A stretch of DNA of 64,000 nt from Rhodococcus coprophilus NBRC 100603 (GCF_001895045.1 NZ_BDAM01000010.1:62001-126000), one strand, 5' to 3'; positions 1 to 64,000 are shown, numbered from the stretch's first letter. Numbers and translations are program-made. Notes: generated by a model from the sequence alone, not told the origin.

Positions 1-147
1 CGTGACCATGGAGTTGTTGGACATGTTCTGCGCCTTGTACGGCGCGACCGTCAGGCCGCGACGCGACAGGGCACGACAGATTCCGGCGGTGACCACGGAC
101 TTTCCCGCATCCGATGTCGTTCCGGCGACAAGCAGACCGTGCGCCAT
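1..147 (-). CDS. cobQ: Cobyric acid synthase, N-terminal part (runs off the window)
   Basis: This is the first 49 codons of cobyric acid synthase, the glutamine-dependent amidase that amidates adenosylcobyrinic a,c-diamide in B12 synthesis. The N-terminus carries the MinD/BioD-type P-loop [10 protein letters not shown] followed by [10 protein letters not shown], a combination typical of CobQ/CbiP. ATG at 147-145 is chosen because it gives the family's N-terminus. The start lies 5 nt after the cbtA stop, so translation is probably coupled. It is the last gene seen of a cbtB-cbtA-cobQ unit under a cobalamin riboswitch. The rest of the protein lies outside the window. Confidence 0.9.
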
Positions 148-152
148 GTTCG

Positions 153-950
153 TCAGGCCACGACCCGGACGGGACGGGACGCGCGTTCGGTGAGAAACGC
201 GAAGGCCGAGCCCAGTGTGGCCCAGAGCGCGATCTGGACAGCGAACGACGACACCCGGAAGTCCCACAACAAGGTGGCCGGGAAATCCTCGCCGACCTCG
301 TCGATCGTCGGCAGCACGAGATATCCCAGACTCACCACGATCAGGAATGCGAGGGCGGGTGCCACGAGGCGCACCGTCCGGAATTCGTTGTTCGCGAGTG
401 CTTTCGCGACGATCACTGCGACCGCGACGGCGATCAGGCCGAGGACGACGGTCGCGGCCCACAGCCAGGTTCGCTGGTCGATCGTGTCGGGATCGCCGAC
501 GGCGGGCGGATTCGCCGGGTATTTCAGGAACGGAACCGCGCCGATCGCGAGCCACCCCAGGACTGCACCGGTGAGCGCGAGAACAGGGGCGGACAGGTTC
601 GTGCGACGACGGGCGAAGTGGAGGACGGTCGCGAAGAGGGCCCCGACGGCAAGGCCGGTCAGCGCGGTCGCGAGGAACAACCCGGCCTTCTGACCGGACC
701 GGTTCACCGTCGCATCGTCTCCGTGACTGTGGCCCGCCGCTCCCTCCGCGTCGTGCGAGTGCTCTGCCGCACCGAGGGAAGGCGCTGCACCGGCGGCCTC
801 TTCGAGTGCAATGGCGGACTCGATATGCGGTTCACCTGCGACGAAAGCCACCGCGCCCGCGAGCAGACCTGCGATCAGTCCGGCCAGCAGTCCGCGCAAC
901 AGCAACTGGACGAAGGTCCCGGGCATCGGCGCTTCAGGTTTCAGTGGCAT
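153..950 (-). CDS. cbtA: CbtA-family cobalt transporter subunit
   Basis: A 265-residue integral membrane protein with about five hydrophobic segments, matching the CbtA family of predicted cobalt transporters. A His/Asp/Glu-rich loop ([14 protein letters not shown]) follows the first membrane segment and may bind metal. The ATG at 950 overlaps the end of cbtB by 10 nt, as expected for a translationally coupled pair; a later ATG at 926 is possible. The partner cbtB, the B12 riboswitch upstream and cobQ downstream all support cobalt supply for cobalamin synthesis. Transport by CbtAB is predicted from genomics rather than well proven. Confidence 0.85.
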
Positions 951-1135
951 GGCAGGCCCAGCAGATGACGGCCGTCGTGCATGAGTTCGTGCATGAACAT
1001 GCCGGTTCGCGATACGGCGCCCTGGTCGAAACCGACCAGGTAGAGCGTCAGCACAGCGAGCACGACGATCGCGGTGACGGCGGCGGCGAGCGCGGCCGAA
1101 CTCAGCGTGTCGTCCGGGGTATGGGCAACAACCAT
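941..1135 (-). CDS. cbtB: CbtB-family cobalt transporter subunit
   Basis: A 64-residue protein with one membrane segment and a metal-ligand-rich C-terminus ([16 protein letters not shown]), the hallmark of CbtB. The start at 1135 is chosen because AGGAGG lies 5 nt upstream; a longer reading to 1174 has no such site. It is the first gene after the cobalamin riboswitch and overlaps cbtA. CbtB is thought to act with CbtA in cobalt uptake, and its short His-rich tail probably helps capture the ion. Confidence 0.88.
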   Translation of the reverse strand: MVVAHTPDDTLSSAALAAAVTAIVVLAVLTLYLVGFDQGAVSRTGMFMHELMHDGRHLLGLPCH

Positions 1136-1174
1136 GGCAACCTCCTGGGATTTCGCGTCCCATCCGAAAGCCAT

Positions 1175-1302
1175 GCACCGAGGGAGTTTTCTGGCTTCCG
1201 AAAGAGGAAGATCTTTCGGTTACAGTGGCGCGACCGCTCCGGTATCCCACCGGATTGCCTGCACCTCGACACATGCGTACCGGGGAACCCTGACACCACC
1301 GA
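1175..1302 (-). promoter_or_regulatory. Cobalamin (B12) riboswitch
   Basis: Read on the minus strand, the cbtB leader holds the diagnostic cobalamin riboswitch blocks in order: CCGGTGGGATACCGGAGCGG, then the B12 box CGCGCCACTGTAA (about 1221-1233), then a stem ending AGCCAGAAAACTCCC (about 1184-1198). The cbtB ribosome binding site is some 45 nt further on. Placement before a cobalt transporter and cobQ is classic. When adenosylcobalamin is abundant it should lower cbtB-cbtA-cobQ expression. Outer limits are approximate because the P1 stem was not folded. Confidence 0.9.
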
Positions 1303-1327
1303 CACGCCCTGTCAAGCGTGCGCGACA

Positions 1328-1873
1328 ATGGCTCTCGTGCCCCGACTGTTCCTGATCTCTCACGCCTCCACCGACGCGCAACGCGCCGTTGCTTTTCCGC
1401 GCGACGAGCCTGTCTCAGGTCGTGGACGACGAGAACTCGTGCGAGCGACGGCGCCCGTCGCCGACGTCGCGCTCACCGCACCGGAACTCCGGACAATCGA
1501 GACAGCTACAGCCCTGGGCCTGTCCCCCACCGTGGAACCACTGCTGCGCGACATGGATTTCGGACGGTGGTCCGGCACGGCGATGGAGGAGATCCCCGCA
1601 GCGAGTCTCGCCGTATGGCTCGCCGATCCGGAGGCCGCCCCGCACGGAGGGGAGTCGATCCACGACGTGATCGTGCGTACCGGCACCTGGCTCGCCTCAC
1701 TGATGGATTCACCGGAACGCATCGTCGCGGTGACGCACGCCGCAGTGGTACGGGCGGCGACGCTGTGCGCGCTCGGTGCGCCCGCGTCGGCGTTCCGGCG
1801 CATCGATGTCCGTCCGCTCGCTGTCACCCGACTCGACGGCAAGGACGGCCGCTGGAACCTGCGGTTGGGATGA
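1328..1873 (+). CDS. Histidine phosphatase superfamily protein with altered RHG motif
   Basis: A 181-residue phosphoglycerate-mutase-like (histidine phosphatase) protein. The family signature LIRHG reads LISHA here, so the nucleophilic histidine remains but the phosphate-binding arginine is serine. The DFGRWSG acid block and the second histidine in VTHAAVV are present. Related proteins occur beside cobalamin genes (CobC-type alpha-ribazole phosphatases), which fits the divergent cbtB neighbour, but the substrate cannot be assigned. The ATG at 1328 has no clear ribosome binding site; an in-frame GTG four codons on is an alternative. It ends 4 nt before the convergent CDF gene. Confidence 0.7.
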   Translation: MALVPRLFLISHASTDAQRAVAFPRDEPVSGRGRRELVRATAPVADVALTAPELRTIETATALGLSPTVEPLLRDMDFGRWSGTAMEEIPAASLAVWLADPEAAPHGGESIHDVIVRTGTWLASLMDSPERIVAVTHAAVVRAATLCALGAPASAFRRIDVRPLAVTRLDGKDGRWNLRLG

Positions 1874-1877
1874 ACCG

Positions 1878-2807
1878 CTACCAGGTCACGTCCTGCTCGC
1901 AACGCCGGCCGTCGACCGTTCCCTCGACCTGCACCGTCGCGTGCTCGAGGCCGTGCGATGCGAGGGTCGTGCGCGCCGAGTCGAGGATCCACTGGGGGTC
2001 GTGGTCGCTCACCAGGTGCACGGTGGCGACGTCCATGCCGGTGGTCAGCGTCCACACATGCAGGTCGTGAACTCCGCACACCCCCGGCAATGCCGCGAGG
2101 TCGGAGCGGAGCGCATCGACGTCGAGGTGCGCCGGCGACGCCTGGGTGAGAATCCGCAGCGATGCTGCGGCGAGACGCAGCGCGCGAGGGACGACCCACA
2201 CCGAGATGAGAACGCCGACGACGACGTCGGCAAGATTCCATCCGAACGCGAGCACCAGAACGCCCGCGACGAGGACACCGACGCTGCCGACCGTGTCGGC
2301 AAGCACTTCGGTGTAGGCGCCGCGCACGGCGAGACTGCCCTCGGCATCGGGGCGCAGCATCACCATCACCACGACGTTCGCCACGAGGCCCGCGAGCGCG
2401 GTGACGATCATCGGAAGTCCCGGGAGGTCGGGCGAGTCGTCGATACGGCTGATCGCCTCGTAGAAGACCCAGCCCGCAACCCCGAGAAGCAGGACCGCAT
2501 TGGCCATCGCGGTGAGTACCTCGGCGCGATGCCACCCGAAGGTCCTCGCGGCAGCAGCGCTTCCGCGCCGGGCAAGAATCAGTGCGACCAGGCCCATCGC
2601 CACACCGACCACATCGGTGAGCATGTGGCCCGCGTCGGCGAGCAAGGCCAGGGAACCGATCCACAACCCCACCCCGGCTTCGAGCACGAGGAAGATCAGC
2701 AGGATCCCCAGCGCGATCGCCATCCGCTTGATGACCCCAGGCGACGGCCCGGCAGAGCCACCGTGTCCGTGGCCTGCGCCGTGCGAATGTCCGTGACCGG
2801 AGCCCAT
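1878..2807 (-). CDS. Cation diffusion facilitator (CzcD/ZitB-like zinc/cobalt exporter)
   Basis: A 309-residue CDF exporter. A His-rich cytoplasmic N-terminus (GHGHSHGAGHGHGG) precedes six membrane segments and a C-terminal ferredoxin-like domain (VCGVHDLHVWTLTTGMD). The TM2 metal site LLADAGHMLTD is intact. In TM5 the usual HxxxD reads EVLAD, a form seen in other actinobacterial members as far as I recall, and it may alter metal preference. The ATG at 2807 is fixed by AAGGAGGG just upstream. A palindromic operator sits about 35 nt upstream. It probably exports Zn, Co or Cd in exchange for protons. Confidence 0.88.
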   Translation of the reverse strand: MGSGHGHSHGAGHGHGGSAGPSPGVIKRMAIALGILLIFLVLEAGVGLWIGSLALLADAGHMLTDVVGVAMGLVALILARRGSAAAARTFGWHRAEVLTAMANAVLLLGVAGWVFYEAISRIDDSPDLPGLPMIVTALAGLVANVVVMVMLRPDAEGSLAVRGAYTEVLADTVGSVGVLVAGVLVLAFGWNLADVVVGVLISVWVVPRALRLAAASLRILTQASPAHLDVDALRSDLAALPGVCGVHDLHVWTLTTGMDVATVHLVSDHDPQWILDSARTTLASHGLEHATVQVEGTVDGRRCEQDVTW

Positions 2808-2841
2808 GGCCCTCCTTCCAGAGTCCCGGCCATCGTATGCA

Positions 2842-2859
2842 TGAATGCGCATGCATTCA
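2842..2859. promoter_or_regulatory. Putative ArsR/SmtB-type operator for the CDF exporter
   Basis: A perfect inverted repeat TGAATGC-GCAT-GCATTCA lies 34 nt upstream of the CDF start. The TGAA...TTCA layout is like SmtB/ArsR metal-sensor operators, which often guard cation exporters. A -10-like CATACGAT follows on the minus strand, so a bound repressor would overlap the promoter. No regulator gene is adjacent, so the sensor would act in trans. Confidence 0.5.
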
Positions 2860-2882
2860 ACGGCGAGGTCCGATCGCGACGG

Positions 2883-4025
2883 TCAGGACTCCGGTTCGTA
2901 GGCGGGATGCTCCACCGTCGGCGGCAACGTCGCGATCGCCGAGATGCGTTTGAGCCCTGCGACCTGCAACAAGTCCACGACCAGCGAACGCATCTGCGCG
3001 AACACGACCGTCGCCGATACGCCCGCACCCTCGACGAGATCGGGGCTCAGCTTCTTCGCCACGTGTCGCAGCACGCGCGCGGCCTCGGCCCGGTCGGGCT
3101 GCTCCCCCGGGTCCGTGAGAGCCATCTCGCGCAGGACGTCGACGGCGTCGGCCAGTTCGTCGAACTGCGCGACGAGCCGCGAGTCGAGAATTTCGTCGTC
3201 CCGCACGAGCGTGAGCGACCGCCGGGCAAGCACGCGGACGTTGCGCATCGCATTGTCGATCGGATCGGCCGCCGCCGTCAGTACCTCGAGGCGTGAGCGG
3301 CTGTTCCAGTAGAGCGGTGAGATCCGGCTGATCTCCCTGCCACCCTTGAGGTGGGTGCGCATGGTGTCGATGGCCGGCTGGGTCGCGCGGGCCTCGCGCA
3401 GTGCCTCTTCGATCGGTTTCGGATTGTTCTCGACCAGCCCTGTCTCGACCTTGCGGAGCACATCTACGGCCGTCCCGAGGATCTCTGCGGCGTTGCGGCG
3501 CGCGCGCCGAACCGGATGAGTCGGAACCAACGCCACGACCGCGATCCCCACCAGGCCACCGACCAGTGCGTCGACCATCCGGTCGAAACCGCCCGACTCG
3601 CCGGGCGGAAGGAGCGTCGCGACCAACACCGCGGAGTTGCCGGCCTGGATCGCGAAGACCGGGCCGCTGTTGAGCGCCACCGCGGTGGCCATCGCCAGCG
3701 CCACGACGAGGGCGATCTGCCACGGGCCGGATCCGATGAGCGACACGATCAGATCGCCGACACCGATTCCCACGGTGACGCCGCACACCAACTCGACGCT
3801 GCGGCGCAACCGTGCGCCCAGCGACAGCCCGAGCGACACCACAGCCGCGATCGGAGCGAAGAACGGCGTCGCGTGGTGGATGACGTCCTTGGCCACCCAC
3901 CACGCGATGCCGGCAGCGAGCGCGCACTGCACGATCGGCAGCGCGGACGAACGTAGGCGTCGCCCCGATTCCTTCAGGCGCTCCCGCGCGTCGACTCGGG
4001 CGGGAAAGCGCCTACTCGACGCCAA
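2883..4025 (-). CDS. FUSC-family inner membrane protein
   Basis: About 380 residues: an N-terminal block of roughly six hydrophobic segments (GIAWWVAKDVIHHATPFFAP, typical of FUSC/aromatic acid exporters) and a long C-terminal cytoplasmic helical domain. Members are linked to export of aromatic acids or act as uncharacterised membrane proteins. No ATG or GTG lies at a suitable place; TTG at 4025 is taken as start because it overlaps the end of the DUF3151 gene, suggesting coupling. The exact start is uncertain. Confidence 0.65.
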   Translation of the reverse strand: MASSRRFPARVDARERLKESGRRLRSSALPIVQCALAAGIAWWVAKDVIHHATPFFAPIAAVVSLGLSLGARLRRSVELVCGVTVGIGVGDLIVSLIGSGPWQIALVVALAMATAVALNSGPVFAIQAGNSAVLVATLLPPGESGGFDRMVDALVGGLVGIAVVALVPTHPVRRARRNAAEILGTAVDVLRKVETGLVENNPKPIEEALREARATQPAIDTMRTHLKGGREISRISPLYWNSRSRLEVLTAAADPIDNAMRNVRVLARRSLTLVRDDEILDSRLVAQFDELADAVDVLREMALTDPGEQPDRAEAARVLRHVAKKLSPDLVEGAGVSATVVFAQMRSLVVDLLQVAGLKRISAIATLPPTVEHPAYEPES

Positions 4026-4428
4026 GTGCTTCCGCCGCGCGGGGGTCGCAGTCCTCCAGGAGGTCGAGGCAGCGTGCGTGCTCGTCTGCCTCACCGATGT
4101 CCTTTGCGGCCTTGGCGAGTGCGGCGACGCAGCGCAGGAAGCCGCGGTTCGGTTCGTGGCTGTAGGGGACGGGACCGAAACCCTTCCATCCGTTCCGGCG
4201 GAGCTGGTCGAGACCACGGTGGTACCCGGTTCGGGCGTATGCGTAGGCGGCGATGGTGTCGCCGCGTTCGTGCGCAGCTTCCGCGAGGTACGCCCACGCG
4301 ATCGAGGCGGTGGGGTGCTCGGCTGCGACCTTTGCCGGGTCCTCGCGATCGAGCAGCGCCGACTCCGCTTCGTCGTCGCCGGGAAGGAGGGTGGGCTGGG
4401 GTCCGAGAAGATCACCGAATGACGTCAT
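4012..4428 (-). CDS. DUF3151 family protein
   Basis: A 138-residue soluble protein that I recognise as DUF3151, equivalent in position and character to Rv0360c. It has TPR-like helical segments (SIAWAYLAEAAHERGDTIAA, then YAYARTGYHRGLDQLRR) and a conserved WKGFGPVPYSHEPNRGFLR stretch. The function is unknown. The order DUF3151, Rv0361-like, fba and DedA is conserved in mycobacteria, which supports vertical descent. The ATG at 4428 is the natural start. Confidence 0.8.
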   Translation of the reverse strand: MTSFGDLLGPQPTLLPGDDEAESALLDREDPAKVAAEHPTASIAWAYLAEAAHERGDTIAAYAYARTGYHRGLDQLRRNGWKGFGPVPYSHEPNRGFLRCVAALAKAAKDIGEADEHARCLDLLEDCDPRAAEALGVE

Positions 4429-4507
4429 GGGCCCATTCTGCCCGTCATGCCCCGCCGGTCGATAGGCTGCCCGGGTAACCGCAGTCTGTCGAACGAGGTG
4501 CAAGCGC

Positions 4508-5791
4508 GTGCCCGATCCGAACAACGAAGATCCCACCGAACCGAAGCCGACCGAAAAGCCGACGTCCACGGAGTCCGGTGCCACGGCTGCGGGCGACGAT
4601 TCTCCGGCCGGCCCGGACGATACCGTCGACGCGCCAGCCGATCCCGGCACCGAACCGAAGACGGTCGTCGCCGAGGCTCCGGAGAGCGACAAACTCCCGA
4701 AGAGCACCGACGTTCCCCAGACGACCGAGCTTCCGAAGACCGAGCTTCCGAAGAGCCCCGACGTTCCGGTGAGCGACGAGGCTGCCGCAGTCGAAGAACC
4801 CTCGACCGCCGAGCCGGCTCCGTCGAGCGAGCATCCGGCACCGACCGAGCAGCCGGCACCGAAGGCACCGAAGGCACCGACCGGCGATCCCGCGACCACT
4901 GAGAAAACTGCGGCCACCGAGGAGATTCCGGCAGCCACCCACTCCCCTGAAACGGAACACGCTGCGGCCGCCGAGAATCCCGCGGCAACCGGGGCCTCTG
5001 CGGCGACCGAGGACTCGGTTACAAACGACGACTCGGCGACAACCGAGGACTCGGCGGCGACCGTCAGTTTTGCCGCACTCGACAAGAACGTCGAACAAAC
5101 GAACGCCGAACCTCGCCCCGCGGAGGACACGTCCGTCGACCCGTCGGGTGGTGTCGGGAGTCCTTCGCGGTCGTCGTCGCGAACTGGGCCGGCACCGAGT
5201 CCCGCCGACGCGCCCACCGTGCAGATCCCGGTCATGGCGCACACCCCGAAACCACCCCCGGAACGCATCCCGCCCCGGAGCGCTCAGCCTGTGCGTCCAG
5301 AGCCGGCACCGGTCGCGCTGCAGCCGTCACCGACGCGGATACCACCGTCCAAGGACAACGACCGCCGACGCCGGATGATCGCTGCCGGAATCGGTGCGGT
5401 CGTGGTCGTGGTCGTCATCGCTGCCGTCGCCCTCGCCGTCTTCCTGCAGGACCGTGCGCAGAACTCCCCCGAGAGTCGAATCCGGGCGAGCATCGACACG
5501 TTCGTGCAGGGTCTCACCGACGGGGACCTCGACACGCTGCGCGCGTCGACCTGCGGGTCGCTCGCCGACTTCTACGCGTCGGTCGACCCGGCCGATTTCG
5601 CCGGCGTCCACGCCCTGGCGGTGCAGGACGGTTCCATCCCCGTGGTGACCAGCGTCGACCGCATCCAGATCACCGACACCACCGCCATCGCGCAGGTGAC
5701 GGCTCACACCACCCGCAGCCCGGCGGACGTCACCGACCGCACGTTCGACCTCGCGCTCGTCGGTGACGAGTGGAAGGTCTGTAGCGAGTAA
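4508..5791 (+). CDS. Rv0361-like single-pass membrane protein with Pro/Glu/Thr-rich N-terminus
   Basis: A 427-residue protein starting at GTG. Residues 1-290 or so are low complexity, rich in Pro, Glu, Thr and Ala with short repeats (AATEDS, ELPKTELPKS), and are likely cytoplasmic and disordered. One membrane helix (AAGIGAVVVVVVIAAVALAV) is followed by an extracytoplasmic domain of about 105 residues with two cysteines, resembling the NTF2-like domain of Rv0361. The function is unknown. It is divergent from DUF3151 and ends at a strong terminator shared with fba. Confidence 0.8.
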   Translation: MPDPNNEDPTEPKPTEKPTSTESGATAAGDDSPAGPDDTVDAPADPGTEPKTVVAEAPESDKLPKSTDVPQTTELPKTELPKSPDVPVSDEAAAVEEPSTAEPAPSSEHPAPTEQPAPKAPKAPTGDPATTEKTAATEEIPAATHSPETEHAAAAENPAATGASAATEDSVTNDDSATTEDSAATVSFAALDKNVEQTNAEPRPAEDTSVDPSGGVGSPSRSSSRTGPAPSPADAPTVQIPVMAHTPKPPPERIPPRSAQPVRPEPAPVALQPSPTRIPPSKDNDRRRRMIAAGIGAVVVVVVIAAVALAVFLQDRAQNSPESRIRASIDTFVQGLTDGDLDTLRASTCGSLADFYASVDPADFAGVHALAVQDGSIPVVTSVDRIQITDTTAIAQVTAHTTRSPADVTDRTFDLALVGDEWKVCSE

Positions 5792-5806
5792 CCGCCCGAC
5801 GACGTG

Positions 5807-5840
5807 AAAGGGGCGCCGACCCTCAGGTCGGCGCCCCTTT
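5807..5840. terminator. Bidirectional terminator between convergent genes
   Basis: A perfect 15-bp stem with a 4-nt CTCA loop; the arms begin with AAAGG and end with CCTTT, so both strands have a short U-rich tail. It lies between the convergent Rv0361-like gene and fba. Confidence 0.85.
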
Positions 5841-5876
5841 CGTGTCGAACAGCGAGTTGTTCCGCTGCTGACGGAC

Positions 5877-6914
5877 TTACTTGGCGGAAACGGACCGTCC
5901 CGCGGACCGGAGATCGTTGCAGGCCTCGATGACGCGCTCGGTCATCGACGCCTCCGCCTTCTTCAGGTAGCTGCGCGGGTCGTAGACCTTCTTGTTGCCG
6001 ACCTCACCGTCGATCTTGAGGACGCCGTCGTAGTTCGAGAACATGTGCCCGGCGATCGGACGGGTGAAGGCGTACTGCGTGTCGGTGTCGACGTTCATCT
6101 TCACGACGCCGTAGCCGAGCGCTTCGTCGATCTCGGACTTCAGCGAACCGGAACCACCGTGGAAGACGAGGTCGAACGGCTTCGAGCCCTCGGGAAGTCC
6201 CAGCTTCGACGCGGCGACGGCCTGGCCCTCGGCCAGAACAGCCGGCTTGAGCTTGACGTTGCCGGGCTTGTAGACGCCGTGCACGTTGCCGAAGGTCGCG
6301 GCGAGCAGGTAGTGACCCTTGTCGCCTGCACCCAGCGCGTCGACGGTCTTCTCGAAATCTTCGACGGTCGTGTAAAGCTTGTCGTTGATCGCGTTCTCGA
6401 CGCCGTCCTCTTCGCCACCGACGACGCCGATCTCGATCTCGAGGATGATCTTCGCTGCGGCGGCGTCGGCGAGGAGCTGCTTCGCGATCTCGAGGTTCTC
6501 GTCGATCGGGATGGCCGAGCCGTCCCACATGTGCGACTGGAACAGCGGGTTCTTGCCGGCGTCGACGCGCTCCTTCGAGATCGCGATGAGCGGCCGGACG
6601 TAGCTGTCGAGCTTGTCCTTGGGGCAATGGTCGGTATGGAGCGCGATGGTGACGTCGTACTTGTCGGCAACGACGTGAGCGAATTCGGCGAGTGCCACGG
6701 CACCCGTCACCATGTCCTTGACGCCCAGGCCCGAGCCGAACTCGGCGCCACCGGTGGAGAACTGGATGATGCCGTCGCTACCGGCGTCCGCGAATCCCTT
6801 GATCGCGGCGTTGATGGTTTCGGACGAGGTGCAGTTGATCGCCGGGAATGCAAAGGAATGCTCCTTGGCGGTAGCAAGCATCTCGGCATAGATCTCGGGA
6901 GTCGCGATAGGCAC
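5877..6914 (-). CDS. fba: Class II fructose-bisphosphate aldolase
   Basis: A 345-residue zinc-dependent aldolase that cleaves fructose 1,6-bisphosphate to dihydroxyacetone phosphate and glyceraldehyde 3-phosphate. Visible motifs are ALHTDHCPKDK (zinc and catalytic residues), EIEIGVVGGEEDGVE, the glycine-rich LVFHGGSGS and KMNVDTDTQ. Start is GTG at 6914 with GGAGG eight bases upstream. Length and sequence match the actinobacterial class IIa enzyme. Gene position next to DedA mirrors Rv0363c-Rv0364. Confidence 0.95.
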   Translation of the reverse strand: MPIATPEIYAEMLATAKEHSFAFPAINCTSSETINAAIKGFADAGSDGIIQFSTGGAEFGSGLGVKDMVTGAVALAEFAHVVADKYDVTIALHTDHCPKDKLDSYVRPLIAISKERVDAGKNPLFQSHMWDGSAIPIDENLEIAKQLLADAAAAKIILEIEIGVVGGEEDGVENAINDKLYTTVEDFEKTVDALGAGDKGHYLLAATFGNVHGVYKPGNVKLKPAVLAEGQAVAASKLGLPEGSKPFDLVFHGGSGSLKSEIDEALGYGVVKMNVDTDTQYAFTRPIAGHMFSNYDGVLKIDGEVGNKKVYDPRSYLKKAEASMTERVIEACNDLRSAGRSVSAK

Positions 6915-7091
6915 AGCGGCTGTCCTCCAATGAGAAGTCGATCGGCATCCCGCCGGGGTGAGGCAGGTGCCGTGGTTGTCCTTGCAGTATGTCAACTGAC
7001 ACGCCCGGTCGATACCCGGGCCGGGTCCTGCACGATCCCGCCAGGGTGTTGCGATTCGGGTCCCCACCCCCGCGCCGGTACCCTGGCGAAC

Positions 7092-7841
7092 GTGACTTTG
7101 GTAGAAGCCTCGGAATCTGTGACCAATTTGGCCTTGTTGCCCGGGTTTCTCGACCCTGTCAACCTTCTGAACTCGTTCGGCACATGGATGCTCATCGGCC
7201 TGCTGGTCGTGGTGTTCATCGAATCGGGACTGCTGTTCCCGCTGCTGCCCGGCGATTCCCTCCTGTTCACCGCGGGTCTGATCGCGGCGGCGAAGTCCGC
7301 GGAGGTCGAACCGTTCGCGCCGTTGTGGGTGCTCATGGTGACGATTCCGATCGCGGCGATCCTCGGCGACCAGGTCGGGTACTTCATCGGCACCAAGGGC
7401 GGCGCGAAGCTGTTCAAGAGCGATGACGCGAAGATCTTCAAGAAGAGCTACCTCGACGAGTCACATCGCTTCTTCCTGCGGCACGGCCCGGCCATGATCT
7501 TCCTTGCACGCTTCGTACCCATCGTCCGCACGTACGCGCCGCTCGTCGCCGGCGCCGCGAAGATGCCCTACCGCGTGTTCATCACCTACAACGTCATCGG
7601 CGGAATCGTGTGGGGTGCGGGCGTGACGCTGCTGGGCTATCTGCTCGGCCAGATCACGTTCATCGCCGACAACGTCGACTACATCTTCCTGTTGATCGTG
7701 TTCGTGTCGGTGCTGCCGATCCTCAACGAGATCGTCAAGCGGTTCCTCGCGTCGCGCCGCGGCACCGCTGCCGCTGCCGCACCGGCCGCCGACTCCGAGC
7801 CCGCGACGATGCCCATCCCGCGTATCACCCGCGGCGAATAG
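7092..7841 (+). CDS. DedA family membrane protein
   Basis: A 249-residue DedA/SNARE-associated (VTT domain) protein with about six membrane segments. Family signatures present are ESGLLFPLLPGDSLLFTAG, GDQVGYFIG and ARFVPIVRTYAPLVAGA with the conserved arginines. DedA proteins act in lipid carrier recycling (C55-P or phosphatidylethanolamine flipping) and proton-gradient maintenance. GTG at 7092 is chosen as the start, with no strong ribosome binding site. It is divergent from fba and followed by a strong terminator. Confidence 0.88.
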   Translation: MTLVEASESVTNLALLPGFLDPVNLLNSFGTWMLIGLLVVVFIESGLLFPLLPGDSLLFTAGLIAAAKSAEVEPFAPLWVLMVTIPIAAILGDQVGYFIGTKGGAKLFKSDDAKIFKKSYLDESHRFFLRHGPAMIFLARFVPIVRTYAPLVAGAAKMPYRVFITYNVIGGIVWGAGVTLLGYLLGQITFIADNVDYIFLLIVFVSVLPILNEIVKRFLASRRGTAAAAAPAADSEPATMPIPRITRGE

Positions 7842-7855
7842 TCCTCACGTCGGAG

Positions 7856-7899
7856 AAGGTGGTTGCCGTCCGGTTCGCCGGGTGGCAACCACCTTTTTT
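7856..7899 (+). terminator. Rho-independent terminator after DedA
   Basis: A 12-bp stem (AAGGTGGTTGCC paired with GGCAACCACCTT) and a 16-nt GC-rich loop, followed directly by a T run. It lies 15 nt after the DedA stop. Confidence 0.85.
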
Positions 7900-7907
7900 C
7901 GTCTGTA

Positions 7908-7953
7908 AGGGCAGTGGAGTCTGCTGAGGGCAGTGGAGTCTGTGAGGGCAGTG
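7908..7953. repeat. Short tandem repeat, about 2.5 copies
   Basis: AGGGCAGTGGAGTCTG occurs at 7908-7923 and 7927-7942, and a third partial copy AGGGCAGTG starts at 7945. The period is 18-19 nt. It lies between the DedA terminator and the end of the GH76 gene. No function is evident. Confidence 0.8.
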
Positions 7954-7963
7954 CAAACGAGCC

Positions 7964-9106
7964 CTAGGTCGTCGCAGGTTTCGCCGCGCGTTCGGCTGCG
8001 ACGGCATGCGCGGCCTCCATGAGCATCCAGCCGCCGAGTTGCACAGACAGGTCTCGTTCCGCGATTGCGGAACCGCGCACGGAGCCGTGGGAGAACTGCG
8101 CGATCGCTGCCCCGAAATCGGGCAGACGAGCCTGCCGCGTCCAGTCCTCGCCGAACAGCGGAAGTTCTTCGACCTGCAGACGGTTCTCCCACGCGGCGTC
8201 CGCGGAGGCCAGCACGATCCGCGCCGCAGTGTTGCGAGCACGCACGTCGTCGTTGTCCTGCACGGGCAGGGTCGTCGCGACCATTGCGAGATACCGGGCG
8301 AGAATGCCGTTGAACAGTCCCCCGTCACCCCCGCCACCCCCGCTGATCACGCTACGTTCGGTGAGGTTGTCGTCGACAGCTTCGACGAGCCGATGTACGC
8401 GTTCCCGGTGCCTGGAGTCACCGAGTTGGACGGCGAGTTCGGTTTCGAGCCCGAGCGTGACGCCTTGCGAGTAGCTGTAGACGGCACGGTCGTGCACACC
8501 TTTGCGGATGCCGTCGAGCACGAGGCCGGTCTCGGGGTCCACGAGCGTCTCGTCGATCCAATCCCCCATTTCCTGCGCCCGCCAGACCTTGCCCGCACGA
8601 GCGAGCAGCAATGCTGCCGGGCCGTTCGCCGGAGCGTTGAAGAAGTCGTCGCGGCGACGCCACGGGATACCGCCACCCTGCTCGGGTTTCCACGCGTCGG
8701 ACAACTCGCCGGCGATGGTGTCGAGCGCGGAACGGTGGTCGACATAGAGGTGCCGCTGGGCGCGCTCGAGCGCCAGGCCGAGCCATGCCATGTCGTCGAA
8801 ATAGTCGTTGGTCCAGCCCGTGAGGTTTCGGATGCGGTGTGTGCGGGTCAGGCGCACGACACGTCGGCGGCGCCGGGACGTCGCCTCGCGTTCGGCGGCG
8901 TCGACGGCCAGGTCGATCAGGTGCGCCTGCCACCAGTAGTGCCACGTTCCGAAGATCCGCTCACGCCGCGCTGCGGGCCACCCGACCACGCCCAGCGCCG
9001 TGCCCGGTAGCGCCCACAGCCTGCGCACGTGACGTGACATCACGGCGGTTTCCGCAGCGTCTGCACGCTCCGACCACAGCCCGGGCATAACGTTCATGAT
9101 CCTCAT
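7964..9106 (-). CDS. Glycoside hydrolase family 76-like protein
   Basis: About 380 residues with an alpha/alpha-toroid character and conserved NDYFDDMAWLGLAL, which holds the paired aspartates of GH76 alpha-1,6-mannanases, plus GGIPWRRRDDFFN and YSYSQGVTLG. It is equivalent to Rv0365c by neighbourhood. A role in cell-envelope mannan or arabinomannan turnover is possible, but there is no signal peptide, so it may act in the cytoplasm. Start is uncertain among ATGs at 9106, 9097 and 9088; none has a strong ribosome binding site. Confidence 0.78.
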   Translation of the reverse strand: MRIMNVMPGLWSERADAAETAVMSRHVRRLWALPGTALGVVGWPAARRERIFGTWHYWWQAHLIDLAVDAAEREATSRRRRRVVRLTRTHRIRNLTGWTNDYFDDMAWLGLALERAQRHLYVDHRSALDTIAGELSDAWKPEQGGGIPWRRRDDFFNAPANGPAALLLARAGKVWRAQEMGDWIDETLVDPETGLVLDGIRKGVHDRAVYSYSQGVTLGLETELAVQLGDSRHRERVHRLVEAVDDNLTERSVISGGGGGDGGLFNGILARYLAMVATTLPVQDNDDVRARNTAARIVLASADAAWENRLQVEELPLFGEDWTRQARLPDFGAAIAQFSHGSVRGSAIAERDLSVQLGGWMLMEAAHAVAAERAAKPATT

Positions 9107-9132
9107 CCCACAATGCCTGCAAAATCCCGCTG

Positions 9133-9150
9133 CGGCACCGCGTGGTGCCG
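9133..9150 (-). terminator. Possible weak terminator hairpin
   Basis: A 7-bp hairpin CGGCACC-GCGT-GGTGCCG lies downstream of the methyltransferase gene on the minus strand, with a T run a few bases further on. The stem is short, so the call is tentative. Confidence 0.35.
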
Positions 9151-9202
9151 GATTCTTCATCCCACTTCGGACGGTCCGCGTTACTCCGCCCGAGTGAGAT
9201 CG

Positions 9203-9886
9203 TTACCACGCGTCGGCGAGGTCGGCGTGCTGCCGAATCCAGGCGTGCATCGCGATACCCGCGGCCACTCCCGCGTTGATCGAGCGGGTCGAACCGAATT
9301 GTGCGATGGAGACGGTCATCGACGCCACCTGCCGGGCCCGTTCGGTGACGCCCGGCCCCTCCTGCCCGAACAGCAGCAGGCAGTTGCGCGGCAGTGCGAC
9401 CGTCTCGAGAGGCACCGATCCGGGCGTGTTGTCCACCGCGACGACCGTCAGGCCCCTGGCCGCCGCCCAGTCGAGCAGCGTGTCGACGTCCGGGTGATGC
9501 ATCAGGTGCTGGTACCGGTCGGTGACCATGGCCCCGCGCCGGTTCCAGCGTCGACGGCCGATGATGTGCACGGTGTCGACCGCGAACGCATTCGCCGTGC
9601 GCACCACGGTACCGATGTTGGCGTCGTGCCCGAAGTTCTCGATGGCCACGTGCAGCGGGTGCCGGCGGCGGTCGATGTCGGCGACTATCGCCTCACGCGT
9701 CCAATAACGGTAGGCGTCGACGACGTTGCGGCTGTCGCCGTGCGCGAGCAGTTCGGGGTCGTAGCGCGGGTCTGTGGGCAATTCTGTCCCGAATTCTTCG
9801 ACCCACGGTCCGACGCCGTGCGGGTGTTCTCCCCACTCGGTAGGTCCGGGAGTCTCTTCGGCCTGGGTCTGCTCGTCCGTCGACAC
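9203..9886 (-). CDS. SpoU/TrmH-family RNA 2'-O-methyltransferase
   Basis: A 227-residue SPOUT-class methyltransferase. The three SpoU motifs are visible: ENFGHDANIGTVVRTANAF (motif 1), LLLFGQEGPGV (motif 2) and IAQFGSTRSINAGVAAGIAM (motif 3). It should methylate a ribose in tRNA or rRNA; the target site is not predictable. It corresponds to Rv0380c by order. GTG at 9886 lies one base after the stop of the upstream lipoprotein gene, implying co-transcription. Confidence 0.88.
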   Translation of the reverse strand: MSTDEQTQAEETPGPTEWGEHPHGVGPWVEEFGTELPTDPRYDPELLAHGDSRNVVDAYRYWTREAIVADIDRRRHPLHVAIENFGHDANIGTVVRTANAFAVDTVHIIGRRRWNRRGAMVTDRYQHLMHHPDVDTLLDWAAARGLTVVAVDNTPGSVPLETVALPRNCLLLFGQEGPGVTERARQVASMTVSIAQFGSTRSINAGVAAGIAMHAWIRQHADLADAW

Positions 9887-9887
9887 G

Positions 9888-10496
9888 TCAGAAGGTTTCG
9901 TTCGAGCCGGGTGCGATGGTGAAGCCGTGCCCGGTGCTGTCGTTGGCGCACGTCACGTCGACGTCCGTGGTGGTGCAGGTGTAGCCCAGTTGCGTGAGTG
10001 CGGAACCGGGCGGGAGCGCCGGGCTCGTTCCGTCGGGCGAGAGATACACCGGACCACCCGAACAGAGGAATTCGCCGGGTCCGGTGTCCTTCACCCGGAT
10101 GCCGTGGCCCCAGTTGACGACACAGTTGTCGGGCTGCGGGGGTACGGGGTCGGTGGCACCTTCGCAACCCGCCTCGGTGCGGGTGGGCAGGCGCACGATG
10201 CCGCACTGGAATGCTCCGTCGGGGCTTGCGAAATAGTACGACTCGTTGCGTTCGTACTCCACGTCGACCAGCGTCGTGGTGGGCGCGCTCGGGGTGGGTT
10301 CCGGCGGCGGAGTGGTCTCCGGCAGTGCGGACGTGGTGGTGGGCGCCGATTCGGTCGTCACGGTGGCCGCTGCAGACGTCGAACGCGCCGCGGACGGCGT
10401 TTCGGCCTGCGACTCCTCGGTGGTGGACGAACCGCACCCGGCCAGGACGAGTGCGGCGCACCCGACCGCCGCGACAGAGGACAACCGACTTCTCAC
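9888..10496 (-). CDS. Secreted lipoprotein of unknown function
   Basis: A 202-residue protein with a lipoprotein signal peptide ending in lipobox LAGC (Cys at about residue 21). A Ser/Thr/Pro-rich linker to about residue 75 precedes a C-terminal globular domain with several cysteines (FQCGIVR, GCEG, DNCVVNW, FLCSGG, YTCTT, VTCAND), probably disulfide-bonded and surface exposed. GTG start with GGGAGGG six bases upstream. It probably forms an operon with the downstream methyltransferase. Confidence 0.8.
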   Translation of the reverse strand: MRSRLSSVAAVGCAALVLAGCGSSTTEESQAETPSAARSTSAAATVTTESAPTTTSALPETTPPPEPTPSAPTTTLVDVEYERNESYYFASPDGAFQCGIVRLPTRTEAGCEGATDPVPPQPDNCVVNWGHGIRVKDTGPGEFLCSGGPVYLSPDGTSPALPPGSALTQLGYTCTTTDVDVTCANDSTGHGFTIAPGSNETF

Positions 10497-10651
10497 GTAA
10501 CACCCTCCCGACGATGTGCGGAGTTCACTCTAACGATCCGGGAGCGGCACCCGAGCACCCACCGTGCTCGTGCGGACCCCGCCCCGAATGCTTCGCCGCA
10601 ACGCGGCCACGAGGCGGGCCCTCCGGTCTACCCTTGGACGCGGAGGGAGTC

Positions 10652-11095
10652 ATGTACCACCGTCGAACCGGGTACGCCGTCGCATTCGTCACGACGGCGT
10701 ATCTCATCGTGTTCTCGCTGTGGCTCAACCTCTTCTATCCGAAGTCCGAGCCCGGGACGGTGGGATTCCAGATCATGTTTCTCGTGTGCCTGTACGGCAC
10801 CGTCCTGGGTTTGGCGATGATCTTCTCCGATCGCGCTTCCAAGGTCCAGCGCAAGATCGAGCGGGAAGGGTTCGAAGGCTGGGCGACGGTTCGTTCCGCG
10901 CGACCCGTTCGCAAGACCCGCTCGGGTCAGCTCACCGAACTCGATCTCGACCTGATGGTTCCGGGTTCCGAGCCCTACCACGGGAAGGTCTTCTACGAGG
11001 TTTCTCGTAAGCACCTGCCGCGCTATACCCCGGGACAGGTGGTGACGATCTTCGTCGACCCCGACGACCGGGACCGGATCCTGCTGTTCCCCTGA
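10652..11095 (+). CDS. DUF3592-like membrane protein
   Basis: A 147-residue protein with two N-terminal membrane helices (AFVTTAYLIVFSLWLNLFY and IMFLVCLYGTVLGLAMIF). A soluble beta-rich tail ends with the DUF3592-like pattern YTPGQVVTIFVDPDDRDRI. Function unknown. The ATG at 10652 has GGAGGG at good distance. It is divergent from the lipoprotein gene and convergent with the YhhN-like gene. Confidence 0.72.
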   Translation: MYHRRTGYAVAFVTTAYLIVFSLWLNLFYPKSEPGTVGFQIMFLVCLYGTVLGLAMIFSDRASKVQRKIEREGFEGWATVRSARPVRKTRSGQLTELDLDLMVPGSEPYHGKVFYEVSRKHLPRYTPGQVVTIFVDPDDRDRILLFP

Positions 11096-11102
11096 TCCGC
11101 CG

Positions 11103-11828
11103 TTATCGCGCGTTCCGGCGCGCGAGGGCGAGCATTCCCTCGACGAGCATCACCTGCGCCGCCACGTACGTCACCAGCACGAATCCCTCCGCGGCAGCAC
11201 GCGCCCGTTCGTTCTTCAGCAGCGTGCGACGCAGGACGATCGTGCCGTCGGAGGCGGTGAAGACCAGTCCGCCCAGCCCGAGCCAGCTACGCCGGTCGGC
11301 GCCGGGTACGGCAAGCCCCGCGACCCGCGGAGCGCCGGGGGCGAGAGACGAATCGCCGGCGAGCGTCGCGGTGGTGCCGAGCACCGCGCCGTAGCCGGTC
11401 AGAGGTAGGGCGACCGTACGGCTGCGGGTGCCGAGCAGTCCTGCCGCACCGAGGACCGCGCCCGCGCGTTGCAACGCGGCGCTCCTGGTCACCCGGGCGC
11501 CGTGCCGGACGAGCACCGTCGAGTACGCAGCCTGCATCACCGCGAACGAACCGGCGCCGCGCAGGATGCGCGGATCCTCGTCGGAACGGATCATGAAGAC
11601 GTCACCGGCCGTGGCGGCGGCGAGACCGCCGAGCAGCAGTGCGGTGTCGGCCGGCGTGGTGTCGCGCGACTGCCGCAGCACCCGTACCGCGAGAGCGGGT
11701 CCGATGAGGGGCTTGGCGACGCGCTGCCAGGATTCCTTCTCGAGTACCGCACCGGCGACGGTCACGGCGGTCGCCGCCGCGAGGACCACGTGTTCTGCGC
11801 CCCACGGACGTCGACCGAACCAACTCAT
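11103..11828 (-). CDS. YhhN/TMEM86-like membrane protein (lysoplasmalogenase family)
   Basis: About 241 residues with seven to eight hydrophobic segments. The LLLGGLAAATAGDVFMI block resembles the conserved G-x-x-x-x-GD element of YhhN/lysoplasmalogenase proteins. Related vertebrate enzymes cleave the vinyl-ether bond of lysoplasmalogens; bacterial roles are little known. Start is uncertain: ATG at 11828 is used, ATG at 11852 is an alternative, and neither has a clear ribosome binding site. Confidence 0.6.
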   Translation of the reverse strand: MSWFGRRPWGAEHVVLAAATAVTVAGAVLEKESWQRVAKPLIGPALAVRVLRQSRDTTPADTALLLGGLAAATAGDVFMIRSDEDPRILRGAGSFAVMQAAYSTVLVRHGARVTRSAALQRAGAVLGAAGLLGTRSRTVALPLTGYGAVLGTTATLAGDSSLAPGAPRVAGLAVPGADRRSWLGLGGLVFTASDGTIVLRRTLLKNERARAAAEGFVLVTYVAAQVMLVEGMLALARRNAR

Positions 11829-11881
11829 GGGCCGCACAGTACCTGTCGTCATCGCCCAGACGGCATCGCGTCCCGGCGTGA

Positions 11882-13018
11882 CTATCGGCAGCGACGCGCG
11901 GCCCCCGCCGGTGCCGCCCGCAGGAAGCCGGGGGCGGGAAGCGCCCGCCGGGCAGCGGCATCGGTGACCGCCGCTTCGATCGCGTCGACGCGATCGAGGT
12001 CGCACAATACGATCGCCGAACCACCGAACCCGCCGCCGACCATCCGGGCTCCCGCGGCACCCGCGTCATGTGCGGCGGCGACCGCGGTGTCGAGTTCGAG
12101 GCAACTGACCTCGAAGTCGTCGCGCAGCGACCGGTGCGACGCGTCGAGCAGGGTTCCGAGATCATGAATCCGGCCCGTCCTCAGGGCGTCGGCCGCGAGA
12201 CACACCCGGTCGATCTCCGTGACAACGTGCCGGGCGCGGCGGCGCAGCACCGGGTCGTCGAGTCCGTCGATCGACGAGGCGTCGCGCAGTGTCGCGACCC
12301 CGAGTTCCCGGGCGGCGTCTTCTACCGCACGGCGACGCTCGCCGTACTGCCCGTCGACGAGGCGGTGGGCGGTGCGTGTGTCGACGACCAGAAGCGTCAG
12401 GCCGTGGGACGCGGGATCGAAGGGAAGATGCTCGACGCTGCCGTCCGCGCAGTCGAGCAGGAGTGCGTGGCCGGCACGACCGCGCAATGCGATCTGCTGA
12501 TCCATCCCGCCGGTCGGCGCTCCGACGTACTCGTTCTCCGCAATGACGCAGGCGGCGGCGAGCCGGTCGCGGCCCGCGTCGTCGGTGGGCAGACCGTACA
12601 GCTCGGCCGTCGCCAGCGCGACCGCAGCCTCGAGCGCAGCGGACGACGAAAGACCGGACCCTACAGGAACATTCGAGGAGACTGCGATGTCGAGGCCGGT
12701 ACATCCGGGTGGGTCGAGCGCGTACAGGACACCGGCGGCGTACGCGGCCCAGCCTCTCACCCGCGAGCGCCCACGCAGCGACGGCAGGTCGGTTTCGGCA
12801 CGGTCGAATCCCGCGCTCACCATACGCACGCGGCCGTCGCTGCGGCGACGCACGGCAGCCGCCGTGATCTGCTCCAGCGCGATCGGCAGACACAACCCTC
12901 CGGCGTAGTCGACATGCTCACCGATGAGGTTGACGCGCCCCGGTGCGCACCACACGCCGTCCGGTTCGCCGCCGAACGACTCGGTGAACGCGCGCGCCGC
13001 GTCGTCGCACACCGTCAC
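11882..13018 (-). CDS. galK: Galactokinase
   Basis: A 378-residue GHMP kinase phosphorylating galactose to galactose 1-phosphate in the Leloir pathway. It shows the galactokinase signature GRVNLIGEHVDYAGG, the ATP-binding VPVGSGLSSSAALEAAVALA and the C-terminal GARMVGGGFGG motif. GTG at 13018 overlaps the galT stop by 4 nt (GTGA), so the two are translationally coupled. No galE gene is nearby. Confidence 0.93.
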   Translation of the reverse strand: MTVCDDAARAFTESFGGEPDGVWCAPGRVNLIGEHVDYAGGLCLPIALEQITAAAVRRRSDGRVRMVSAGFDRAETDLPSLRGRSRVRGWAAYAAGVLYALDPPGCTGLDIAVSSNVPVGSGLSSSAALEAAVALATAELYGLPTDDAGRDRLAAACVIAENEYVGAPTGGMDQQIALRGRAGHALLLDCADGSVEHLPFDPASHGLTLLVVDTRTAHRLVDGQYGERRRAVEDAARELGVATLRDASSIDGLDDPVLRRRARHVVTEIDRVCLAADALRTGRIHDLGTLLDASHRSLRDDFEVSCLELDTAVAAAHDAGAAGARMVGGGFGGSAIVLCDLDRVDAIEAAVTDAAARRALPAPGFLRAAPAGAARRCR

Positions 13019-14136
13019 GGTCCGACCTCGCGCAGGCGCGCCGCGATACGCTCCGGGGTGGTGTCGCTGATCCACGCACCCATCGCGGACTCCGACCCCG
13101 CCAAGTACTTCAGCTTGTCGGGGGCGCGACGCAGCGAGAAGATCTGGCAGAACAACCGGCCGTGTTCCCGATCGTCGCCGACCGGCGCCTGATGCCACGC
13201 GGCGATGTACGGCACCCGGTCGACACCCTCGAAGTAGCGGTCGACACGAGCGAGCATGTCGCACTGGAGCATCGCGAGTTCGTCGCGTTCGGCATCGCCG
13301 AGAGCAGCAAGATCGGGGACGTCGCGGTGCGGCGCGAGATGCACTTCGATCGGCCAGCGGGCCGCGGCGGGCACGTAGGCGGTCCATGCGCGGCCGGACC
13401 ACACCACCCGGGTTCCCTCCCGACGTTCGGCGTCGAGCACGTCGCGTTGCAGCGACCGGCCGGTGCGCGCACGATGCTCCCGGGCGCGCTCGACGAGCGT
13501 CGCCGTGCGCGGCGGGAGGAAGGGATAGGCGTAGATCTGACCGTGCGGGTGCTGCAGTGTCACACCGATTTCGGCGCCGCGGTTCTCGAAGCAGAACACC
13601 TGCCGCACTCCCGGTACTTCCGACAGGGCGGCGGTACGGGCAGCGAGGGCATCGACGACGGTCCGCGCCCGCGAGGGACCGAGGTCGGCGAACCGTGCGT
13701 CGTGCGCGGAGGTGAACGCGACGACTTCGCATCGCCCGTCGGCGGGGCGGCGCGACCACAAGGGGTCACGATCGGTATCTGCAGACGCGCTGTCGTCACC
13801 GTGGGCACCGAGGGCGGGGAATCGGTTCTCGAAGACGACGACGTCGTAGTCGCCGGCGGGAATCTCGGTGGCCGTCTCGGGAGTGCTCGGGCACAGCGGG
13901 CAGTCGGCGACGGCAGGCAGGAAGGTGCGGTCCATGCGATGAGCGGCGAAGGTGACCCACTCCCCGGTGAGCGGGTCGCGGCGCAACTCCGACATCGCAG
14001 CGACCGGCGGCAGCACTCGCCGGTCGTGGGATTCGCGGGTCGCCGTAGCGGACACGTACGGTTCGGTGTCGTCGAAGAAGATCAGCTCGCGGCCGTCCGC
14101 GAGCCGCGTCACCGTCTGCCGGACCCGCTCGGCCAC
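13015..14136 (-). CDS. galT: Galactose-1-phosphate uridylyltransferase
   Basis: A 373-residue HIT-fold enzyme exchanging UMP between UDP-glucose and galactose 1-phosphate. The catalytic HPHGQIYAYPF motif carries the nucleophilic histidine, and the zinc-site cysteines appear as CPLCP. The GTG start at 14136 lies 3 nt after the pyrE stop, so it belongs to a pyrE-galT-galK transcription unit. As I recall, galTK is not in this position in M. tuberculosis, so this pair may be a lineage-specific insertion between otherwise syntenic genes. Confidence 0.92.
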   Translation of the reverse strand: MAERVRQTVTRLADGRELIFFDDTEPYVSATATRESHDRRVLPPVAAMSELRRDPLTGEWVTFAAHRMDRTFLPAVADCPLCPSTPETATEIPAGDYDVVVFENRFPALGAHGDDSASADTDRDPLWSRRPADGRCEVVAFTSAHDARFADLGPSRARTVVDALAARTAALSEVPGVRQVFCFENRGAEIGVTLQHPHGQIYAYPFLPPRTATLVERAREHRARTGRSLQRDVLDAERREGTRVVWSGRAWTAYVPAAARWPIEVHLAPHRDVPDLAALGDAERDELAMLQCDMLARVDRYFEGVDRVPYIAAWHQAPVGDDREHGRLFCQIFSLRRAPDKLKYLAGSESAMGAWISDTTPERIAARLREVGP

Positions 14137-14139
14137 GCG

Positions 14140-14679
14140 CTACCCGTCGGCCAGACCCAGGTCGTCGAGCCCGAGCAGCGAACGGTATTCCACGCCCTCG
14201 GCAGCGATGACCTGGTCGGCGCCGGTGGCGCGATCCACGACGGTCGCGACGCCCACCACGACCGCGCCCGCATCCCGCAGGGCCTTGACGGCCGTGAGCG
14301 GGGAGTTGCCGGTCGTGGTGGTGTCTTCCACGACGAGGACGCGCTTGCCGGTCACGTCCGGTCCCTCGATCTGACGCTGCATCCCGTGTGCTTTCGCGGC
14401 CTTGCGGACGACGAACGCGTCGATCGGGCGTCCGGGAGCGTGCATCACGGCCATCGCAACCGGATCGGCGCCCATCGTCAAGCCGCCGACGGCGTCGAAG
14501 TCCCAGTCGGCGACGAGTTCGCGGAGCAGTTTGCCGATCAGGGGAGCGGCGCGGTGGTGGAGCGTCGCGCGGCGCAGATCGACGTAGTAGTCGGCTTCCT
14601 TGCCGGACGACAACGTCACCCGGCCGTGCACCACCGCCAGCTCACGTACCAGTGCTGCCAGTTCGTCACGGTCACTCAT
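14140..14679 (-). CDS. pyrE: Orotate phosphoribosyltransferase
   Basis: A 179-residue enzyme that joins orotate and PRPP to make orotidine 5'-phosphate in UMP synthesis. The PRPP-binding motif VLVVEDTTTTGNS and VVRKAAKAHGMQRQIEG loop are clear, and the length fits the mycobacterial type. ATG at 14679 is preferred to an Arg/Lys-rich upstream extension. First gene of a unit with galT and galK. Confidence 0.92.
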   Translation of the reverse strand: MSDRDELAALVRELAVVHGRVTLSSGKEADYYVDLRRATLHHRAAPLIGKLLRELVADWDFDAVGGLTMGADPVAMAVMHAPGRPIDAFVVRKAAKAHGMQRQIEGPDVTGKRVLVVEDTTTTGNSPLTAVKALRDAGAVVVGVATVVDRATGADQVIAAEGVEYRSLLGLDDLGLADG

Positions 14680-14788
14680 CAGTCGTCCCTCATCGTCGTC
14701 TCGCGCGGCCGGTCGTCGCGTCCGCTTCTTCGCGGCCACCCGGTTGGCGGCGCAGCGTCGGCAACGAGCCTAGTCGCCCACCCGACGG

Positions 14789-15394
14789 TCAGGCAGCGAC
14801 GGGATCGGGTCCCGCCTTCGGTGCGAGGGTTCCGTCCTGAAGGGGCGCATCCTGCACCGGAGACACGACCGGGGCGGCCGCCTCGAAAAGCGGGACCGGA
14901 CCGATAGCCCCGATCTTCGCGTACAGCGAGGTGGGGAAACTCGCGACCGCATCGTTCAGCGTGGTGCCGATGTCGTTGCACACCCGGACGGCCCCGGCGA
15001 TCCGCTGCTCCCGCACCTGCAACTCGCGGGCGACACGCACGAAAGGCCAGTGGCTGGTGCCGTCCAGGCCGCCGATGAGATCGTGCAGGGCCGCGGAGAG
15101 GGTGTTCTCGGCAGCGGCGCGCTCCGCGAGCCCGAGTCGCTGGTCGCGCATCTCGATGGCGAGCGACCGGGCACCGACGACGGGCCGCAGCATGGCCCGG
15201 TCCACACCGGCTCCCGCCGACGCGGCGATCAGCGTGGGGACGAGATCGTAACGGTCGTCGAGTTCGTGGCGGAGCAACCGCAAGCTGTCGCGATGGCGGA
15301 GTCGCAGCGTCCGCAGGCGCTGGACACCCACGCGTATCCAGAGTGTCGTTGCCGCCACCGACGCCACAACAATCACCACAGCCACAGAGGTCAC
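14789..15394 (-). CDS. LemA family protein
   Basis: A 201-residue protein with one N-terminal membrane helix followed by a long helical domain; the region VCNDIGTTLNDAVASFPTSL matches the LemA core, where an Asn/Tyr-rich helix precedes a SFP turn. LemA proteins are membrane-anchored helical-bundle proteins of unclear role. GTG start at 15394. It lies between pyrE and clpB. Confidence 0.75.
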   Translation of the reverse strand: MTSVAVVIVVASVAATTLWIRVGVQRLRTLRLRHRDSLRLLRHELDDRYDLVPTLIAASAGAGVDRAMLRPVVGARSLAIEMRDQRLGLAERAAAENTLSAALHDLIGGLDGTSHWPFVRVARELQVREQRIAGAVRVCNDIGTTLNDAVASFPTSLYAKIGAIGPVPLFEAAAPVVSPVQDAPLQDGTLAPKAGPDPVAA

Positions 15395-15499
15395 GGTTGA
15401 GAAATGTACTCACGTGTGTGGGCGACGCGATAGAGGGCTCCCGCGTGTCACCTTCGCGTAGCCGTAACGTGACCTTCCGGCCCGCGTGGATCGCCCGGT

Positions 15500-16285
15500 T
15501 CAGGTGCGTCCGCGCCCGTTGCCCAGACGGGCGGCAATCTTGCGCACCAGGTTCTGCGGCACGAGGCGGCCGGCGGTCGCGAGCACCTTGTACTGGATAC
15601 CCGGGATGCTCCGAACCTTTCCGGATTCGAGGTCGGCGAGCGACGTGCGGACCACTCGGTCGACGTCGAGCCACAGCACGCCCGGGGTAGACGACATGTC
15701 GATCCCCGCGCGCTTGTGGAACTCGGTGCGCACGAATCCGGGGCACAGCGCCTGTACGCGTACTCCGGTCCCGGCGAGACCACCCGCGAGACCTTCGGTG
15801 AACGAGACCACGTACGCCTTGCTTCCCGAGTAGGTGGATCCACGACCGGGCACCAAGCCGGCGACACTCGCGACGTTGATGATGTCTCCCTTGCCTGCCG
15901 CGATCATCGACGGCAACGCGGCGCGGGTGAGCTGGACGACCGCCGTGACGTTCACGTCGAGCTGGGCCTGCAGCAATTCGGGGTCGGCGGTCCAGAATTC
16001 GCCCGTGGTCCCGAAGCCCGCGTTGTTGACCAGCATGTCGACGCCCCGCGCGAGGCGCTCCGCCACCGACGCGCGACCGTCCGCCGTCGCGAGATCGGCG
16101 GGAAGCACTTCGGACGAGGCACCGAACCGGCGCTCGAGTTCGGCAGCGAGATCGTCGAGAGCGGTTCGATTGCGGGCGACGAGAACGAGGTCGTATCCAC
16201 GTTCGGCGAGGGTCCTCGCGAATCCTGCACCGATGCCCGAGGTCGGGCCGGTCACGAGCGCGACGGGACGCGAAGGTGAAGTCAT
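15500..16285 (-). CDS. SDR family oxidoreductase
   Basis: A 261-residue classical short-chain dehydrogenase: [10 protein letters not shown] cofactor loop, [14 protein letters not shown], catalytic serine in VASVAGL and YSGSKA for Tyr-x3-Lys. A positively charged NRTAL segment after beta-2 (VARNRT) suggests NADP(H). It resembles the DltE/YqjQ-type reductases that are common in actinobacteria. The substrate is unknown. ATG at 16285 is the start that begins just before the first beta strand. Confidence 0.82.
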
Positions 16286-16327
16286 GGCCGCCACCCTAGC
16301 GGCGAGCCGCACCCGCCGGAAGGAATG

Positions 16328-17011
16328 TCAGCGATGCGTGGACGGGCGGCCCGGGTCGTGCTCGACGCGCGCGATCTCCTCGGATTCCGTGGATGCGACC
16401 GGGGGCGGAAGCACATGCAGGATCCCCGACAACCGGGCAACCGTCTCGATGGCCGAATCCCACTCGCGTCCGTTGCTACCCACCGGGATCGATCCCAAGG
16501 TCCATTCCCCTTCGCTCCACAGCATCTGGATGTGGTCGGGGATGGACTGGGTGAACGCGACCATTCGCTGGTCGCACACGCGTCGTGCGATCTCGAGATC
16601 GGTGGCGAACACGATGCGGGGCCCGATCGAACCGAGCAGGTTCATGTCGGAGTCCTTCGGGGGCGGCGTCGACTTCAGCCGCAGGTCGATGTCCACATCG
16701 GAACCGACCTTGCGGCGCACCGCAATGATCGTCGCGGTCTCTTCGATGTCGAAGAGGGTGAAGTGCTCGCCGCGGCGGACACCCCGCACGACATCGATGG
16801 CACCGAGGTACTCCTGCTTGGCCAGCGCGGCGCGGTGCCAGTGCGACGGCAGGTGGTCGTCCGACGCCGTGTACTTGTAGCCCTGGGCACGCGCCCAGAT
16901 CTCTCGCACACGCCCCGATTGTTCACGCCGGGTCCGGTCGACATACAGCAGCGCGAGCGCGCCGAGCAGCGCGACCGCAGCGAGAGCAAACCACAAGAAA
17001 GTCATCGACAC
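16328..17011 (-). CDS. Conserved membrane-anchored protein of unknown function
   Basis: A 227-residue protein with one N-terminal membrane helix (FLWFALAAVALLGALALLYV) followed by a soluble mixed alpha/beta domain. I do not recognise a named domain. No catalytic motif is evident. GTG at 17011 is used; ATG two codons downstream (17005) is an equal alternative. It lies directly downstream of a second membrane protein, with a gap of only 15 nt, so both are probably co-transcribed. Confidence 0.65.
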   Translation of the reverse strand: MSMTFLWFALAAVALLGALALLYVDRTRREQSGRVREIWARAQGYKYTASDDHLPSHWHRAALAKQEYLGAIDVVRGVRRGEHFTLFDIEETATIIAVRRKVGSDVDIDLRLKSTPPPKDSDMNLLGSIGPRIVFATDLEIARRVCDQRMVAFTQSIPDHIQMLWSEGEWTLGSIPVGSNGREWDSAIETVARLSGILHVLPPPVASTESEEIARVEHDPGRPSTHR

Positions 17012-17026
17012 GAAAGCCTAGCCTGT

Positions 17027-18052
17027 TCAGCGACCCGGACCGTCGAATGACGGCATCGACGCGCTGACGACGGTCTCGGCGGTCATGCGCCCCGACTCGA
17101 CCGGCGTGCCGGTCGCGACCACTGCCGAGCCGACGGTCAGCGCGGACGGATCGTCTCCCGACAAGGTGATGATCTGGGTTTCGGGTGTGAGCAGCACGGT
17201 GACGAGCGACCCACCGAGCCCGCTGATCGTCAGGCTCGTCCCTTCGTTCGCGGTGACCGTGCCCACGACTGCCCCGGAATCGCCGATGATCTCGCCGAGA
17301 CCACCCGGAAGCTGGTCGAGGGGAGGAATCGACGGCGACGCCTCCGGGGAGAGGTCGTCGGGCTCGGCCGGGGCCGTGGGCGCCGGCGTGGTGAACGGGC
17401 GAGCTCCGGTAGCCGAGTCCGACGTACCGCTATTGCTGAGAAGGAAACCGATGGTTGCTCCGAGCGCGATGAGGACCACCACGGCGAGCAGAAGGATCCC
17501 CCAGCGCGGGCCTCGCGGAGTCTTCTGCGATCCGTCCGGTCCGGTCGGGCCCCCGGGAGGCATGGTCGGGGGGTAACCGGGGGGCGTCTGGTCCGGCGAT
17601 TGCCCGAAGGCTTGGGTCGGCTGATAACCCTGCGGACTCTGGTACCCCGCCGCCGGCTGGTACTGCTGTTCGTACTGCTGCGTTGGGTACTGCTGCGTCG
17701 GCTGGTACTGCTGCGTCGGCTGGTACTGCTCGGCCGACCCGTACTGCTGCGTCGGATACTGCTGCGTCGGCGCGTGATCCTGCGTGGGCTGGTAACCCTG
17801 CGTCGGCTGGTAGCCGGGCGCCGGGGGGTACGGCTGACCGGGCTCCGGATACACCAGAGTCGGGTTGGTGACCGGTGTCCCGTACGCCGCGGTGGGGTCG
17901 TCGGTGTGCAGCACACGGGTGTCGTCGTGCGCTGGGCTCTGCTGCGCCTGCGTCGGGTCCTGCTGCGACTCGTCGGACGGCGTGACGCCCTGCGACTCGT
18001 CGAGCGCGTAGGCCCGCTCCTGCGGCGTGCGCGGATCGCGCGGCTCTGTCAT
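17027..18052 (-). CDS. Membrane protein with Gln/Tyr/Pro repeats and a DUF5666-like domain
   Basis: A 341-residue protein. The N-terminal 170 residues are acidic then dominated by Q-Y-x-P-T-Q repeats (several copies of YQPTQQ and YPTQQY), a low-complexity cytoplasmic tail. One membrane helix (WGILLLAVVVLIALGATIGF) leads to a Thr/Pro linker and a C-terminal beta-rich domain resembling DUF5666 (GTVTANEGTSLTISGLGG). ATG at 18052 has GGGAGGGG upstream. The function is unknown; repeat-rich tails of this sort often mediate clustering. Confidence 0.72.
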   Translation of the reverse strand: MTEPRDPRTPQERAYALDESQGVTPSDESQQDPTQAQQSPAHDDTRVLHTDDPTAAYGTPVTNPTLVYPEPGQPYPPAPGYQPTQGYQPTQDHAPTQQYPTQQYGSAEQYQPTQQYQPTQQYPTQQYEQQYQPAAGYQSPQGYQPTQAFGQSPDQTPPGYPPTMPPGGPTGPDGSQKTPRGPRWGILLLAVVVLIALGATIGFLLSNSGTSDSATGARPFTTPAPTAPAEPDDLSPEASPSIPPLDQLPGGLGEIIGDSGAVVGTVTANEGTSLTISGLGGSLVTVLLTPETQIITLSGDDPSALTVGSAVVATGTPVESGRMTAETVVSASMPSFDGPGR

Positions 18053-18070
18053 AACCCCTCCCACAGTAAA

Positions 18071-18112
18071 CGTGCGCGTTTCCGGTAGCGAGTGCTACCG
18101 GAAACGCGCACG
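18071..18112. terminator. Long perfect hairpin downstream of clpB
   Basis: A 19-bp perfect stem with a 4-nt GAGT loop, 6 nt after the clpB stop. On the minus strand it is followed by TTTACTG rather than a long U run, so it may be an intrinsic terminator of modest strength or an mRNA 3'-end stabiliser. Confidence 0.75.
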
Positions 18113-18118
18113 AGAGGG

Positions 18119-20674
18119 TCAGTTACCGAGGACGAGCCGGTCGCCGTCGTCGCTGACGCCCACCGGGACGGTGTCGCCGTCCTTGATCTCACCGGCCAGC
18201 AGCTTCTTGGCCAGCTGGTCGCCGATGGCCTGCTGGATGAGCCGGCGCAGGGGGCGTGCACCGAACTGCGGATCGTATCCACGCACTGCCAGCCACAGCC
18301 GCGCACTGGAGTTGACGTCGAGCGTGAGGCGCCGTGCCTCGAGCCGCTTCGCCAGCTGCCCCAGCTGGATGTCGACGATCTGCGCGAGCTGCTCTTCGGA
18401 GAGCGGATCGAACACGACCACATCGTCGAGCCGGTTGATGAACTCCGGCTTGAACGCTGCCCGCACCGCCGCCATCACGTGGTCCTTGTCGCCTCCGGCG
18501 CCCAGGTTGGACGTGAGGATCAGGATCGTGTTGCGGAAGTCGACGGTACGTCCCTGTCCGTCGGTGAGCCGGCCGTCGTCGAGCACCTGGAGCAGCGTGT
18601 CGAACACGTCGGGGTGGGCCTTTTCGACCTCGTCGAACAGCACCACCGAGTACGGGCGCCGCCGCACGGCTTCGGTGAGCTGACCACCCGACTCGTAGCC
18701 GACGTATCCCGGAGGCGCACCGACCAGACGCGCGACCGAGTGCTTCTCGCTGTACTCCGACATGTCGATGCGCACCATGGCCCGCTCGTCGTCGAACAGG
18801 AAGTCGGCGAGTGCCTTGGCCAGCTCGGTCTTACCGACACCCGTGGGGCCGAGGAACAGGAACGAGCCCGTCGGACGGTTCGGGTCGGACACACCGGCCC
18901 GCGCCCGCCGTACGGCATCGGACACCGACTGGACCGCCTGGTCCTGGCCCACGACACGCTTGCCGAGTTCGTCCTCCATCCGGAGGAGCTTCGCGGTCTC
19001 ACCCTCGAGCAGACGACCTGCCGGGATGCCCGTCCACGCGGCGACCACATCGGCGACATCGTCCGGCCCGACCTCTTCCTTGAGCATCACGTCGTCGCCG
19101 GCGCCGGTTCCCGACGCGGCAGCCGCGGCTTCGAGTTGCTTTTCCAGTTCGGGGATGCGGCCGTACCGAAGCTCGGCGACCTTGCCGAGATCACCGTCGC
19201 GCTCGGCCCGTTCCTCTTCGCCACGGAGCGCTTCGAGTTGCTCCTTGACCACGCGGACCGAATCGATCGCGGTCTTCTCGTTCTGCCACCGCGTGGTGAG
19301 CTGGTTGAGCCGTTCGCGTTCGTCGGCGAGTTCGGCCCTCAGCTTTTCGAGACGATCCTTCGAGGCGGCGTCGGTTTCCTTCTCCAGCGCCATTTCCTCG
19401 ATCTCGAGGCGCCGGACGATCCGTTCGACCGAATCGATCTCCTCGGGGCGGGAGTCGATCTCCATGCGGAGCCGCGACGCCGCCTCGTCGACGAGGTCGA
19501 TGGCCTTGTCGGGCAGGAAGCGCGAGGTGATGTACCGGTCGGACAGCGTCGCCGCGGCGACGAGCGCGGAGTCGGTGATGCGCACACCGTGGTGCACTTC
19601 GTAGCGCTCCTTGAGGCCGCGCAGAATGCCGACGGTGTCCTCGACACTCGGCTCCCCGACGAAGACCTGCTGGAAGCGCCGTTCGAGCGCGGCATCCTTC
19701 TCGATGTACTTGCGGTATTCCTCGAGGGTGGTCGCACCGACGAGACGCAGTTCGCCGCGCGCGAGCATCGGCTTGATCATGTTGCCCGCGTCCATGGCGG
19801 ATTCGCCGGTCGCACCGGCACCGACGATCGTGTGCAGCTCGTCGATGAACGTGATGATCTCGCCGGCCGAGTCCTTGATCTCGTCGAGTACCGCCTTGAG
19901 TCGTTCTTCGAATTCGCCGCGGAACTTCGCACCGGCGACCATTGCGCCGAGGTCCAGTGCCACGACGGTCTTGCCGCGCAGCGACTCCGGCACGTCGCCG
20001 GCGACGACGCGCTGAGCGAGCCCCTCGACGATGGCCGTCTTGCCGACGCCGGGTTCACCGATGAGAACCGGGTTGTTCTTGGTGCGGCGCGAGAGCACCT
20101 GCACGACACGGCGGATCTCGTTGTCGCGGCCGATGACCGGATCGAGCTTGCCCTCACGGGCACGGGCGGTCAGATCGGTCGAGTACTTCTCGAGGGCCTG
20201 GTAGGTCGCTTCGGGGTCCGCGCTGGTGACGCGGCGGTTTCCGCGCACAGCGGTGAACGCGTCGCGCAGGGCCTCGGGCGTCGCGCCCTGTCCCACAAGA
20301 AGCTTCGCGACGTCGGAGTCGCCGCTCGCAAGTCCGACGAGGACGTGTTCGGTGGAGACGAACTCGTCCGAGAGTTCGGTTGCCAGCTTCTGAGCGGCCG
20401 AGAGCGCGGCGATCGCCTCGCGCCCGAGTTGCGGGGTGGTGGTGGCGCCGGTGGTCTGCGGAAGTGCACCGACGAGCCGATCGGCCTCGGCACGGACCCC
20501 CGACGGGTTGACGCCCACCGCTTCGAGCAGGGGCGCGGCGATGCCGTCCGTCTGGTCGAGCAGCGCCACGAGAAGATGAGCCGGCCGGATGTCCGGGTTG
20601 CCGGCAGTGGACGCGGCCTGGAGAGCCGCCGTCAGTGCGGCCTGAGTCTTGGTCGTCGGGTTGAACGAATCCAC
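18119..20674 (-). CDS. clpB: ATP-dependent chaperone ClpB
   Basis: An 851-residue Hsp100 disaggregase that works with DnaK. Order: N-terminal Clp repeat domain, first AAA+ module with Walker A GEPGVGKT, a coiled-coil middle domain at about residues 400-540 (charged Glu/Arg/Leu heptads), second AAA+ module with GPTGVGKT, and a D2-small C-terminal domain. Length fits ClpB rather than ClpC. The start is GTG at 20674. Upstream sit overlapping HAIR and SigH-like elements, as expected for heat and oxidative stress control. Confidence 0.96.
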
Positions 20675-20747
20675 CGCGCGCCCCTTTCACGTCGAATGCT
20701 GGTGATTCTGTACCTGTGGACCGGTGTCCACGAGGTTCGCTATGCAT

Positions 20748-20773
20748 AACGGATACAAGATTGAGTTTGTTCC
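20748..20773 (-). promoter_or_regulatory. SigH-like promoter of clpB
   Basis: On the minus strand GGAACA at 20773-20768 and CGTT at 20751-20748 are separated by 16 nt, matching the mycobacterial SigH pattern GGAAYA-N16/17-CGTT as I know it. The site lies about 75 nt upstream of the clpB start. SigH responds to heat and thiol-oxidative stress and is known to act on clpB in mycobacteria. Confidence 0.65.
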
Positions 20774-20780
20774 GCTCAAG
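20760..20780. promoter_or_regulatory. HAIR operator (HspR binding site)
   Basis: ATTGAGT-N7-GCTCAAG matches the HspR inverted repeat CTTGAGT-N7-ACTCAAG at 12 of 14 positions. It overlaps the -35 of the SigH-like promoter, so HspR would repress clpB directly. Confidence 0.8.
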
Positions 20781-20891
20781 TTTCTTGCTGCTGTGATTCA
20801 CACCATAGCTACAGATGGACACTCACGGTGTAGCCGACCGGCACTCGACCGACTACAGTGACGGCGTCCGGCAGGCGCAGTACGTGGGAGG

Positions 20892-22058
20892 ATGGCGTTG
20901 GAGACTTTCGCCATCGCGCGAGTGCAATTGAGCTTCGCGTCGATCGCAGCGACCGCAACCGGACCGGAACGGTTCGCCTCGGCGTTCTACACGACCCTGT
21001 GGTCCGAGTCCTCCGGCACCCGCGAGCTGTTCCCGGCGGGCATGGAGAGCATGCGTCACCGGTTCACCACAGCGATCGGCTGGGTCGTCAACCGGTTGAC
21101 CGACTTCGATGCCGTCGAGGCGTTTCTCGGCCAGCTCGCGCGCGACCACCGCAAGTACGGCGTGCGGCCGGAGCACTTCCGCGCGGCCGGTTACGCCCTG
21201 CTGTTCGCCGTGCGGGAATGCACTCCGTTCATCCTGTGGACCGCCGCCCTCGAGCGAACCTGGGCGGAGGTGATCGGGCGACTCGTGGAGACCATGGCAA
21301 CCGCCGCGGCCACCGACGATCTCCCGGCCGTCTGGGGCGCAACGGTTGTCGGCCATGAGCGGGTGCTGCCCGATGTGGCGATCATCCGCCTCGAGACAGA
21401 CACGCCGATACCCCACTACGCGGGTCAGTACATGAGCGTGCAGATCCCCCAGCGGCCCCACATGTGGCGTTATCTGTCAGCCGCGATTCCCCCGAATCCG
21501 CACGGCCAGATCGAGTTCCACGTGCGACGCGTCTCGTCCGGCTGGGTCAGTCCCGCACTCGTCAACGAAGTGCGCGTCGGCGACCGCTGGCTGATCGGAC
21601 CCCCTCTCGGTGGTCTGCGCGTCGACCGCGACAGCGGCCAGGACGTCCTCATGATCGCGTCCGGAACCGGACTGGCACCCCTGCGTGCGCAGATCATGGA
21701 GATGGCGATGCGCGGCACCAATCCGCGGGTGCACCTCTTCTACGGCGGCAAGTACCCGTGCGACCTCTACGATCTCGAGACGCTGTGGCAGATCGCGATG
21801 ACCAACCCGTGGCTCACCGTGGTCCCCGTCGTCGAAGAGAACGAAAACCCGTGGTGGCACCCGGTACCCGTGCGCGAAACACCCAAGGGTCTCCACCGCA
21901 CGATGTACGGAAAGCTCGGGAAGGTCGTGGGCCAGTTCGGCACGTGGTCCGATCGGCAGATCCAGATCGCCGGCTCACCGTCGATGATCCGGACGACGAT
22001 CTACGCGTTGTCGGCGGCGGGCACACCTCGCCAGAACATCAGCTTCGATCCGCTGTAG
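20892..22058 (+). CDS. Flavohemoprotein-like globin-oxidoreductase (Rv0385-like)
   Basis: A 388-residue two-domain protein. Residues 1-140 form a globin with probable proximal histidine in LARDHRKYGV; residues 150-388 form a ferredoxin-NADP reductase-like module with FAD motif RYLS, NAD(P)-binding IASGTGLAPLRAQ and a C-terminal ISFDPL. Flavohemoproteins convert NO to nitrate, but this divergent type may have another electron-transfer role. ATG at 20892 follows GGGAGG with no gap; TTG at 20898 would give better spacing. Order after clpB mirrors Rv0384c-Rv0385. Confidence 0.82.
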   Translation: MALETFAIARVQLSFASIAATATGPERFASAFYTTLWSESSGTRELFPAGMESMRHRFTTAIGWVVNRLTDFDAVEAFLGQLARDHRKYGVRPEHFRAAGYALLFAVRECTPFILWTAALERTWAEVIGRLVETMATAAATDDLPAVWGATVVGHERVLPDVAIIRLETDTPIPHYAGQYMSVQIPQRPHMWRYLSAAIPPNPHGQIEFHVRRVSSGWVSPALVNEVRVGDRWLIGPPLGGLRVDRDSGQDVLMIASGTGLAPLRAQIMEMAMRGTNPRVHLFYGGKYPCDLYDLETLWQIAMTNPWLTVVPVVEENENPWWHPVPVRETPKGLHRTMYGKLGKVVGQFGTWSDRQIQIAGSPSMIRTTIYALSAAGTPRQNISFDPL

Positions 22059-22088
22059 TCCCGGCGCCAGTGGGCTGCGGGGCCGGTG

Positions 22089-22652
22089 TCAGGTGCCTTG
22101 TGCGGCAACGGCGCGGGCGAATTCCGGATGCGCCCGCGACACCACCAGATGCGCACCGTCGTCCGCCACAGCCATCCCGAGCGCCGCCCGCGGTTCGATG
22201 ACGCGCAGCGCCACGTAGATGGGAAGAAAGGACAACCCGAACACGGCGAGCAGCGCGAACCCGTAGACCTTGGGTGCGCCCTGCACGAGGGCGAACACCA
22301 GCGCGAGGAAGACGACGCCGAGCACGGTACAGGTCGCGGCCGCGGCGATCTGCCAGCGGACGCGGACGGCGACGCACCGCGCGCACGCCGGCCACTCCAC
22401 CGCTGCGACCTGCACTGTGTACGCGGCCTCGAGCGCCGAACCGAGCCGACCGGACTTCTGTTCGGGCCACGACGCGTCGGAGGAGACGGTGACGCGCACA
22501 CGGTCGACCTCGGGTTCCCCGTGCCGAGCGCAGATCGGTGGCACCGGCTCGATCGGCGTCATCGCTCCGCTACCCAGCGTGTCCACCGCCCCGGGACCCG
22601 GATACTCGACGGCCAATCGCACCTCGACCCGCTGGGGTCCCCCGTTTGCCAT
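22089..22652 (-). CDS. Membrane protein of unknown function
   Basis: A 187-residue protein with two membrane helices near residues 105-155 (TCTVLGVVFLALVFALVQGA and a following FALLAVFGLSFLPIYVAL). The N-terminal region holds two spaced cysteines (ICARHGEP and CARC), which suggests a possible metal site. I do not recognise the family. ATG at 22652 is the likely start although it lacks a good ribosome binding site. It lies downstream of the acyl-CoA synthetase on the same strand. Confidence 0.6.
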   Translation of the reverse strand: MANGGPQRVEVRLAVEYPGPGAVDTLGSGAMTPIEPVPPICARHGEPEVDRVRVTVSSDASWPEQKSGRLGSALEAAYTVQVAAVEWPACARCVAVRVRWQIAAAATCTVLGVVFLALVFALVQGAPKVYGFALLAVFGLSFLPIYVALRVIEPRAALGMAVADDGAHLVVSRAHPEFARAVAAQGT

Positions 22653-22713
22653 GCGAGGGAGTATGTCAGGCCGCGCTCCGCCGGGAAAGCCGACATTTCC
22701 GGCGACAGCCGAT

Positions 22714-24267
22714 CTATCGGTACGACGCGCGCAACGTCTTCTTGTCGAGCTTTCCGAGCGGCGTGAGCGGCAGCGAATCGAGGAAATCCACGGACTTGGG
22801 GGCATGTACCGAACCCTTGGCGGCGCGGACCTGCTCGATCAGTTCTTCCGCGGTCACCGTCCGGCCGTCACGCAGCACGACGCAGGCCTTGACGGCTTCT
22901 CCCCACTTCTGGTCGGGCACACCGACAACCGCCACCGAGGCGACGGCGGGGTGGGACGAGATGGCGTCCTCGATCTCGCGGGGGAAGACGTTGAAGCCCC
23001 CGGTGACGATCATGTCCTTCTTGCGGTCGACGATGGTGAGGAAGCCGTGCTTGTCGGCGCGCGCCACGTCGCCCGTGTGCAACCACCCGCCGCGCAACGC
23101 GTCCGCGGTTTCGTCGGGCTTGTTCCAATAGCCCTTCATGACGAGCGGGCCTCGCACGCAGATCTCACCGAGTTCTCCCTGCGGCACCTCGCGGAGGTCG
23201 TCGTCGAGCAGGCGCACGTCGAGCCACGGCACCGGTCGTCCACACGACGCGAGTCGTTCCGGATCGTCCGCGAGGTGTTCCTCCTTGCGCAGCACCGAGA
23301 TCGTCATGCCGCACTCGGACTGGCCGTAGAACTGGAAGAACACCTGGCCGAGCCGCTCGATCCCTTCCTGCAGCCGCGCCGGCGACATCGCCGAGGCTCC
23401 GTAGAAGAGCGTCTCGAGGCTCGACAGATCCCGGGTGTCGAAGTCGGGATGGTCGAGCAGCAGGTAGATCATCGTGGGTACGAGCATCGTCGCGTTGATG
23501 CGGTGCTTTTCGATGGTTTCGAGCACAAGTCCGGGTTCGAAGTACGGCAGCACGTACAGGCAGCCACCGCGCAGCAGCGTCGGCACGAAGAACGCGGCAC
23601 CGGCGTGCGAGAGCGGCGTGCAGATCAGAAAACGCGGCTGGTCGGGCCACTGCCACTCGGCCATCTGGATCTGGGTGAGCGCGGCGCCGGAACGGAACGA
23701 CCCCATCACGCCCTTCGGCTTGCCGGTGGTTCCGCCGGTGTAGACCATCGACGACGTGTCCTCGGCCGACACCGGAGCAGCCACGAGGCGCTGCTCGGTG
23801 AACTGCTCGGCGAGCGCGAGGATGTCGGTGCCCACGGACGAAGGGCCCAGCGAGAACAGGTTCTTCAGGGTCGGGATCTGCGCCTGGAGTTCGGCGGCCC
23901 GCTCCTCGAAGTGGTCGGGATCGAAGATGAGCGTCTCGATCTCGGCGTCGGAGGTGATGTAGAGGTGGTCGGCGAGCGAACCCATCGGGTTGAGTGCACT
24001 GTTCCGGCAGCCCGCCACCATCGTCGCACCCATCGAGATGAGAACCTCGGGCCGGTTCTTCGACAGCATCGCGACCGACGATCCCTGCCCGATCCCCACC
24101 GACGCGAGGGCTTGCTGGAACCTGCTGATCGCGCCGCGCATCTCGGCGCCGGTGAGGACCACGTCGCCGAGGTTCAGCGCCGGACGATCCGCGCTCCGGT
24201 CGAGCGCGGTGATGAGCAGGTCCGGCGTGAAGACGGGCCGGTGCAGGTCCGCGTACTCCTCGATCAT
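22714..24267 (-). CDS. Acyl-CoA synthetase (AMP-forming, FadD-like)
   Basis: A 517-residue ANL-superfamily ligase that activates a carboxylic acid as acyl-AMP then acyl-CoA. P-loop TSSMVYTGGTTGKPKGVMG, A5 region FFQFYGQSECG, A7-A8 hinge GWLHTGDVARADKHGFLTIV with DRKKDMIVTGGFNV, and the C-terminal catalytic lysine region LTPLGKLDKK are all intact. Its position beside a steroid-type catabolic region suggests it could activate a side-chain or ring-degradation acid, but general fatty acid use is equally possible. ATG at 24267. Confidence 0.85.
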   Translation of the reverse strand: MIEEYADLHRPVFTPDLLITALDRSADRPALNLGDVVLTGAEMRGAISRFQQALASVGIGQGSSVAMLSKNRPEVLISMGATMVAGCRNSALNPMGSLADHLYITSDAEIETLIFDPDHFEERAAELQAQIPTLKNLFSLGPSSVGTDILALAEQFTEQRLVAAPVSAEDTSSMVYTGGTTGKPKGVMGSFRSGAALTQIQMAEWQWPDQPRFLICTPLSHAGAAFFVPTLLRGGCLYVLPYFEPGLVLETIEKHRINATMLVPTMIYLLLDHPDFDTRDLSSLETLFYGASAMSPARLQEGIERLGQVFFQFYGQSECGMTISVLRKEEHLADDPERLASCGRPVPWLDVRLLDDDLREVPQGELGEICVRGPLVMKGYWNKPDETADALRGGWLHTGDVARADKHGFLTIVDRKKDMIVTGGFNVFPREIEDAISSHPAVASVAVVGVPDQKWGEAVKACVVLRDGRTVTAEELIEQVRAAKGSVHAPKSVDFLDSLPLTPLGKLDKKTLRASYR

Positions 24268-24467
24268 GGTCGTCCTTCCGGGTCGGTATCGTGGTCCGGT
24301 GGGTGTGACGGCCTGCGAGGTCGCACTGAAGATGTGGTCGTCGTCACCCGGCTCACGTCACGATAACCGCTCCACCACCAAAACTGAAACACGTTCCACT
24401 CTGTCGGGGTGTGTGTTCCTCGCCTAGAGTCTGTGCAACATCGCGCCACACCACCCGGGGGTCACGA

Positions 24468-25259
24468 ATGCAGTCGGCTACGCCGTCATCGACCGACACC
24501 GACGTCGCGGTCTCCGCAACCGTGGTCGAGCACCACCGTCTGCGGCACGATCTGGCCGTCGTCAGACTCGAATGCGACAGCGAGATCGTGCCGTTCCGCG
24601 CAGGCCAGTACGTGGACGTCACAGTGCCGCAACGCCCCAACCTCCCGCGTCGCCTCTCGCCCGCGCTGCCCCCGTCGATGGACGGCAAGCTCGAATTCCA
24701 CGTCCGCACAGTGCCTGGCGGCTGGGTCAGCAAGACGATCGTCGAGTCGACGAGCCCCGGTGACGTGTGGACCGTGGGCAGCCCCCGCGGCGGGGACCTC
24801 CACATCGACGACACCGGACGCATCGTCGTGATGATCGCAGGCGGCACCGGACTGGCCCCCCTGCGCGCACTCCTCCTCGACGTCGCGCGGCGGCCGCAAC
24901 CGCCGCGCACATTCCTGTTCGTGGGTGGCCGCTCGCCTCGCGACCTCTACGCGGCAGACATGCTGGCACTGCTCGGGGAAGCGTTGCCCTGGTTGACGAT
25001 CGTGCCGGTCACCGAGTCGCTGTACGACCCCGCGATCGCCGATCCGTTCCACGACCGGATCGCCGCACACGTCGGTGATCTCGGCATCGACCCCGAGGAA
25101 CTGCTCGAAGGCACTCTCGGCGACATCGTCACCTCGTACGGGGCGTTCGGCGATCACCAGGTGCTCGTCTGCGGGTCCGCGCCGATGGTGCGATCCACCG
25201 TGCAGAGGTTGCTCGAGACCGGGACACCGCTCGAGAACATCCGCTACGACCCGTACTGA
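24468..25259 (+). CDS. FAD/NAD(P)-binding oxidoreductase, globin-less paralogue
   Basis: A 263-residue ferredoxin-NADP reductase-like protein, clearly related to the C-terminal half of the flavohemoprotein-like gene 2.4 kb to its left: both share AGQY, VPQRP/IPQRP, GGWVS/SGWVS, GTGLAPLRA and an ending N-I-x-x-DP. FAD motif is RRLS. It has no globin and no iron-sulfur domain, so it must pass electrons to a separate partner, possibly an oxygenase such as KshA, HsaA or a heme protein. ATG at 24468 gives a start just before the flavin domain. Confidence 0.8.
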   Translation: MQSATPSSTDTDVAVSATVVEHHRLRHDLAVVRLECDSEIVPFRAGQYVDVTVPQRPNLPRRLSPALPPSMDGKLEFHVRTVPGGWVSKTIVESTSPGDVWTVGSPRGGDLHIDDTGRIVVMIAGGTGLAPLRALLLDVARRPQPPRTFLFVGGRSPRDLYAADMLALLGEALPWLTIVPVTESLYDPAIADPFHDRIAAHVGDLGIDPEELLEGTLGDIVTSYGAFGDHQVLVCGSAPMVRSTVQRLLETGTPLENIRYDPY

Positions 25260-25288
25260 GTCCCCGGCGGTCGCGCCGCCGGGGACTC
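25258..25288. terminator. Terminator between the reductase and kstD
   Basis: A 13-bp perfect stem GAGTCCCCGGCGG-TCGCG-CCGCCGGGGACTC right at the reductase stop codon, between convergent genes. It lacks a U tract. Confidence 0.7.
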
Positions 25289-25306
25289 GGTGCCTCACCG
25301 CGTGCT

Positions 25307-27016
25307 TTACTGCGCGGCGGCTGCTCCAGCTGCGTCGCGGGCGGCAATGTATCCGAACACCAGCCCCTGGCCGATGGTCGCGCCGGCGCCGGGATAGCGA
25401 TGACCGAAGGCGTTGGCCGCGGTGTTGCCCACCGCGTAGAGCCCGTCGATCACACTGCCGTCTTCGCGGAGCACGCGCGCCCGCTCGTCGGCCCGCACGC
25501 CACCGCACGTGCCGAGATCGCTCAGGGTCATCTTCACCGCGTAGAACGGGCCGTGAGTCAGGGGGCGCATGTTCGGGTTGGGCCGAACCGTGGGATCACC
25601 GTAGTACCGGTCGTAGGCGCTGCCGCCACGGCCGAACTCGGAATCCGTTCCGGCTGCGGCATCCTCGTTGAACGCGCCGAAGGTCTCGGCGAACGTGTCC
25701 ACCGGCACTCCCATCGACGCCGCGAGTTCTTCGGCGGTCGAAGCACGGTGAGCGATGCCGGCCTTGTACCAGGCCTCCGGCAGCGGCTGACGCGGAAACA
25801 CCCCGGCCGCGAACACGTAGCTGTTGCGGTACTTCTGGTCGAAGACGATCCACATCGACTCGATCGGATCACCCGCGCGTTCACGTTCGAGCACCAACTG
25901 CCCGAACGACATGTAATCCGAGGACTCGTTGGTGAAGCGCCGTCCGGTCTGATCGACGATGAATGAACCGGGCAGCGATCGCTCCGCGAGCATGACCATC
26001 GGCGGCTTGCCCGGCCTGGTGGGCGCGACGGCAGGGAACCACCACGCCTGATCCATGAGATCCAGGTCGGCACCGATCTCCTGGGCCGCCTTGATCGCGT
26101 CACCGGTGTTGGTCTCGGCGCCGAGGCTTTCGTTGTCGAGCAGGCGCTCGGACTGGAACTTGCGCCGCATCGCCATGTCGTGGTCGAAACCGCCTGCGGC
26201 GAGTACGACTCCGCGGCGCGCGGTCACCGTTACCTCACGCCCGTTCTGCTCCAGGACGGCGCCGGTGACCCGGTCGCCTTCGGTGACCAGACGCACGAGC
26301 GAGGTCTCGGTCCAGACCGGTACGCCGGCCTTCAGCACACCCGCGAACAGTCCCGCGGCGATCGCCTGGCCACCGGCGACATATTCACGCTTGACGGCGA
26401 GCCCGGCGACGCCCTGCGCCAATCGCTTGAAGATGCGCGGGAAGCCCTTGTGCGGCACGCGCAGCATGAGGTTCATCCACTTGTAGTCGGCGCCCGTCGT
26501 CGGCATCGGCAGCCCCGCCTCCATCAGGCCCGGGCGCAAACGTCCGCGTTCCTCACCGAGCACGGACAGGTCGAGCGGCTTGCATTCACAACTGCGTCCC
26601 ACCGCCGAGCCACCGGGCAACTCGGGGTGGTAATCGGAATAACCCTCCGCCCAGAACAGCTTCATCGGCGTCGTGCGCCGGAGCATGTCTACGGTCGCCA
26701 CACCGTTGTCGACGAAGGCCTCGCCGCGCTCGGCCGGTGCCGTGCCGTCCACCACGGACCGGACGTAGGTGTGGCCGCGCTCGAGGGTGTCCCCCGACCC
26801 CGCCTCGGTCAGAATCGGGTTGGCCGGAACCCAGAACGCACCGCCGGAGCGAGCCGTGGAACCACCGACATGCTGTGCCTTCTCCACGATCAGGGCCGAC
26901 ATGCCCAATTCCTTGGCGGCGAGGGCAGCGGACATTCCGGTGCCCGAGCCGATCACGAGCAGATCGACGGTGGTATCACGGGCGGTGGTCACGGGCGGAA
27001 CAGGCATCGTCGCCAT
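25307..27016 (-). CDS. kstD: 3-Ketosteroid delta1-dehydrogenase
   Basis: A 569-residue FAD enzyme that introduces the C1-C2 double bond in 3-ketosteroids. FAD-binding LLVIGSGTGMSAALAA and GGSTARSGGAFWVP are at the N-terminus. Candidate active-site tyrosines lie in GYSDYHPE and in the C-terminal YPGAGATIGQ, where KstDs have Tyr-Pro-Gly-x-Gly; length fits the longer KstD group. ATG at 27016 has AAGGAGA six bases upstream. The KshA, HsaA and HsaC genes of the same strand support a steroid or closely related substrate. Confidence 0.82.
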   Translation of the reverse strand: MATMPVPPVTTARDTTVDLLVIGSGTGMSAALAAKELGMSALIVEKAQHVGGSTARSGGAFWVPANPILTEAGSGDTLERGHTYVRSVVDGTAPAERGEAFVDNGVATVDMLRRTTPMKLFWAEGYSDYHPELPGGSAVGRSCECKPLDLSVLGEERGRLRPGLMEAGLPMPTTGADYKWMNLMLRVPHKGFPRIFKRLAQGVAGLAVKREYVAGGQAIAAGLFAGVLKAGVPVWTETSLVRLVTEGDRVTGAVLEQNGREVTVTARRGVVLAAGGFDHDMAMRRKFQSERLLDNESLGAETNTGDAIKAAQEIGADLDLMDQAWWFPAVAPTRPGKPPMVMLAERSLPGSFIVDQTGRRFTNESSDYMSFGQLVLERERAGDPIESMWIVFDQKYRNSYVFAAGVFPRQPLPEAWYKAGIAHRASTAEELAASMGVPVDTFAETFGAFNEDAAAGTDSEFGRGGSAYDRYYGDPTVRPNPNMRPLTHGPFYAVKMTLSDLGTCGGVRADERARVLREDGSVIDGLYAVGNTAANAFGHRYPGAGATIGQGLVFGYIAARDAAGAAAAQ

Positions 27017-27370
27017 CAAATCTCTCCTTGGCCTGGTTGTGTGCTGGACCGTATGGCAGGGCGGGCGCCGCTACGGACGTGTTCCCGACCAACGGGATCT
27101 GTTTTTGTCGTACGAAGACATCGAGTTATGGGGTCGATTGCCCCGGTTGCAGCAGTGCCCGGCCGGGTCGGACTCCCGCGTCTGATCACCCACACGTCGA
27201 TCCGGAACGCTGTCCTGCCGCGGTGGGCCGCAGTTCGCATCCGGAACCAGTTCGGTGGTCGCCGCGACGTCGATCGCGGCGCGGGCCGGACCCATGATCA
27301 GCGTGACACCGCACACGACCCGGCTGTGGCCGTCACCCTCTGCGCAGCGACGGGAGAGACTGCCCGCGAT
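27017..27370. other. Non-coding gap upstream of kstD
   Basis: No convincing gene is seen on either strand. It contains the kstD promoter region and a TGTC-GTACGAA-GACA inverted repeat at 27106-27120, whose core TTCGTACGAC (minus strand) recurs upstream of the HSL esterase at 51913. No match to the KstR-type AACnnGTT palindrome was seen. Confidence 0.6.
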
Positions 27371-28255
27371 TCACGAGACACGTTCTACGTCGATTCCCAT
27401 CCGCGTCAGCATGCCTCGTGGATCGGCCGGCGGCGCCAGATCGAGAAGTTGATTGCCCCGGCGGTGAGCGGCCGCGGCACACATCTCGTCGTCGGAATGG
27501 ATCCAGAATTCGCCTCGGGCAATCTGTTCGACCATGTGCTCCGCGGCGACGAGCGGGTCGAGCCCCTTCTCCACATTGTCGCGCTGCATTGCGGCGAACA
27601 CCGCGTTCGCGGTGGGGTTGCCGGTCGGCGCCTCGCGCTGCGCCGACAGGAAGATCTCGCTGCGAATCGAATGCGGAATGACCGCGCTGACCTGGATGGG
27701 TGCGCCCACGATCGCCAGATCTTGATACAGGCACTCGGTCATCGCCAGCACCGCGTGCTTGCTGACGATGTACGGAGCCTGGACGGCGACAGCATTGAGT
27801 CCACCGACCGACGACATGTTCGCGATGCACGACGGAGTGCCCGCTGCGATCATCCTCGGGACGAAGGACTGCAGACAATAGAAGACGCCGTCGACGTTGA
27901 TCTGCATCAACCGATGCCACCGCTCGCGGTCGATCTCCCACAGCAGACCCGCCGACTCCACGCCGGCATTGTTCACAAGCAGTTCGACGCTGCCGTGACT
28001 GTTGAAAACCGCTGCGGCCATCGCCTCGACGGACTCCGGATCGGCGACGTCCACAGCGTAGGGTTCCGCGCAGCCACCTCCCGCCACGATGTCGTCGGCC
28101 ACTGTCGCTGCCCGCTCGGCATCGATGTCTGCGACGATCACCGTCATCCCCAGGGAGGCGAGATGCCTCGCCAGACCTTCCCCGATACCCGCAGCGGCAC
28201 CCGTCACAACGGAAACACCTCGGGAGAACCGCTTGCGCGCAGCACTTTCCTGCAT
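27371..28255 (-). CDS. SDR family oxidoreductase
   Basis: A 294-residue classical SDR: TGAAAGIGEG cofactor loop, VADIDAERA after beta-2 (acidic end, favouring NAD), NNAGVES, catalytic MSSVGG and YIVSKHA. The C-terminal extension of about 40 residues is longer than usual. ATG at 28255 is preceded by GTGAGG and lies two bases after the stop of the next SDR gene, so the two are co-transcribed. A hydroxysteroid dehydrogenase role fits the context but is not proven. Confidence 0.82.
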   Translation of the reverse strand: MQESAARKRFSRGVSVVTGAAAGIGEGLARHLASLGMTVIVADIDAERAATVADDIVAGGGCAEPYAVDVADPESVEAMAAAVFNSHGSVELLVNNAGVESAGLLWEIDRERWHRLMQINVDGVFYCLQSFVPRMIAAGTPSCIANMSSVGGLNAVAVQAPYIVSKHAVLAMTECLYQDLAIVGAPIQVSAVIPHSIRSEIFLSAQREAPTGNPTANAVFAAMQRDNVEKGLDPLVAAEHMVEQIARGEFWIHSDDEMCAAAAHRRGNQLLDLAPPADPRGMLTRMGIDVERVS

Positions 28256-28257
28256 CC

Positions 28258-29196
28258 TCACACCTTCAATCCGTCGGCAGCAATGTTCGGGTTCGCCCAC
28301 GACGGCGGCTCTCGCCGAGGCAGTTCGATCCGCCCGTCCAGACTCATCACCGGAATCTGCTGCGACCAGGGGAAGTGCAAGCTGAATGCGATGCGCCCGG
28401 TGCATTCCTTTGCAGGCGATGTGCACATCTCCAGAACCGTCTGAGCGAGGTACTCGGGCGGTTCGGTGTCGTAATCGTCCGGCAACAGCGCCGCGGCCCC
28501 CGGTGTCATGATCGCCGTCGACGGGCCGACCACATTGACGGCGATGTTGTCGTCGAGGACTTCCGCCGCCAATCCCTCGGTGAACCGATGCAGCGCAGCC
28601 TTTGCCGACGCGTAGATCACGTCACCGGAGGTCTTGTTGTACTCGCGGAACGGGCGGATCGGCGGGAGCCCGGTGGAGGAACCGATATTGACGATCCAAC
28701 CGCGCCCGGACGCGCGCATACGAGGGATCACGGCCTGCGACAGAAGGAACGGGACCTTCAGATAGTGCTCGAGGGTCCGGTCGAAGGTGTCCTCCCCCAT
28801 GTCCTCGATCGACGAGTAATCGGCAAAACCGGCGTTGTTGACCAGGATGTCGACTCCCCCCACGGCGTCGACGGCAGCGTCGACGAGACCTGCACGCTGA
28901 ACCGGATCCTCGAGGTCCGCCGCGATCGCAACCGCCCTGCCGCCCGCTCGCTCGATCAGCTGCACCGTCTCCTCGAGAGTGCCCGAGAGCACGTGCTCCC
29001 GTCCGCCGCGAAGCGACCGCGACGGTGTCATCGAGCGGGCGGTGACCACGACGGTGGCGCCCTCGGCCGCGAGGCGCTGCGCGACAGCGCGGCCGATTCC
29101 GCGGCTACTCCCCGTGACGAGAGCGGTGCGACCGGTCAATCGTTGTGTCATGTCGGTTCCTGTTGTGTTGTCCGGGTTCGTGTCCCGATCGGTCAT
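28258..29196 (-). CDS. SDR family oxidoreductase
   Basis: A 312-residue SDR with TGSSRGIGRA, NNAGFADYS, catalytic serine in NIGSSTG and YASAKAA. The region after beta-2 is Arg/Ser-rich (TARSMTPSRSLRGG), suggesting NADP(H), with an insertion of about 15 residues that is typical of some actinobacterial steroid-cluster SDRs. ATG at 29196 overlaps the esterase stop (ATGA). It belongs to the esterase-SDR-SDR unit. Confidence 0.82.
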   Translation of the reverse strand: MTDRDTNPDNTTGTDMTQRLTGRTALVTGSSRGIGRAVAQRLAAEGATVVVTARSMTPSRSLRGGREHVLSGTLEETVQLIERAGGRAVAIAADLEDPVQRAGLVDAAVDAVGGVDILVNNAGFADYSSIEDMGEDTFDRTLEHYLKVPFLLSQAVIPRMRASGRGWIVNIGSSTGLPPIRPFREYNKTSGDVIYASAKAALHRFTEGLAAEVLDDNIAVNVVGPSTAIMTPGAAALLPDDYDTEPPEYLAQTVLEMCTSPAKECTGRIAFSLHFPWSQQIPVMSLDGRIELPRREPPSWANPNIAADGLKV

Positions 29197-30182
29197 GGTC
29201 GTGTGGCGGCGCGGGTGCGCGGGTCCTCGATATGGCCGTCACAGAAAGCGGGGTCGAGAATCCGGCGGACCAACTGCCAGAGCTCCTCCCGCGCGGGCCC
29301 GGTCAGGGAGAGCTGTGGAAAGGTGAGGAAGCCGTGAAACAGCCCGTCGAAACGGTGTGCGAGCACCGGAACCCCCTCCGCGGCAAGCCGCTCGGCGAAT
29401 GCTTCGCCCTCGGAACACGGCGGGTCGAGCTCTGCGGTCGCGACCAACGCCGGAGGCAACCCCGCCAGTGTCGATGCACGAGTCGGCACGACGAGTTCGC
29501 TGTCTCGGCCCTGTGGCGCGTACTGGTCCCAGTACCAGCGCATCGCCTTCGTGGTGTTGTAGTAGCCGACGCCGTACTGCCGGTACGACTCCGTATCGAA
29601 GTCGTCCCCGAGCACCGGATACAGCAGGATCTGCGCCGCGACGGCCGGGCCTCCACGTTCGCGGGCGGCGAGCGATACCGTCGCCGAAAGGTTTCCGCCT
29701 GCACTGTCACCCGCAACCGCAACCCTGGCCGGATCGCCGCCATAGGACTTGACGTTCTCCACCGTCCAGCACAGTGCGGCGTACATGTCCTCCATCGCCG
29801 CCGGCGCCGGGTTCTCCGGAGCAAGCCGGTAGTCGACCGCCACCACGACGGCATTCACGGCCTCGGCCATCGACCGGCAGAACTCGTCGTGGCTGTCGAG
29901 ATCGCAGAAGACGAAGCCACCGCCATGGGCGAACACGATGACAGGGCGCGGCGAATCCAATTCTCCGTGCGGAACATACACCCGCAGTGTCAGGTCACCG
30001 CCCGGTCCGTCGATCACCACATCCTGCGCCACGTCCATATCCGGGGTGCGCGTCAGAGGTGCGCGACGCGAGACGATGATCTGTCTCAGCTCGGCCGCCG
30101 GATACTGCGTCACGTCCGGGAAGCCCGCTTCCAGGCCGGCGAGCATGGTCTCGACATCGGGATGCAGATCGGGGCGGCGCAC
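29193..30182 (-). CDS. Alpha/beta hydrolase, hormone-sensitive lipase family (esterase)
   Basis: A 329-residue HSL-type (alpha/beta hydrolase fold-3) esterase. Oxyanion-hole motif FAHGGGFVF, nucleophile elbow VAGDSAGGN, a likely acid in TAELDPPCSEGEAF and histidine in FDGLFHGFL. GTG at 30182 is set by AGGAGG five bases upstream. Two Baeyer-Villiger monooxygenases lie in the same strand run, so it is a good candidate to hydrolyse the ester they make. It overlaps the following SDR gene. Confidence 0.85.
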   Translation of the reverse strand: MRRPDLHPDVETMLAGLEAGFPDVTQYPAAELRQIIVSRRAPLTRTPDMDVAQDVVIDGPGGDLTLRVYVPHGELDSPRPVIVFAHGGGFVFCDLDSHDEFCRSMAEAVNAVVVAVDYRLAPENPAPAAMEDMYAALCWTVENVKSYGGDPARVAVAGDSAGGNLSATVSLAARERGGPAVAAQILLYPVLGDDFDTESYRQYGVGYYNTTKAMRWYWDQYAPQGRDSELVVPTRASTLAGLPPALVATAELDPPCSEGEAFAERLAAEGVPVLAHRFDGLFHGFLTFPQLSLTGPAREELWQLVRRILDPAFCDGHIEDPRTRAATRP

Positions 30183-30282
30183 AATTACCTCCTGGTTGAA
30201 ATGTTGCAGAAGCTGTGACAAACACGGTCTTTCACGATGCGCTGAGGCTTTCCGGGACGAACCACCCGCGAGGCAGAGTCGG

Positions 30283-31131
30283 TCACCGACCGAAACCGCG
30301 GAACTTACGCAGGTAGGACACGATTCGTCGAACAGGAACCGGGCGCGGCCAGTCGTCGGCACGGAAGTATGCATCGGAACCGCCGTCGACGAAAACCACG
30401 CTGCCACAGAGGAAGTCTGCGGCGTCAGACAGCATGAACACCACCCAGTCACCGAGCTGCCCGGCGTCACCGAATCCACCGACAGGCACCGGGAACGAGC
30501 GGATCGCCTTCGCCTCGGATGGAGTGGCGAGCTGCGTTTCCAGCAACGGCGTCATGATCGCACCCGGTGCGAGCGCGTTCAGTCGGATTCCTGCGCCCGC
30601 CCACTCGGGCTGCACGGCACTGCGTCGCACCCACCTGCTGACCGCGATCTTCGAGCCCGCATAGATGATGGCGGGAGACGTCTTACCGAACATCCGGACC
30701 GAACTCACGGCTCGCTCCACATCACCCCGGAGGAACGCGCCGACCGTGCGACGGGGTACGGCCGGTGTCACCGTCGTCGAATTGCTGGAGAATACGACTA
30801 CTTTCGCGTTCCCCGCGGCGGCAAGGGCGTCTCGCCACCCTTCCAGTAGGTCGACCACGCCGAAGTAGTTGACCTCGGCGATCAGCCGCGGGCGATCTTT
30901 GCCCGGCGCCGGTCCGAGGCCGGCCGCGAGCACGGCACCGTCCAGCCGGTCGCCGGAGGCGGCCAGGACCTCACGCACCGCCTGTTCCCTGCCGCGAGCA
31001 GTGGACAGGTCCGCGACGACGTCGGCCTCCCGGAGATCGACTCCGATGACGGTGTGCCCGCCGGCACGAAGCTTGTCCGCAACGGCTCGGCCCATTCCCG
31101 ACGCCGATCCGGTCACTGCATAGACGCCCAC
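30283..31131 (-). CDS. SDR family oxidoreductase
   Basis: A 282-residue SDR with TGSASGMGRA, a short VDLREADVVADL, catalytic serine region VVFSSNS and YAGSKIAVSRW. The pattern with an early truncated alpha-2/beta-3 region and a long C-terminus resembles bacterial 3-alpha-hydroxysteroid dehydrogenases of the HsdA type. GTG at 31131 is chosen because GAAAGGG lies upstream. It follows the BVMO gene by 10 nt and is probably co-transcribed with it. Confidence 0.78.
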   Translation of the reverse strand: MGVYAVTGSASGMGRAVADKLRAGGHTVIGVDLREADVVADLSTARGREQAVREVLAASGDRLDGAVLAAGLGPAPGKDRPRLIAEVNYFGVVDLLEGWRDALAAAGNAKVVVFSSNSTTVTPAVPRRTVGAFLRGDVERAVSSVRMFGKTSPAIIYAGSKIAVSRWVRRSAVQPEWAGAGIRLNALAPGAIMTPLLETQLATPSEAKAIRSFPVPVGGFGDAGQLGDWVVFMLSDAADFLCGSVVFVDGGSDAYFRADDWPRPVPVRRIVSYLRKFRGFGR

Positions 31132-31141
31132 ATCATCCCTT

Positions 31142-33130
31142 TCACATTTCACCGACTCGCCCGGACGCAGGGTCGATGAACTCGAAGGCGTCCGGGTTCG
31201 GCTCCCGCAGCAGTGACCAGTAGTCGACCAACCGCCACGGGCACGGCACGACCGCGCGTCCTGCGCTGTTTCGGTAGTAGCCGTTGACCTCCGCGCCGGG
31301 ATGCACCCATACGGTCTTGTCGAGTGCCTCGTCGACCTTGCGGTTGTAGTCGTCGAGCACGTCCTGCCGCACGTCCATCGCGTCGTGCCCGTTCTCCAGG
31401 AGGTACTGCAGGCATTCGACGGTGTAGTGGACGTGCTCTTCACTCAAAATATTGTGTCCGGCACCGTGGTTCGGAGCAGAGTTCGGACCTGCGGTGACAA
31501 AGAGGTTCGGGAACCCGGACACCTGGATGCCGAGGTAGGCGCGGGGGTCGTCACCGCCTTTCCATCGCTCTGCCAGTGTATGCCCGTCCCGTCCGACGAT
31601 GTCGATCGACGTGGTGAACTCCAGCGCGAATCCTGTTGCCAGGATGATCACGTCGGCCCGCACGAATTCGCCCTCCGTGGTGATCACTCCCTCGGGCGTC
31701 ACCCGCTGGAACGAAGCCCGGTGCAGTGTCACATGGTCACGGGTGAGGGCCTTGTAGAAGCCGGGGTCCTTGACGATCCTCTTGGCGTAGGGGCGGAAGT
31801 CGGGGGTCAGCTTTTCCACGAGGTCGGGACGGCCCGCGAAACTGGTCTCCATATAGTTCCGCGCAGTATTGAGCACCATCTCGTTGGCGGGAGATGCGGA
31901 AAAGTGCGTCTGTGCCCATTCGGGATCGATGCGCGGCATCACGTACAGGTTGTCGGACGCGAACCAGTACGACCGCAGCCGGAACCATTCGTGGTAACGC
32001 GGAATATTGGCGAGCGCCCACTTCTCGCCGTCCGGAACATCGTTGACGACAGCCTTCTCCGGCACGATCCAGTGCGGTGACCGGACCACGACGTCCAGGC
32101 TCTCCACCTCGTCGACAATGCTCGCGACCACCTGGACCGACGTGCATCCGGTTCCGAGTACGACCACCCGCTTTCCGGTCAGATCGAGGCTCTCGTCCCA
32201 TTCGGCGGTGTGGACGATGGTGCCGCCGAACGAGTCCATGCCCTCGACATCGGGGATGTTCGGCGAGTTGAGCATGCCGAGCGCGGTCACCACCGCGTTT
32301 GCACGATGGACCTCGCGGGTGCCGTCCGCGGATTCGGTGGTCACCTCCCACACATGCTGGTCATCGAGCCAACGTGCGGACAGCACTCGCGTGCGGAACG
32401 CAATGTTATCGGCGATCCCGTAGGACTCGACAACGCCCTTCAGGTACTTCTGGTACTCGACGCCCGACGGATAGTACTTCGACCACCCGGGGTTCAGTTC
32501 GAAGGAATACGAGTAGTAATGGCTGGGTGTATCGACGGCAGCTCCCGGATACGTGTTGCGCGACCATGTTCCACCGATTTCGTGGCGAGCCTCGAACACG
32601 CGGTACGCGAAGCCGGCGTCTGCCAGCTTTATCGCGGCGTTGATTCCGACGATGCCCGCACCGATGACGATGACGGAGAAGTCGTCGGGCGGCGTGACGG
32701 TGACCGGGACGCGGCGTTCGGCGAGAACGAACCCGGCCTGCTCGCGCAGGATCGGAACGAACTCGTCGTCGACGCGCTCCGAGGTCGCCACCGTTGCCAT
32801 GCGACGGAACAACTCGGAATCAGGCACGCTCAGGAGATCGTCCATCTCAGGTGTGAGCAGTTGGTGCGCGCGAGCCCGGATATCGGCGATCACGTCGACC
32901 GGGTATTGACCGGGCGGCGTGGTCGGGCGCGTTCCGGTGCGATAGTGGTTGCCCGGTTCGCTGATGGTCAGGCGCAGCCCGAACTCGTCGAGCAAACCGG
33001 TATCACCGGTTACGTGGACGAGAGACATGAGCAGTGGCGCCGGGTCGCACACGTCGATCGCGGCGTGCAGTTGTGCTACGCGGTCCTCATCGTCGGCCGC
33101 ACGGGAGTCGAGGGGCATCGTCTCGGTCAT
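31142..33130 (-). CDS. Baeyer-Villiger monooxygenase, HAPMO-type with N-terminal extension
   Basis: A 662-residue flavoprotein monooxygenase that inserts oxygen next to a ketone. About 145 N-terminal residues precede the first Rossmann motif VIVIGAGIVGINAA, as in 4-hydroxyacetophenone monooxygenases. The BVMO fingerprint FGGTIVHTAEW and the second dinucleotide site VVLGTGCTSVQ are intact. ATG at 33130. Members of this group act on aryl ketones and steroids; the neighbours (second BVMO, esterase, KshA) favour a polycyclic ketone. Confidence 0.88.
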   Translation of the reverse strand: MTETMPLDSRAADDEDRVAQLHAAIDVCDPAPLLMSLVHVTGDTGLLDEFGLRLTISEPGNHYRTGTRPTTPPGQYPVDVIADIRARAHQLLTPEMDDLLSVPDSELFRRMATVATSERVDDEFVPILREQAGFVLAERRVPVTVTPPDDFSVIVIGAGIVGINAAIKLADAGFAYRVFEARHEIGGTWSRNTYPGAAVDTPSHYYSYSFELNPGWSKYYPSGVEYQKYLKGVVESYGIADNIAFRTRVLSARWLDDQHVWEVTTESADGTREVHRANAVVTALGMLNSPNIPDVEGMDSFGGTIVHTAEWDESLDLTGKRVVVLGTGCTSVQVVASIVDEVESLDVVVRSPHWIVPEKAVVNDVPDGEKWALANIPRYHEWFRLRSYWFASDNLYVMPRIDPEWAQTHFSASPANEMVLNTARNYMETSFAGRPDLVEKLTPDFRPYAKRIVKDPGFYKALTRDHVTLHRASFQRVTPEGVITTEGEFVRADVIILATGFALEFTTSIDIVGRDGHTLAERWKGGDDPRAYLGIQVSGFPNLFVTAGPNSAPNHGAGHNILSEEHVHYTVECLQYLLENGHDAMDVRQDVLDDYNRKVDEALDKTVWVHPGAEVNGYYRNSAGRAVVPCPWRLVDYWSLLREPNPDAFEFIDPASGRVGEM

Positions 33131-33166
33131 CGTTCATCTCTCGTCGACAGATGTGGAGGGGTCATG

Positions 33167-34783
33167 TCAGGCCTTCTCTGCCGTGGCGATGTCGAACCCC
33201 TTGTATCCGGCTGCGGCGACCTCGGCGCAGATGTTGCCGTAGTTCGCGAAGCCGCCGATGTACGGCATGAAGACCCGAGGCTTGCCGGGAATGTTGGCGC
33301 CCATGTACCACGAGTTCGCCGAGGGGAAGAGCGTTCCCGCGGCCTTCTCGTTGCACTCGGCGACCCACTCGTCGACGGCGCGCTCGGTCGCTTCGATCGA
33401 GACCGCGTTGTGTTCGTCGAGGTGGGCGATACAGGCAGCGATCCAATCGACCTGCTGTTCGGCGCCGAGCACCATGTTCGCGAGCACACTCGGACTTCCC
33501 GGACCGACCATGACGAACAAGTTCGGGAAGCCCGCCACCGTCATGCCGAGGTAGGTACGCGGCCCGGCCGACCATTCTTCCCGGAGAGTTCGTCCGCCGC
33601 GACCGCAGATGTCGATGCGCGACAGCGCACCCGTCATCGCGTCGAATCCCGTTGCGAAGATGAGCATGTCGAGCGGGTAGTCGGTGTCGCTGGTTCGGAC
33701 GCCCTCTTCGGTGATCTCTACGATCGGCGTGGAGCGCAGATTCACCAGCGTCACGTTGTCCCGGTTGTACGTCTCGAAATAGCCGTCGTCCGTGACGATC
33801 CGCTTCGTGCCGATGGGGTGATCGTCGGGGATCAGTTGGTCCGCGATCTCCGGATTCTTCACCATTTCACGAATCTTCGCCTCGACGTACTCGCGGGCGC
33901 TGTCGTTCGCCTCGAGGTTCACGGTCTGATCCGGGAATGCCTTGGCGAACAGGTAGCCGCCGCGAAGCCACCACTCGTCGTACACCCGGCGCCGCTCGGC
34001 GGCGTCGACCTCCATCGCACCCTTCGGATAGGGGGTGAACGGCGTGCCGCCGCCGCTCAGCCGTGCCAATCGTCGCCGCTCCGGGTACGAGGCTTTGACC
34101 TCCGCGATCTGTTCGGGACTCAGCGGACGGTTCCCGGCGGGGATCGAATAGTTGGGGCTGCGCTGGAACACGACGACCTGATCGGCTTCTCGGGCGATTA
34201 CCGGAATCGACTGGATGCCGGAAGATCCCGTCCCGATCACACCGACGCGCTTACCGACGAATTCGACAGGGTCGTGGGGCCATTCGGCGGTGTGGTAGGA
34301 CTCGCCGGCGAACGAGTCGCGGCCCGGGATGTCGGGCCGATTCGTCGCCGACAACACCCCCGTGGCCATGATGCAGAATCGTGCGGTCAGCGATCGCCCC
34401 GTGTCGGTGGTGATGGTCCACCGTGCCGCCGCCTCGTCGTACACGGCGGACACCACACGGGTGAGGAACTCGAAGGCGCTACGCAGTTCGTGCCGATCCG
34501 CGACGTGCTCGAGGTACGCGAGGATTTCCCCTTGGGTGGCGAACCGCTCGGACCATGTCCACTCCTGCTGGAGGTCCTCGTCGAACGAATACGAGTAGTC
34601 GATACTCTCGACGTCGCATCGAGCACCCGGATAGCGGTTGTGGAACCAGGTTCCGCCGACTCCCGCCGCGGACTCGAAACCGTGCACCGTCATTCCGTGC
34701 TCACGGAGCTTGTACACCGCGTACAGACCGGAGATACCGGCACCGATCACGACGGCATCGACATCACTTGCCTGCGCGTCCAT
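33167..34783 (-). CDS. Baeyer-Villiger monooxygenase, cyclohexanone/steroid monooxygenase type
   Basis: A 538-residue type I BVMO. FAD site VVIGAGISGLYAV, fingerprint FAGESYHTAEWP and NADPH site GVIGTGSSGIQ are all present, and length equals cyclohexanone monooxygenase. ATG at 34783 has AAGGA at suitable distance; an alternative ATG at 34810 overlaps the upstream dioxygenase stop (ATGA). It would turn a cyclic ketone into a lactone, for example the C17 ketone of an androstane, though the substrate is inferred only from context. Confidence 0.88.
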   Translation of the reverse strand: MDAQASDVDAVVIGAGISGLYAVYKLREHGMTVHGFESAAGVGGTWFHNRYPGARCDVESIDYSYSFDEDLQQEWTWSERFATQGEILAYLEHVADRHELRSAFEFLTRVVSAVYDEAAARWTITTDTGRSLTARFCIMATGVLSATNRPDIPGRDSFAGESYHTAEWPHDPVEFVGKRVGVIGTGSSGIQSIPVIAREADQVVVFQRSPNYSIPAGNRPLSPEQIAEVKASYPERRRLARLSGGGTPFTPYPKGAMEVDAAERRRVYDEWWLRGGYLFAKAFPDQTVNLEANDSAREYVEAKIREMVKNPEIADQLIPDDHPIGTKRIVTDDGYFETYNRDNVTLVNLRSTPIVEITEEGVRTSDTDYPLDMLIFATGFDAMTGALSRIDICGRGGRTLREEWSAGPRTYLGMTVAGFPNLFVMVGPGSPSVLANMVLGAEQQVDWIAACIAHLDEHNAVSIEATERAVDEWVAECNEKAAGTLFPSANSWYMGANIPGKPRVFMPYIGGFANYGNICAEVAAAGYKGFDIATAEKA

Positions 34784-34806
34784 TGTGTTCACATCCTTGT
34801 CGGAGG

Positions 34807-35721
34807 TCATGCGGTCGCTGCGGCCTTCGTCTCCTTGGCCCACGACCATTCGTGACCCCAGTAGCTGTCCGCAGTGATCTCTTCTGCCGTGTAGTAGGTC
34901 TCGTCGACGAGCTTGCCCTCGGTGCCGTACTCGATATCGAAGCCACCCGGGGCCCGGACGTAGAACGAGATCATCTTGTCGTTGGTGTGACGGCCCAGTG
35001 TCGACGACACCGGGAAGCCGTGCGCCTCCACCTGGTCGAGTGCCCGGCCCACCGCGTCGAGCGAGTCGACCTCGACCATGACGTGAATCAGTCCCGGGTC
35101 GCGATCTTCGAAGCTCGGCATGATCGCAAGACTGTGATGTCGCTGGTTGACACCGAGGAACCGGATTCGCATCGGCTCCGTGCCGGGGGGCGTCGGCATC
35201 CGGAACGCACCGCGCGGAAGGAATTCCAGCACCTCGGTGTAGAAACGGTACGACTCGTCGAAGGCGGTGGTCGGCATGACCACGTGTCCGAGTCCCTGTG
35301 ACCCGGTGACGAACTTCTGGCCGTAGCGGGTGATGACCGGGCTGTGGTCGAGCGCCGGGCCGAAGAAGAACTCCAGCGGCGTGCCGCCCGGATCGATCAT
35401 GGTCAGCCCGGCCTCGACGCGGCGCATTTCGCACGTGTCGAACGGCATCGGCGCGAATTCGCACCCGGCAGTGTCGAGTCGGTCGGCGAGTGTCCTCAAC
35501 GCGGTACCGTCGCGAACCTCCCAGCCCACCGCCGTGACCCGGTCGGCGTCGCCGGGCTCGACGGTGATCCGTGCCGGCCTTTCATCCATACGGAAGTGCA
35601 GTGCGTCGTCCTCGGGGCCTGTGCCGGGCGCGAAGCCGAGCACGTCGAACCCGAGTTCGCGCCAGCGCCCCATGTCGGTGGCCTGGACGCGAACATATCC
35701 GAGCCCCTTGATCTCAGTCAC
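34807..35721 (-). CDS. hsaC-like: Extradiol ring-cleavage dioxygenase, HsaC/BphC type
   Basis: A 304-residue two-domain type I extradiol dioxygenase. Fe(II) ligands are visible as His146 (GLGHVVM), His213 (LIHVMVEV) and Glu264 (GFDIEYG), with the catalytic His195 of BphC-type enzymes (QRHHSLA). N-terminal YVRVQATDMGRWRELGFDVL resembles HsaC, which cleaves the catechol formed from ring A after ring B opening. GTG at 35721 has AAAGGAA upstream. It lies between HsaA-like and BVMO genes. Confidence 0.88.
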   Translation of the reverse strand: MTEIKGLGYVRVQATDMGRWRELGFDVLGFAPGTGPEDDALHFRMDERPARITVEPGDADRVTAVGWEVRDGTALRTLADRLDTAGCEFAPMPFDTCEMRRVEAGLTMIDPGGTPLEFFFGPALDHSPVITRYGQKFVTGSQGLGHVVMPTTAFDESYRFYTEVLEFLPRGAFRMPTPPGTEPMRIRFLGVNQRHHSLAIMPSFEDRDPGLIHVMVEVDSLDAVGRALDQVEAHGFPVSSTLGRHTNDKMISFYVRAPGGFDIEYGTEGKLVDETYYTAEEITADSYWGHEWSWAKETKAAATA

Positions 35722-35751
35722 AGTGTTCCTTTCGATAAGTCGGATGAAGCG

Positions 35752-36936
35752 TCAGATCATCACGCGGAGAGGACCGTTCGGGACGTCGACGCCCAGCGAC
35801 GCCATCGCCGAGGCGTGATATGTCGTGCTGGTGACGTGAATGGCGTGGTGCAGGCCGGCGTGGGCGTCGCGCCAGAACCTCTGCAACGGGTTGTCCACGC
35901 GCAACGCGTTGCCACCGGACCGGTCGAAAACCTCGTCTGCGGCGCGGACGGCGCGCCACGCCGAGCGCACCTGGTTGCGCCGCGAGGTAGCACGGGTTTC
36001 GAAGTCGACCTCTTTGCCTGCGTCGACGAGGTCCCAGATGCGGTCGACATTGGCGAGCAGTTGCTGGCGGGCGGCGTCGATCTCCGAGGCCGCCTCACCC
36101 AGTGCGTGCAACACGTACGGGTCGTCCTTGATGGCAGTCCCGGCCGCGCCGACCCGGCCGCGCTGATAGTCGATACCGGCAGCGAGCACGCCCTCGCAGA
36201 TACCGATGGTCGCGGAGGTGATCCCGAGGGGGAACATCGTCGACCACGGCATCCGGTACAGAGTCTCCGTGACGCCGTACTCCTTCGCCGCGGTCCCGTC
36301 GATCACATCCTGCCCCTTCATCACCCGGTAGTCCGGAATGAAGGCATCCTTGACGACGACGTCCTTGCTCCCCGTGCCGCGCAGGCCCACCACGTCCCAC
36401 GAGTCGTCGATGATCTCGTAGTCGGAGCGCGGAAGGATCACGTGAAGTCCTACGGGAGGCATCAGCGGCTTGCCGTCCGCGCCCCCGACCATCGCGCCGA
36501 GAAAGATCCAGTCGCAGTGATCGGTTCCGGACGAGAACTGCCACCTGCCCGACATGCGGTACCCACCATCGACGGGAACGGCGACACCACCCGGCATGTA
36601 CGGGGACGCCTGCCAGGTGTCGGAGTCGGCACCGAGCACCTCGTCCTGCACCTTGGGGTCCGCGAACGCGAGCTGCCACGGATGGACGCCGACGATGCCG
36701 CCGACCCAGCCCGCGGATCCGTAGATGCTCGCGGTCTTCATCACGGTCTCGGCGAACTCACGCGGGTGCGCCTCGAAACCGTCGTACTTCTTACGTTGCA
36801 GCAACCGGATGATGCCGGCGTCTTTCAGGCTGTCGGCCATATCGTCGGTCAGCCGGCCCAGCGAGTCGGAGTCCTCGGCTCCCGCGCGGAGGTCGTCGGC
36901 GATCGCGACAATCTTGTCGAGCACTTCGTAGCTCAT
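35752..36936 (-). CDS. hsaA-like: Flavin-dependent hydroxylase, HsaA type
   Basis: A 394-residue acyl-CoA-dehydrogenase-fold monooxygenase, the same length as HsaA, which ortho-hydroxylates 3-hydroxy-seco-androsta-1,3,5(10)-triene-9,17-dione. Shared features are GSAGWVGGIVGVHPWQLA, SGRWQFSSGTDHCDW, SWDVVGLRGTGSKDVVVKD and RFWRDAHAG near the C-terminus. It needs reduced FMN from a reductase (HsaB), and no such gene is adjacent. The ATG at 36936 has AGGAGAA upstream. Confidence 0.88.
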   Translation of the reverse strand: MSYEVLDKIVAIADDLRAGAEDSDSLGRLTDDMADSLKDAGIIRLLQRKKYDGFEAHPREFAETVMKTASIYGSAGWVGGIVGVHPWQLAFADPKVQDEVLGADSDTWQASPYMPGGVAVPVDGGYRMSGRWQFSSGTDHCDWIFLGAMVGGADGKPLMPPVGLHVILPRSDYEIIDDSWDVVGLRGTGSKDVVVKDAFIPDYRVMKGQDVIDGTAAKEYGVTETLYRMPWSTMFPLGITSATIGICEGVLAAGIDYQRGRVGAAGTAIKDDPYVLHALGEAASEIDAARQQLLANVDRIWDLVDAGKEVDFETRATSRRNQVRSAWRAVRAADEVFDRSGGNALRVDNPLQRFWRDAHAGLHHAIHVTSTTYHASAMASLGVDVPNGPLRVMI

Positions 36937-36981
36937 GCGGTTCTCCTGTGCGGATTCGAATGGGTGGTTGTGGGCCGCGGG

Positions 36982-38181
36982 TCAGGATTCCGACTCCGCC
37001 GAGATCGCCTCGCGGGGCGGAGTCAGGTTCGACGCGAAAGCACTGCGCCCGGCGGCTAGATTCTCGTCGACCTCTGCCTGCCAATTCGCAAGCGCGCGCG
37101 CGGTGTCGATTTCGTACTCGAACCGGTTGACCATCTCCGGACGGACGTCGTCGACGTCGACATAGAACTGCTCGTACCAGCGCCGCAGCTGGTAGACGGG
37201 GCCGTCCTCCTCGCACAGTAGAGGGTTGTCGATCCGGGACTTGTTCTTCCAGATGTGCACGTCCTGCTCGAACCCGATCGCGACGCCCTCGGCAACCGCT
37301 CGGGCGATCTGCTCGGCCTGCTCGTCCGAAACACCAGCCGACTTCTCCACCATGACGCCGTACTGCAGCCGGAACGACGTCGGCGAAATCGGGTAGTGGC
37401 AGTTGATCAGGTAGATGTTCGGTTCGGATTCGGGATCGCGGCCACCGCTCCACAACTTGTCGATCATGTACGAAGGCCCGTAGTACGTTGCGTCCGACTG
37501 GCTTTCGACGCCGTAGTTGGTGGACTGACTGACACCTGCGGCATCTGCTCGCGGCCTCGACCGCATCACCTGCGTGGCCGTATGGCGCTCGAACACGTTG
37601 CGGAAGTAAGTCGGCATTCCATAGTGCACGTAGAAGAAGTGCGCCATGTCGACGATGTTGTCCACGATTTCGCGGCAATGAGATCCGGTGACCTCGATCG
37701 AGTTCCACACCCAGTCGGTCCAGTCCGGACTTCCGTAGGTGGGGATCTCGGGAATCGCCAACTCAGCGGGCGGTTTCGCACCCTGAGGGTCGTGCCATAC
37801 GAAGAGCTGGCCGCTGATCTCGGCCACCTGCCATGTCCGCGTGCGGGCGAGCGGCGGGACGCGGCGTGCGTAGGGAATTTCCGCGCACTTTCCGTCACCG
37901 CGCCAACGCCAGTCGTGGAACGGGCACGCGACGGTGTTGCCCTTGACCGTTCCCTGCGCCAGATTCCCGCCCATATGCCTGCAGAACGCGTCCAGGACGT
38001 TCAATCGGCCGTTCTCACCCGCGAACACAACAAGAGCGGTTCCGAATGCGTTGACCTGGTGGGGTTTGCCATCAGCGAAGTCGCGTACCAATCCGAGGCA
38101 GTGCCATCCACGCGCGTACCGTTCCGGCGGTGTGCCGGTGTCGATGACGCGAACTTCGCCGTCTGTGTCGGTGGAATCCAC
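36982..38181 (-). CDS. kshA: 3-Ketosteroid 9-alpha-hydroxylase oxygenase subunit
   Basis: A 399-residue Rieske oxygenase. Rieske [2Fe-2S] ligands are Cys67, His69, Cys86 and His89; mononuclear iron ligands include Asp178, His181 and His186 (VDMAHFFYVH), the same numbering I recall for M. tuberculosis KshA. It hydroxylates C9 of 3-ketosteroids, which with delta1-dehydrogenation opens ring B. GTG at 38181 is fixed by AGGAGG. The reductase KshB is not encoded nearby. It is divergent from an IclR gene. Confidence 0.9.
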   Translation of the reverse strand: MDSTDTDGEVRVIDTGTPPERYARGWHCLGLVRDFADGKPHQVNAFGTALVVFAGENGRLNVLDAFCRHMGGNLAQGTVKGNTVACPFHDWRWRGDGKCAEIPYARRVPPLARTRTWQVAEISGQLFVWHDPQGAKPPAELAIPEIPTYGSPDWTDWVWNSIEVTGSHCREIVDNIVDMAHFFYVHYGMPTYFRNVFERHTATQVMRSRPRADAAGVSQSTNYGVESQSDATYYGPSYMIDKLWSGGRDPESEPNIYLINCHYPISPTSFRLQYGVMVEKSAGVSDEQAEQIARAVAEGVAIGFEQDVHIWKNKSRIDNPLLCEEDGPVYQLRRWYEQFYVDVDDVRPEMVNRFEYEIDTARALANWQAEVDENLAAGRSAFASNLTPPREAISAESES

Positions 38182-38309
38182 TGTGCCTCCTGATCGACTG
38201 ATCGCGACACTCGCCCGTCGCAGTGCGATCAGCTTGGCCAAGCAGCGAGGCCCTGTGACGTCGGTCTCCCGCACAACGGGAAGGTAGTTTCGGCGACAGC
38301 GGCGCCACC

Positions 38310-38338
38310 TGGCACGGTCATGCAATTGATACGTGCCA
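38310..38338. promoter_or_regulatory. Inverted repeat in the kshA-iclR intergenic region
   Basis: TGGCACG and CGTGCCA arms (7 bp, perfect) flank a 15-nt AT-richer spacer containing CAATTG. It is centred 70 nt upstream of the IclR start, between the divergent kshA and iclR genes, a typical IclR autoregulatory operator place. A related GTGGCA...GCCAC element precedes the second kshA-iclR pair. Confidence 0.45.
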
Positions 38339-38343
38339 CACCC

Positions 38344-38356
38344 CACGGGTACCGTG
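38344..38356. promoter_or_regulatory. Small palindrome CACGG-GTA-CCGTG
   Basis: A perfect 5-3-5 inverted repeat just upstream of the iclR ribosome binding site and 5 nt after the larger inverted repeat. It may be a second half of the same operator or chance. Confidence 0.3.
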
Positions 38357-38394
38357 CTGCGCATCACACCGATTGTGGGTGTCAGGAGGATGAG

Positions 38395-39174
38395 TTGAGT
38401 ACGTCGAACACCGACGGGGTACCGATTTCCGTCGTGGACCGGGTGTCACTGGTCCTCGAGGCCCTGAGCGCAGGGCCCATGACATTGGCCAAGGTGACGG
38501 CGCGAACCGGGATCCCCAGATCCTCGGCGCACCGGCTGCTCGAACAGCTCGCGAACGCCGGATGGCTGGCCCGATCGCCCGAACAGACATACGAACTCGG
38601 AGTGAAGGCCTACGAGATGGGTCAGGCCGCACTCAACCAGAACCGGCTCCTGCATCACGCGCGCCCCGTGATGCACGCGTGTGCGCAGCGGACGGGATTC
38701 ACCATCCAGCTCGGAGTCGTCGACCGTGGTGACACGGTCTATCTCGCCAAGGTGAACGGACGCGCGTCGGGGTCGACCCCGACGGCGGTCGGCCAACGGG
38801 TGCCGGCACACCTGACCGCGCTGGGCAAGGTCGTCATGGCGTACTCGGCGGTCTTCGGGTCCCGGTCACCACGTGGACTCCACAGTGCGGACGCGGGCAC
38901 GCCCGTCGCCCGGGCCTCGTCGAGCCGGTTCGAGGAGGAGATGAATCAGGTGCGCGAACGCGGCGCCGCGTTCGACCGCGGCGAAGCATTCCCCGGTATC
39001 GCCTGCGTCGGAGTCTCGATCGGCCCGCCCGACCACATGTACGGCAATCTCGCCGGGCTTTCCTTCATTGCTCAGGTCGGTGCGTTCGACCACCAGAAGG
39101 TGGTCGCCCCCCTGCGATTGGTGGCCGGTGAGATCTGGCAGCGCTGTGTAGCCGCAGACCTCGCGAGTCACTGA
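38395..39174 (+). CDS. IclR family transcriptional regulator
   Basis: A 259-residue IclR protein: N-terminal winged helix (SLVLEALSAGPMTLAKVTAR, then GIPRSSAHRLLEQLANAGWL) and a C-terminal effector domain with the usual QLGVVDRGDTVYLAKVNG and GIACVGVSIGPPD segments. The start is taken as TTG at 38395 because AGGAGG lies five bases upstream; no ATG fits. It is divergent from kshA, which it probably regulates with a steroid intermediate as ligand. Confidence 0.85.
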   Translation: MSTSNTDGVPISVVDRVSLVLEALSAGPMTLAKVTARTGIPRSSAHRLLEQLANAGWLARSPEQTYELGVKAYEMGQAALNQNRLLHHARPVMHACAQRTGFTIQLGVVDRGDTVYLAKVNGRASGSTPTAVGQRVPAHLTALGKVVMAYSAVFGSRSPRGLHSADAGTPVARASSSRFEEEMNQVRERGAAFDRGEAFPGIACVGVSIGPPDHMYGNLAGLSFIAQVGAFDHQKVVAPLRLVAGEIWQRCVAADLASH

Positions 39175-39204
39175 GCAGACGTCGACATCGAGGATCGATC
39201 GCTG

Positions 39205-39264
39205 CGATGCAGCCTCTCCCGATCCGACCACAACGACGTCGAACTCATTGCCCCACAGGACCAT
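39205..39264 (-). pseudogene. Remnant N-terminus of an FAD-binding dehydrogenase
   Basis: About 20 codons beginning at ATG 39264 read MVLWGNEFDVVVVGSGEAA, the start of a KstD/fumarate-reductase-type flavoprotein including most of the dinucleotide-binding loop. AGGAA lies upstream. After this the frame runs into the antisense of the IclR gene and loses any family resemblance, so the body of the gene has been lost. It lies in the 186-nt gap between iclR and the VOC gene. Confidence 0.55.
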
Positions 39265-39360
39265 CGACGCACTTCCTGTCGGAGTTCTCGAATTCCTTTC
39301 GCAGCCCCCTCCACGCCGGCGGTTCACGGCACCGGCATCTCCCGCTGATTGTCAGACGTC

Positions 39361-39765
39361 TCAGGACGGGCCGCGTTGCACGAACTCCACGAGGTAGCCG
39401 TCGGGGTCGCGGACTGTACCGACAACCATGTCATAGGCGTCGAGCCTTGTCGCCGGAGCGACCTCGGCACCACCGTGTTCGCACGCGCGGGTCATTTGCG
39501 CCTGCGCGTCCGGGGTGTTGACGACAATCTTGACCAGCATGTTGCCGTGTTCGGGTTCGTCTGCGCCACCGTCCGTCGGCAGCATGAGTTCCAGCCCGGC
39601 AGCCCCGGCACGGACGATTGTCGCCCGGAAGGCAGGGGTCGTGAGGTCCTTGTCGTGCACGAATCCGCATCCCCGGACGTAGAACTCGGTAGCGCGATCG
39701 AGGTCGGCCACCCGTAGTGCGCTGAGCGACAGCGTGGTCTGCCGATTCGGAGATTGTGCGGTCAT
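39361..39765 (-). CDS. VOC (glyoxalase/bleomycin resistance) family protein
   Basis: A 134-residue vicinal-oxygen-chelate protein with the paired beta-alpha-beta3 units: ALRVADLDRATEFYVRGCGF at the N-terminus and VRDPDGYLVEFVQ at the C-terminus, whose glutamate is a typical metal ligand. It could be an isomerase, dioxygenase or epimerase, and no substrate is evident. ATG at 39765 overlaps the stop of the upstream SDR gene (ATGA), so it forms a two-gene unit with it. Confidence 0.75.
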   Translation of the reverse strand: MTAQSPNRQTTLSLSALRVADLDRATEFYVRGCGFVHDKDLTTPAFRATIVRAGAAGLELMLPTDGGADEPEHGNMLVKIVVNTPDAQAQMTRACEHGGAEVAPATRLDAYDMVVGTVRDPDGYLVEFVQRGPS

Positions 39766-40520
39766 CGCGTCTGGGATCCTCCGTTGAAGTCCATCGTCTG
39801 CCCTGTCAGACCACCCGCTTCGTTCGACGCGAGGTAGGCACAAAAAGCGCCGACCTCGATCGGATCACCCAGGCGGCCGATCGGAATCGTCCGCAAGATC
39901 TGCTCGATCATCTCGGGGCTCATCTTGTCTTCGAGGTTCTTCTGATGACCGAGGGCCACGATGTTCGCGGTTACTCCGTACTGCCCGGTCTCGGCCGCGA
40001 GGTGACGAATGAATCCCTCGATGCCACTCTTACCCGTTGCGTACATCGACTGATTGATGTTCTGGCCGGTCCGTGCGGAGCCCGACGAGATCTGGACGAC
40101 CCTTCCCCAGCCCGCATCGCACATCCCGTCCAGAGCGACCTTGATGCAGTTCATCGCACCAAAGATGTTGAGGTCGATCGGAGCCCGCCATTCCTCCGGC
40201 GACAGTTCCCGGAAGGGTTTGATGACACGCCCTTCCGCGACGCCCGCATTGTTGACGACGATGTCGACGTGACCGCCGAGTTCCTTCTCTGCGGCCCGAA
40301 CGTGTTCGAGGGTCGAGTCGAAATCGGTGACGTCGAATGCAGAGGCAACGGCGACATTCCCCTCCTCGACGATCGCGGCCGCAACCTTCTCTGCGCGTTC
40401 CGCGTACAGATCGTTGACGATCACCGCCGCTCCTTGTCGCGCCAGCACTTTCGAGATCCCCTCGCCGACACTCTGACCGGCTCCGCTGATCAGTGCGATG
40501 CGTCCTGCCAAGCTGAACAC
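39762..40520 (-). CDS. SDR family oxidoreductase
   Basis: A 252-residue SDR, FabG-like: GAGQSVGEGISKVLARQGA, NDLYAERAE, DIVVNNAGVAEG, ISSGSA and YATGKSGIEG, with a C-terminal TGQTMDFNGGSQ. The acidic NDLYAE after beta-2 points to NAD(H). GTG at 40520 is fixed by AAGGAG upstream. It likely oxidises a hydroxyacyl-CoA or hydroxysteroid. It is divergent from the enoyl-CoA hydratase operon. Confidence 0.82.
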   Translation of the reverse strand: MFSLAGRIALISGAGQSVGEGISKVLARQGAAVIVNDLYAERAEKVAAAIVEEGNVAVASAFDVTDFDSTLEHVRAAEKELGGHVDIVVNNAGVAEGRVIKPFRELSPEEWRAPIDLNIFGAMNCIKVALDGMCDAGWGRVVQISSGSARTGQNINQSMYATGKSGIEGFIRHLAAETGQYGVTANIVALGHQKNLEDKMSPEMIEQILRTIPIGRLGDPIEVGAFCAYLASNEAGGLTGQTMDFNGGSQTR

Positions 40521-40602
40521 GGGTACTCCTTCCCGCCGCCACCTGTTGCGGCGACTTGTGATGCGGGCCAGTGCACCGCAACTCCGCACTTTTTGTCAAT
40601 CA

Positions 40603-40620
40603 ATATTGGATCCAAAATAA
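40603..40620. promoter_or_regulatory. Putative GntR-type operator TTGGATCCAA
   Basis: A perfect 10-bp palindrome TTGGATCCAA within an AT-rich stretch (ATATTGGATCCAAAATAAT) lies 30 nt before the enoyl-CoA hydratase start and 85 nt before the divergent SDR. AT-flanked short palindromes of this sort suit FCD-type GntR repressors, and such a gene ends this operon at 45052. Confidence 0.5.
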
Positions 40621-40645
40621 TTCACCAATCTGCTACGGTCAGCGC

Positions 40646-41461
40646 ATGACCCAGTCTTCTCCCGATCCGGAGCTGGGCGAAGCCCCCACGGAATCCCCGA
40701 TTCTCACCTCCGTTGCAGACGGCGTCGCCCGTATGACTCTGAACAATCCTCGTCGCAAGAACGCGATCACCTTGGCGATGGCGGCCGACATCGCCGCCTT
40801 CTGCGACCTCGTCGAATCCGACCTCACGATCGGCGCCGTCGTTGTCGATACCCGCGGCGGCTACTTCTGCAGCGGCGCCGATACTCGAGACCTCGCGTCG
40901 TCCTCCTCCGATCCCGCGTCCCCCGAAGCGGTCCGCCGCACGTCGGCCGTCTACGGCGCGTTCGTGCGTATCGGCTCCCTCCCGGTGCCGACCGTCGCGG
41001 TGGTGGCCGGTGGCGCCGTCGGCGCCGGACTGAACCTCGCGATGGCCGCCGATATCATGGTGGTCACACCGGACAGCGTGCTCGACAGCGGTTTTCTCGC
41101 CCGCGGCATCCATCCCGGAGGAGGGCACATTTCCCTGCTCGGACGCTCCCTCGGCTGGTCCGGTGCCATTGCCCTCGCCGCATGCGGACAATCGCTGACC
41201 GGGACGGAAGCCGTCGCACGCGGACTCGCCTATACGGCGGTCGCGGCCGAGGATATTCCCGAAACGGTCGACGCCCTGGTCCGAACGGCTGCCGCCGATC
41301 CCGAATTGACCCGCCGCGTCATGACCAGCGCTCGCCTCGAACTCGGTCCACCCGTCGTCAGCTGGTCGTCGGCACTCGAGATCGAGCGTGGCGTGCAGAT
41401 GTGGTCGATGTCCAGAAAGGGCAACGCCGCGTGGTCGTCCCGAGGACCGGACCGAGCATGA
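40646..41461 (+). CDS. Enoyl-CoA hydratase/isomerase family protein
   Basis: A 271-residue crotonase. Oxyanion-hole glycines are in YFCSGADTRDLA and VAGGAVGAGLNLAMAADIMV; the usual hydratase glutamates are not obvious, as the second region reads LARGIHPGGGH, so it may be an isomerase or hydrolase variant. It opens an operon with two acyl-CoA dehydrogenases, a CoA transferase and a GntR gene. ATG at 40646; its stop overlaps the next ATG. Confidence 0.82.
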   Translation: MTQSSPDPELGEAPTESPILTSVADGVARMTLNNPRRKNAITLAMAADIAAFCDLVESDLTIGAVVVDTRGGYFCSGADTRDLASSSSDPASPEAVRRTSAVYGAFVRIGSLPVPTVAVVAGGAVGAGLNLAMAADIMVVTPDSVLDSGFLARGIHPGGGHISLLGRSLGWSGAIALAACGQSLTGTEAVARGLAYTAVAAEDIPETVDALVRTAAADPELTRRVMTSARLELGPPVVSWSSALEIERGVQMWSMSRKGNAAWSSRGPDRA

Positions 41462-42615
41462 CCACCACCGCGACCGCGCATCTCGGCGACATCGAATCGC
41501 AGTTCGGAGGTCTGCGCACCGAGGTGCGCGAATTCCTCGCCGGCGAACTCGCTTCGGGCGGTTTCGTCCCCGACACCGACAGCTGGATGACCGGATTCGA
41601 TGCGGGATTCAGCACCCGCGTCGCCGAGCGAGGCTGGCTCGGCATGACGATTCCCACCGAATACGGCGGACACGGCCGCAGCCCCCTCGAACGCTTCGTC
41701 GTCAACGAGGAGATGCTCGCACACGGTGCGCCGGTCGCCGCGCACTGGATCGCCGACCGTCAGATGGCCCCGGGCATCCTCGCAAACGGCTCGGACGAGC
41801 AGAAAGAGCGCTACCTTCCCGGAATCGCCTCGGGCAGCTCCTTCTTCGCCATCGGAATGAGCGAACCCGATGCCGGCTCGGATCTGGCAGCGGTCCGCGC
41901 CCGCGCCGTCGACCACGGTGATTCGTGGACGATCAACGGAACCAAGGTGTGGACCACCGGCGCGCACATCGCGCACGCGATGGTGGTACTCGCCCGCACC
42001 GACGGACAGCCCACCGACCGCCAGATCGGCCTTTCCCAATTCGTCGTCGACCTCCCCCACCCCGACATCGAGATCCGTCCGCTGCACAGTATCGACGGCC
42101 AAAGCCATTTCAACGAGGTGGTGTTCCACGACGCGCGAGTGCCCGCATCGGCGCTGCTCGGTATCCGCGGCAACGGCTGGAGCCAAGTAATGAGCGAACT
42201 CGCATTCGAACGCTCCGGTCCCGAACGCTACCTCAGCACGATGCCACTACTGCGCGCCTGGGCCACCCGCCTCGCCGAGACCGGCGCCACCGCCGGACAA
42301 CGGCACACCCTGGGCTCCCTGACGGCACGCGCATGGGCACTACGCCGAATGTCGCTGCAGGTCGCGGCCGAACTGTCGGCGGGTTGTAAACCGGATGTGC
42401 TCGCGGCGATGGTCAAAGACCTGGGCTCGACCTTCGAAGGAGATCTGGTCGAGGCCGTGCGAGCATCGAGCCACATCGTGGTCCGTCGCGACGGAGTGGA
42501 CCCCCTCGCCCGCATGCTGGCCCAAAGCATCCTGCACACACCGGTATTCACGCTCCGGGGTGGCACCAACGAGATTCTGCGCGGGATCGTCGCCCGCGGA
42601 CTGGGGGTTCGATGA
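41458..42615 (+). CDS. Acyl-CoA dehydrogenase (first of a pair)
   Basis: A 385-residue ACAD with the FAD/substrate motif IGMSEPDAGSDLAAVRARA, the NGTKVWTTGAHIAHA segment and the C-terminal GGTNEILRGIVAR, where the region holding the catalytic Glu is seen. ATGA overlaps on both sides tie it to the hydratase and to the second dehydrogenase. In steroid catabolism such tandem ACADs form alpha2beta2 heterotetramers (FadE26-FadE27 and FadE28-FadE29 types), which is the likely arrangement here. Confidence 0.88.
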   Translation: MTTTATAHLGDIESQFGGLRTEVREFLAGELASGGFVPDTDSWMTGFDAGFSTRVAERGWLGMTIPTEYGGHGRSPLERFVVNEEMLAHGAPVAAHWIADRQMAPGILANGSDEQKERYLPGIASGSSFFAIGMSEPDAGSDLAAVRARAVDHGDSWTINGTKVWTTGAHIAHAMVVLARTDGQPTDRQIGLSQFVVDLPHPDIEIRPLHSIDGQSHFNEVVFHDARVPASALLGIRGNGWSQVMSELAFERSGPERYLSTMPLLRAWATRLAETGATAGQRHTLGSLTARAWALRRMSLQVAAELSAGCKPDVLAAMVKDLGSTFEGDLVEAVRASSHIVVRRDGVDPLARMLAQSILHTPVFTLRGGTNEILRGIVARGLGVR

Positions 42616-43709
42616 GCGAGTTCACCGCCGAGTTGATCTCGGCGACCACGTCGATGATCGACCGCATCGGTGTCGATCTGCAGACCCCGGCACCTGGTAT
42701 GGCCGAGACGATCTGGACGCAGTTCGGCGATGCCGGCTTCGCCACCCTCGGAGTTCCCGAGACCGCGGGTGGGAGCGGAGCGACACTCGCAGACGCACTC
42801 GCGGTCGTCTCGGTGGCAGCGCAACGCGGGGCCCTGACCCCCCTCGTCGAGCACGGAATCCTGGCGACCTGGCTCTCCGCCACCGCCGGTCACACCCTGA
42901 CGTCGGCGACCGCAACCGCCGCCGCCGGTCCCGCATGCACGGTCCGTCTGCTCGACAACGCCGTTGTGCTCGACGGCACGGTCACCGACGTCGCCTATGC
43001 CCCAGACGCGGACACCGTGGTCCTGATCCTCCCACCGGAACCCGGCGCCGAAGGCTCGTCCGTCGCCGCCGTGCCGCTCACCGAACCCGGCGTCACCGTC
43101 TCGTCCCACACCGACCTGACCGGCGCCTCTACCGGCGACATCACCTTCGAGGGCGTACCCGTCACCTTCTTCGGGAGTTCGCCGATCTCGCTCGACGAAT
43201 TCACCCGCCGCGGCGCTCTCGCCTACGCGGCCGCCACAGCCGCGACGGCCACCGCAGTTCACCACTACACACTGCGTTACGCCTCCGAGCGCACCCAGTT
43301 CGGTCGCCCCCTCGCGAAGTTCCAGGCGGTCCAGCAACAACTCGCGCAGGTCGCCGCCCTGACCACAATGATGGAAATCGCGGTGGATGTGGCGATCACC
43401 GCACACGAAAGACCCGGCGACACACGAGTGGCGACGGCGGCCGCGAAGTTGGTGACGGCAGCGTCGGCCCACCCGGTCGCCGCCACGGGTCACCACATTC
43501 ACGGTGCCATCGGAACCACATCCGAACACCCACTGGGCCGATTCACCACATCGCTGTGGAGCTGGCGCGATCGCTACGGATCCGAACGGTTCTGGGCCGA
43601 GGACCTGGCGAGCCTGATCCTCGACGACGGCGTGGACGTCTGGGACGTCATCGTCGGAACACGACTCCCACGAACCAGCACACCGACCACGAACAGGAAC
43701 CCGGCGTGA
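42612..43709 (+). CDS. Acyl-CoA dehydrogenase (second of a pair)
   Basis: A 365-residue ACAD-fold protein, more degenerate than its partner: no clear E-P-D-A-G-S-D motif, and the C-terminus has HHIHGAIGTTSEHPLGRF in place of the GGTNEI segment. Such asymmetry is typical of heteromeric steroid ACADs in which one subunit keeps FAD contacts and the other the catalytic base. It is coupled by ATGA upstream and GTGA downstream. Confidence 0.82.
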   Translation: MSEFTAELISATTSMIDRIGVDLQTPAPGMAETIWTQFGDAGFATLGVPETAGGSGATLADALAVVSVAAQRGALTPLVEHGILATWLSATAGHTLTSATATAAAGPACTVRLLDNAVVLDGTVTDVAYAPDADTVVLILPPEPGAEGSSVAAVPLTEPGVTVSSHTDLTGASTGDITFEGVPVTFFGSSPISLDEFTRRGALAYAAATAATATAVHHYTLRYASERTQFGRPLAKFQAVQQQLAQVAALTTMMEIAVDVAITAHERPGDTRVATAAAKLVTAASAHPVAATGHHIHGAIGTTSEHPLGRFTTSLWSWRDRYGSERFWAEDLASLILDDGVDVWDVIVGTRLPRTSTPTTNRNPA

Positions 43710-44995
43710 ACGTATCCGCACCGTCCGGCGATACCGCGCAACCGTCCGGCTCCGAAGAACGCGTGATCGACGGCCGCGCGGCATGGCGTACAGCGGACCG
43801 GGACACCGGGAAGGGCGTGCTCGCCGGGCTGCGTGTACTCGACCTCAGCAGGGTCCTGGCCGGCCCGTACACGGCTCAGACGCTCGCAGACCACGGCGCC
43901 GAGGTCATCAAGGTCGAAGCGCCGACCGGAGACGAAACCCGGGGTTGGGGACCACCTTTCGACGAGGGTGGACAGAGCAGCGCATACTACGCCGGCCTCA
44001 ACCACAGCAAAGAGAACATCTGCCTCGACCTGCGAACCGACACCGGTCGCGACGTACTGCGACACCTGCTCGACGGCGCCGACGTGGTGATCGAGAATTT
44101 CAAGGCCGGAACCATGGCCCGCTGGGGGTTCGACTACGAGACCGTTCTGGCCGAGGCCGACCCGCGACTGGTGTACTGCCGGATCACCGGGTTCGGCGTC
44201 GACGGACCGATGGGCGGCCTCCCCGGCTACGACGCGGTACTGCAGTCCTTCGGCGGACTCATGAGTGTCAACGGCTATCCGGACGGCACCCCTTTGCGCG
44301 TCGGCGTCCCGATCGTCGACATCGTCACATCACATATGGCGGTCAGTGGCATCCTGCTCGCATTGACCGAACGTGACCGCAGCGGCCGCGGACAACTCGT
44401 CGACATTGCTCTGCTCGACGCGGTGATCTCCCTCCTGCACCCCCACGCCTCCAACTGGATCTCCAGCGGGAAGGTGCCACAGCGCACAGGCGATTTCCAT
44501 CCCACCGTCGTGCCGTACCAGGTGTTCGCCGCCCGCGACGGCGACTTCTTCGTCAGCGCGGCCAACGACCGGCAGTTCCGCTCCCTGGTCACCGCGCTCG
44601 GTGCCCCGGAACTCGCAACCGATCCGCGTTTCGTCTCCAACGGAGTGCGCTCGCAACACCGCGACGAACTCGCTGCCCTGCTCGGCGACCGGATCGCCCA
44701 GTGGAACCGTGACGACCTCGCCGCCGAACTCGAACGCGCCGGCGTCGCCGCGAGCCCCGTCCACACCGTCGACCAGGCACTCACCGCACCGCAGACCGTT
44801 CACCGCGGCCTGTTCCTCGACACCGTCGACTATCGTGGCCTGGGCGTACCGATCAAGCTGGGTAGGACTTCGACACGCACCCCCCGCAGAGCGGTGCCGC
44901 GCGGATCCGACACCGAGGCGGTCCTCGATGCGATGGGGTACTGCGCGGACGACATCGGCGCCTTGAGGACCGGCGGCGCGTTCGGCGGCGCATAA
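43706..44995 (+). CDS. CaiB/BaiF family CoA transferase
   Basis: A 429-residue class III CoA transferase. N-terminal LAGLRVLDLSRVLAGPYTAQ, then VIKVEAPTGDETRGWGPPF, and SKENICLDLRTDTGRDVLR with the nearby ENFKAGTMARWGFDY are characteristic; the catalytic Asp lies in the stretch before VIENF. About 40 extra N-terminal residues precede the core. GTG at 43706 overlaps the preceding stop. It would activate the acid substrate of this operon by CoA exchange, for example a bile-acid or steroid carboxylate. Confidence 0.86.
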   Translation: MNVSAPSGDTAQPSGSEERVIDGRAAWRTADRDTGKGVLAGLRVLDLSRVLAGPYTAQTLADHGAEVIKVEAPTGDETRGWGPPFDEGGQSSAYYAGLNHSKENICLDLRTDTGRDVLRHLLDGADVVIENFKAGTMARWGFDYETVLAEADPRLVYCRITGFGVDGPMGGLPGYDAVLQSFGGLMSVNGYPDGTPLRVGVPIVDIVTSHMAVSGILLALTERDRSGRGQLVDIALLDAVISLLHPHASNWISSGKVPQRTGDFHPTVVPYQVFAARDGDFFVSAANDRQFRSLVTALGAPELATDPRFVSNGVRSQHRDELAALLGDRIAQWNRDDLAAELERAGVAASPVHTVDQALTAPQTVHRGLFLDTVDYRGLGVPIKLGRTSTRTPRRAVPRGSDTEAVLDAMGYCADDIGALRTGGAFGGA

Positions 44996-45051
44996 CCGAG
45001 CGCAGCCTTGTGCGTCAGCCGCCCGAGACAACGGCACGAGGAGGGATCACG

Positions 45052-45759
45052 GTGGGTCGACGAGCGACACCGGCCGGCGAGGTCGTCACAGACGCGGGTG
45101 GCTCCGCGTCCGTTCGGGGCGCCGACTGGGTGGCCACCGAGATCGAACGTATGATCTCCACCGGAGATCTACTCCCCGGTCAGCCGGTCCGGCAGGAACT
45201 GATGGCCGAGCGGCTCGGTGTCAGCAGGCTCCCGATCCGGGAGGGACTGCGGCAGCTCGCCTCGCAGGGACTCGTCGAACACCGACGCAACATCGGCTAC
45301 GCAGTGGTCAGGCTCGAACAGTCGGAGTTCGACCAGATCTATTTGATGCGCGGCGTGCTCGAACGCGAGGTGCTCGCCACCTTGCCCGCCTTAGACGACG
45401 ACGCCCTCACCGAGATTCGCGCGCTCGGTGACCGCGTCGCCGAGGCGGCGGTGCGCGGGGATGTTCTCGAGATGCGTCTGGCGAATCAAGACTTCCACTT
45501 CGCCATCTTCGACCGCTCCAGCCTGCGACTGGTCGTGACGGAGATCCGCCGTCTGTGGCGGCTGGCTACGCCGTACCACGCCGCCTACCTCTTCGATGCC
45601 GAAGTGCGCCGACGGGTCGTAGCAGAGCACGATGCCATGATCGACGCGCTCACCGACCAGGACAACGAGCGCCTCGTCGCACTGATGAACGAGCATCGTC
45701 GCGGCGGTGAGGCCGGTACGAACATGTTGCTGCGCAACACGACTCGCCCGAACTCGTGA
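45052..45759 (+). CDS. GntR family regulator with FCD domain
   Basis: A 235-residue GntR/FadR-type regulator: winged helix (LMAERLGVSRLPIREGLRQL, then ASQGLVEHRRNIGYAV) followed by an all-helical FCD ligand domain with metal-ligand pattern D-x3-H (LANQDFHFAI) and HDAMIDAL. GTG at 45052 is fixed by GAGGAGGG. As last gene of the hydratase-ACAD-ACAD-CoA transferase operon it probably represses that operon through the palindrome at 40606, released by an acyl-CoA. Confidence 0.85.
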   Translation: MGRRATPAGEVVTDAGGSASVRGADWVATEIERMISTGDLLPGQPVRQELMAERLGVSRLPIREGLRQLASQGLVEHRRNIGYAVVRLEQSEFDQIYLMRGVLEREVLATLPALDDDALTEIRALGDRVAEAAVRGDVLEMRLANQDFHFAIFDRSSLRLVVTEIRRLWRLATPYHAAYLFDAEVRRRVVAEHDAMIDALTDQDNERLVALMNEHRRGGEAGTNMLLRNTTRPNS

Positions 45760-45860
45760 CGCACCCTCCAGCGCATTCACTCGCCGAGGTGAACGGTTGA
45801 CCTGCGGTAGCCGGACACGAACCAGCCGACACGGCTGCGAGCCGCGCCGGCTCCGGTGCC

Positions 45861-47186
45861 TCATTCCGCACACACCGCCGTGAGGAGCTTCTTCAACGGT
45901 ACTGTGTTGTCCACCAAGATATCTCGAGGCAGCAAGCGGCCACGCGCGAGCGCCGACCGGACCGCCACGAAGTCGGCGGGTGCATTGACACATTCCGCTG
46001 CGACCAGGACATCGTCCTCGAAGTACAGCGCGACACGGCGATGCGGCTTATCCGGATCGGTCCGGACGACCACATCGGTGTTTCCACCGATCAACCCGAC
46101 GATCTGCAGTTTCCACGCGCCCTGATCCGACCAGAACCACGGCACGGGTCGCCCCCGCACATCGCGGCCGAGCAGCGTGGCTGCCACCGCATTCGCCTGC
46201 TCGGTCGCGTTGTCGACGGATTCGAGGCGCACCCGGACGCCGTCACACCCCTCCTGCACGGCGCAGTCCCCGAGTGCGAGGATTCGCGGGTCGGAGCTCC
46301 GGCAGCGGTCGTCCACCACGACGCCGCGCTCGCAGTCGAGGCCGAGGTGCTCGGCCAGTTCCGTTCGAGGGTCCGCCCCGACACCCACGAGCACTGTCGT
46401 CCCGGCGATCTCGCGGCCGTCGGCGAGCCGAACCGCACGGATCCGGTCACCGTCGACGACGATCTCCGTGGGAGTCGTATCCAGCAGCACGTCCACACCC
46501 ATCTTCCGGTGTGCCGCAAGTAGGAACTCGGCCGTCCCCGCCCCGACAGCTCGGCCCATCAACTGGCTGCCCGCCTCTACGACGGTGACCTCGATGCCGA
46601 GACCACGGAGGGTTGCGGCCACCTCGAGGCCGACGAATCCCCCGCCGATCACCACGACCGGTCCGGAACCGACACGCTCCGCCACGCGGTGGGCATGGTC
46701 GAGTGTGCGCAGCACCAGCACGTCTCGGTGATCGCCACCGGGGATCTCCAGACGGCGTGCCCGGGCCCCGGTGGCGAGAACCAACCGATCGAACGTGCGC
46801 GTCCGGTCCGATCCGTCGGAGTGACGCATCTGCACAACCACGCCGTCGTTCTCACGATCGATCCGGCGAACCGTCGTACCGAGAATCAGCTCGATCCCGT
46901 TCCCGCGGTAATGGTCCGCGGTGCGCAGCACCAGCGAGTCGGGTGTCACCTCGCCTTTCAACCAGGCTTTCGACAGCGGCGGCCGCTGGTAGGGCAGGTG
47001 CGCCTCGTCACTGATCAGGGTCAGCGCCCCGGTGTAGCCGCCGAACCTGAGCTGATCGGCCAGGTGAACCGCCCCGTGCGAGGCGCCGACGACCACCACA
47101 CTGTGTGGTGGCCCCTCGGCACCCTGCTCGGAGCGCGCGACAACACCGCTACCCCGCACCGATTCGTGCATGTCATGCCTGCTCAT
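45861..47186 (-). CDS. Ferredoxin reductase (FAD-dependent, P450 partner)
   Basis: A 441-residue rhodocoxin/putidaredoxin reductase-type protein. FAD site VVVVGASHGAVHLADQL, LPYQRPPLSK, NAD site VVVIGGGFVGLEVAATL and the C-terminal GDCAVQE with LESVDNATEQA are classical. It should pass electrons from NADH to the adjacent [2Fe-2S] ferredoxin and on to the P450. ATG at 47186 overlaps ferredoxin by 14 nt; ATG at 47171 is an equal alternative. It ends 101 nt from the convergent gntR. Confidence 0.88.
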   Translation of the reverse strand: MSRHDMHESVRGSGVVARSEQGAEGPPHSVVVVGASHGAVHLADQLRFGGYTGALTLISDEAHLPYQRPPLSKAWLKGEVTPDSLVLRTADHYRGNGIELILGTTVRRIDRENDGVVVQMRHSDGSDRTRTFDRLVLATGARARRLEIPGGDHRDVLVLRTLDHAHRVAERVGSGPVVVIGGGFVGLEVAATLRGLGIEVTVVEAGSQLMGRAVGAGTAEFLLAAHRKMGVDVLLDTTPTEIVVDGDRIRAVRLADGREIAGTTVLVGVGADPRTELAEHLGLDCERGVVVDDRCRSSDPRILALGDCAVQEGCDGVRVRLESVDNATEQANAVAATLLGRDVRGRPVPWFWSDQGAWKLQIVGLIGGNTDVVVRTDPDKPHRRVALYFEDDVLVAAECVNAPADFVAVRSALARGRLLPRDILVDNTVPLKKLLTAVCAE

Positions 47187-47493
47187 CTGGAACCGTCACA
47201 TGCAGGTCGATACCCTCGCAGAGGACCAGTTGGCACGACAGCCGTGACGTGTGTTCGCGCTCGCTCGCGGTGCAGTCGAGCATGTCGTCCTCGTCCTCGG
47301 TGGGCGGATCGAAGTGCCGCTGATCGCTCTCCGCCAGGTAGACATGGCAGGTCGCGCACGACAACGACCCTCCACACTGTCCGACGATCCCCGGTACACC
47401 GTTGCGCACCGCCGTAGACATGACGGAATCACCTGCAGTACCGTCGATTACCCGTTCGCTCCCGTCGGGCTGGGTATAGAAGACCTTCGGCAT
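47173..47493 (-). CDS. [2Fe-2S] ferredoxin (adrenodoxin type)
   Basis: A 106-residue ferredoxin with cluster ligands Cys40, Cys46, Cys49 and Cys87 (QCGGSLSCATC and LSCQ), as in putidaredoxin and adrenodoxin. An acidic stretch (DPPTEDEDDML) offers the usual docking surface for P450. ATG at 47493. It sits between the P450 and its reductase, so the three make a class I electron chain. Confidence 0.92.
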   Translation of the reverse strand: MPKVFYTQPDGSERVIDGTAGDSVMSTAVRNGVPGIVGQCGGSLSCATCHVYLAESDQRHFDPPTEDEDDMLDCTASEREHTSRLSCQLVLCEGIDLHVTVPDEQA

Positions 47494-47502
47494 ATCGACT
47501 CG

Positions 47503-48753
47503 CTACCAGCTCACAGGAAGGTCGACTGTGGGGGTCGTGAGGTTGTCGTAGTCGACGACGGGTTCCCCGACCAGTTTCAGGGTCGGCAGCCGTTTGAACA
47601 GTTCGGCGATCGCAACCTGCATCTCCATCCGCGCCAGCGGAGCACCGAGGCAGTGATGCAGACCGTAGCTCAGTGTCAGGTGCGGGTTCTCCTTGCGACG
47701 CACATCGAACTTCTCTCCGTCGGCGATCGCGATGCCGTCGTGGTTGGTCGACCCTGGATCCACCAGTACTGCCTCACCCTTCGCAATGAGGTGACCGTCG
47801 ATCGAGACATCCTCGGTGGCCACGAACGGAACCAGACCTCCACCGCCGGCAACTGTGTCGTCGATGGCCATGCGGCCGTGACGCAGCACCTCCTCCACAG
47901 CGGTAGGGGCGACACCGTCGACGTCCTCGAGGAAAACCTTCAGCTGATCGGAGTGACGCAGCAACGACAGCACGCCGGCACAGATGAAATTCGCGGTGTT
48001 GTCGAAGCCGGCGACGATCAGGATCATCGCGATAGGCAGGATCTCACCGTCGGTGAGGGAATCGTCCTTGTCCGGAGCGTTGGCGAGGTCACTGAGGAGA
48101 TCCTCGCGAGGATTCTTGCGACGTTCTGCGATGAGATCGTTCAGGTACACGAACAGTTCGGTCATGTTCTGCACGACCTCGTCTTCGGGCATGTTCGCCA
48201 CCGCGAGCGTGGCCGCGCTCCACTTCTGGAACTTCGGGCGGTCCTCGGGCGGCACACCCAGCAGGTTCGACAGCATCTGGATGGGCAACGCGACGGCGTA
48301 GTCGCTCACCAGGTTCGTGGGCGCACCCTTCGCCACCATCTCGTCGATCAGATGATTCGCGAATTCGACTGCCGACTCCCGCATAGCGCGCACGCGCTTC
48401 GGGGAGATGGATTTCTGCACGAGCTTACGGAGCTTGGTGTGATGCGGCGGATCCTCGAACTGGATGGTCGACTTCAGGAAGTCCGGAAACTCCACGAAGT
48501 AGGGCACGGCCCGCTCACCGGTACGGAAGGGCCCCCGGACGAAGCGGGGATCACTGAGCATTTCGCGCGCCGCAGCGTTCCGGTGGATGACCCACACGTC
48601 ACCTCCGATCGGCATGGTCATCTTGGTCATGGGCCGCTCGGCCGCGATGGCCGCATACCGCCGGGCCGCCTCGTTCGGCTCGACCGGGGCAAACGGGTAG
48701 GTAGTGTCCACCGTCTCGTTGGTGGAGTTCGTGGATGTTTCCGTTGAGCTCAC
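47503..48753 (-). CDS. Cytochrome P450
   Basis: A 416-residue soluble bacterial P450. Heme-binding motif LSYGLHHCLGAPLAR holds the cysteine thiolate, and the ExxR region follows AVEEVLRHGR. The I-helix reads VAGFDNTANF: the usual Asp-Thr pair is Asp-Asn followed by Thr, which may alter oxygen activation. GTG at 48753 has AGGAGA upstream. It lies 9 nt before the ferredoxin gene. It is probably a hydroxylase of the cluster's substrate. Confidence 0.92.
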   Translation of the reverse strand: MSSTETSTNSTNETVDTTYPFAPVEPNEAARRYAAIAAERPMTKMTMPIGGDVWVIHRNAAAREMLSDPRFVRGPFRTGERAVPYFVEFPDFLKSTIQFEDPPHHTKLRKLVQKSISPKRVRAMRESAVEFANHLIDEMVAKGAPTNLVSDYAVALPIQMLSNLLGVPPEDRPKFQKWSAATLAVANMPEDEVVQNMTELFVYLNDLIAERRKNPREDLLSDLANAPDKDDSLTDGEILPIAMILIVAGFDNTANFICAGVLSLLRHSDQLKVFLEDVDGVAPTAVEEVLRHGRMAIDDTVAGGGGLVPFVATEDVSIDGHLIAKGEAVLVDPGSTNHDGIAIADGEKFDVRRKENPHLTLSYGLHHCLGAPLARMEMQVAIAELFKRLPTLKLVGEPVVDYDNLTTPTVDLPVSW

Positions 48754-48795
48754 TGTAATTCTCCTGGGGCTGAGGCGGTTTCGTGAGGATCTCGC

Positions 48796-49704
48796 TCAGG
48801 GCGAGACGGGAACCTCGGCCGGCGCGATGACCTGCGGGGTCGCATCGGGACCGATCGCCATGATTTCGCCGAACCGTGCCGCGACGGTTTCCACGGTGAG
48901 CGCCGGATCGTGGATTCCGGCCGTGTTGACGAGGGCGAGCCGATTGACGATGCCGCCGGCGACGTTGAACACTTCGCCGGTGACGGTGCAGCTCGGATGG
49001 ACGAGATACGCCGCGACCGGCGCGACGTGCTCGGGAAGCAGCTGAGTGCGCATGTACTCCATCACTTCCGGGGAGAGCGTGTCCGCCGCGGCCTCGGCCA
49101 TGCGGGTGCCCGCACCGGGCGCGATGGCGTTGACCGTCACCCCTCCTGCCATTCCTTCGACAGCAAGGTTGCGGGTCAGACCGAACAGGGCACCTTTCGA
49201 TCCACCGTAGTGCGACATGTCCGGATTGCCCAGCATCGCTTGGGAAATTGTGTTCACCACGCGACCGGCCGGCGACTTCAGCAGGTGCGGCCACGCTGCG
49301 CGGCACACTCGCAACGCGCCGAAGTAGTGCACGTCGAGGTGGCGCTGGTATTCCTCGTAGGGCACCTGATCGAACGGTGCGGTGCGGACGATGCCCGCAT
49401 TGTTGATCACTGCGTCGAGCTGTCCGAACGCGGAGATCGCGGCCTCGACGAGAGCAACGGCGCCCTCCTCGGTGGTGACGTCGGCCGAACAGGCGACTGC
49501 ACGCCCGCCCGCCGCGGTGATCGCGTCGGCGACCTCGCTGGCGGGGTCGTCACCGTCGATTCCGGAACCGTCGATGGTGGATCCGAGATCGCCGACCACC
49601 ACCGCGGCACCGCGGGACGCGAGCAGCTCGGCGTGTGCTCGCCCGATACCGCGGCCCGCTCCGGTGATGACGACCACGCGGTCGGAGAAATCCAGTGCTG
49701 TCAT
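48796..49704 (-). CDS. SDR family oxidoreductase (HSD17B4-like)
   Basis: A 302-residue SDR with TGAGRGIGRAHAELLASRGA and a GDLGSTIDGSGIDGDDPA insert typical of the peroxisomal multifunctional (17-beta-HSD4) group. Also present are INNAGIVRTAPFD, ISQAMLG and YGGSKGALFG. The catalytic Tyr and Lys are intact. The C-terminal extension of about 60 residues has no hydratase domain. It lies upstream of the P450 on the same strand, and likely oxidises a 3-hydroxyacyl-CoA or hydroxysteroid. Confidence 0.83.
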   Translation of the reverse strand: MTALDFSDRVVVITGAGRGIGRAHAELLASRGAAVVVGDLGSTIDGSGIDGDDPASEVADAITAAGGRAVACSADVTTEEGAVALVEAAISAFGQLDAVINNAGIVRTAPFDQVPYEEYQRHLDVHYFGALRVCRAAWPHLLKSPAGRVVNTISQAMLGNPDMSHYGGSKGALFGLTRNLAVEGMAGGVTVNAIAPGAGTRMAEAAADTLSPEVMEYMRTQLLPEHVAPVAAYLVHPSCTVTGEVFNVAGGIVNRLALVNTAGIHDPALTVETVAARFGEIMAIGPDATPQVIAPAEVPVSP

Positions 49705-49740
49705 GGGAGATGTCCTCGAATGTGAAGTGACGATGCGAAT

Positions 49741-50688
49741 TCAGGGCCGGGTCGCGCCACCGCGATGGGAGACATCGGCAACCCAGAGGCTGCCCAGCGC
49801 CTCTCGGGCGGATTTCTCGAAGTCGAAGACCTCGACACCGACGGTCAGGTAGAGGTTCGAGCGGTCGGGGCCGCCGAGCAGGCACGCGGATGCGACGCCG
49901 TTTTCCAGCGCGAGCGGGATCGCGTCCGTCATGCCGTCCTCGGTGAACCGGGCCACATAGCCGCTTCCGGGCATCGCCGCCCACACGCCCCCGTCCTCGT
50001 CGAGGCCGATGCCGTCGGGAAGGAACGGGCAGGCGGCGAACGGGCGGGGGTTGGACAGCGATCCGTCTGCGGCACGATCGATGACTGTGAGCTTCTGCGC
50101 CATCACCTCGGCGGTGTAGACCTTCGTTCCGTCTGCACTGATCGTGATGCCGTTGGCGCACAACAAGGGTCCGACCTCGTCGGCTGTCGATGCTGTGCCG
50201 TCGGGCTCCACGACGATGATCGGAGACGGGACCGGTTCGTCGCCGGCGAAGAGGTCGAATCCGAGCTGCGTCACATATGCGCGACCATCGGCATCGACCA
50301 CCATGTCGTTGATCGCCGCCTTCGCGAAGGACGAGACGTCGGCGAGGACCTCGAGGTCCTCGGGACCGTTGCCGCCGTGAACGAGGACGAGTTTCTCGTG
50401 CATCGAGGTGACGATGAGCCGACCGTCAGGAAGCCACCCGAAACCGCCGAGGGTGACCGGAACATCGGTATGTGCGCGGCGAGCCGTAGCGTCGACCACG
50501 ACCGTCGCATTGCCGTCGGCATCGAGGGTTTTCAGTGTCGCGGTGTACATGTCGGTGAACCAGAAGGTGCCGTCGTGCCAGCGGGGGCACTCCGGCCACG
50601 AGAAGCCGCTCGCGATCTTTCGGGGTTCGATGATGCGCGCGCCGGCTTCTGCGACTGCGGCGGCGGTGTCGGCAACTACATCGGTCAT
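49741..50688 (-). CDS. SMP-30/gluconolactonase family protein
   Basis: A 315-residue six-bladed beta-propeller of the SMP-30/LRE family. Metal-site features include a glutamate near the start (SWPECPRWHDGTFWFTDMY), the asparagine in LLCANGITISADGTKVY and Asp in LPDGIGLDEDGGVW. These enzymes hydrolyse lactones, which would suit a product of the Baeyer-Villiger enzymes here. ATG at 50688 has AAGG upstream. First gene of the SMP30-SDR-P450-Fd-FdR run. Confidence 0.82.
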   Translation of the reverse strand: MTDVVADTAAAVAEAGARIIEPRKIASGFSWPECPRWHDGTFWFTDMYTATLKTLDADGNATVVVDATARRAHTDVPVTLGGFGWLPDGRLIVTSMHEKLVLVHGGNGPEDLEVLADVSSFAKAAINDMVVDADGRAYVTQLGFDLFAGDEPVPSPIIVVEPDGTASTADEVGPLLCANGITISADGTKVYTAEVMAQKLTVIDRAADGSLSNPRPFAACPFLPDGIGLDEDGGVWAAMPGSGYVARFTEDGMTDAIPLALENGVASACLLGGPDRSNLYLTVGVEVFDFEKSAREALGSLWVADVSHRGGATRP

Positions 50689-50966
50689 GTGGAACCTTCC
50701 AGTGAGGGCGACCGGACACAGGTCACGGTGGGGTTCGCCGGCGTGACGAGTACGGTTTCGGGCGTGAACTGCGTCACAACAGATTTCGTAACGGACGATA
50801 GAGTTCCGAAAAACGCGGCGGATGGGGGCCTCCCGCTGAGCGGACAGTTTCCTTACCCGAGCAGCTCGAGCCACGAGTCGGCAGCGCTCAGGCCACGGAG
50901 CCTTGGCCGCTGCAGGATCGTCCGGCCGATGACGAGCGTCTCGTCCCGGCCACGCGCTTGGGTGCG

Positions 50967-51902
50967 CTACTCGGTCATCCACACCGCAGGGGAGAGCACG
51001 CGGGTCAGAAAGTCCACGATCCGCTCGAAAAGATCCCCGGCCGGGGCCAGCGCCGCAGTCATGGTGGCGAAGCCGTGCATCATGCCCTCGTAGCGTCGCA
51101 GTTCCACCGGGACACCGGCGGCCCGCAGTCGGTACGCGTACTCCTCGGTGCCGTCCCGAGTCGGATCGATTTCGGCGGTGGCGACGAAGGCGCGCGGAAG
51201 GCCGCTCAGGTCGGCAGCCGCGCCGGGATCGACATACGGCGAGTCGCGCGCGGCCCGGTCCGGTACGTACATATCCCAGAACCAGTGACAGTCGTCAGGC
51301 GACAACAACACCGTCTCGTGTTCCGGGTTGGTAATCCGCATCGTCCCGGTTCCGTAGAGGCAAACCTGCGCCGTCGGAAGCGGCAATCCCCGATCCCTCA
51401 GCTGTTGACTGAGGGTGAATACCAAAGTTCCTCCGGCACTTTCACCAGCCAGAGCGACACGGTCGACGTCTGCGGTCCCCAGGTCGCCGGGCCAGGATTT
51501 GATCCACTCCCACACTGATCGACAATCGTCGAGTGCAGCAGGGTACGGGTTCTCTGGCGCCAGCCGGTAATCGACCGACACGAGAACCACCCCTGCCGCG
51601 ATACTGAGTTTGCGCAGATACTCTTCATTCTGGTCCAGGCCGCCGACTGCGAAGCCGCCGCTGTGCATCCACTGCACCACCGGAAGCCCCACGTCACCGG
51701 AGGGCCGGTAGATCCGTACCGGAACTCCACCGGCGGGAGATGGCACGACGACATCTTCTCGGTGGTGGATGGGCGTGGTCGCCGGAATTGCGCCTGCCGC
51801 CAGTAAGGCGCGCAACTCGCCGACCGGTGTCTGATGCATGGGTTTCGCCATCCGGGCGGCCGACGCATCGACAACTCGCTGTGCATCCGGTGACAACGGC
51901 AC
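50967..51902 (-). CDS. Alpha/beta hydrolase, HSL family, with HSGG oxyanion motif
   Basis: A 311-residue HSL-type esterase. The oxyanion motif HGGG reads HSGG (WMHSGGFAVGG); nucleophile elbow ALAGESAGGT, acid in TAEIDPTRDGTEEY and histidine in YEGMMHGFA are intact. GTG at 51902 is chosen for AAGGGAG five bases upstream. It probably hydrolyses an ester or lactone. A 278-nt gap with no gene separates it from SMP-30 downstream. Confidence 0.82.
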   Translation of the reverse strand: MPLSPDAQRVVDASAARMAKPMHQTPVGELRALLAAGAIPATTPIHHREDVVVPSPAGGVPVRIYRPSGDVGLPVVQWMHSGGFAVGGLDQNEEYLRKLSIAAGVVLVSVDYRLAPENPYPAALDDCRSVWEWIKSWPGDLGTADVDRVALAGESAGGTLVFTLSQQLRDRGLPLPTAQVCLYGTGTMRITNPEHETVLLSPDDCHWFWDMYVPDRAARDSPYVDPGAAADLSGLPRAFVATAEIDPTRDGTEEYAYRLRAAGVPVELRRYEGMMHGFATMTAALAPAGDLFERIVDFLTRVLSPAVWMTE

Positions 51903-51912
51903 ACGCACTCCC

Positions 51913-51925
51913 TTCGTACGACGAA
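51913..51925. promoter_or_regulatory. Small palindrome TTCGT-ACG-ACGAA upstream of the HSL esterase
   Basis: A 5-3-5 inverted repeat 11 nt before the esterase start. Its first ten bases recur (opposite strand) in the kstD upstream region at 27107-27116. It may be a regulator site shared by the two promoters. Confidence 0.3.
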
Positions 51926-51954
51926 CAGTCTGTTCCGTTCCGAGCGCGAATCGG

Positions 51955-52440
51955 TCAGTGCTCAGCCGCGGCTGCACGGACGGGGTGATCGGCATAGCGC
52001 ACCGAGTCCTGCGTATCCAGTACGACGTCGACGCGACTGAAAGCCAGACCGGCCGCCGTCGCTCGCACCGCGCCGCGCACCACACCACTCGAAACGTTGT
52101 GGGGTCTGCCGTCGACAATCTTGGTGACGAAAATATAGGACGTGAAGGAGAGCTCTCCATCCTCGCTACCGGTCGGGAAGACGTTGGTCCCATTGTGCCG
52201 CAGCGGGTACGGACTGTTGCTCCGGTGGTTTTCCTTCCACGACATGACGTCGTCCACGCCGTGCAGATCGGCGCGAATGAAGTCCTCGTAATCGGTGGCC
52301 CCGGTGTCGCTCGCACAGCTGAAGGAGATGTCGTCGGTCATCAGCGCCCGCAATGCCGCAGGGTTCCATTCGTCGTAGTGGAACCACCATGCCGCAAGGA
52401 GAGCAGCGAGATCGCCGGGCGTGGGGGCCGAGTCGTTCAT
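51955..52440 (-). CDS. SnoaL-like (NTF2 fold) protein
   Basis: A 161-residue SnoaL/NTF2-type alpha+beta barrel protein. Features are DLAALLAAWWFHYDEWNPAA near the start, then a beta-rich half with RHNGTNVFPTG and FTSYIFVTKI. Such proteins act as isomerases, hydratases or cyclases on small ring compounds, or have no known activity. ATG at 52440 has GCGAGG upstream. A decayed second NTF2-like fragment lies just upstream. Confidence 0.72.
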   Translation of the reverse strand: MNDSAPTPGDLAALLAAWWFHYDEWNPAALRALMTDDISFSCASDTGATDYEDFIRADLHGVDDVMSWKENHRSNSPYPLRHNGTNVFPTGSEDGELSFTSYIFVTKIVDGRPHNVSSGVVRGAVRATAAGLAFSRVDVVLDTQDSVRYADHPVRAAAAEH

Positions 52441-52521
52441 GGAGCCTCGCTTGTCTGCGGTTGTGGACGGCCGGAATCCGGGCAAGTGGGCGGGGCACAC
52501 CCGCACCCGGCTGTCAGAGAA

Positions 52522-52692
52522 TCAGGATCGGTAATCGAAGAAGGCCGGCGTGTGGTCGACGCGCAGACGGGTGAGGTTCCGGTACGCAATCAGCCACACG
52601 CCGTCGACCTTCCGGTACTCCTCGTGGTAGTGACCGTACCCGTGCAGGTGCTCTTCGACCGGGCCGTTGGTCCACCACAACATGTCCTCCAT
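52522..52692 (-). pseudogene. C-terminal remnant of a SnoaL/NTF2-like gene
   Basis: Codons from 52692 to the stop at 52522 read like the last 55 residues of an NTF2-fold protein (HLHGYGHYHEEYRKVDGVWL, followed by IAYRNLTRLRVDH). Upstream in frame the sequence turns Arg-rich and unlike a protein, and there is no room for the missing N-terminal half before the next gene's stop at 52770. It is probably a truncated gene copy. Confidence 0.55.
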
Positions 52693-52769
52693 GGCCCGAT
52701 CCAGCTGCTGCCGGCGACCAGCCCGTCGATGCAGGGCGGCATTTCGACGTCTTCGATGGCTACCGCGAC

Positions 52770-53813
52770 TCAACGCACGTCGAGCGGCGCCTCAACCGGG
52801 TACTGGCTCGGGGCCATCTTGTAGAACTCGGTCAACTGCGCAACGAAGGCGGTGTCGTTCATCGGGTCACCCGGCTCCACCACTTCAGTACCCTGAGACC
52901 ACATGTCGTCGATCAACATCTCGAAGACTTTATCCGGGGTGAGGTCGTCGGTGTGGTCCTGGAAGCGCCGAACCTCGTCGAGATCATCGAACAACAATGC
53001 GGTGTAGTGGACGAGCATGCGGGTGTCCTCGTCACCGAATCTTCTGATCTCTTTGTCTCCATTACGGATCGACCAGTGCCCCCCGGGCATGGAGTGCAAC
53101 TCGGAGGTGATCTCCAGCCCTGGGTAGTCCCGCTGGTCCCTGGAACCGTTGGACTCACGGCGGTGATACATCCGGGAGTTGTCGGTGAGGAACGCGGTAT
53201 TCCAGAACGGTGAGGCAAACCGAGCGGGAGCACGGTCAGGGCCGTCGGGCCAGTAGGTGAAGCCACCGTCGATGTCGGATTTGTTGAAATAGGTGAGGAT
53301 CTGCGCCGACTTGACCTCCCATTCGTCGAACAGCCCACACTTCGACATGATCGCCAGGAGCCAGATCGGTGTGTTGAACAAGCCCATTCCGCGAAACACG
53401 GCGGTGTCGAAGTGTCCTGCATCGAAGCTGTGCGAGGGGCCGCACAGATTGAACAGAAGATCATGTGCCATACCGTACTTCGCGCCGTGAAGCCCCCGGG
53501 CGGTGTCGAGTAGCTTGCGACCGAAATAGATGTCGTGCAGTTCCGGATGGAAGACGACACCCTCGTTGGCAAGGAACCCGCGGAATACCGGCGCGACGAA
53601 GTCGGAAAGCTGCGCGTCGGGCTTGCGGTCTTTGCCGCCCGATATCGCAAGATACTCCTCGGTCGACGAAAAGTGCTGCGCGAGAATCAAACGCCACGGA
53701 CCGTTCTCGCGGACGACCGCGAAGAGCGTCGAAATCTCCTCGGGAGTGTAGAAGTCTTCGATCAGGGACGGCGGCGCAACAGGGACCATCGGATGGCGCT
53801 CGCGGGTCGTCAC
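52770..53813 (-). CDS. Uncharacterised protein, possible Fe(II)/2-oxoglutarate-type oxygenase
   Basis: A 347-residue soluble protein that I cannot assign to a named family. His134-x-Asp136 (AGHFDTAVF) and His217-Arg218 (DNSRMYHRRE) are spaced 83 residues apart, as in the HxD...H iron triad of Fe(II)/2OG dioxygenases, and several arginines follow. This is suggestive only. The N-terminus DFYTPEEISTLF is like a helix in such folds. GTG at 53813 has GAGAGGAG upstream. It lies among steroid-type genes on the minus strand. Confidence 0.6.
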   Translation of the reverse strand: MTTRERHPMVPVAPPSLIEDFYTPEEISTLFAVVRENGPWRLILAQHFSSTEEYLAISGGKDRKPDAQLSDFVAPVFRGFLANEGVVFHPELHDIYFGRKLLDTARGLHGAKYGMAHDLLFNLCGPSHSFDAGHFDTAVFRGMGLFNTPIWLLAIMSKCGLFDEWEVKSAQILTYFNKSDIDGGFTYWPDGPDRAPARFASPFWNTAFLTDNSRMYHRRESNGSRDQRDYPGLEITSELHSMPGGHWSIRNGDKEIRRFGDEDTRMLVHYTALLFDDLDEVRRFQDHTDDLTPDKVFEMLIDDMWSQGTEVVEPGDPMNDTAFVAQLTEFYKMAPSQYPVEAPLDVR

Positions 53814-53921
53814 GGGAGCTCCTCTCTACGTTGGATGTCACAGCAATGACGGTGATCCGCGCACGGTATGTCCGGAACAGCGGCCGATCCAGGTCGGGTT
53901 CCACCAGTCGGGAGATTGCCC

Positions 53922-53962
53922 GGGAACCACAATCACGGTCGGCCGGCGTGATCGTGGTGCCC
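53922..53962. repeat. Large imperfect hairpin
   Basis: ACCACAATCACG pairs with CGTGATCGTGGT (one mismatch) around a 9-nt GC-rich loop, extended by GGG/CCC. It lies in the 209-nt gap between two minus-strand genes and could be a terminator for the Ddn-type gene or an operator of the gene downstream. Confidence 0.5.
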
Positions 53963-54022
53963 TGGTTCGGAACTACACCCTCCCGCTCACAACGCAGTTC
54001 GAGATCGCTCCGGGCTCATTGC

Positions 54023-54469
54023 CTAGCCAGGAAGGTCGGACCGTTCGAGTACGAAGACCGGGATTGTGCGAGCGGTCTTCTCCTGATATTCGTCGTACGG
54101 CGGGTACGCGGCGACAGCACGCTTCCACCAGAGGGCGCGTTCCTCTCCTGTGACCTCGCGGGCAAGGTAGTCGCCGACCGACTCCTTGTCTCGCAGCTCG
54201 ACATGCGAGTTCGCCTTCAGATTGAAATACCACACGGGATGTTTCGGCAGGCCGCCCTGAGAGGCAACCACGGCGTACACGCCATCGTGCTCGACTCGCA
54301 TGAGCGGTGTCTTCCGGAGCTTTCCCGATTTCCTGCCCACCGAGGTCAGGATCACCACAGGCATACCCTGTAATTCGTACGCCTCGGCCCCACTGCCTGC
54401 TTCGTACGCAGCCACTTGTCCACTGACCCAGTCGCTCGGACTCGGTTCGTACTCGCCGCTCAGCGGCAT
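54023..54469 (-). CDS. F420-dependent nitroreductase family (Ddn-like) protein
   Basis: A 148-residue split-barrel protein of the deazaflavin (F420)-dependent nitroreductase family: [20 protein letters not shown], then [20 protein letters not shown] and the C-terminal [15 protein letters not shown]. These actinobacterial proteins use F420H2 to reduce quinones or nitro compounds. ATG at 54469 has GAGGAGG upstream. It is divergent from a plus-strand SnoaL gene. Confidence 0.9.
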
Positions 54470-54788
54470 GGCTTCCTCCTCGTTGCGCGCCGGACGATCA
54501 CTCGCCGCCGACGGACCTCAGCGGGCTAAATGGTTTGCCCCCCGCATTTCCCGTTCAGGATAGAGATGCCCGCATGGACGCAAAGCCTCGATCTCCCGCT
54601 CAGCGGAAGGGTTCCGAGCGGGCGGTGGCGGAGCAGCACGGCGGGGAGAATCGCACCGGCCGCACGGTCTCGGAGGATATGTCCCTCCCAGTGGGAGATG
54701 CGCCATCCAAACAGGTGTGACGGCCGTTATGTTCGCCACCGATCACGTCGGTCGCGTGGCCGGCACCTCGGAGCAGAAGGAGCCGGCT
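54470..54788. other. Divergent intergenic region, no confident gene
   Basis: The stretch between the divergent Ddn-type and SnoaL genes shows no family resemblance in any frame. A 61-codon open frame at 54535-54720 (plus) is Arg/Gly/Glu-rich and unconvincing. A loose palindrome GGGCTAAA-TGG-TTTGCCC (54519-54538) lies near the Ddn promoter and could be an operator. Confidence 0.5.
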
Positions 54789-55244
54789 GTGCTCACCGAC
54801 AGCAAGGACGAGCGGGACATCTACCGCGCTATCGTGCGCATCGCTCGCGCGATGGACCAACGCGACTGGGCAGTTATCGAGAACATCGCCGTGCCCGAAG
54901 CCACCGGCGACTTCGGTACCGGGCCCCTGAGATCGGCAACCGAAATCATCGCCCTCCTACGCAATTTCCTCGACGACTGCGGCCCGACTCAACACATGAT
55001 CGGCAACGTCCTGATCGAGATCGACGAGAACACCGCAACCAGTCGGGCATACGTCGCCGACATGCACCTCGGGGCAGGTGACCTCGCGGGACAGTTCTTT
55101 CGAACGCTGGGCGACTATCACGATTCGTGGATCCGCACATCCGAGGGATGGCGCCTGACCAATCGCACCAAGAAACACAACGGGGTGCTCGGCAATATCG
55201 CAGTGCTCGCTCACGCGTCGTCGCCTGACGCCACCCGGGCGTAG
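54789..55244 (+). CDS. SnoaL-like (NTF2 fold) protein
   Basis: A 151-residue NTF2-like protein: DERDIYRAIVRIARAMDQRD at the N-terminus, then a beta-rich body with GPTQHMIGNVLIEIDENTAT and YHDSWIRTSEGWRLTNRTKK. This is the layout of SnoaL-like hydratases/isomerases found in steroid and polyketide pathways. GTG at 54789 is preferred because AAGGAG lies six bases upstream; earlier in-frame starts exist. First gene of the plus-strand run. Confidence 0.75.
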   Translation: MLTDSKDERDIYRAIVRIARAMDQRDWAVIENIAVPEATGDFGTGPLRSATEIIALLRNFLDDCGPTQHMIGNVLIEIDENTATSRAYVADMHLGAGDLAGQFFRTLGDYHDSWIRTSEGWRLTNRTKKHNGVLGNIAVLAHASSPDATRA

Positions 55245-55341
55245 CAGGAGGCACTACGGCCGATTCGGTTCGCGGTTGCGACCGGATCGAGACGAGCGCA
55301 CTCGAATTCCTGTTTCACAGCGCAATTCAGGAGGAGACGTC

Positions 55342-56820
55342 ATGACCGATTCAACCCTCACTCCAGTGTCGGACACTGCGATCACAACCTGGGGATACGA
55401 AGCAGACGTGGTTGTCGTCGGCTACGGCATCGCCGGCGTCGCCGCTGCTGTCGAGGCTGCTCACGCCGGGTCCGAAGTACTTGTTCTCGAGCGTCTCGGC
55501 GGGTGGGGTGGCGCAGCCGCAATGTCCGGCGGCTTCATCTACCTCGGGGGCGGGACGCCCCTGCAGAAGGCATGCGGATTCGACGACAGCGTCGAGAACA
55601 TGAAGACCTTCATGAAGGCAGCATTGGGTCCCGGCACCGACGAGGAGAAGATCGACGCCTACTGCGAAGGCAGTGTCGACCACTTCCGGTGGCTGACCGA
55701 CCACGGCGTCGTATTCGACGAGTCGTTCTGGGGTGAACCGGGTTGGGAGCCACCCCACAGCGAAGGTCTGATGTACTCGGGGGGCGAGAATGCACATCCG
55801 TTCGACACGCTGACACAGCCTGCCCCCCGCGGTCACCTTCCGAAGAAGGCCGATCCGGGCAGCGCCGAGCAGGCGGGCGGCTTCATGCTGATGAAACCGC
55901 TCGTCGAAGCCGCCGAAAAGCTCGGTGTCCGAGCCGAGTACGACATGCGGGCACAGCGACTTGTGGTCGACTCCGCCGGCCGCGTCGTCGGTGTCGTCGC
56001 GAAGCAGTACGGCTCCGACGTGGCGGTCCGCGCCCGGCAGGGTGTCGTACTGGCGACCGGCAGTTTCGCATACAACGACGATATGGTGCGCGAGCACAGC
56101 CCGCGCATTCTCGGACGTCCCACAGCGTCGATCGAGACCCATGACGGCCGCTCCATCCTGATGAGTCAGGCTCTCGGAGCGGCGACTGCACATATGGACG
56201 CCACGGAAGTAGCCATCTTCAGTGATCCCCAGCTGATGGCACGCGGCATCCTGGTCAACGGGCGCGGGCAGCGGTACATCAACGAGGACACCTACGCCAG
56301 CCGTATCGGGCAAGCCACACTGTTGCACCAGGAAAACCAGGCGTTTCTCGTCCTCGACGAGCAGGCCTACGAGGAAGCCCTGCGCACCATCTCGACCAGC
56401 GCCCCGCTTCGAACGGCACCGACGTGGGTATGCGAGACCGTCGAGGAGCTCGAGGCGGAGATGGGTCTTCCTGCGGGAGCACTGGAGACCACTGTGGGAC
56501 TCTTCAACCGGCACGCCGCCGATGGCGTGGACCCGTTGCTGGGCAAAAACTCTCGTTGGGTGCGACCGATCGGGACACCGATCGCCGCCTACGATCTGCG
56601 TGGCCGTACCGGAGGTTTCACGCTGGGCGGCTTGAAAACCGACATCGACTCGGCCGTTCTCCACGTCTCCGGGGAGCCGATCCGCGGCCTCTTCGCTGCC
56701 GGCCGCTGCACCTCGGGAATCTGCGCCGGGGGCTACGCGAGCGGCGCGAGCCTGGGTGACGGCAGCTTCTTCGGCCGACGGGCCGGAACCAGCGCGGCAG
56801 CACAGACCCGCCTCCCCTGA
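55342..56820 (+). CDS. 3-Ketosteroid delta4-(5alpha)-dehydrogenase-like flavoprotein
   Basis: A 492-residue FAD enzyme. The FAD site is VVVVGYGIAGVAAAVEAAHA. The body (GWGGAAAMSGGFIYLGGGTP, ESFWGEPGWEPP, GSFAYNDDMV) closely resembles the Rhodococcus delta4-(5alpha)-ketosteroid dehydrogenase of known structure, from memory. The C-terminal GGYASGASLGDGSF keeps the Tyr-x-Ser pair I recall as catalytic there. It would introduce the C4-C5 double bond into 5-alpha-3-ketosteroids. ATG at 55342 has AGGAGGAG upstream. It is followed by an MFS transporter. Confidence 0.78.
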   Translation: MTDSTLTPVSDTAITTWGYEADVVVVGYGIAGVAAAVEAAHAGSEVLVLERLGGWGGAAAMSGGFIYLGGGTPLQKACGFDDSVENMKTFMKAALGPGTDEEKIDAYCEGSVDHFRWLTDHGVVFDESFWGEPGWEPPHSEGLMYSGGENAHPFDTLTQPAPRGHLPKKADPGSAEQAGGFMLMKPLVEAAEKLGVRAEYDMRAQRLVVDSAGRVVGVVAKQYGSDVAVRARQGVVLATGSFAYNDDMVREHSPRILGRPTASIETHDGRSILMSQALGAATAHMDATEVAIFSDPQLMARGILVNGRGQRYINEDTYASRIGQATLLHQENQAFLVLDEQAYEEALRTISTSAPLRTAPTWVCETVEELEAEMGLPAGALETTVGLFNRHAADGVDPLLGKNSRWVRPIGTPIAAYDLRGRTGGFTLGGLKTDIDSAVLHVSGEPIRGLFAAGRCTSGICAGGYASGASLGDGSFFGRRAGTSAAAQTRLP

Positions 56821-56853
56821 CCGATCCCGACACCCCCAATCAGGAGGACCCGC

Positions 56854-58344
56854 ATGTTCGATTCCCTGCGACGTTCAGCCGCACCAACTCCGGACGGTCC
56901 GATGGCCCCCAAGTCGACGACATACATCATCGTGGCCCTGGTACTTGCCGAGTGCGTCAGCGCATTCGAAGCCGGCATGATCTTCATCGCGCTGCCACGC
57001 TTCGGTGAGATTTTCGATGCACCGGCATCGACAACAGGGTGGGCAGTAACTGCCTACATGCTCGTGGGCGCGACGACCGCACTCGTCGGAGGTCGCCTCG
57101 GCGACATGTACGGCCGCAAGAAGGTCCTCATCATCGCAATGATGGTGTCGACGCTCGGTTCCGTGATCAGTGTCTTCGGCGACTCGATGGGCGCAATCAT
57201 CGTGGGTCGAGGCGTACAAGGTGCGGCCGGTGCGATCCTGCCCCTCTGCTACGGCCTCGCACGCGAGGTGCTGCCCGCCGGCAAGGTTTCCCTTGCCGTC
57301 GGATACATCAGTGGGGCCGCCCTCCTCGCCGGATCCGGTGGCTATTTCATCGCCGGGGTGCTGCTCGATGTGGCTGACTGGCATATGATCTTCGTCTTCG
57401 CCGCCGTTCTGGCCCTCGTTGCGTCCGCAGTGGCCGCACTCGCGCTCCCCGGCACCCACACACGCACGGAGCTACCACGATTCGACTATCTGGGCGCAGC
57501 ACTGCTGACGCCCGGCCTGATCGCAATCCTCTACGGCATCACCCAGGGTCCGGCGTGGGGATGGGCAAGTTTCGGCGTCCTCGGTCTCATCATCTGCGGG
57601 CTCGCGATCCTGGCCGTATGGACTGCCTGGGAACTGCGTCAGGAAGAACCTCTCGTCAACCTCCGAGCACTCGCCACCAAGCGGATGACGCTCAATCTGA
57701 TCGGGGTATCGGTACTCGCTCTCGGTCCGGTCGGCGCGGTGCAGATCGTCACCCCGATGATTCTCCAGGCGCCGACGTCCTTGCCCATCGGACTCGGCAT
57801 GTCGGCGACCGTGGCAGGTCTCATCGGCGGAATCGGCGCAATTGTGGGGTTCGCCGTGTCTCCGATAGCGGGTGTGGTTGCGGGACGCTGGGGCGGGCGG
57901 ACCGCGTTCTTCATCGGAGCCGCTCTGTTCGCCGTAGCCAATGTCATGATCCTCGTCGGCCACAAGTCGCTGCCGATCATGATCGGCGTCTTCGTTCTCG
58001 CCGCTGTCGCAACGGCGTTCGCCTACACCGGTTATCCGAAGATCGTCATCGAGTCCGTCCCCGAGGACGTCACCAGCGTCACGACGGGCGTATTGGCCAC
58101 CGCCCGCCAGGCATTCTCTGCGGTGAGCGTGGCCATCGTGTCGGTCATGCTCTCCATCTGGACCGTGCCGGGAACGACCGCACCCGCGTTGTCCTCGTTC
58201 AACCTCGCAGTGGGGTGGTTCGTCGTGTGCTCGCTCATCGTCGCCGCCATCTGCTTGTTCATCGGACGGCCCCGGCAGGCGGGCGACTCCGACGAGCACA
58301 CCGCAGGAGAAGTGGACCCGGAGGTATCTGCGACCTCCGCTTGA
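56854..58344 (+). CDS. MFS transporter, DHA2-like (14 TM)
   Basis: A 496-residue major facilitator with about 14 hydrophobic segments. Motif A appears as GGRLGDMYGRKKVLI after TM2 and GRGVQGAAGAILPLCYGLAR marks TM4-TM5 of drug:H+ antiporters. Its position within the flavoprotein and esterase run suggests export of toxic intermediates or uptake of substrate. ATG at 56854 has AGGAGGA upstream. A strong hairpin follows. Confidence 0.9.
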   Translation: MFDSLRRSAAPTPDGPMAPKSTTYIIVALVLAECVSAFEAGMIFIALPRFGEIFDAPASTTGWAVTAYMLVGATTALVGGRLGDMYGRKKVLIIAMMVSTLGSVISVFGDSMGAIIVGRGVQGAAGAILPLCYGLAREVLPAGKVSLAVGYISGAALLAGSGGYFIAGVLLDVADWHMIFVFAAVLALVASAVAALALPGTHTRTELPRFDYLGAALLTPGLIAILYGITQGPAWGWASFGVLGLIICGLAILAVWTAWELRQEEPLVNLRALATKRMTLNLIGVSVLALGPVGAVQIVTPMILQAPTSLPIGLGMSATVAGLIGGIGAIVGFAVSPIAGVVAGRWGGRTAFFIGAALFAVANVMILVGHKSLPIMIGVFVLAAVATAFAYTGYPKIVIESVPEDVTSVTTGVLATARQAFSAVSVAIVSVMLSIWTVPGTTAPALSSFNLAVGWFVVCSLIVAAICLFIGRPRQAGDSDEHTAGEVDPEVSATSA

Positions 58345-58380
58345 CATCTCCGGCGAGGTCCGATGTCCCGATGTGCTTTC

Positions 58381-58412
58381 GCGGTGCAGGCTCGGCGTCG
58401 AGCCTGCACCGC
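58381..58412 (+). terminator. Terminator hairpin after the MFS gene
   Basis: A perfect 14-bp stem GCGGTGCAGGCTCG with a 4-nt GCGT loop, 37 nt after the MFS stop. There is no T run, so it may be a factor-assisted terminator. A second smaller hairpin TCTCCCGC-GAG-GCGGGAGA (58457-58475) lies just upstream of the next gene and may be an operator. Confidence 0.65.
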
Positions 58413-58516
58413 ACCTGCAGGTAACGATCCGACGCACCGTTGTCGACACACGATCGTCTCCCGCGAGGCGGGAGATGACGGTGCCCCAGTGCTTTTCGTG
58501 ACCGTAGGGTTCCAGC

Positions 58517-58864
58517 ATGGCTGACGAAACGATATATGTGATCGACCGCGTGGTCACCAAACCCGGATGTGCACGCAAGTTCGTCGACGCGTACGTCACG
58601 GAATACGTTCCCGGTGGTCGCCGGCGCGGGATGACACTCGACCGGATCCTTGTCAGCCCACCGATCTGGTTCGACGACGACTCCAACACCGTCACCGTCA
58701 CGTGGACCGTCGACAGTGTGGGGGCGTGGTGGGAGATGACCCGCCAAGGCCGTCGCGACCCCGGTCTCGGTGAATGGTGGTCGAAAATGGAGGAATTGAT
58801 CCTCGAACGTTCCCGCTCCATGGCCGCCGGGGCCGACGATGTCGAAGGGTTGACCGATGTATAA
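58517..58864 (+). CDS. Small dimeric alpha/beta-barrel-like protein
   Basis: A 115-residue protein that reads like a single ferredoxin-like (ABM/NIPSNAP-type) domain: beta strand ETIYVIDRVVTKPGCARKFV, a helix, then TVTVTWTVDSVGAWWEM and a C-terminal helix. No catalytic motif is recognised. Such proteins can act as monooxygenases, cyclases or chlorite-dismutase-like enzymes. ATG at 58517. It overlaps the next gene by 8 nt, so the two work together. Confidence 0.6.
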   Translation: MADETIYVIDRVVTKPGCARKFVDAYVTEYVPGGRRRGMTLDRILVSPPIWFDDDSNTVTVTWTVDSVGAWWEMTRQGRRDPGLGEWWSKMEELILERSRSMAAGADDVEGLTDV

Positions 58865-59498
58865 TGTGACACGCGTTGTCCACTTCGAGGACTCTGCGAA
58901 CGCCTCGGACCGGGCCGAATACCTGGAGAAGATCCGCCACACGGTGAAGGGGCTCGGCGCGCCGCGCCACCTCGTGGCGCCGACGCTGCCGGGGGTGATC
59001 AACGGCGGTGAACTGCTTGTCCACCTGCAACTCCCCGCAGCAGACGGTGCCACCGACGTGATCGGTGCACTCGACCGCGCCCTCGAGGGTCCCGCCACCG
59101 CTCGAATCGACGGCGTGCAGTACCCCGCATCTCCGGGGCAGTCACGCCCGGACGCACCTCGGAGTGTCTACCGTGCGCTGCTGCTGCGTATCGCTCCGGG
59201 CACGCCGACAGCGACCGTCGAACGATTCGAACGCGATCTGCTGACGATGCCCCGATACATTTCGTCGATCGGCGCGTGGCGGCTCGACCGTGTGGAGAAG
59301 TCGGTGGGCCCCACTGCCTGGACCCACGTGTGGGAGCAGGAATTCACCGATCACGCTTCGCTCATAGGCCAATACCTCGACCATCCGGTCCACTGGGGCG
59401 TCGTGGATCGTTGGTTCGACCCCGAGTGCCCGGAAGCCGTGGTCCGCGATCGGGTGTGCCATACCTTCTGCCTCATCGACGACACCGTCATCCGATGA
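58857..59498 (+). CDS. Two-domain alpha/beta-barrel protein (Dabb-like)
   Basis: A 213-residue protein with two similar halves: residues 1-95 (MYNVTRVVHFEDSANAS at the start) and 105-205 (SVYRALLLRIAPGTPTATVE), both resembling stress-responsive Dabb domains that dimerise into a barrel. Function unknown, possibly ring isomerisation or hydration. Coupled upstream by 8 nt overlap and downstream by ATGA with the HSL esterase, making a three-gene unit. Confidence 0.6.
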   Translation: MYNVTRVVHFEDSANASDRAEYLEKIRHTVKGLGAPRHLVAPTLPGVINGGELLVHLQLPAADGATDVIGALDRALEGPATARIDGVQYPASPGQSRPDAPRSVYRALLLRIAPGTPTATVERFERDLLTMPRYISSIGAWRLDRVEKSVGPTAWTHVWEQEFTDHASLIGQYLDHPVHWGVVDRWFDPECPEAVVRDRVCHTFCLIDDTVIR

Positions 59499-60475
59499 AT
59501 ACGCACTCCGACGCCACTCCGGCAGACAACGACGACCGGATCTACGATCGGGACGTCCGTTCGATCATCGACGCGATGCGCGCACGCCGCGCTCCGTCTC
59601 TGCAGGCCATCGGAATCGACGCGACCCGTCGTGCACTCGAATCGATCCAGCGGCCACCGGGACCGGACATGCAGGCCGTTCGCTCGCTCGAATTCGACGG
59701 TCCTCACGGTCCCGTCCCCGTACGGGTCTACCACCCCCACTCGGTACGGGAGCGGGACGCACCGGCCCTCGTCTGGTTCCACGGAGGCGGGATGATCATG
59801 GGCTCACTCGAGTCCTTCGATCGCCTTGCACGCGAGGTTGCCGCAGCAGCGCATGCCGTGGTCGTCAACGTGGGCTACCGACTCGCTCCGGAGCATCGGT
59901 ATCCCGTCGCCCACGACGAGTCCTATGCGGCCGTGTGCTGGGTACAGGAGAACGCCGGAGAGTGGGGGGTGGACCCGACTCGAATCGGCGTCGGCGGCGA
60001 CAGTGCCGGAGGTGGCCTGGCGGCCGCGACTGCGCTGCGGGCACGCAACGAGAAAGGACCGCACCTCGCTCAGCAGGTCCTGATCTACCCTGGCCTGGAG
60101 CGGCGACGCGAGTCGCCGTCGATGCTCCGATTCGGCGACAGCCCTTTCCTTCGCGCAGGGGACATCGACTGGATGAAATCCTTGTACCTCGGAGACGATC
60201 CCTCGACGGACGACGAGTACGGCGTTCCCTCCTCGGCAGCCGATCTCTCGCAGTTACCACCTGCGATCGTGGTGTCTGGGTACGCCGATCCCCTCCGCGA
60301 CGGAGTGGAGGACTACGGCCGGCGACTGCAGGAGTCGGGCGTGTCGACGGCAATCATCCGCTATCCCGGTGTAGGGCACGGCTTCTTCATGCAGACTGCA
60401 TCCGTTGCGCGGGCACGGATGGCGATGGCCGAGGTCGGCGCACTGGTCTCCGCGCGCTTCGCGCACGGGAGCTGA
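59495..60475 (+). CDS. Alpha/beta hydrolase, HSL family (esterase)
   Basis: A 326-residue HSL-type esterase with intact motifs: oxyanion WFHGGGMIMG, VNVGYRLAPEHRYP, nucleophile GVGGDSAGGG, acid in SGYADPLRDGVEDY and histidine in YPGVGHGFF. ATG at 59495 overlaps the stop of the Dabb-like gene. It is the third HSL esterase in the region, so several ester or lactone bonds are probably cut in the pathway. Confidence 0.88.
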   Translation: MNTHSDATPADNDDRIYDRDVRSIIDAMRARRAPSLQAIGIDATRRALESIQRPPGPDMQAVRSLEFDGPHGPVPVRVYHPHSVRERDAPALVWFHGGGMIMGSLESFDRLAREVAAAAHAVVVNVGYRLAPEHRYPVAHDESYAAVCWVQENAGEWGVDPTRIGVGGDSAGGGLAAATALRARNEKGPHLAQQVLIYPGLERRRESPSMLRFGDSPFLRAGDIDWMKSLYLGDDPSTDDEYGVPSSAADLSQLPPAIVVSGYADPLRDGVEDYGRRLQESGVSTAIIRYPGVGHGFFMQTASVARARMAMAEVGALVSARFAHGS

Positions 60476-60589
60476 CGTCCACACGGATCTCCCGCTGGGT
60501 AGAACTCCTCCTTCCCGCGAATCCCCCTGTCTTCGTAGCGTCTCCACGGCGGCGCAATCCCGACCGCCCGTACACGCCGAGGAGGCGCG

Positions 60590-62068
60590 GTGTCTCGAAA
60601 CCCGGAGTCGCACGCGGAAAGCCACGATGTCCGCGAAGTGGACGTGGTCGTGGTCGGAATGGGCGCCGCCGGCTGCGCCGCAGCAGTGACCGCCCACGAC
60701 GCAGGGGCCACGGTGCTGGTACTGGAGAAGGCAGCCGCCGCCGAGGCCGGTGGAAATACCCGGGTGTCCGGTGGCGGCTGGTTCCACCACGACGACCCCG
60801 AACGCGCAGCAATCTATCTGCGTTCTCTTTGTGGCGACCGTCCGCTGCCCGAGCCTGTCGTGCACGCCTGGGCACACGGCACCCGCGAAGTCTCCAGGTG
60901 GGTGGAGTCACTCGGAGTATCGGTGGGCCCCAACGGCAATTACAACGCCACAGGCGCCGAGTACCCGGAGATGCCGGGCAGCGACTGTTACGGTGGCCTG
61001 TACTGCGTCGACGGGGTCGTCGGCGACGGTCGGCTCTTCGCCGCGCTCGAAAAGGCGCTGTTCGAGCGCGGAATCTCGGTGCACTACGACTCTCCCGCCT
61101 CCGGACTGATCACCGAGCCTGCTTCCGGCGAGGTGACCGGCGTCGTCACTGCAGCGGGCGACCGGATCCTTGCCCGTCGCGGCGTCGTGTTGGCCACCGG
61201 CGGTTTCGAGGGGGATCCGGAGCTGGTGCGTACCCACCTCGGGCTCGACGACGCGCCGGTGTGGGGCAGCGTGGCCGCCACCGGTGACGGACTACGCATG
61301 GCACAGGAGGCCGGAGCCGATCTGTGGCACATGGACAACATGATGGCGGTCAACGGCATCACCGAACCAGGTTCGCGGCACGGATATTTCGCGATGTTCC
61401 TGTACTCGCGGGGTGTGCTCTGGGTGGACGAGACGGGACGTCGTTTCGTCGACGAATTCGTCCCGTCAGGTCACGGCCAAGCTCTGATCGACGGACGATA
61501 TGTGCTCCATCCGCAGCGTCCGATGTGGGTGATCTTCGACGAGCACACTCGGCTGGCCGGCCCGATCAGTCCCTCGGCCGACGTACTCGCCGTCGGATGG
61601 AACGTATTGATGAACGGTTATCGGTGGAGCTCGGACAACAGCGCGGAGATCGCGGCGGGGTGGATTCACCGTGGCGACACCCTCGACGAGTTGGCTTCGC
61701 TGACGGGATTCCCGGGTGATGCGTTGAACGACAGCGTATCCGCGTACAACGCCGCGTGTGCGGCAGGAGACGACGGGGATTTCGGTCGTTCCCCCGCCAC
61801 CCTCGTGCCGATCCTCGAGCCGCCCTTCTACGCCTACCGCAGCGGGCCGCTGTTGGGCTGGACCAACGGCGGCCCTCGCCGGGACGAGCACGCACGTGTT
61901 CTCGATACCGCGGGCGCGGTGATCGAAGGTCTGTATGCGGCGGGCACTGTCAGTTCCACGTTCAGCTGGGCGAAGGACGGCGGGTTCCATATAGCCGATG
62001 CAATCGTCTTCGGCCGGGCCGCCGGAGAGCACGCCGCCGGACGTAGCCGTCGAAACCCCGAACACTGA
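60590..62068 (+). CDS. FAD-dependent dehydrogenase, fumarate reductase/TcuA-like
   Basis: A 492-residue flavoprotein of the fumarate reductase/KstD superfamily: FAD site VVVVGMGAAGCAAAVTAHDA, EAGGNTRVSGGGWF, GVVLATGGFEGDPELV and the C-terminal GLYAAGTVSSTFSWAKDGGF. It resembles tricarballylate-dehydrogenase-like proteins more than KstD, since the Tyr-Pro-Gly-x-Gly motif is missing. It probably desaturates an acid or ketone. GTG at 60590 has GAGGAGG upstream. Confidence 0.8.
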   Translation: MSRNPESHAESHDVREVDVVVVGMGAAGCAAAVTAHDAGATVLVLEKAAAAEAGGNTRVSGGGWFHHDDPERAAIYLRSLCGDRPLPEPVVHAWAHGTREVSRWVESLGVSVGPNGNYNATGAEYPEMPGSDCYGGLYCVDGVVGDGRLFAALEKALFERGISVHYDSPASGLITEPASGEVTGVVTAAGDRILARRGVVLATGGFEGDPELVRTHLGLDDAPVWGSVAATGDGLRMAQEAGADLWHMDNMMAVNGITEPGSRHGYFAMFLYSRGVLWVDETGRRFVDEFVPSGHGQALIDGRYVLHPQRPMWVIFDEHTRLAGPISPSADVLAVGWNVLMNGYRWSSDNSAEIAAGWIHRGDTLDELASLTGFPGDALNDSVSAYNAACAAGDDGDFGRSPATLVPILEPPFYAYRSGPLLGWTNGGPRRDEHARVLDTAGAVIEGLYAAGTVSSTFSWAKDGGFHIADAIVFGRAAGEHAAGRSRRNPEH

Positions 62069-62087
62069 TCCGGCGCTGTACAACGTT

Positions 62088-62131
62088 CTGTGAGAGCTGG
62101 TCCGGTCGATCGGCCGGACCAGCCCTCACAG
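62088..62131. terminator. Bidirectional terminator between convergent genes
   Basis: A long stem: CTGTGAG and GCTGGTCCGG pair with CCGGACCAGC and CTCACAG, with a one-base bulge on each arm and an 8-nt TCGATCGG loop. It lies between the FAD dehydrogenase and the second kshA. Confidence 0.82.
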
Positions 62132-62146
62132 AGTCATCGTTCAGCG

Positions 62147-63346
62147 TCACGCTCCGGTGCCGGCGGGCTGGTTTTCGCTCGCCTGGAACGCCTCGATCCG
62201 CGGATCGGAGGTGACGAACCTGCCGGCAGCGATGTTCTCTTCGACTTCCCTGTGCCAGAAACTGATCGCGCGCTCGGTGTCGATCTCGAACTCGAACCGC
62301 CGAGTCATCTCGGGCGTGACGTCCTCGACGTCGACGTAGAACTGCTCGTACCAGCGACGCAACTGGTAGACCGGACCGTCCTCCTCGCACAACAGCGGAT
62401 TGTCGATCTTCGCCTTGTTCCGCCAGATCTCGACGTCTTGGACGAAACCGAGCTCGACGCCCTTGGTGAAGGCCTGCGCAATCCCGGTCGCCTCTTCGTC
62501 GGTCAAGCTCTCGGGCTTCTTCACTGCCGCTCCCCATTGCAGTACGAAGCTGGTGGGTGATACCGGGTAGTGGCAGTTGATCAGGACCGTCTCGAGCTCG
62601 CCGACCGGGGACGGGCTCCACAGGTAGTCGATCATGTATGACGGTCCGTAATAGGCTGCCTCCGAACGCCCGATCGCATCGTCGTCGCGCGAGTAGCTCG
62701 TACCCAGATCCACGTCCGGTCGCGGTTTGGTGTTCATGTTCTGGCTCGCGACGTGGCCTTCGAAGACATTCTTGAAGTACACCGGGAACGAGTAGTGGAT
62801 GTAGAAGAAGTGGGCCATGTCCACGACGTTGTCCACGATCTCGCGGCAGTGCGATCCTTCGATCGTCAGCCGGTTCCATGTGAACTCGGTCCACTCACCC
62901 GTGTCGTATCCCGGGATCTGCGGGATGGTGACCTCGGGTGGCGGTGGGTTGCCCTGCGGGTCGTGCCAGACGTACAGCTGCCCGTTGCGCTCGAGCGTGG
63001 TCCACGCTTTCGTCCGCGCCAGAGGCGGAACTCTGCGGGCGTACGGGATGTTCGAGCACCGGCCGTTGCCCGCCCAGCGCCAATCGTGGAACGGGCATGC
63101 CACGGAGTCACCCTTGATCGTGCCCTGCGTGAGGTCACCGCCCATGTGGGGGCAGTAACCGTTGAGAACGTTCAACGACCCGGCGCTGTCGGCGAAGACG
63201 ACCAGCTTCGAGCCGAACGCCTCCACCGCGTGTGGCTTGCCGTCACGGAACTCGTCGAGCAAGCCCAGGCAGTGCCAGCCTCGGGCATAGCGGGCGGGCG
63301 GCGGGGCCGACTCTATGACGCGAACTTCGTTGTCGGGAAACGTCAT
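62147..63346 (-). CDS. kshA: 3-Ketosteroid 9-alpha-hydroxylase oxygenase subunit, second copy
   Basis: A 399-residue Rieske oxygenase, paralogous to the KshA at 36982-38181 along its whole length. Rieske ligands are Cys65, His67, Cys84 and His87; the mononuclear site is VDMAHFFYIH. Shared blocks include ARGWHCLGLL, PYARRVPPLARTK and CEEDGPVYQLRRWYEQFYVD. ATG at 63346 has GGAGG upstream. Several KshA paralogues of different substrate range are known in Rhodococcus. Divergent from an IclR gene, as with the first copy. Confidence 0.9.
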   Translation of the reverse strand: MTFPDNEVRVIESAPPPARYARGWHCLGLLDEFRDGKPHAVEAFGSKLVVFADSAGSLNVLNGYCPHMGGDLTQGTIKGDSVACPFHDWRWAGNGRCSNIPYARRVPPLARTKAWTTLERNGQLYVWHDPQGNPPPPEVTIPQIPGYDTGEWTEFTWNRLTIEGSHCREIVDNVVDMAHFFYIHYSFPVYFKNVFEGHVASQNMNTKPRPDVDLGTSYSRDDDAIGRSEAAYYGPSYMIDYLWSPSPVGELETVLINCHYPVSPTSFVLQWGAAVKKPESLTDEEATGIAQAFTKGVELGFVQDVEIWRNKAKIDNPLLCEEDGPVYQLRRWYEQFYVDVEDVTPEMTRRFEFEIDTERAISFWHREVEENIAAGRFVTSDPRIEAFQASENQPAGTGA

Positions 63347-63524
63347 TGTTACCTCCGTGTCGCAGATGACATGAGTTGAATATGCAAGGCGTGAGTGAGG
63401 AATGCAGGCCGGAAGAACTCACCGGACTCTAGGAAGCCCCCGAGAGGCGCGGATACCGGCGATTTCGTTCAGTGGAACACAGGATGCCCCTCTCGAGTGA
63501 CCCGCTTCACAATCACGCTGGGGT

Positions 63525-63553
63525 GTGGCACTATTCCTAGTAGAAATAGCCAC
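63525..63553. promoter_or_regulatory. Imperfect inverted repeat in the second kshA-iclR region
   Basis: GTGGCACTATT and AATAGCCAC form an imperfect palindrome (the right arm lacks two bases) around a CCTAGTAGA centre, 38 nt upstream of the IclR start. The TGGCA/GCCA arms recall the TGGCACG/CGTGCCA repeat in the first kshA-iclR gap, so both may be IclR operators. Confidence 0.42.
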
Positions 63554-63590
63554 GTCCCCGCGCCGACGGCGCTGCGGTTGTAGGAGCACA

Positions 63591-64000
63591 ATGACGATCC
63601 AGGCCGAAGCCGACCCCACGACACCCAGCGCAGTCCTCGACCGCGTCAACCTCGTACTCGATGCATTCAACGGCGTCAGCCGTCTCACTCTCGCCCAAAT
63701 CGTGCGTCGGACGGGCCTGCCCCGATCCTCTGCCCATCGCATGCTCGAACGGCTGGTGTCGATGCGATGGCTCCACCGCGAAGGCCGTGACTACACGCTG
63801 GGATTGCGGCTGATGGAACTCGGCTCACTCGCCGTCCACCAGGACCGGCTTCACGCCACCGCACTACCGCACCTGCAGGAACTCCAACGCGTCACCGGCT
63901 TCGTCGTCCACCTCGCTGTTCTCGAAGGTGACGACCTCGTCTACCTCGAAAAGCTCGGTGGACGCCTGGCCACGGTGGTTCCCACCCGCATCGGAGGGCG
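63591..64000 (+). CDS. IclR family transcriptional regulator (runs off the window)
   Basis: The first 136 codons of an IclR regulator: winged helix with LVLDAFNGVSRLTLAQIVRR, then TGLPRSSAHRMLERLVSMRW, followed by the start of the effector domain (FVVHLAVLEGDDLVYLEKLG). The recognition helix PRSSAHRxLE is identical to that of the IclR at 38395, so the two may bind like sites. ATG at 63591 has TAGGAG upstream. It is truncated by the window end and is divergent from the second kshA. Confidence 0.88.
   Translation, partial: MTIQAEADPTTPSAVLDRVNLVLDAFNGVSRLTLAQIVRRTGLPRSSAHRMLERLVSMRWLHREGRDYTLGLRLMELGSLAVHQDRLHATALPHLQELQRVTGFVVHLAVLEGDDLVYLEKLGGRLATVVPTRIGG

What the first reader, a model, noticed from the sequence alone, without database searches (positions are those of the whole stretch)
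25307..64000. Large steroid/polycyclic catabolic region with an unusual gene set
KstD, delta4-(5alpha)-KSTD-like, two KshA, HsaA-like, HsaC-like, two BVMOs, three HSL esterases, SMP-30, P450 with its own electron chain, heteromeric ACAD pair and CoA transferase lie within 39 kb. HsaB, HsaD, HsaEFG, KshB, Mce4 and KstR genes typical of the cholesterol cluster are not seen. This points to a second, specialised pathway, for example for bile acids, plant or animal steroids, or terpenoids.
Basis: partly seen in the sequence, partly recalled or inferred. Interest (0 to 1): 0.7.

Follow-up and report, generated by a model that had tools for sequence, protein, structure and literature searches.

The report
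Steroid-eating gene cluster, probably for pregnanes
This stretch of a soil-type bacterium's genome is a real steroid-degradation gene cluster, related to known but unassigned clusters in other actinobacteria, and its enzymes point to progesterone-like (C21) steroids as the likely food.

Summary
The observation largely holds. A steroid cluster starts at window 25307 and runs about 7 kb past the window end (C10:132977), followed by a MerR gene, dnaJ and grpE. It is not this genome's canonical steroid cluster: hsaA-D that pass their cut-offs lie on contig C9, and the genome has 5 KshA matches. An HsaB-like flavin reductase sits just past the window end.

The core is a nine-gene operon (27371-38181): KshA, HsaA, HsaC, a Baeyer-Villiger monooxygenase (BVMO) 62.6% identical to steroid monooxygenase (STMO), a second BVMO, an HSL esterase, three SDRs. 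STMO makes testosterone acetate from progesterone. I read the cluster as a C21 20-ketosteroid pathway: BVMO makes the 17-acetate, HSL1 hydrolyses it, an SDR oxidises the alcohol, 9,10-seco ring opening follows. Nothing was assayed.

The cluster type is not new: R. erythropolis R138 and R. jostii RHA1 carry it on plasmids, and a 2016 paper calls the RHA1 genes' function unknown.

Added here: the substrate proposal; the STMO-type/HsaA-HsaC neighbourhood (72 of 76 loci); a candidate operator, TCTCCCGCNNNGCGGGAGA, with 4 of 7 genome sites (up to 2 mismatches) in the cluster, but uneven support in relatives. The acyl-CoA and P450 modules stay unexplained.

The parts
25307..27016 (-). KstD (3-ketosteroid delta1-dehydrogenase); C-terminal YPGAGAT fits the residues printed for R. 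ruber KstD2
   Evidence: PRK12845 1056 bits, cut-off 793; residues set against a table passage in PMC5348764 whose column order I inferred
27371..28207 (-). SDR1
   Evidence: adh_short E 4.7e-42; 78% identical in R138 and RHA1
28258..29151 (-). SDR2
   Evidence: adh_short E 6.5e-40; 75% in R138
29193..30182 (-). HSL1 esterase, proposed 17-acetate hydrolase
   Evidence: Abhydrolase_3 E 3.8e-72; HGGG and GDSAG motifs; present in 24 of 27 window-type loci
30283..31131 (-). SDR3
   Evidence: adh_short_C2 E 3.7e-20
31142..33130 (-). long BVMO (662 aa, about 150-aa N-terminal extension)
   Evidence: type I BVMOs of the PDB up to 215.8 bits; FGGTIVHTAEW fingerprint; 80% in R138, 75% in RHA1
33167..34849 (-). 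STMO-type BVMO; start overlaps the end of hsaC by 43 bases
   Evidence: 752 bits to STMO 4aos, 622 to PAMO; 62.6% identity over 524 aa
34807..35721 (-). HsaC-like extradiol dioxygenase
   Evidence: HsaC model 337.7 bits, under its cut-off of 450
35752..36936 (-). HsaA-like monooxygenase
   Evidence: HsaA model 388 bits, under its cut-off of 450
36982..38181 (-). KshA oxygenase (first copy), head of the nine-gene operon
   Evidence: KshA_C E 4.5e-86; 567.5 bits to 4qdc; Rieske and D..H....H motifs
38265..38283 (.). operator candidate in the KshA|IclR divergent gap (3 mismatches to the palindrome)
38395..39174 (+). IclR-type regulator
   Evidence: IclR_C E 6.8e-23
39361..39765 (-). VOC-family protein
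   Evidence: Glyoxalase E 2.1e-09
39762..40520 (-). SDR4
   Evidence: adh_short_C2 E 1.8e-46; 81% in R138, 78% in RHA1
40646..41461 (+). enoyl-CoA hydratase family
   Evidence: ECH_1 E 2.5e-30
41458..42615 (+). acyl-CoA dehydrogenase
   Evidence: Pfam ACAD domains; best PDB 4x28, 130.6 bits
42612..43709 (+). acyl-CoA dehydrogenase-like partner
   Evidence: Acyl-CoA_dh_1 E 1.1e-16; N and M domains below cut-off
43706..44995 (+). class III CoA transferase
   Evidence: CoA_transf_3 E 9.1e-120
45052..45759 (+). GntR/FCD regulator
   Evidence: FCD and GntR domains
45861..47099 (-). ferredoxin reductase
   Evidence: Pyr_redox_2 and Reductase_C
47173..47493 (-). [2Fe-2S] ferredoxin
   Evidence: cysteine motif; no NCBIfam hit at E 1e-15
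47503..48753 (-). cytochrome P450, not of the CYP125 type
   Evidence: Pfam p450; best PDB 263 bits (4aw3), a CYP125 reconstruction 185; HHCLG heme cysteine in the sequence
48796..49704 (-). SDR5
   Evidence: adh_short E 4.2e-42
49741..50688 (-). SMP-30/gluconolactonase-like protein
   Evidence: SGL E 1.2e-46
50967..51923 (-). HSL2 hydrolase (start uncertain)
   Evidence: Abhydrolase_3 E 1.2e-61; GESAG present, HGG string not found
51955..52440 (-). SnoaL-like protein
   Evidence: SnoaL_4 E 0.0015, below cut-off; 61% in RHA1
52770..53813 (-). 347-aa protein without Pfam or NCBIfam match
   Evidence: homologues 51-73%
54023..54469 (-). F420H2-dependent quinone reductase family
   Evidence: E 3.6e-46
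54592..54610 (.). operator candidate (2 mismatches), divergent gap
54729..55244 (+). SnoaL-like protein
   Evidence: SnoaL_4 E 1.2e-24
55342..56820 (+). delta4-(5alpha)-3-ketosteroid dehydrogenase
   Evidence: 802 bits to 4at0
56902..58344 (+). MFS transporter
   Evidence: MFS_1 E 3.4e-39
58457..58475 (.). perfect copy of the candidate operator TCTCCCGCNNNGCGGGAGA (the seed from which it was written)
58857..59498 (+). Dabb (A/B barrel) protein
   Evidence: E 3.1e-10
59495..60475 (+). HSL3 hydrolase
   Evidence: Abhydrolase_3 E 8.1e-68
60590..62068 (+). FAD_binding_2 flavoprotein of unknown specificity
   Evidence: E 1.1e-46; best PDB 117 bits
62147..63346 (-). KshA oxygenase (second copy)
   Evidence: KshA_C E 4.1e-89; 627.4 bits to 4qdc
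63591..64000 (+). IclR-type regulator, cut by the window end (C10:125591-126352)
   Evidence: 37.7% identical to the first IclR

Best explanation
A largely self-contained upper pathway for C21 20-ketosteroids (pregnanes such as progesterone and its 5alpha-reduced relatives), probably under its own operator. Proposed steps: KstD and delta4-(5alpha)-KSTD desaturate ring A; the STMO-type BVMO turns the 17-acetyl (20-keto) side chain into a 17beta-acetate ester; an HSL esterase, most likely HSL1 of the same operon, hydrolyses it; an SDR oxidises the 17beta-alcohol; KshA, HsaA (with the flavin reductase past the window) and HsaC open rings B and A. HsaD and the C/D-ring enzymes would be borrowed from the other clusters. 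The order of side-chain removal and ring opening is open. Shown: gene content, operon geometry, family similarity, conserved neighbourhood, repeated palindrome. Inferred: every reaction, the substrate, and what binds the palindrome.
For: BVMO 33167-34849: 752 bits to STMO against 622 to PAMO and 518.5 or less to cyclohexanone monooxygenases, 62.6% identity over 524 aa. It overlaps hsaC by 43 bases in the operon KshA-HsaA-HsaC-BVMO-BVMO-SDR-HSL-SDR-SDR. A scan that chose loci by the BVMO alone (222 relatives, the best 80 kept, 76 distinct loci) gave HsaA or HsaC in 72 of 76; HSL1 in 24 of 27 loci with BVMO identity of 74% or more; both HsaA and HsaC in 44 of 44 loci under 66%. Among 151 family genomes HsaC lies within 5 kb in 9 of the 10 with BVMO identity of 75% or more, own genome included. 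STMO makes testosterone acetate; lactonisation of androstenedione was not observed (PMC12239570, passages). KstD carries residues that fit those printed for R. ruber KstD2, whose best substrate is progesterone; RHA1 ro90203 and ro09040 of that branch were not induced by cholesterol or 7-ketocholesterol (PMC5348764, passages). Own regulation.
Against: STMO's nearest relatives among the fetched loci are mycobacterial BVMOs (63-73%), the window protein is at 62.6%: a sister, so the substrate may have shifted. A simple C21 ketone needs no CoA: ECH-ACAD-ACAD (present in R138 and RHA1; the CoA transferase is 76% in RHA1 but only a 33% match in R138) and the second BVMO have no place in the scheme. 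Another type I BVMO, R. erythropolis XP BVMO_4041, did not convert progesterone (PMC12724338, passages), so BVMO class alone proves nothing. R. ruber KstD2 also serves AD, and I inferred the column of its residue table, so the KstD argument is weak. At BVMO identities of 66-75% HsaC is within 5 kb in 0 of 5 cases and at 60-66% in 9 of 35 (within 20 kb: 4 of 5 and 24 of 35, from 110 transcribed HsaC rows of a listing that was itself cut). The palindrome is not found near the BVMO in 4 of 9 other genomes.
Confidence: 0.5

Rival explanations
1. The cluster handles a larger plant or animal steroid (sapogenin, steroidal alkaloid, ecdysteroid or similar). P450-ferredoxin-reductase and the acyl-CoA module remove or degrade the outer side chain, and the STMO-type BVMO finishes at the C21 ketone stage.
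For: P450 with its own electron chain and a CoA module in the region; delta4-(5alpha)-KSTD suits 5alpha steroids, and a Sphingobium delta4-dehydrogenase is reported to act on the ketone made from tomatidine (PMC10653915, passages); the best plasmid match is from a potato-hydroponics isolate; the closest solved relatives of ACAD1 are 4x28 and Tcur3483, which I recall as heteromeric steroid side-chain ACADs.
Against: P450, ferredoxin reductase and SMP-30 have no tblastn match at 1e-10 in the R138 and RHA1 stretches of 49-50 kb, so they look accessory. They also pass the cut in 0 of 76 loci, but those loci hold at most 10 kb beside the BVMO and the P450 here is 12.7 kb away, so that count says little. 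No glycosidase is among the genes scanned.
Confidence: 0.2
2. A variant bile-acid (cholate-type) A/B-ring cluster, as the 2016 survey suggested for the RHA1 plasmid genes.
For: PMC4810484 calls the pRHL1 genes most similar to those of the cholate pathway (passages); the window HsaC and HsaA are closer to the C9:131704 set (61%, 59%) and the C10:197528 set (56%, 57%) than to the canonical ones (46%, 41%); a CoA module is present.
Against: BVMOs are not part of the cholate scheme as I recall it; another set with HsaA, HsaC, an HsaD-like hydrolase (261 bits, cut-off 400) and a delta4-KSTD homologue is at C9:128842-134950, with an ACAD homologue nearby, and may be the better cholate candidate; I did not test that.
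Confidence: 0.14
3. A C19 (androgen) cluster in which the BVMOs open ring D at the 17-ketone and the SMP-30 protein or an HSL hydrolyses the lactone.
For: Two BVMOs, three HSL hydrolases and an SMP-30 lactonase-like protein; KstD2-type enzymes also use AD (PMC5348764, passages).
Against: Lactonisation of androstenedione by STMO was not observed (PMC12239570, passages); SMP-30 has no match in the R138 and RHA1 stretches.
Confidence: 0.1
4. A non-steroid polycyclic (terpenoid) pathway built from steroid-like enzymes.
For: BVMO, P450 and SDR families are also common in terpenoid catabolism (general knowledge).
Against: Two KshA, a KstD over its cut-off, a delta4-(5alpha)-KSTD at 802 bits to 4at0, HsaA-like and HsaC-like together are ketosteroid enzymes.
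Confidence: 0.04

Closest known systems
Orphan steroid genes on plasmid pRHL1 of Rhodococcus jostii RHA1 (cluster of kshA4, ro09003, in the literature)
   Same: Protein identities to the 49-kb stretch read: BVMO_S 79%, BVMO_L 75%, SDR1 78%, HSL1 70%, SDR4 78%, ECH 70%, ACAD1 77%, CoA transferase 76%, KstD 70% and 68%, IclR and GntR 65%.
   Different: Gene order differs, ACAD2 is only 51%, and no KshA, HsaA or HsaC match was found in that stretch; where kshA4 lies was not located, the record being unannotated. No match there to P450, ferredoxin reductase or SMP-30.
Cluster on plasmid pLRE138 of Rhodococcus erythropolis R138
   Same: Same order KshA-HsaA-HsaC-BVMO-...-BVMO with divergent IclR, 72-85% protein identity, and an operator-like site in the same gap.
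   Different: HSL1, SDR2 and SDR1 lie between the two BVMOs; the CoA transferase there is only a 33% match; no match to P450, ferredoxin reductase, SMP-30 or KstD in the 49.9 kb read.
Steroid monooxygenase (STMO) of Rhodococcus rhodochrous, PDB 4aos
   Same: Type I BVMO, 62.6% identity over 524 aa, highest-scoring solved structure.
   Different: Mycobacterial homologues are closer to STMO (63-73%); activity of the window protein on progesterone not tested.
Progesterone cluster pdc of Caenibius tardaugens
   Same: [quoted passage not shown] this cluster also has BVMOs and, past the window end, a luciferase-like monooxygenase (PMC12239570, passages).
   Different: The pdc BVMO is 30.4% identical to STMO and the acetate hydrolase is unknown there; here an esterase sits in the operon.
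Canonical hsaA-D cluster of this genome (C9:181895-189465)
   Same: KshA, KstD, HsaA and HsaC functions.
   Different: Carries HsaB and HsaD and two KstR-type boxes; its HsaA-D pass NCBIfam cut-offs that the window HsaA and HsaC do not.

Membership tests
Type I Baeyer-Villiger monooxygenase | FxGxxxHxxxW fingerprint with Rossmann motifs | tested here: met
   BVMO_S FAGESYHTAEW with GAGISG and GTGSSG; BVMO_L FGGTIVHTAEW with GAGIVG, a second exact GxGxxG not found in BVMO_L
Steroid monooxygenase (STMO) | full-length similarity, best among solved BVMOs | tested here: met
   752 bits over 528 residues, next PAMO 622
Steroid monooxygenase (STMO) | orthology rather than sister group | tested here: inconclusive
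   mycobacterial homologues are closer to STMO (63-73%) than the window protein (62.6%); no rooted tree made
Steroid monooxygenase (STMO) | oxidises progesterone to testosterone acetate | not testable with these tools
   needs an assay
9,10-seco steroid pathway, A/B-ring genes | KstD, KshA, HsaA-type, HsaC-type present together | tested here: met
9,10-seco steroid pathway, A/B-ring genes | HsaB and HsaD in the same cluster | tested here: inconclusive
   HsaB-like flavin reductase at C10:129201-129695, 205.7 bits against cut-off 230; no HsaD among the genes scanned
Canonical HsaA / HsaC equivalogs | score over the NCBIfam cut-off (450) | tested here: not met
   HsaA-like 388, HsaC-like 337.7; canonical copies 709.8 and 565.4
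KstR regulon (cholesterol) | KstR box TNNAACNNGTTNNA (recalled consensus) in the cluster's promoters | tested here: not met
   window: one match, at 24385, left of the cluster, expected 0.23; stretch past the window: none; canonical stretch L110: two, expected 0.07
RHA1 pRHL1-type cluster | shared BVMO pair, SDRs, HSL, ECH-ACAD-CoA transferase, IclR and GntR | tested here: met
Cholate cluster of Rhodococcus | induction by and need for growth on cholate | not testable with these tools
   no expression or mutant data for this genome

The most novel reading that the evidence does not exclude
The cluster and its relatives form a dedicated regulon for pregnane-skeleton steroids from plants or animals, in which the P450 with its own ferredoxin chain and the acyl-CoA module first cut a longer side chain down to the C21 ketone, and the STMO-type BVMO plus HSL1 then remove the rest: a bacterial counterpart of side-chain cleavage followed by Baeyer-Villiger excision, read by an operator independent of KstR.
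Probability: 0.12. Interest if true: 0.72.

Novelty: new variant of a known kind. Interest (0 to 1): 0.45.

Why it matters
One set of steroid genes of the model strain R. jostii RHA1 has been listed as of unknown function (PMC4810484, passages). The reading here gives it and its relatives a testable substrate class. The co-operonic HSL1 is a concrete candidate for a testosterone acetate hydrolase, the step that a 2025 progesterone study left unassigned in Caenibius (PMC12239570, passages). The candidate operator gives a simple test of where the regulon ends.

Tried and rejected
KshB in the window: 24468-25259 has FAD_binding_6 and NAD_binding_1 but no Fer2 match, and lies left of the cluster; rejected. 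CYP125-type P450: rejected on score. Two ARAGORN tRNAs have no Rfam match at gathering; treated as probably false. KshA copies were compared with the solved KshA chains in the hope of a substrate-class assignment; both score best to 4qdc, but all three solved KshA are close, so I draw nothing from it. A first operator string taken from the gap alignment gave 2 window matches with 3 mismatches allowed, reached by 7 of 100 shuffles, and a variant gave none. The two-genus consensus and the 19-base palindrome were written afterwards with these sites in view. With up to 3 mismatches the palindrome is not remarkable by count alone: window 4, expected 1.40, 7 of 100 shuffles reach it; L011 2, expected 0.45, 18 of 200. 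The two-genus consensus has no match in the part past the window. In the nine other genomes with BVMO_S identity of 75% or more, 8 of 72 palindrome sites lie within 55 kb of the BVMO and 4 of 9 genomes have none there. The gap alignment used 9 of 41 sequences examined (window and L028-L067); the others failed identity or spacing limits. Structure prediction of the 347-aa protein was asked for three times and the machine was busy. Literature searches for a substrate assignment of this cluster type; none was seen in their listings or in the passages read; the library lacks most subscription journals. The 2012 STMO structure paper and the 2012 rhodococcal BVMO screen are not held, so activity data on RHA1 BVMOs may exist that I did not see.

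Full report
Setting. The window is C10:62001-126000 of a 4.55-Mb genome in 30 contigs. The named loci with the closest BVMO are Rhodococcus sp. CH91, R. phenolicus and Rhodococcus sp. HM1; the species itself was not identified.

Observation. PDB comparisons sharpen them: BVMO 33167-34849 is closest to steroid monooxygenase (752 bits); 55342-56820 is a delta4-(5alpha)-KSTD (802 bits to 4at0); both KshA score over 560 bits to solved KshA; the P450 is not CYP125-like. A ferredoxin lies between P450 and ferredoxin reductase. KstD passes the NCBIfam cut-off for a 3-ketosteroid delta1-dehydrogenase, whereas HsaA-like and HsaC-like fall below the cut-offs of canonical HsaA and HsaC, so I treat them as paralogues.

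Boundaries and missing genes. Past the window end come an IclR regulator, PadR, SnoaL_2, an OYE-type protein, a flavin reductase, a luciferase-like monooxygenase, a 150-aa protein without Pfam match and a KstD-type flavoprotein, then a MerR gene, dnaJ and grpE. The flavin reductase matches HsaB best, just below cut-off. Canonical HsaB, HsaC, HsaD and HsaA are at C9:181895-185437. The genome has 5 KshA_C, 5 BphC_D1 and 30 MlaD matches. KstR and HsaEFG were not searched for.

Anatomy. Gene calls give a nine-gene minus-strand operon from KshA (38181) to SDR1 (27371), with gaps of -43 to 100 bases and the BVMO start inside hsaC. A plus-strand operon ECH-ACAD-ACAD-CoA transferase has four-base overlaps. 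P450, SDR5 and SMP-30 are a third unit (gaps 42 and 36 bases). Operons are inferred from spacing; no transcript data exist here.

Relatives. pLRE138 of R. erythropolis R138 is the one record of 103 matching plasmid records where a place covers at least 80% of a 6.8-kb query. Its proteins are 57-85% identical for KshA, HsaA, HsaC, both BVMOs, HSL1, SDR1, SDR2, SDR4, IclR, ECH and both ACADs; its CoA transferase is only a 33% match, and it has no KstD match in the stretch. RHA1 pRHL1 shares most of the core but no KshA, HsaA or HsaC in the stretch read. A scan by the BVMO alone found 222 relatives; the best 80 were kept, 76 distinct loci. Of these 76, 72 hold HsaA or HsaC. In the 27 with BVMO identity of 74% or more: HsaA 25, HsaC 24, HSL1 24, KshA 23, long BVMO 19. 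In 5 of 66-74%: HsaA 3, HsaC 3, HSL1 3. In the 44 under 66%: HsaA 44, HsaC 44, delta4-KSTD-like 39, HSL1-like 32, KshA 4. Loci hold at most 10 kb on each side, so absences are lower bounds. Across 151 genomes of the family, 75 have a BVMO match at E 1e-150 or better and 10 at 75% identity or more, own genome included; in 9 of these 10 HsaC is within 5 kb. At 66-75% it is 0 of 5, at 60-66% 9 of 35 (within 20 kb 4 of 5 and 24 of 35); the HsaC listing was cut and genomes are drafts, so these are lower bounds.

Regulation. Aligning the KshA|IclR gap of 9 sequences showed a conserved block. Written as TCTCCYGCNNANYGGRA it occurs twice in the window (expected 0.01 by shuffles), both in divergent promoter gaps, and 0 times in 280 kb of other stretches of this genome, the part of the cluster past the window included. 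With 2 mismatches allowed the window has 12 matches, expected 4.16, reached by 0 of 100 shuffles. A fuller form, TCTCCCGCNNNGCGGGAGA, has 7 sites with up to 2 mismatches in the whole genome, against 3 for the reversed pattern; 4 of 7 lie in the 46-kb cluster or, for one, in the promoter gap at its right edge, all 4 intergenic. Without the perfect site from which the palindrome was written it is 3 of 6, binomial chance about 2e-5, a figure that ignores that the pattern was refined with these sites in view. With 3 mismatches allowed the window count (4, expected 1.40) is not remarkable by itself. In other loci, sites with up to 3 mismatches stand between IclR and KshA in L014, L028, L029, L030, L039, L042 and L045. 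Over nine other genomes support is uneven: 8 of 72 sites within 55 kb of the BVMO, none there in 4 of 9. KstR-type boxes were not found in the cluster but stand twice in the canonical stretch. Which regulator binds is inferred (IclR first).

Mechanism. STMO converts progesterone to testosterone acetate and lactonisation of androstenedione was not observed (PMC12239570, passages). With an esterase and SDRs in the same operon, the simplest reading is side-chain removal from a C21 20-ketosteroid coupled to ring opening. KstD carries residues that fit those printed for R. ruber KstD2 (column order of the table inferred), which prefers progesterone but also takes AD; two RHA1 kstD genes of that branch, ro90203 and ro09040, were expressed but not induced by cholesterol or 7-ketocholesterol (PMC5348764, passages); that they are the plasmid kstDs met here is my inference from the numbering. 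This is supportive but weak. What the scheme does not explain: the second BVMO, the CoA module (closest solved ACAD 4x28), the P450 chain, SMP-30 and the 347-aa protein. These are why confidence stays near one half.

Known or new. PMC4064121 (passages) lists four RHA1 sterol clusters, each with a kshA, the fourth being ro09003. [quoted passage not shown] PMC6498646 (passages) lists a cyclohexanone monooxygenase gene, padR and iclR in a figure legend on R. ruber steroid clusters. I saw no substrate assignment in the searches of the held library. The kind of system is known; the substrate proposal, the conserved neighbourhood and the candidate operator are what this work adds, as hypotheses from sequence.

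Noticed in passing
window 52770-53813: A 347-aa protein with no Pfam or NCBIfam match, two homologues in the RHA1 pRHL1 stretch and relatives in Prescottella and Williamsia loci; invariant HFD (134-136) and later histidines suggest a metal-dependent oxygenase (a guess). Structure prediction could not be run.
   Followed up: partly
window 60590-62068: FAD_binding_2 flavoprotein in the cluster with only distant solved relatives (117 bits); neither a clear KstD nor a delta4-KSTD.
   Followed up: partly
C10:131442-132977 (just past the window): KstD-type flavoprotein whose C-terminal residues fit those printed for R. ruber KstD1 (column order inferred); a palindrome site with 2 mismatches is in its promoter gap. 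Its NCBIfam model calls it only 'FAD-binding protein'.
   Followed up: partly
C10:129787-130776 (just past the window): Luciferase-like monooxygenase next to the HsaB-like reductase; in Caenibius a luciferase-like enzyme acts beside a BVMO on progesterone.
   Followed up: no
C10:188659-209206: A further KshA/HsaC/HsaA set with two IclR-like genes and a hydrolase distantly like macrolide esterases (under cut-off); substrate unknown.
   Followed up: no
window 1165-1283: Cobalamin riboswitch just above its gathering score (31.7 against 31.5), minus strand.
   Followed up: no
window 4633-4727 and 45802-45870: ARAGORN tRNA calls without an Rfam match at gathering; probably false.
   Followed up: partly
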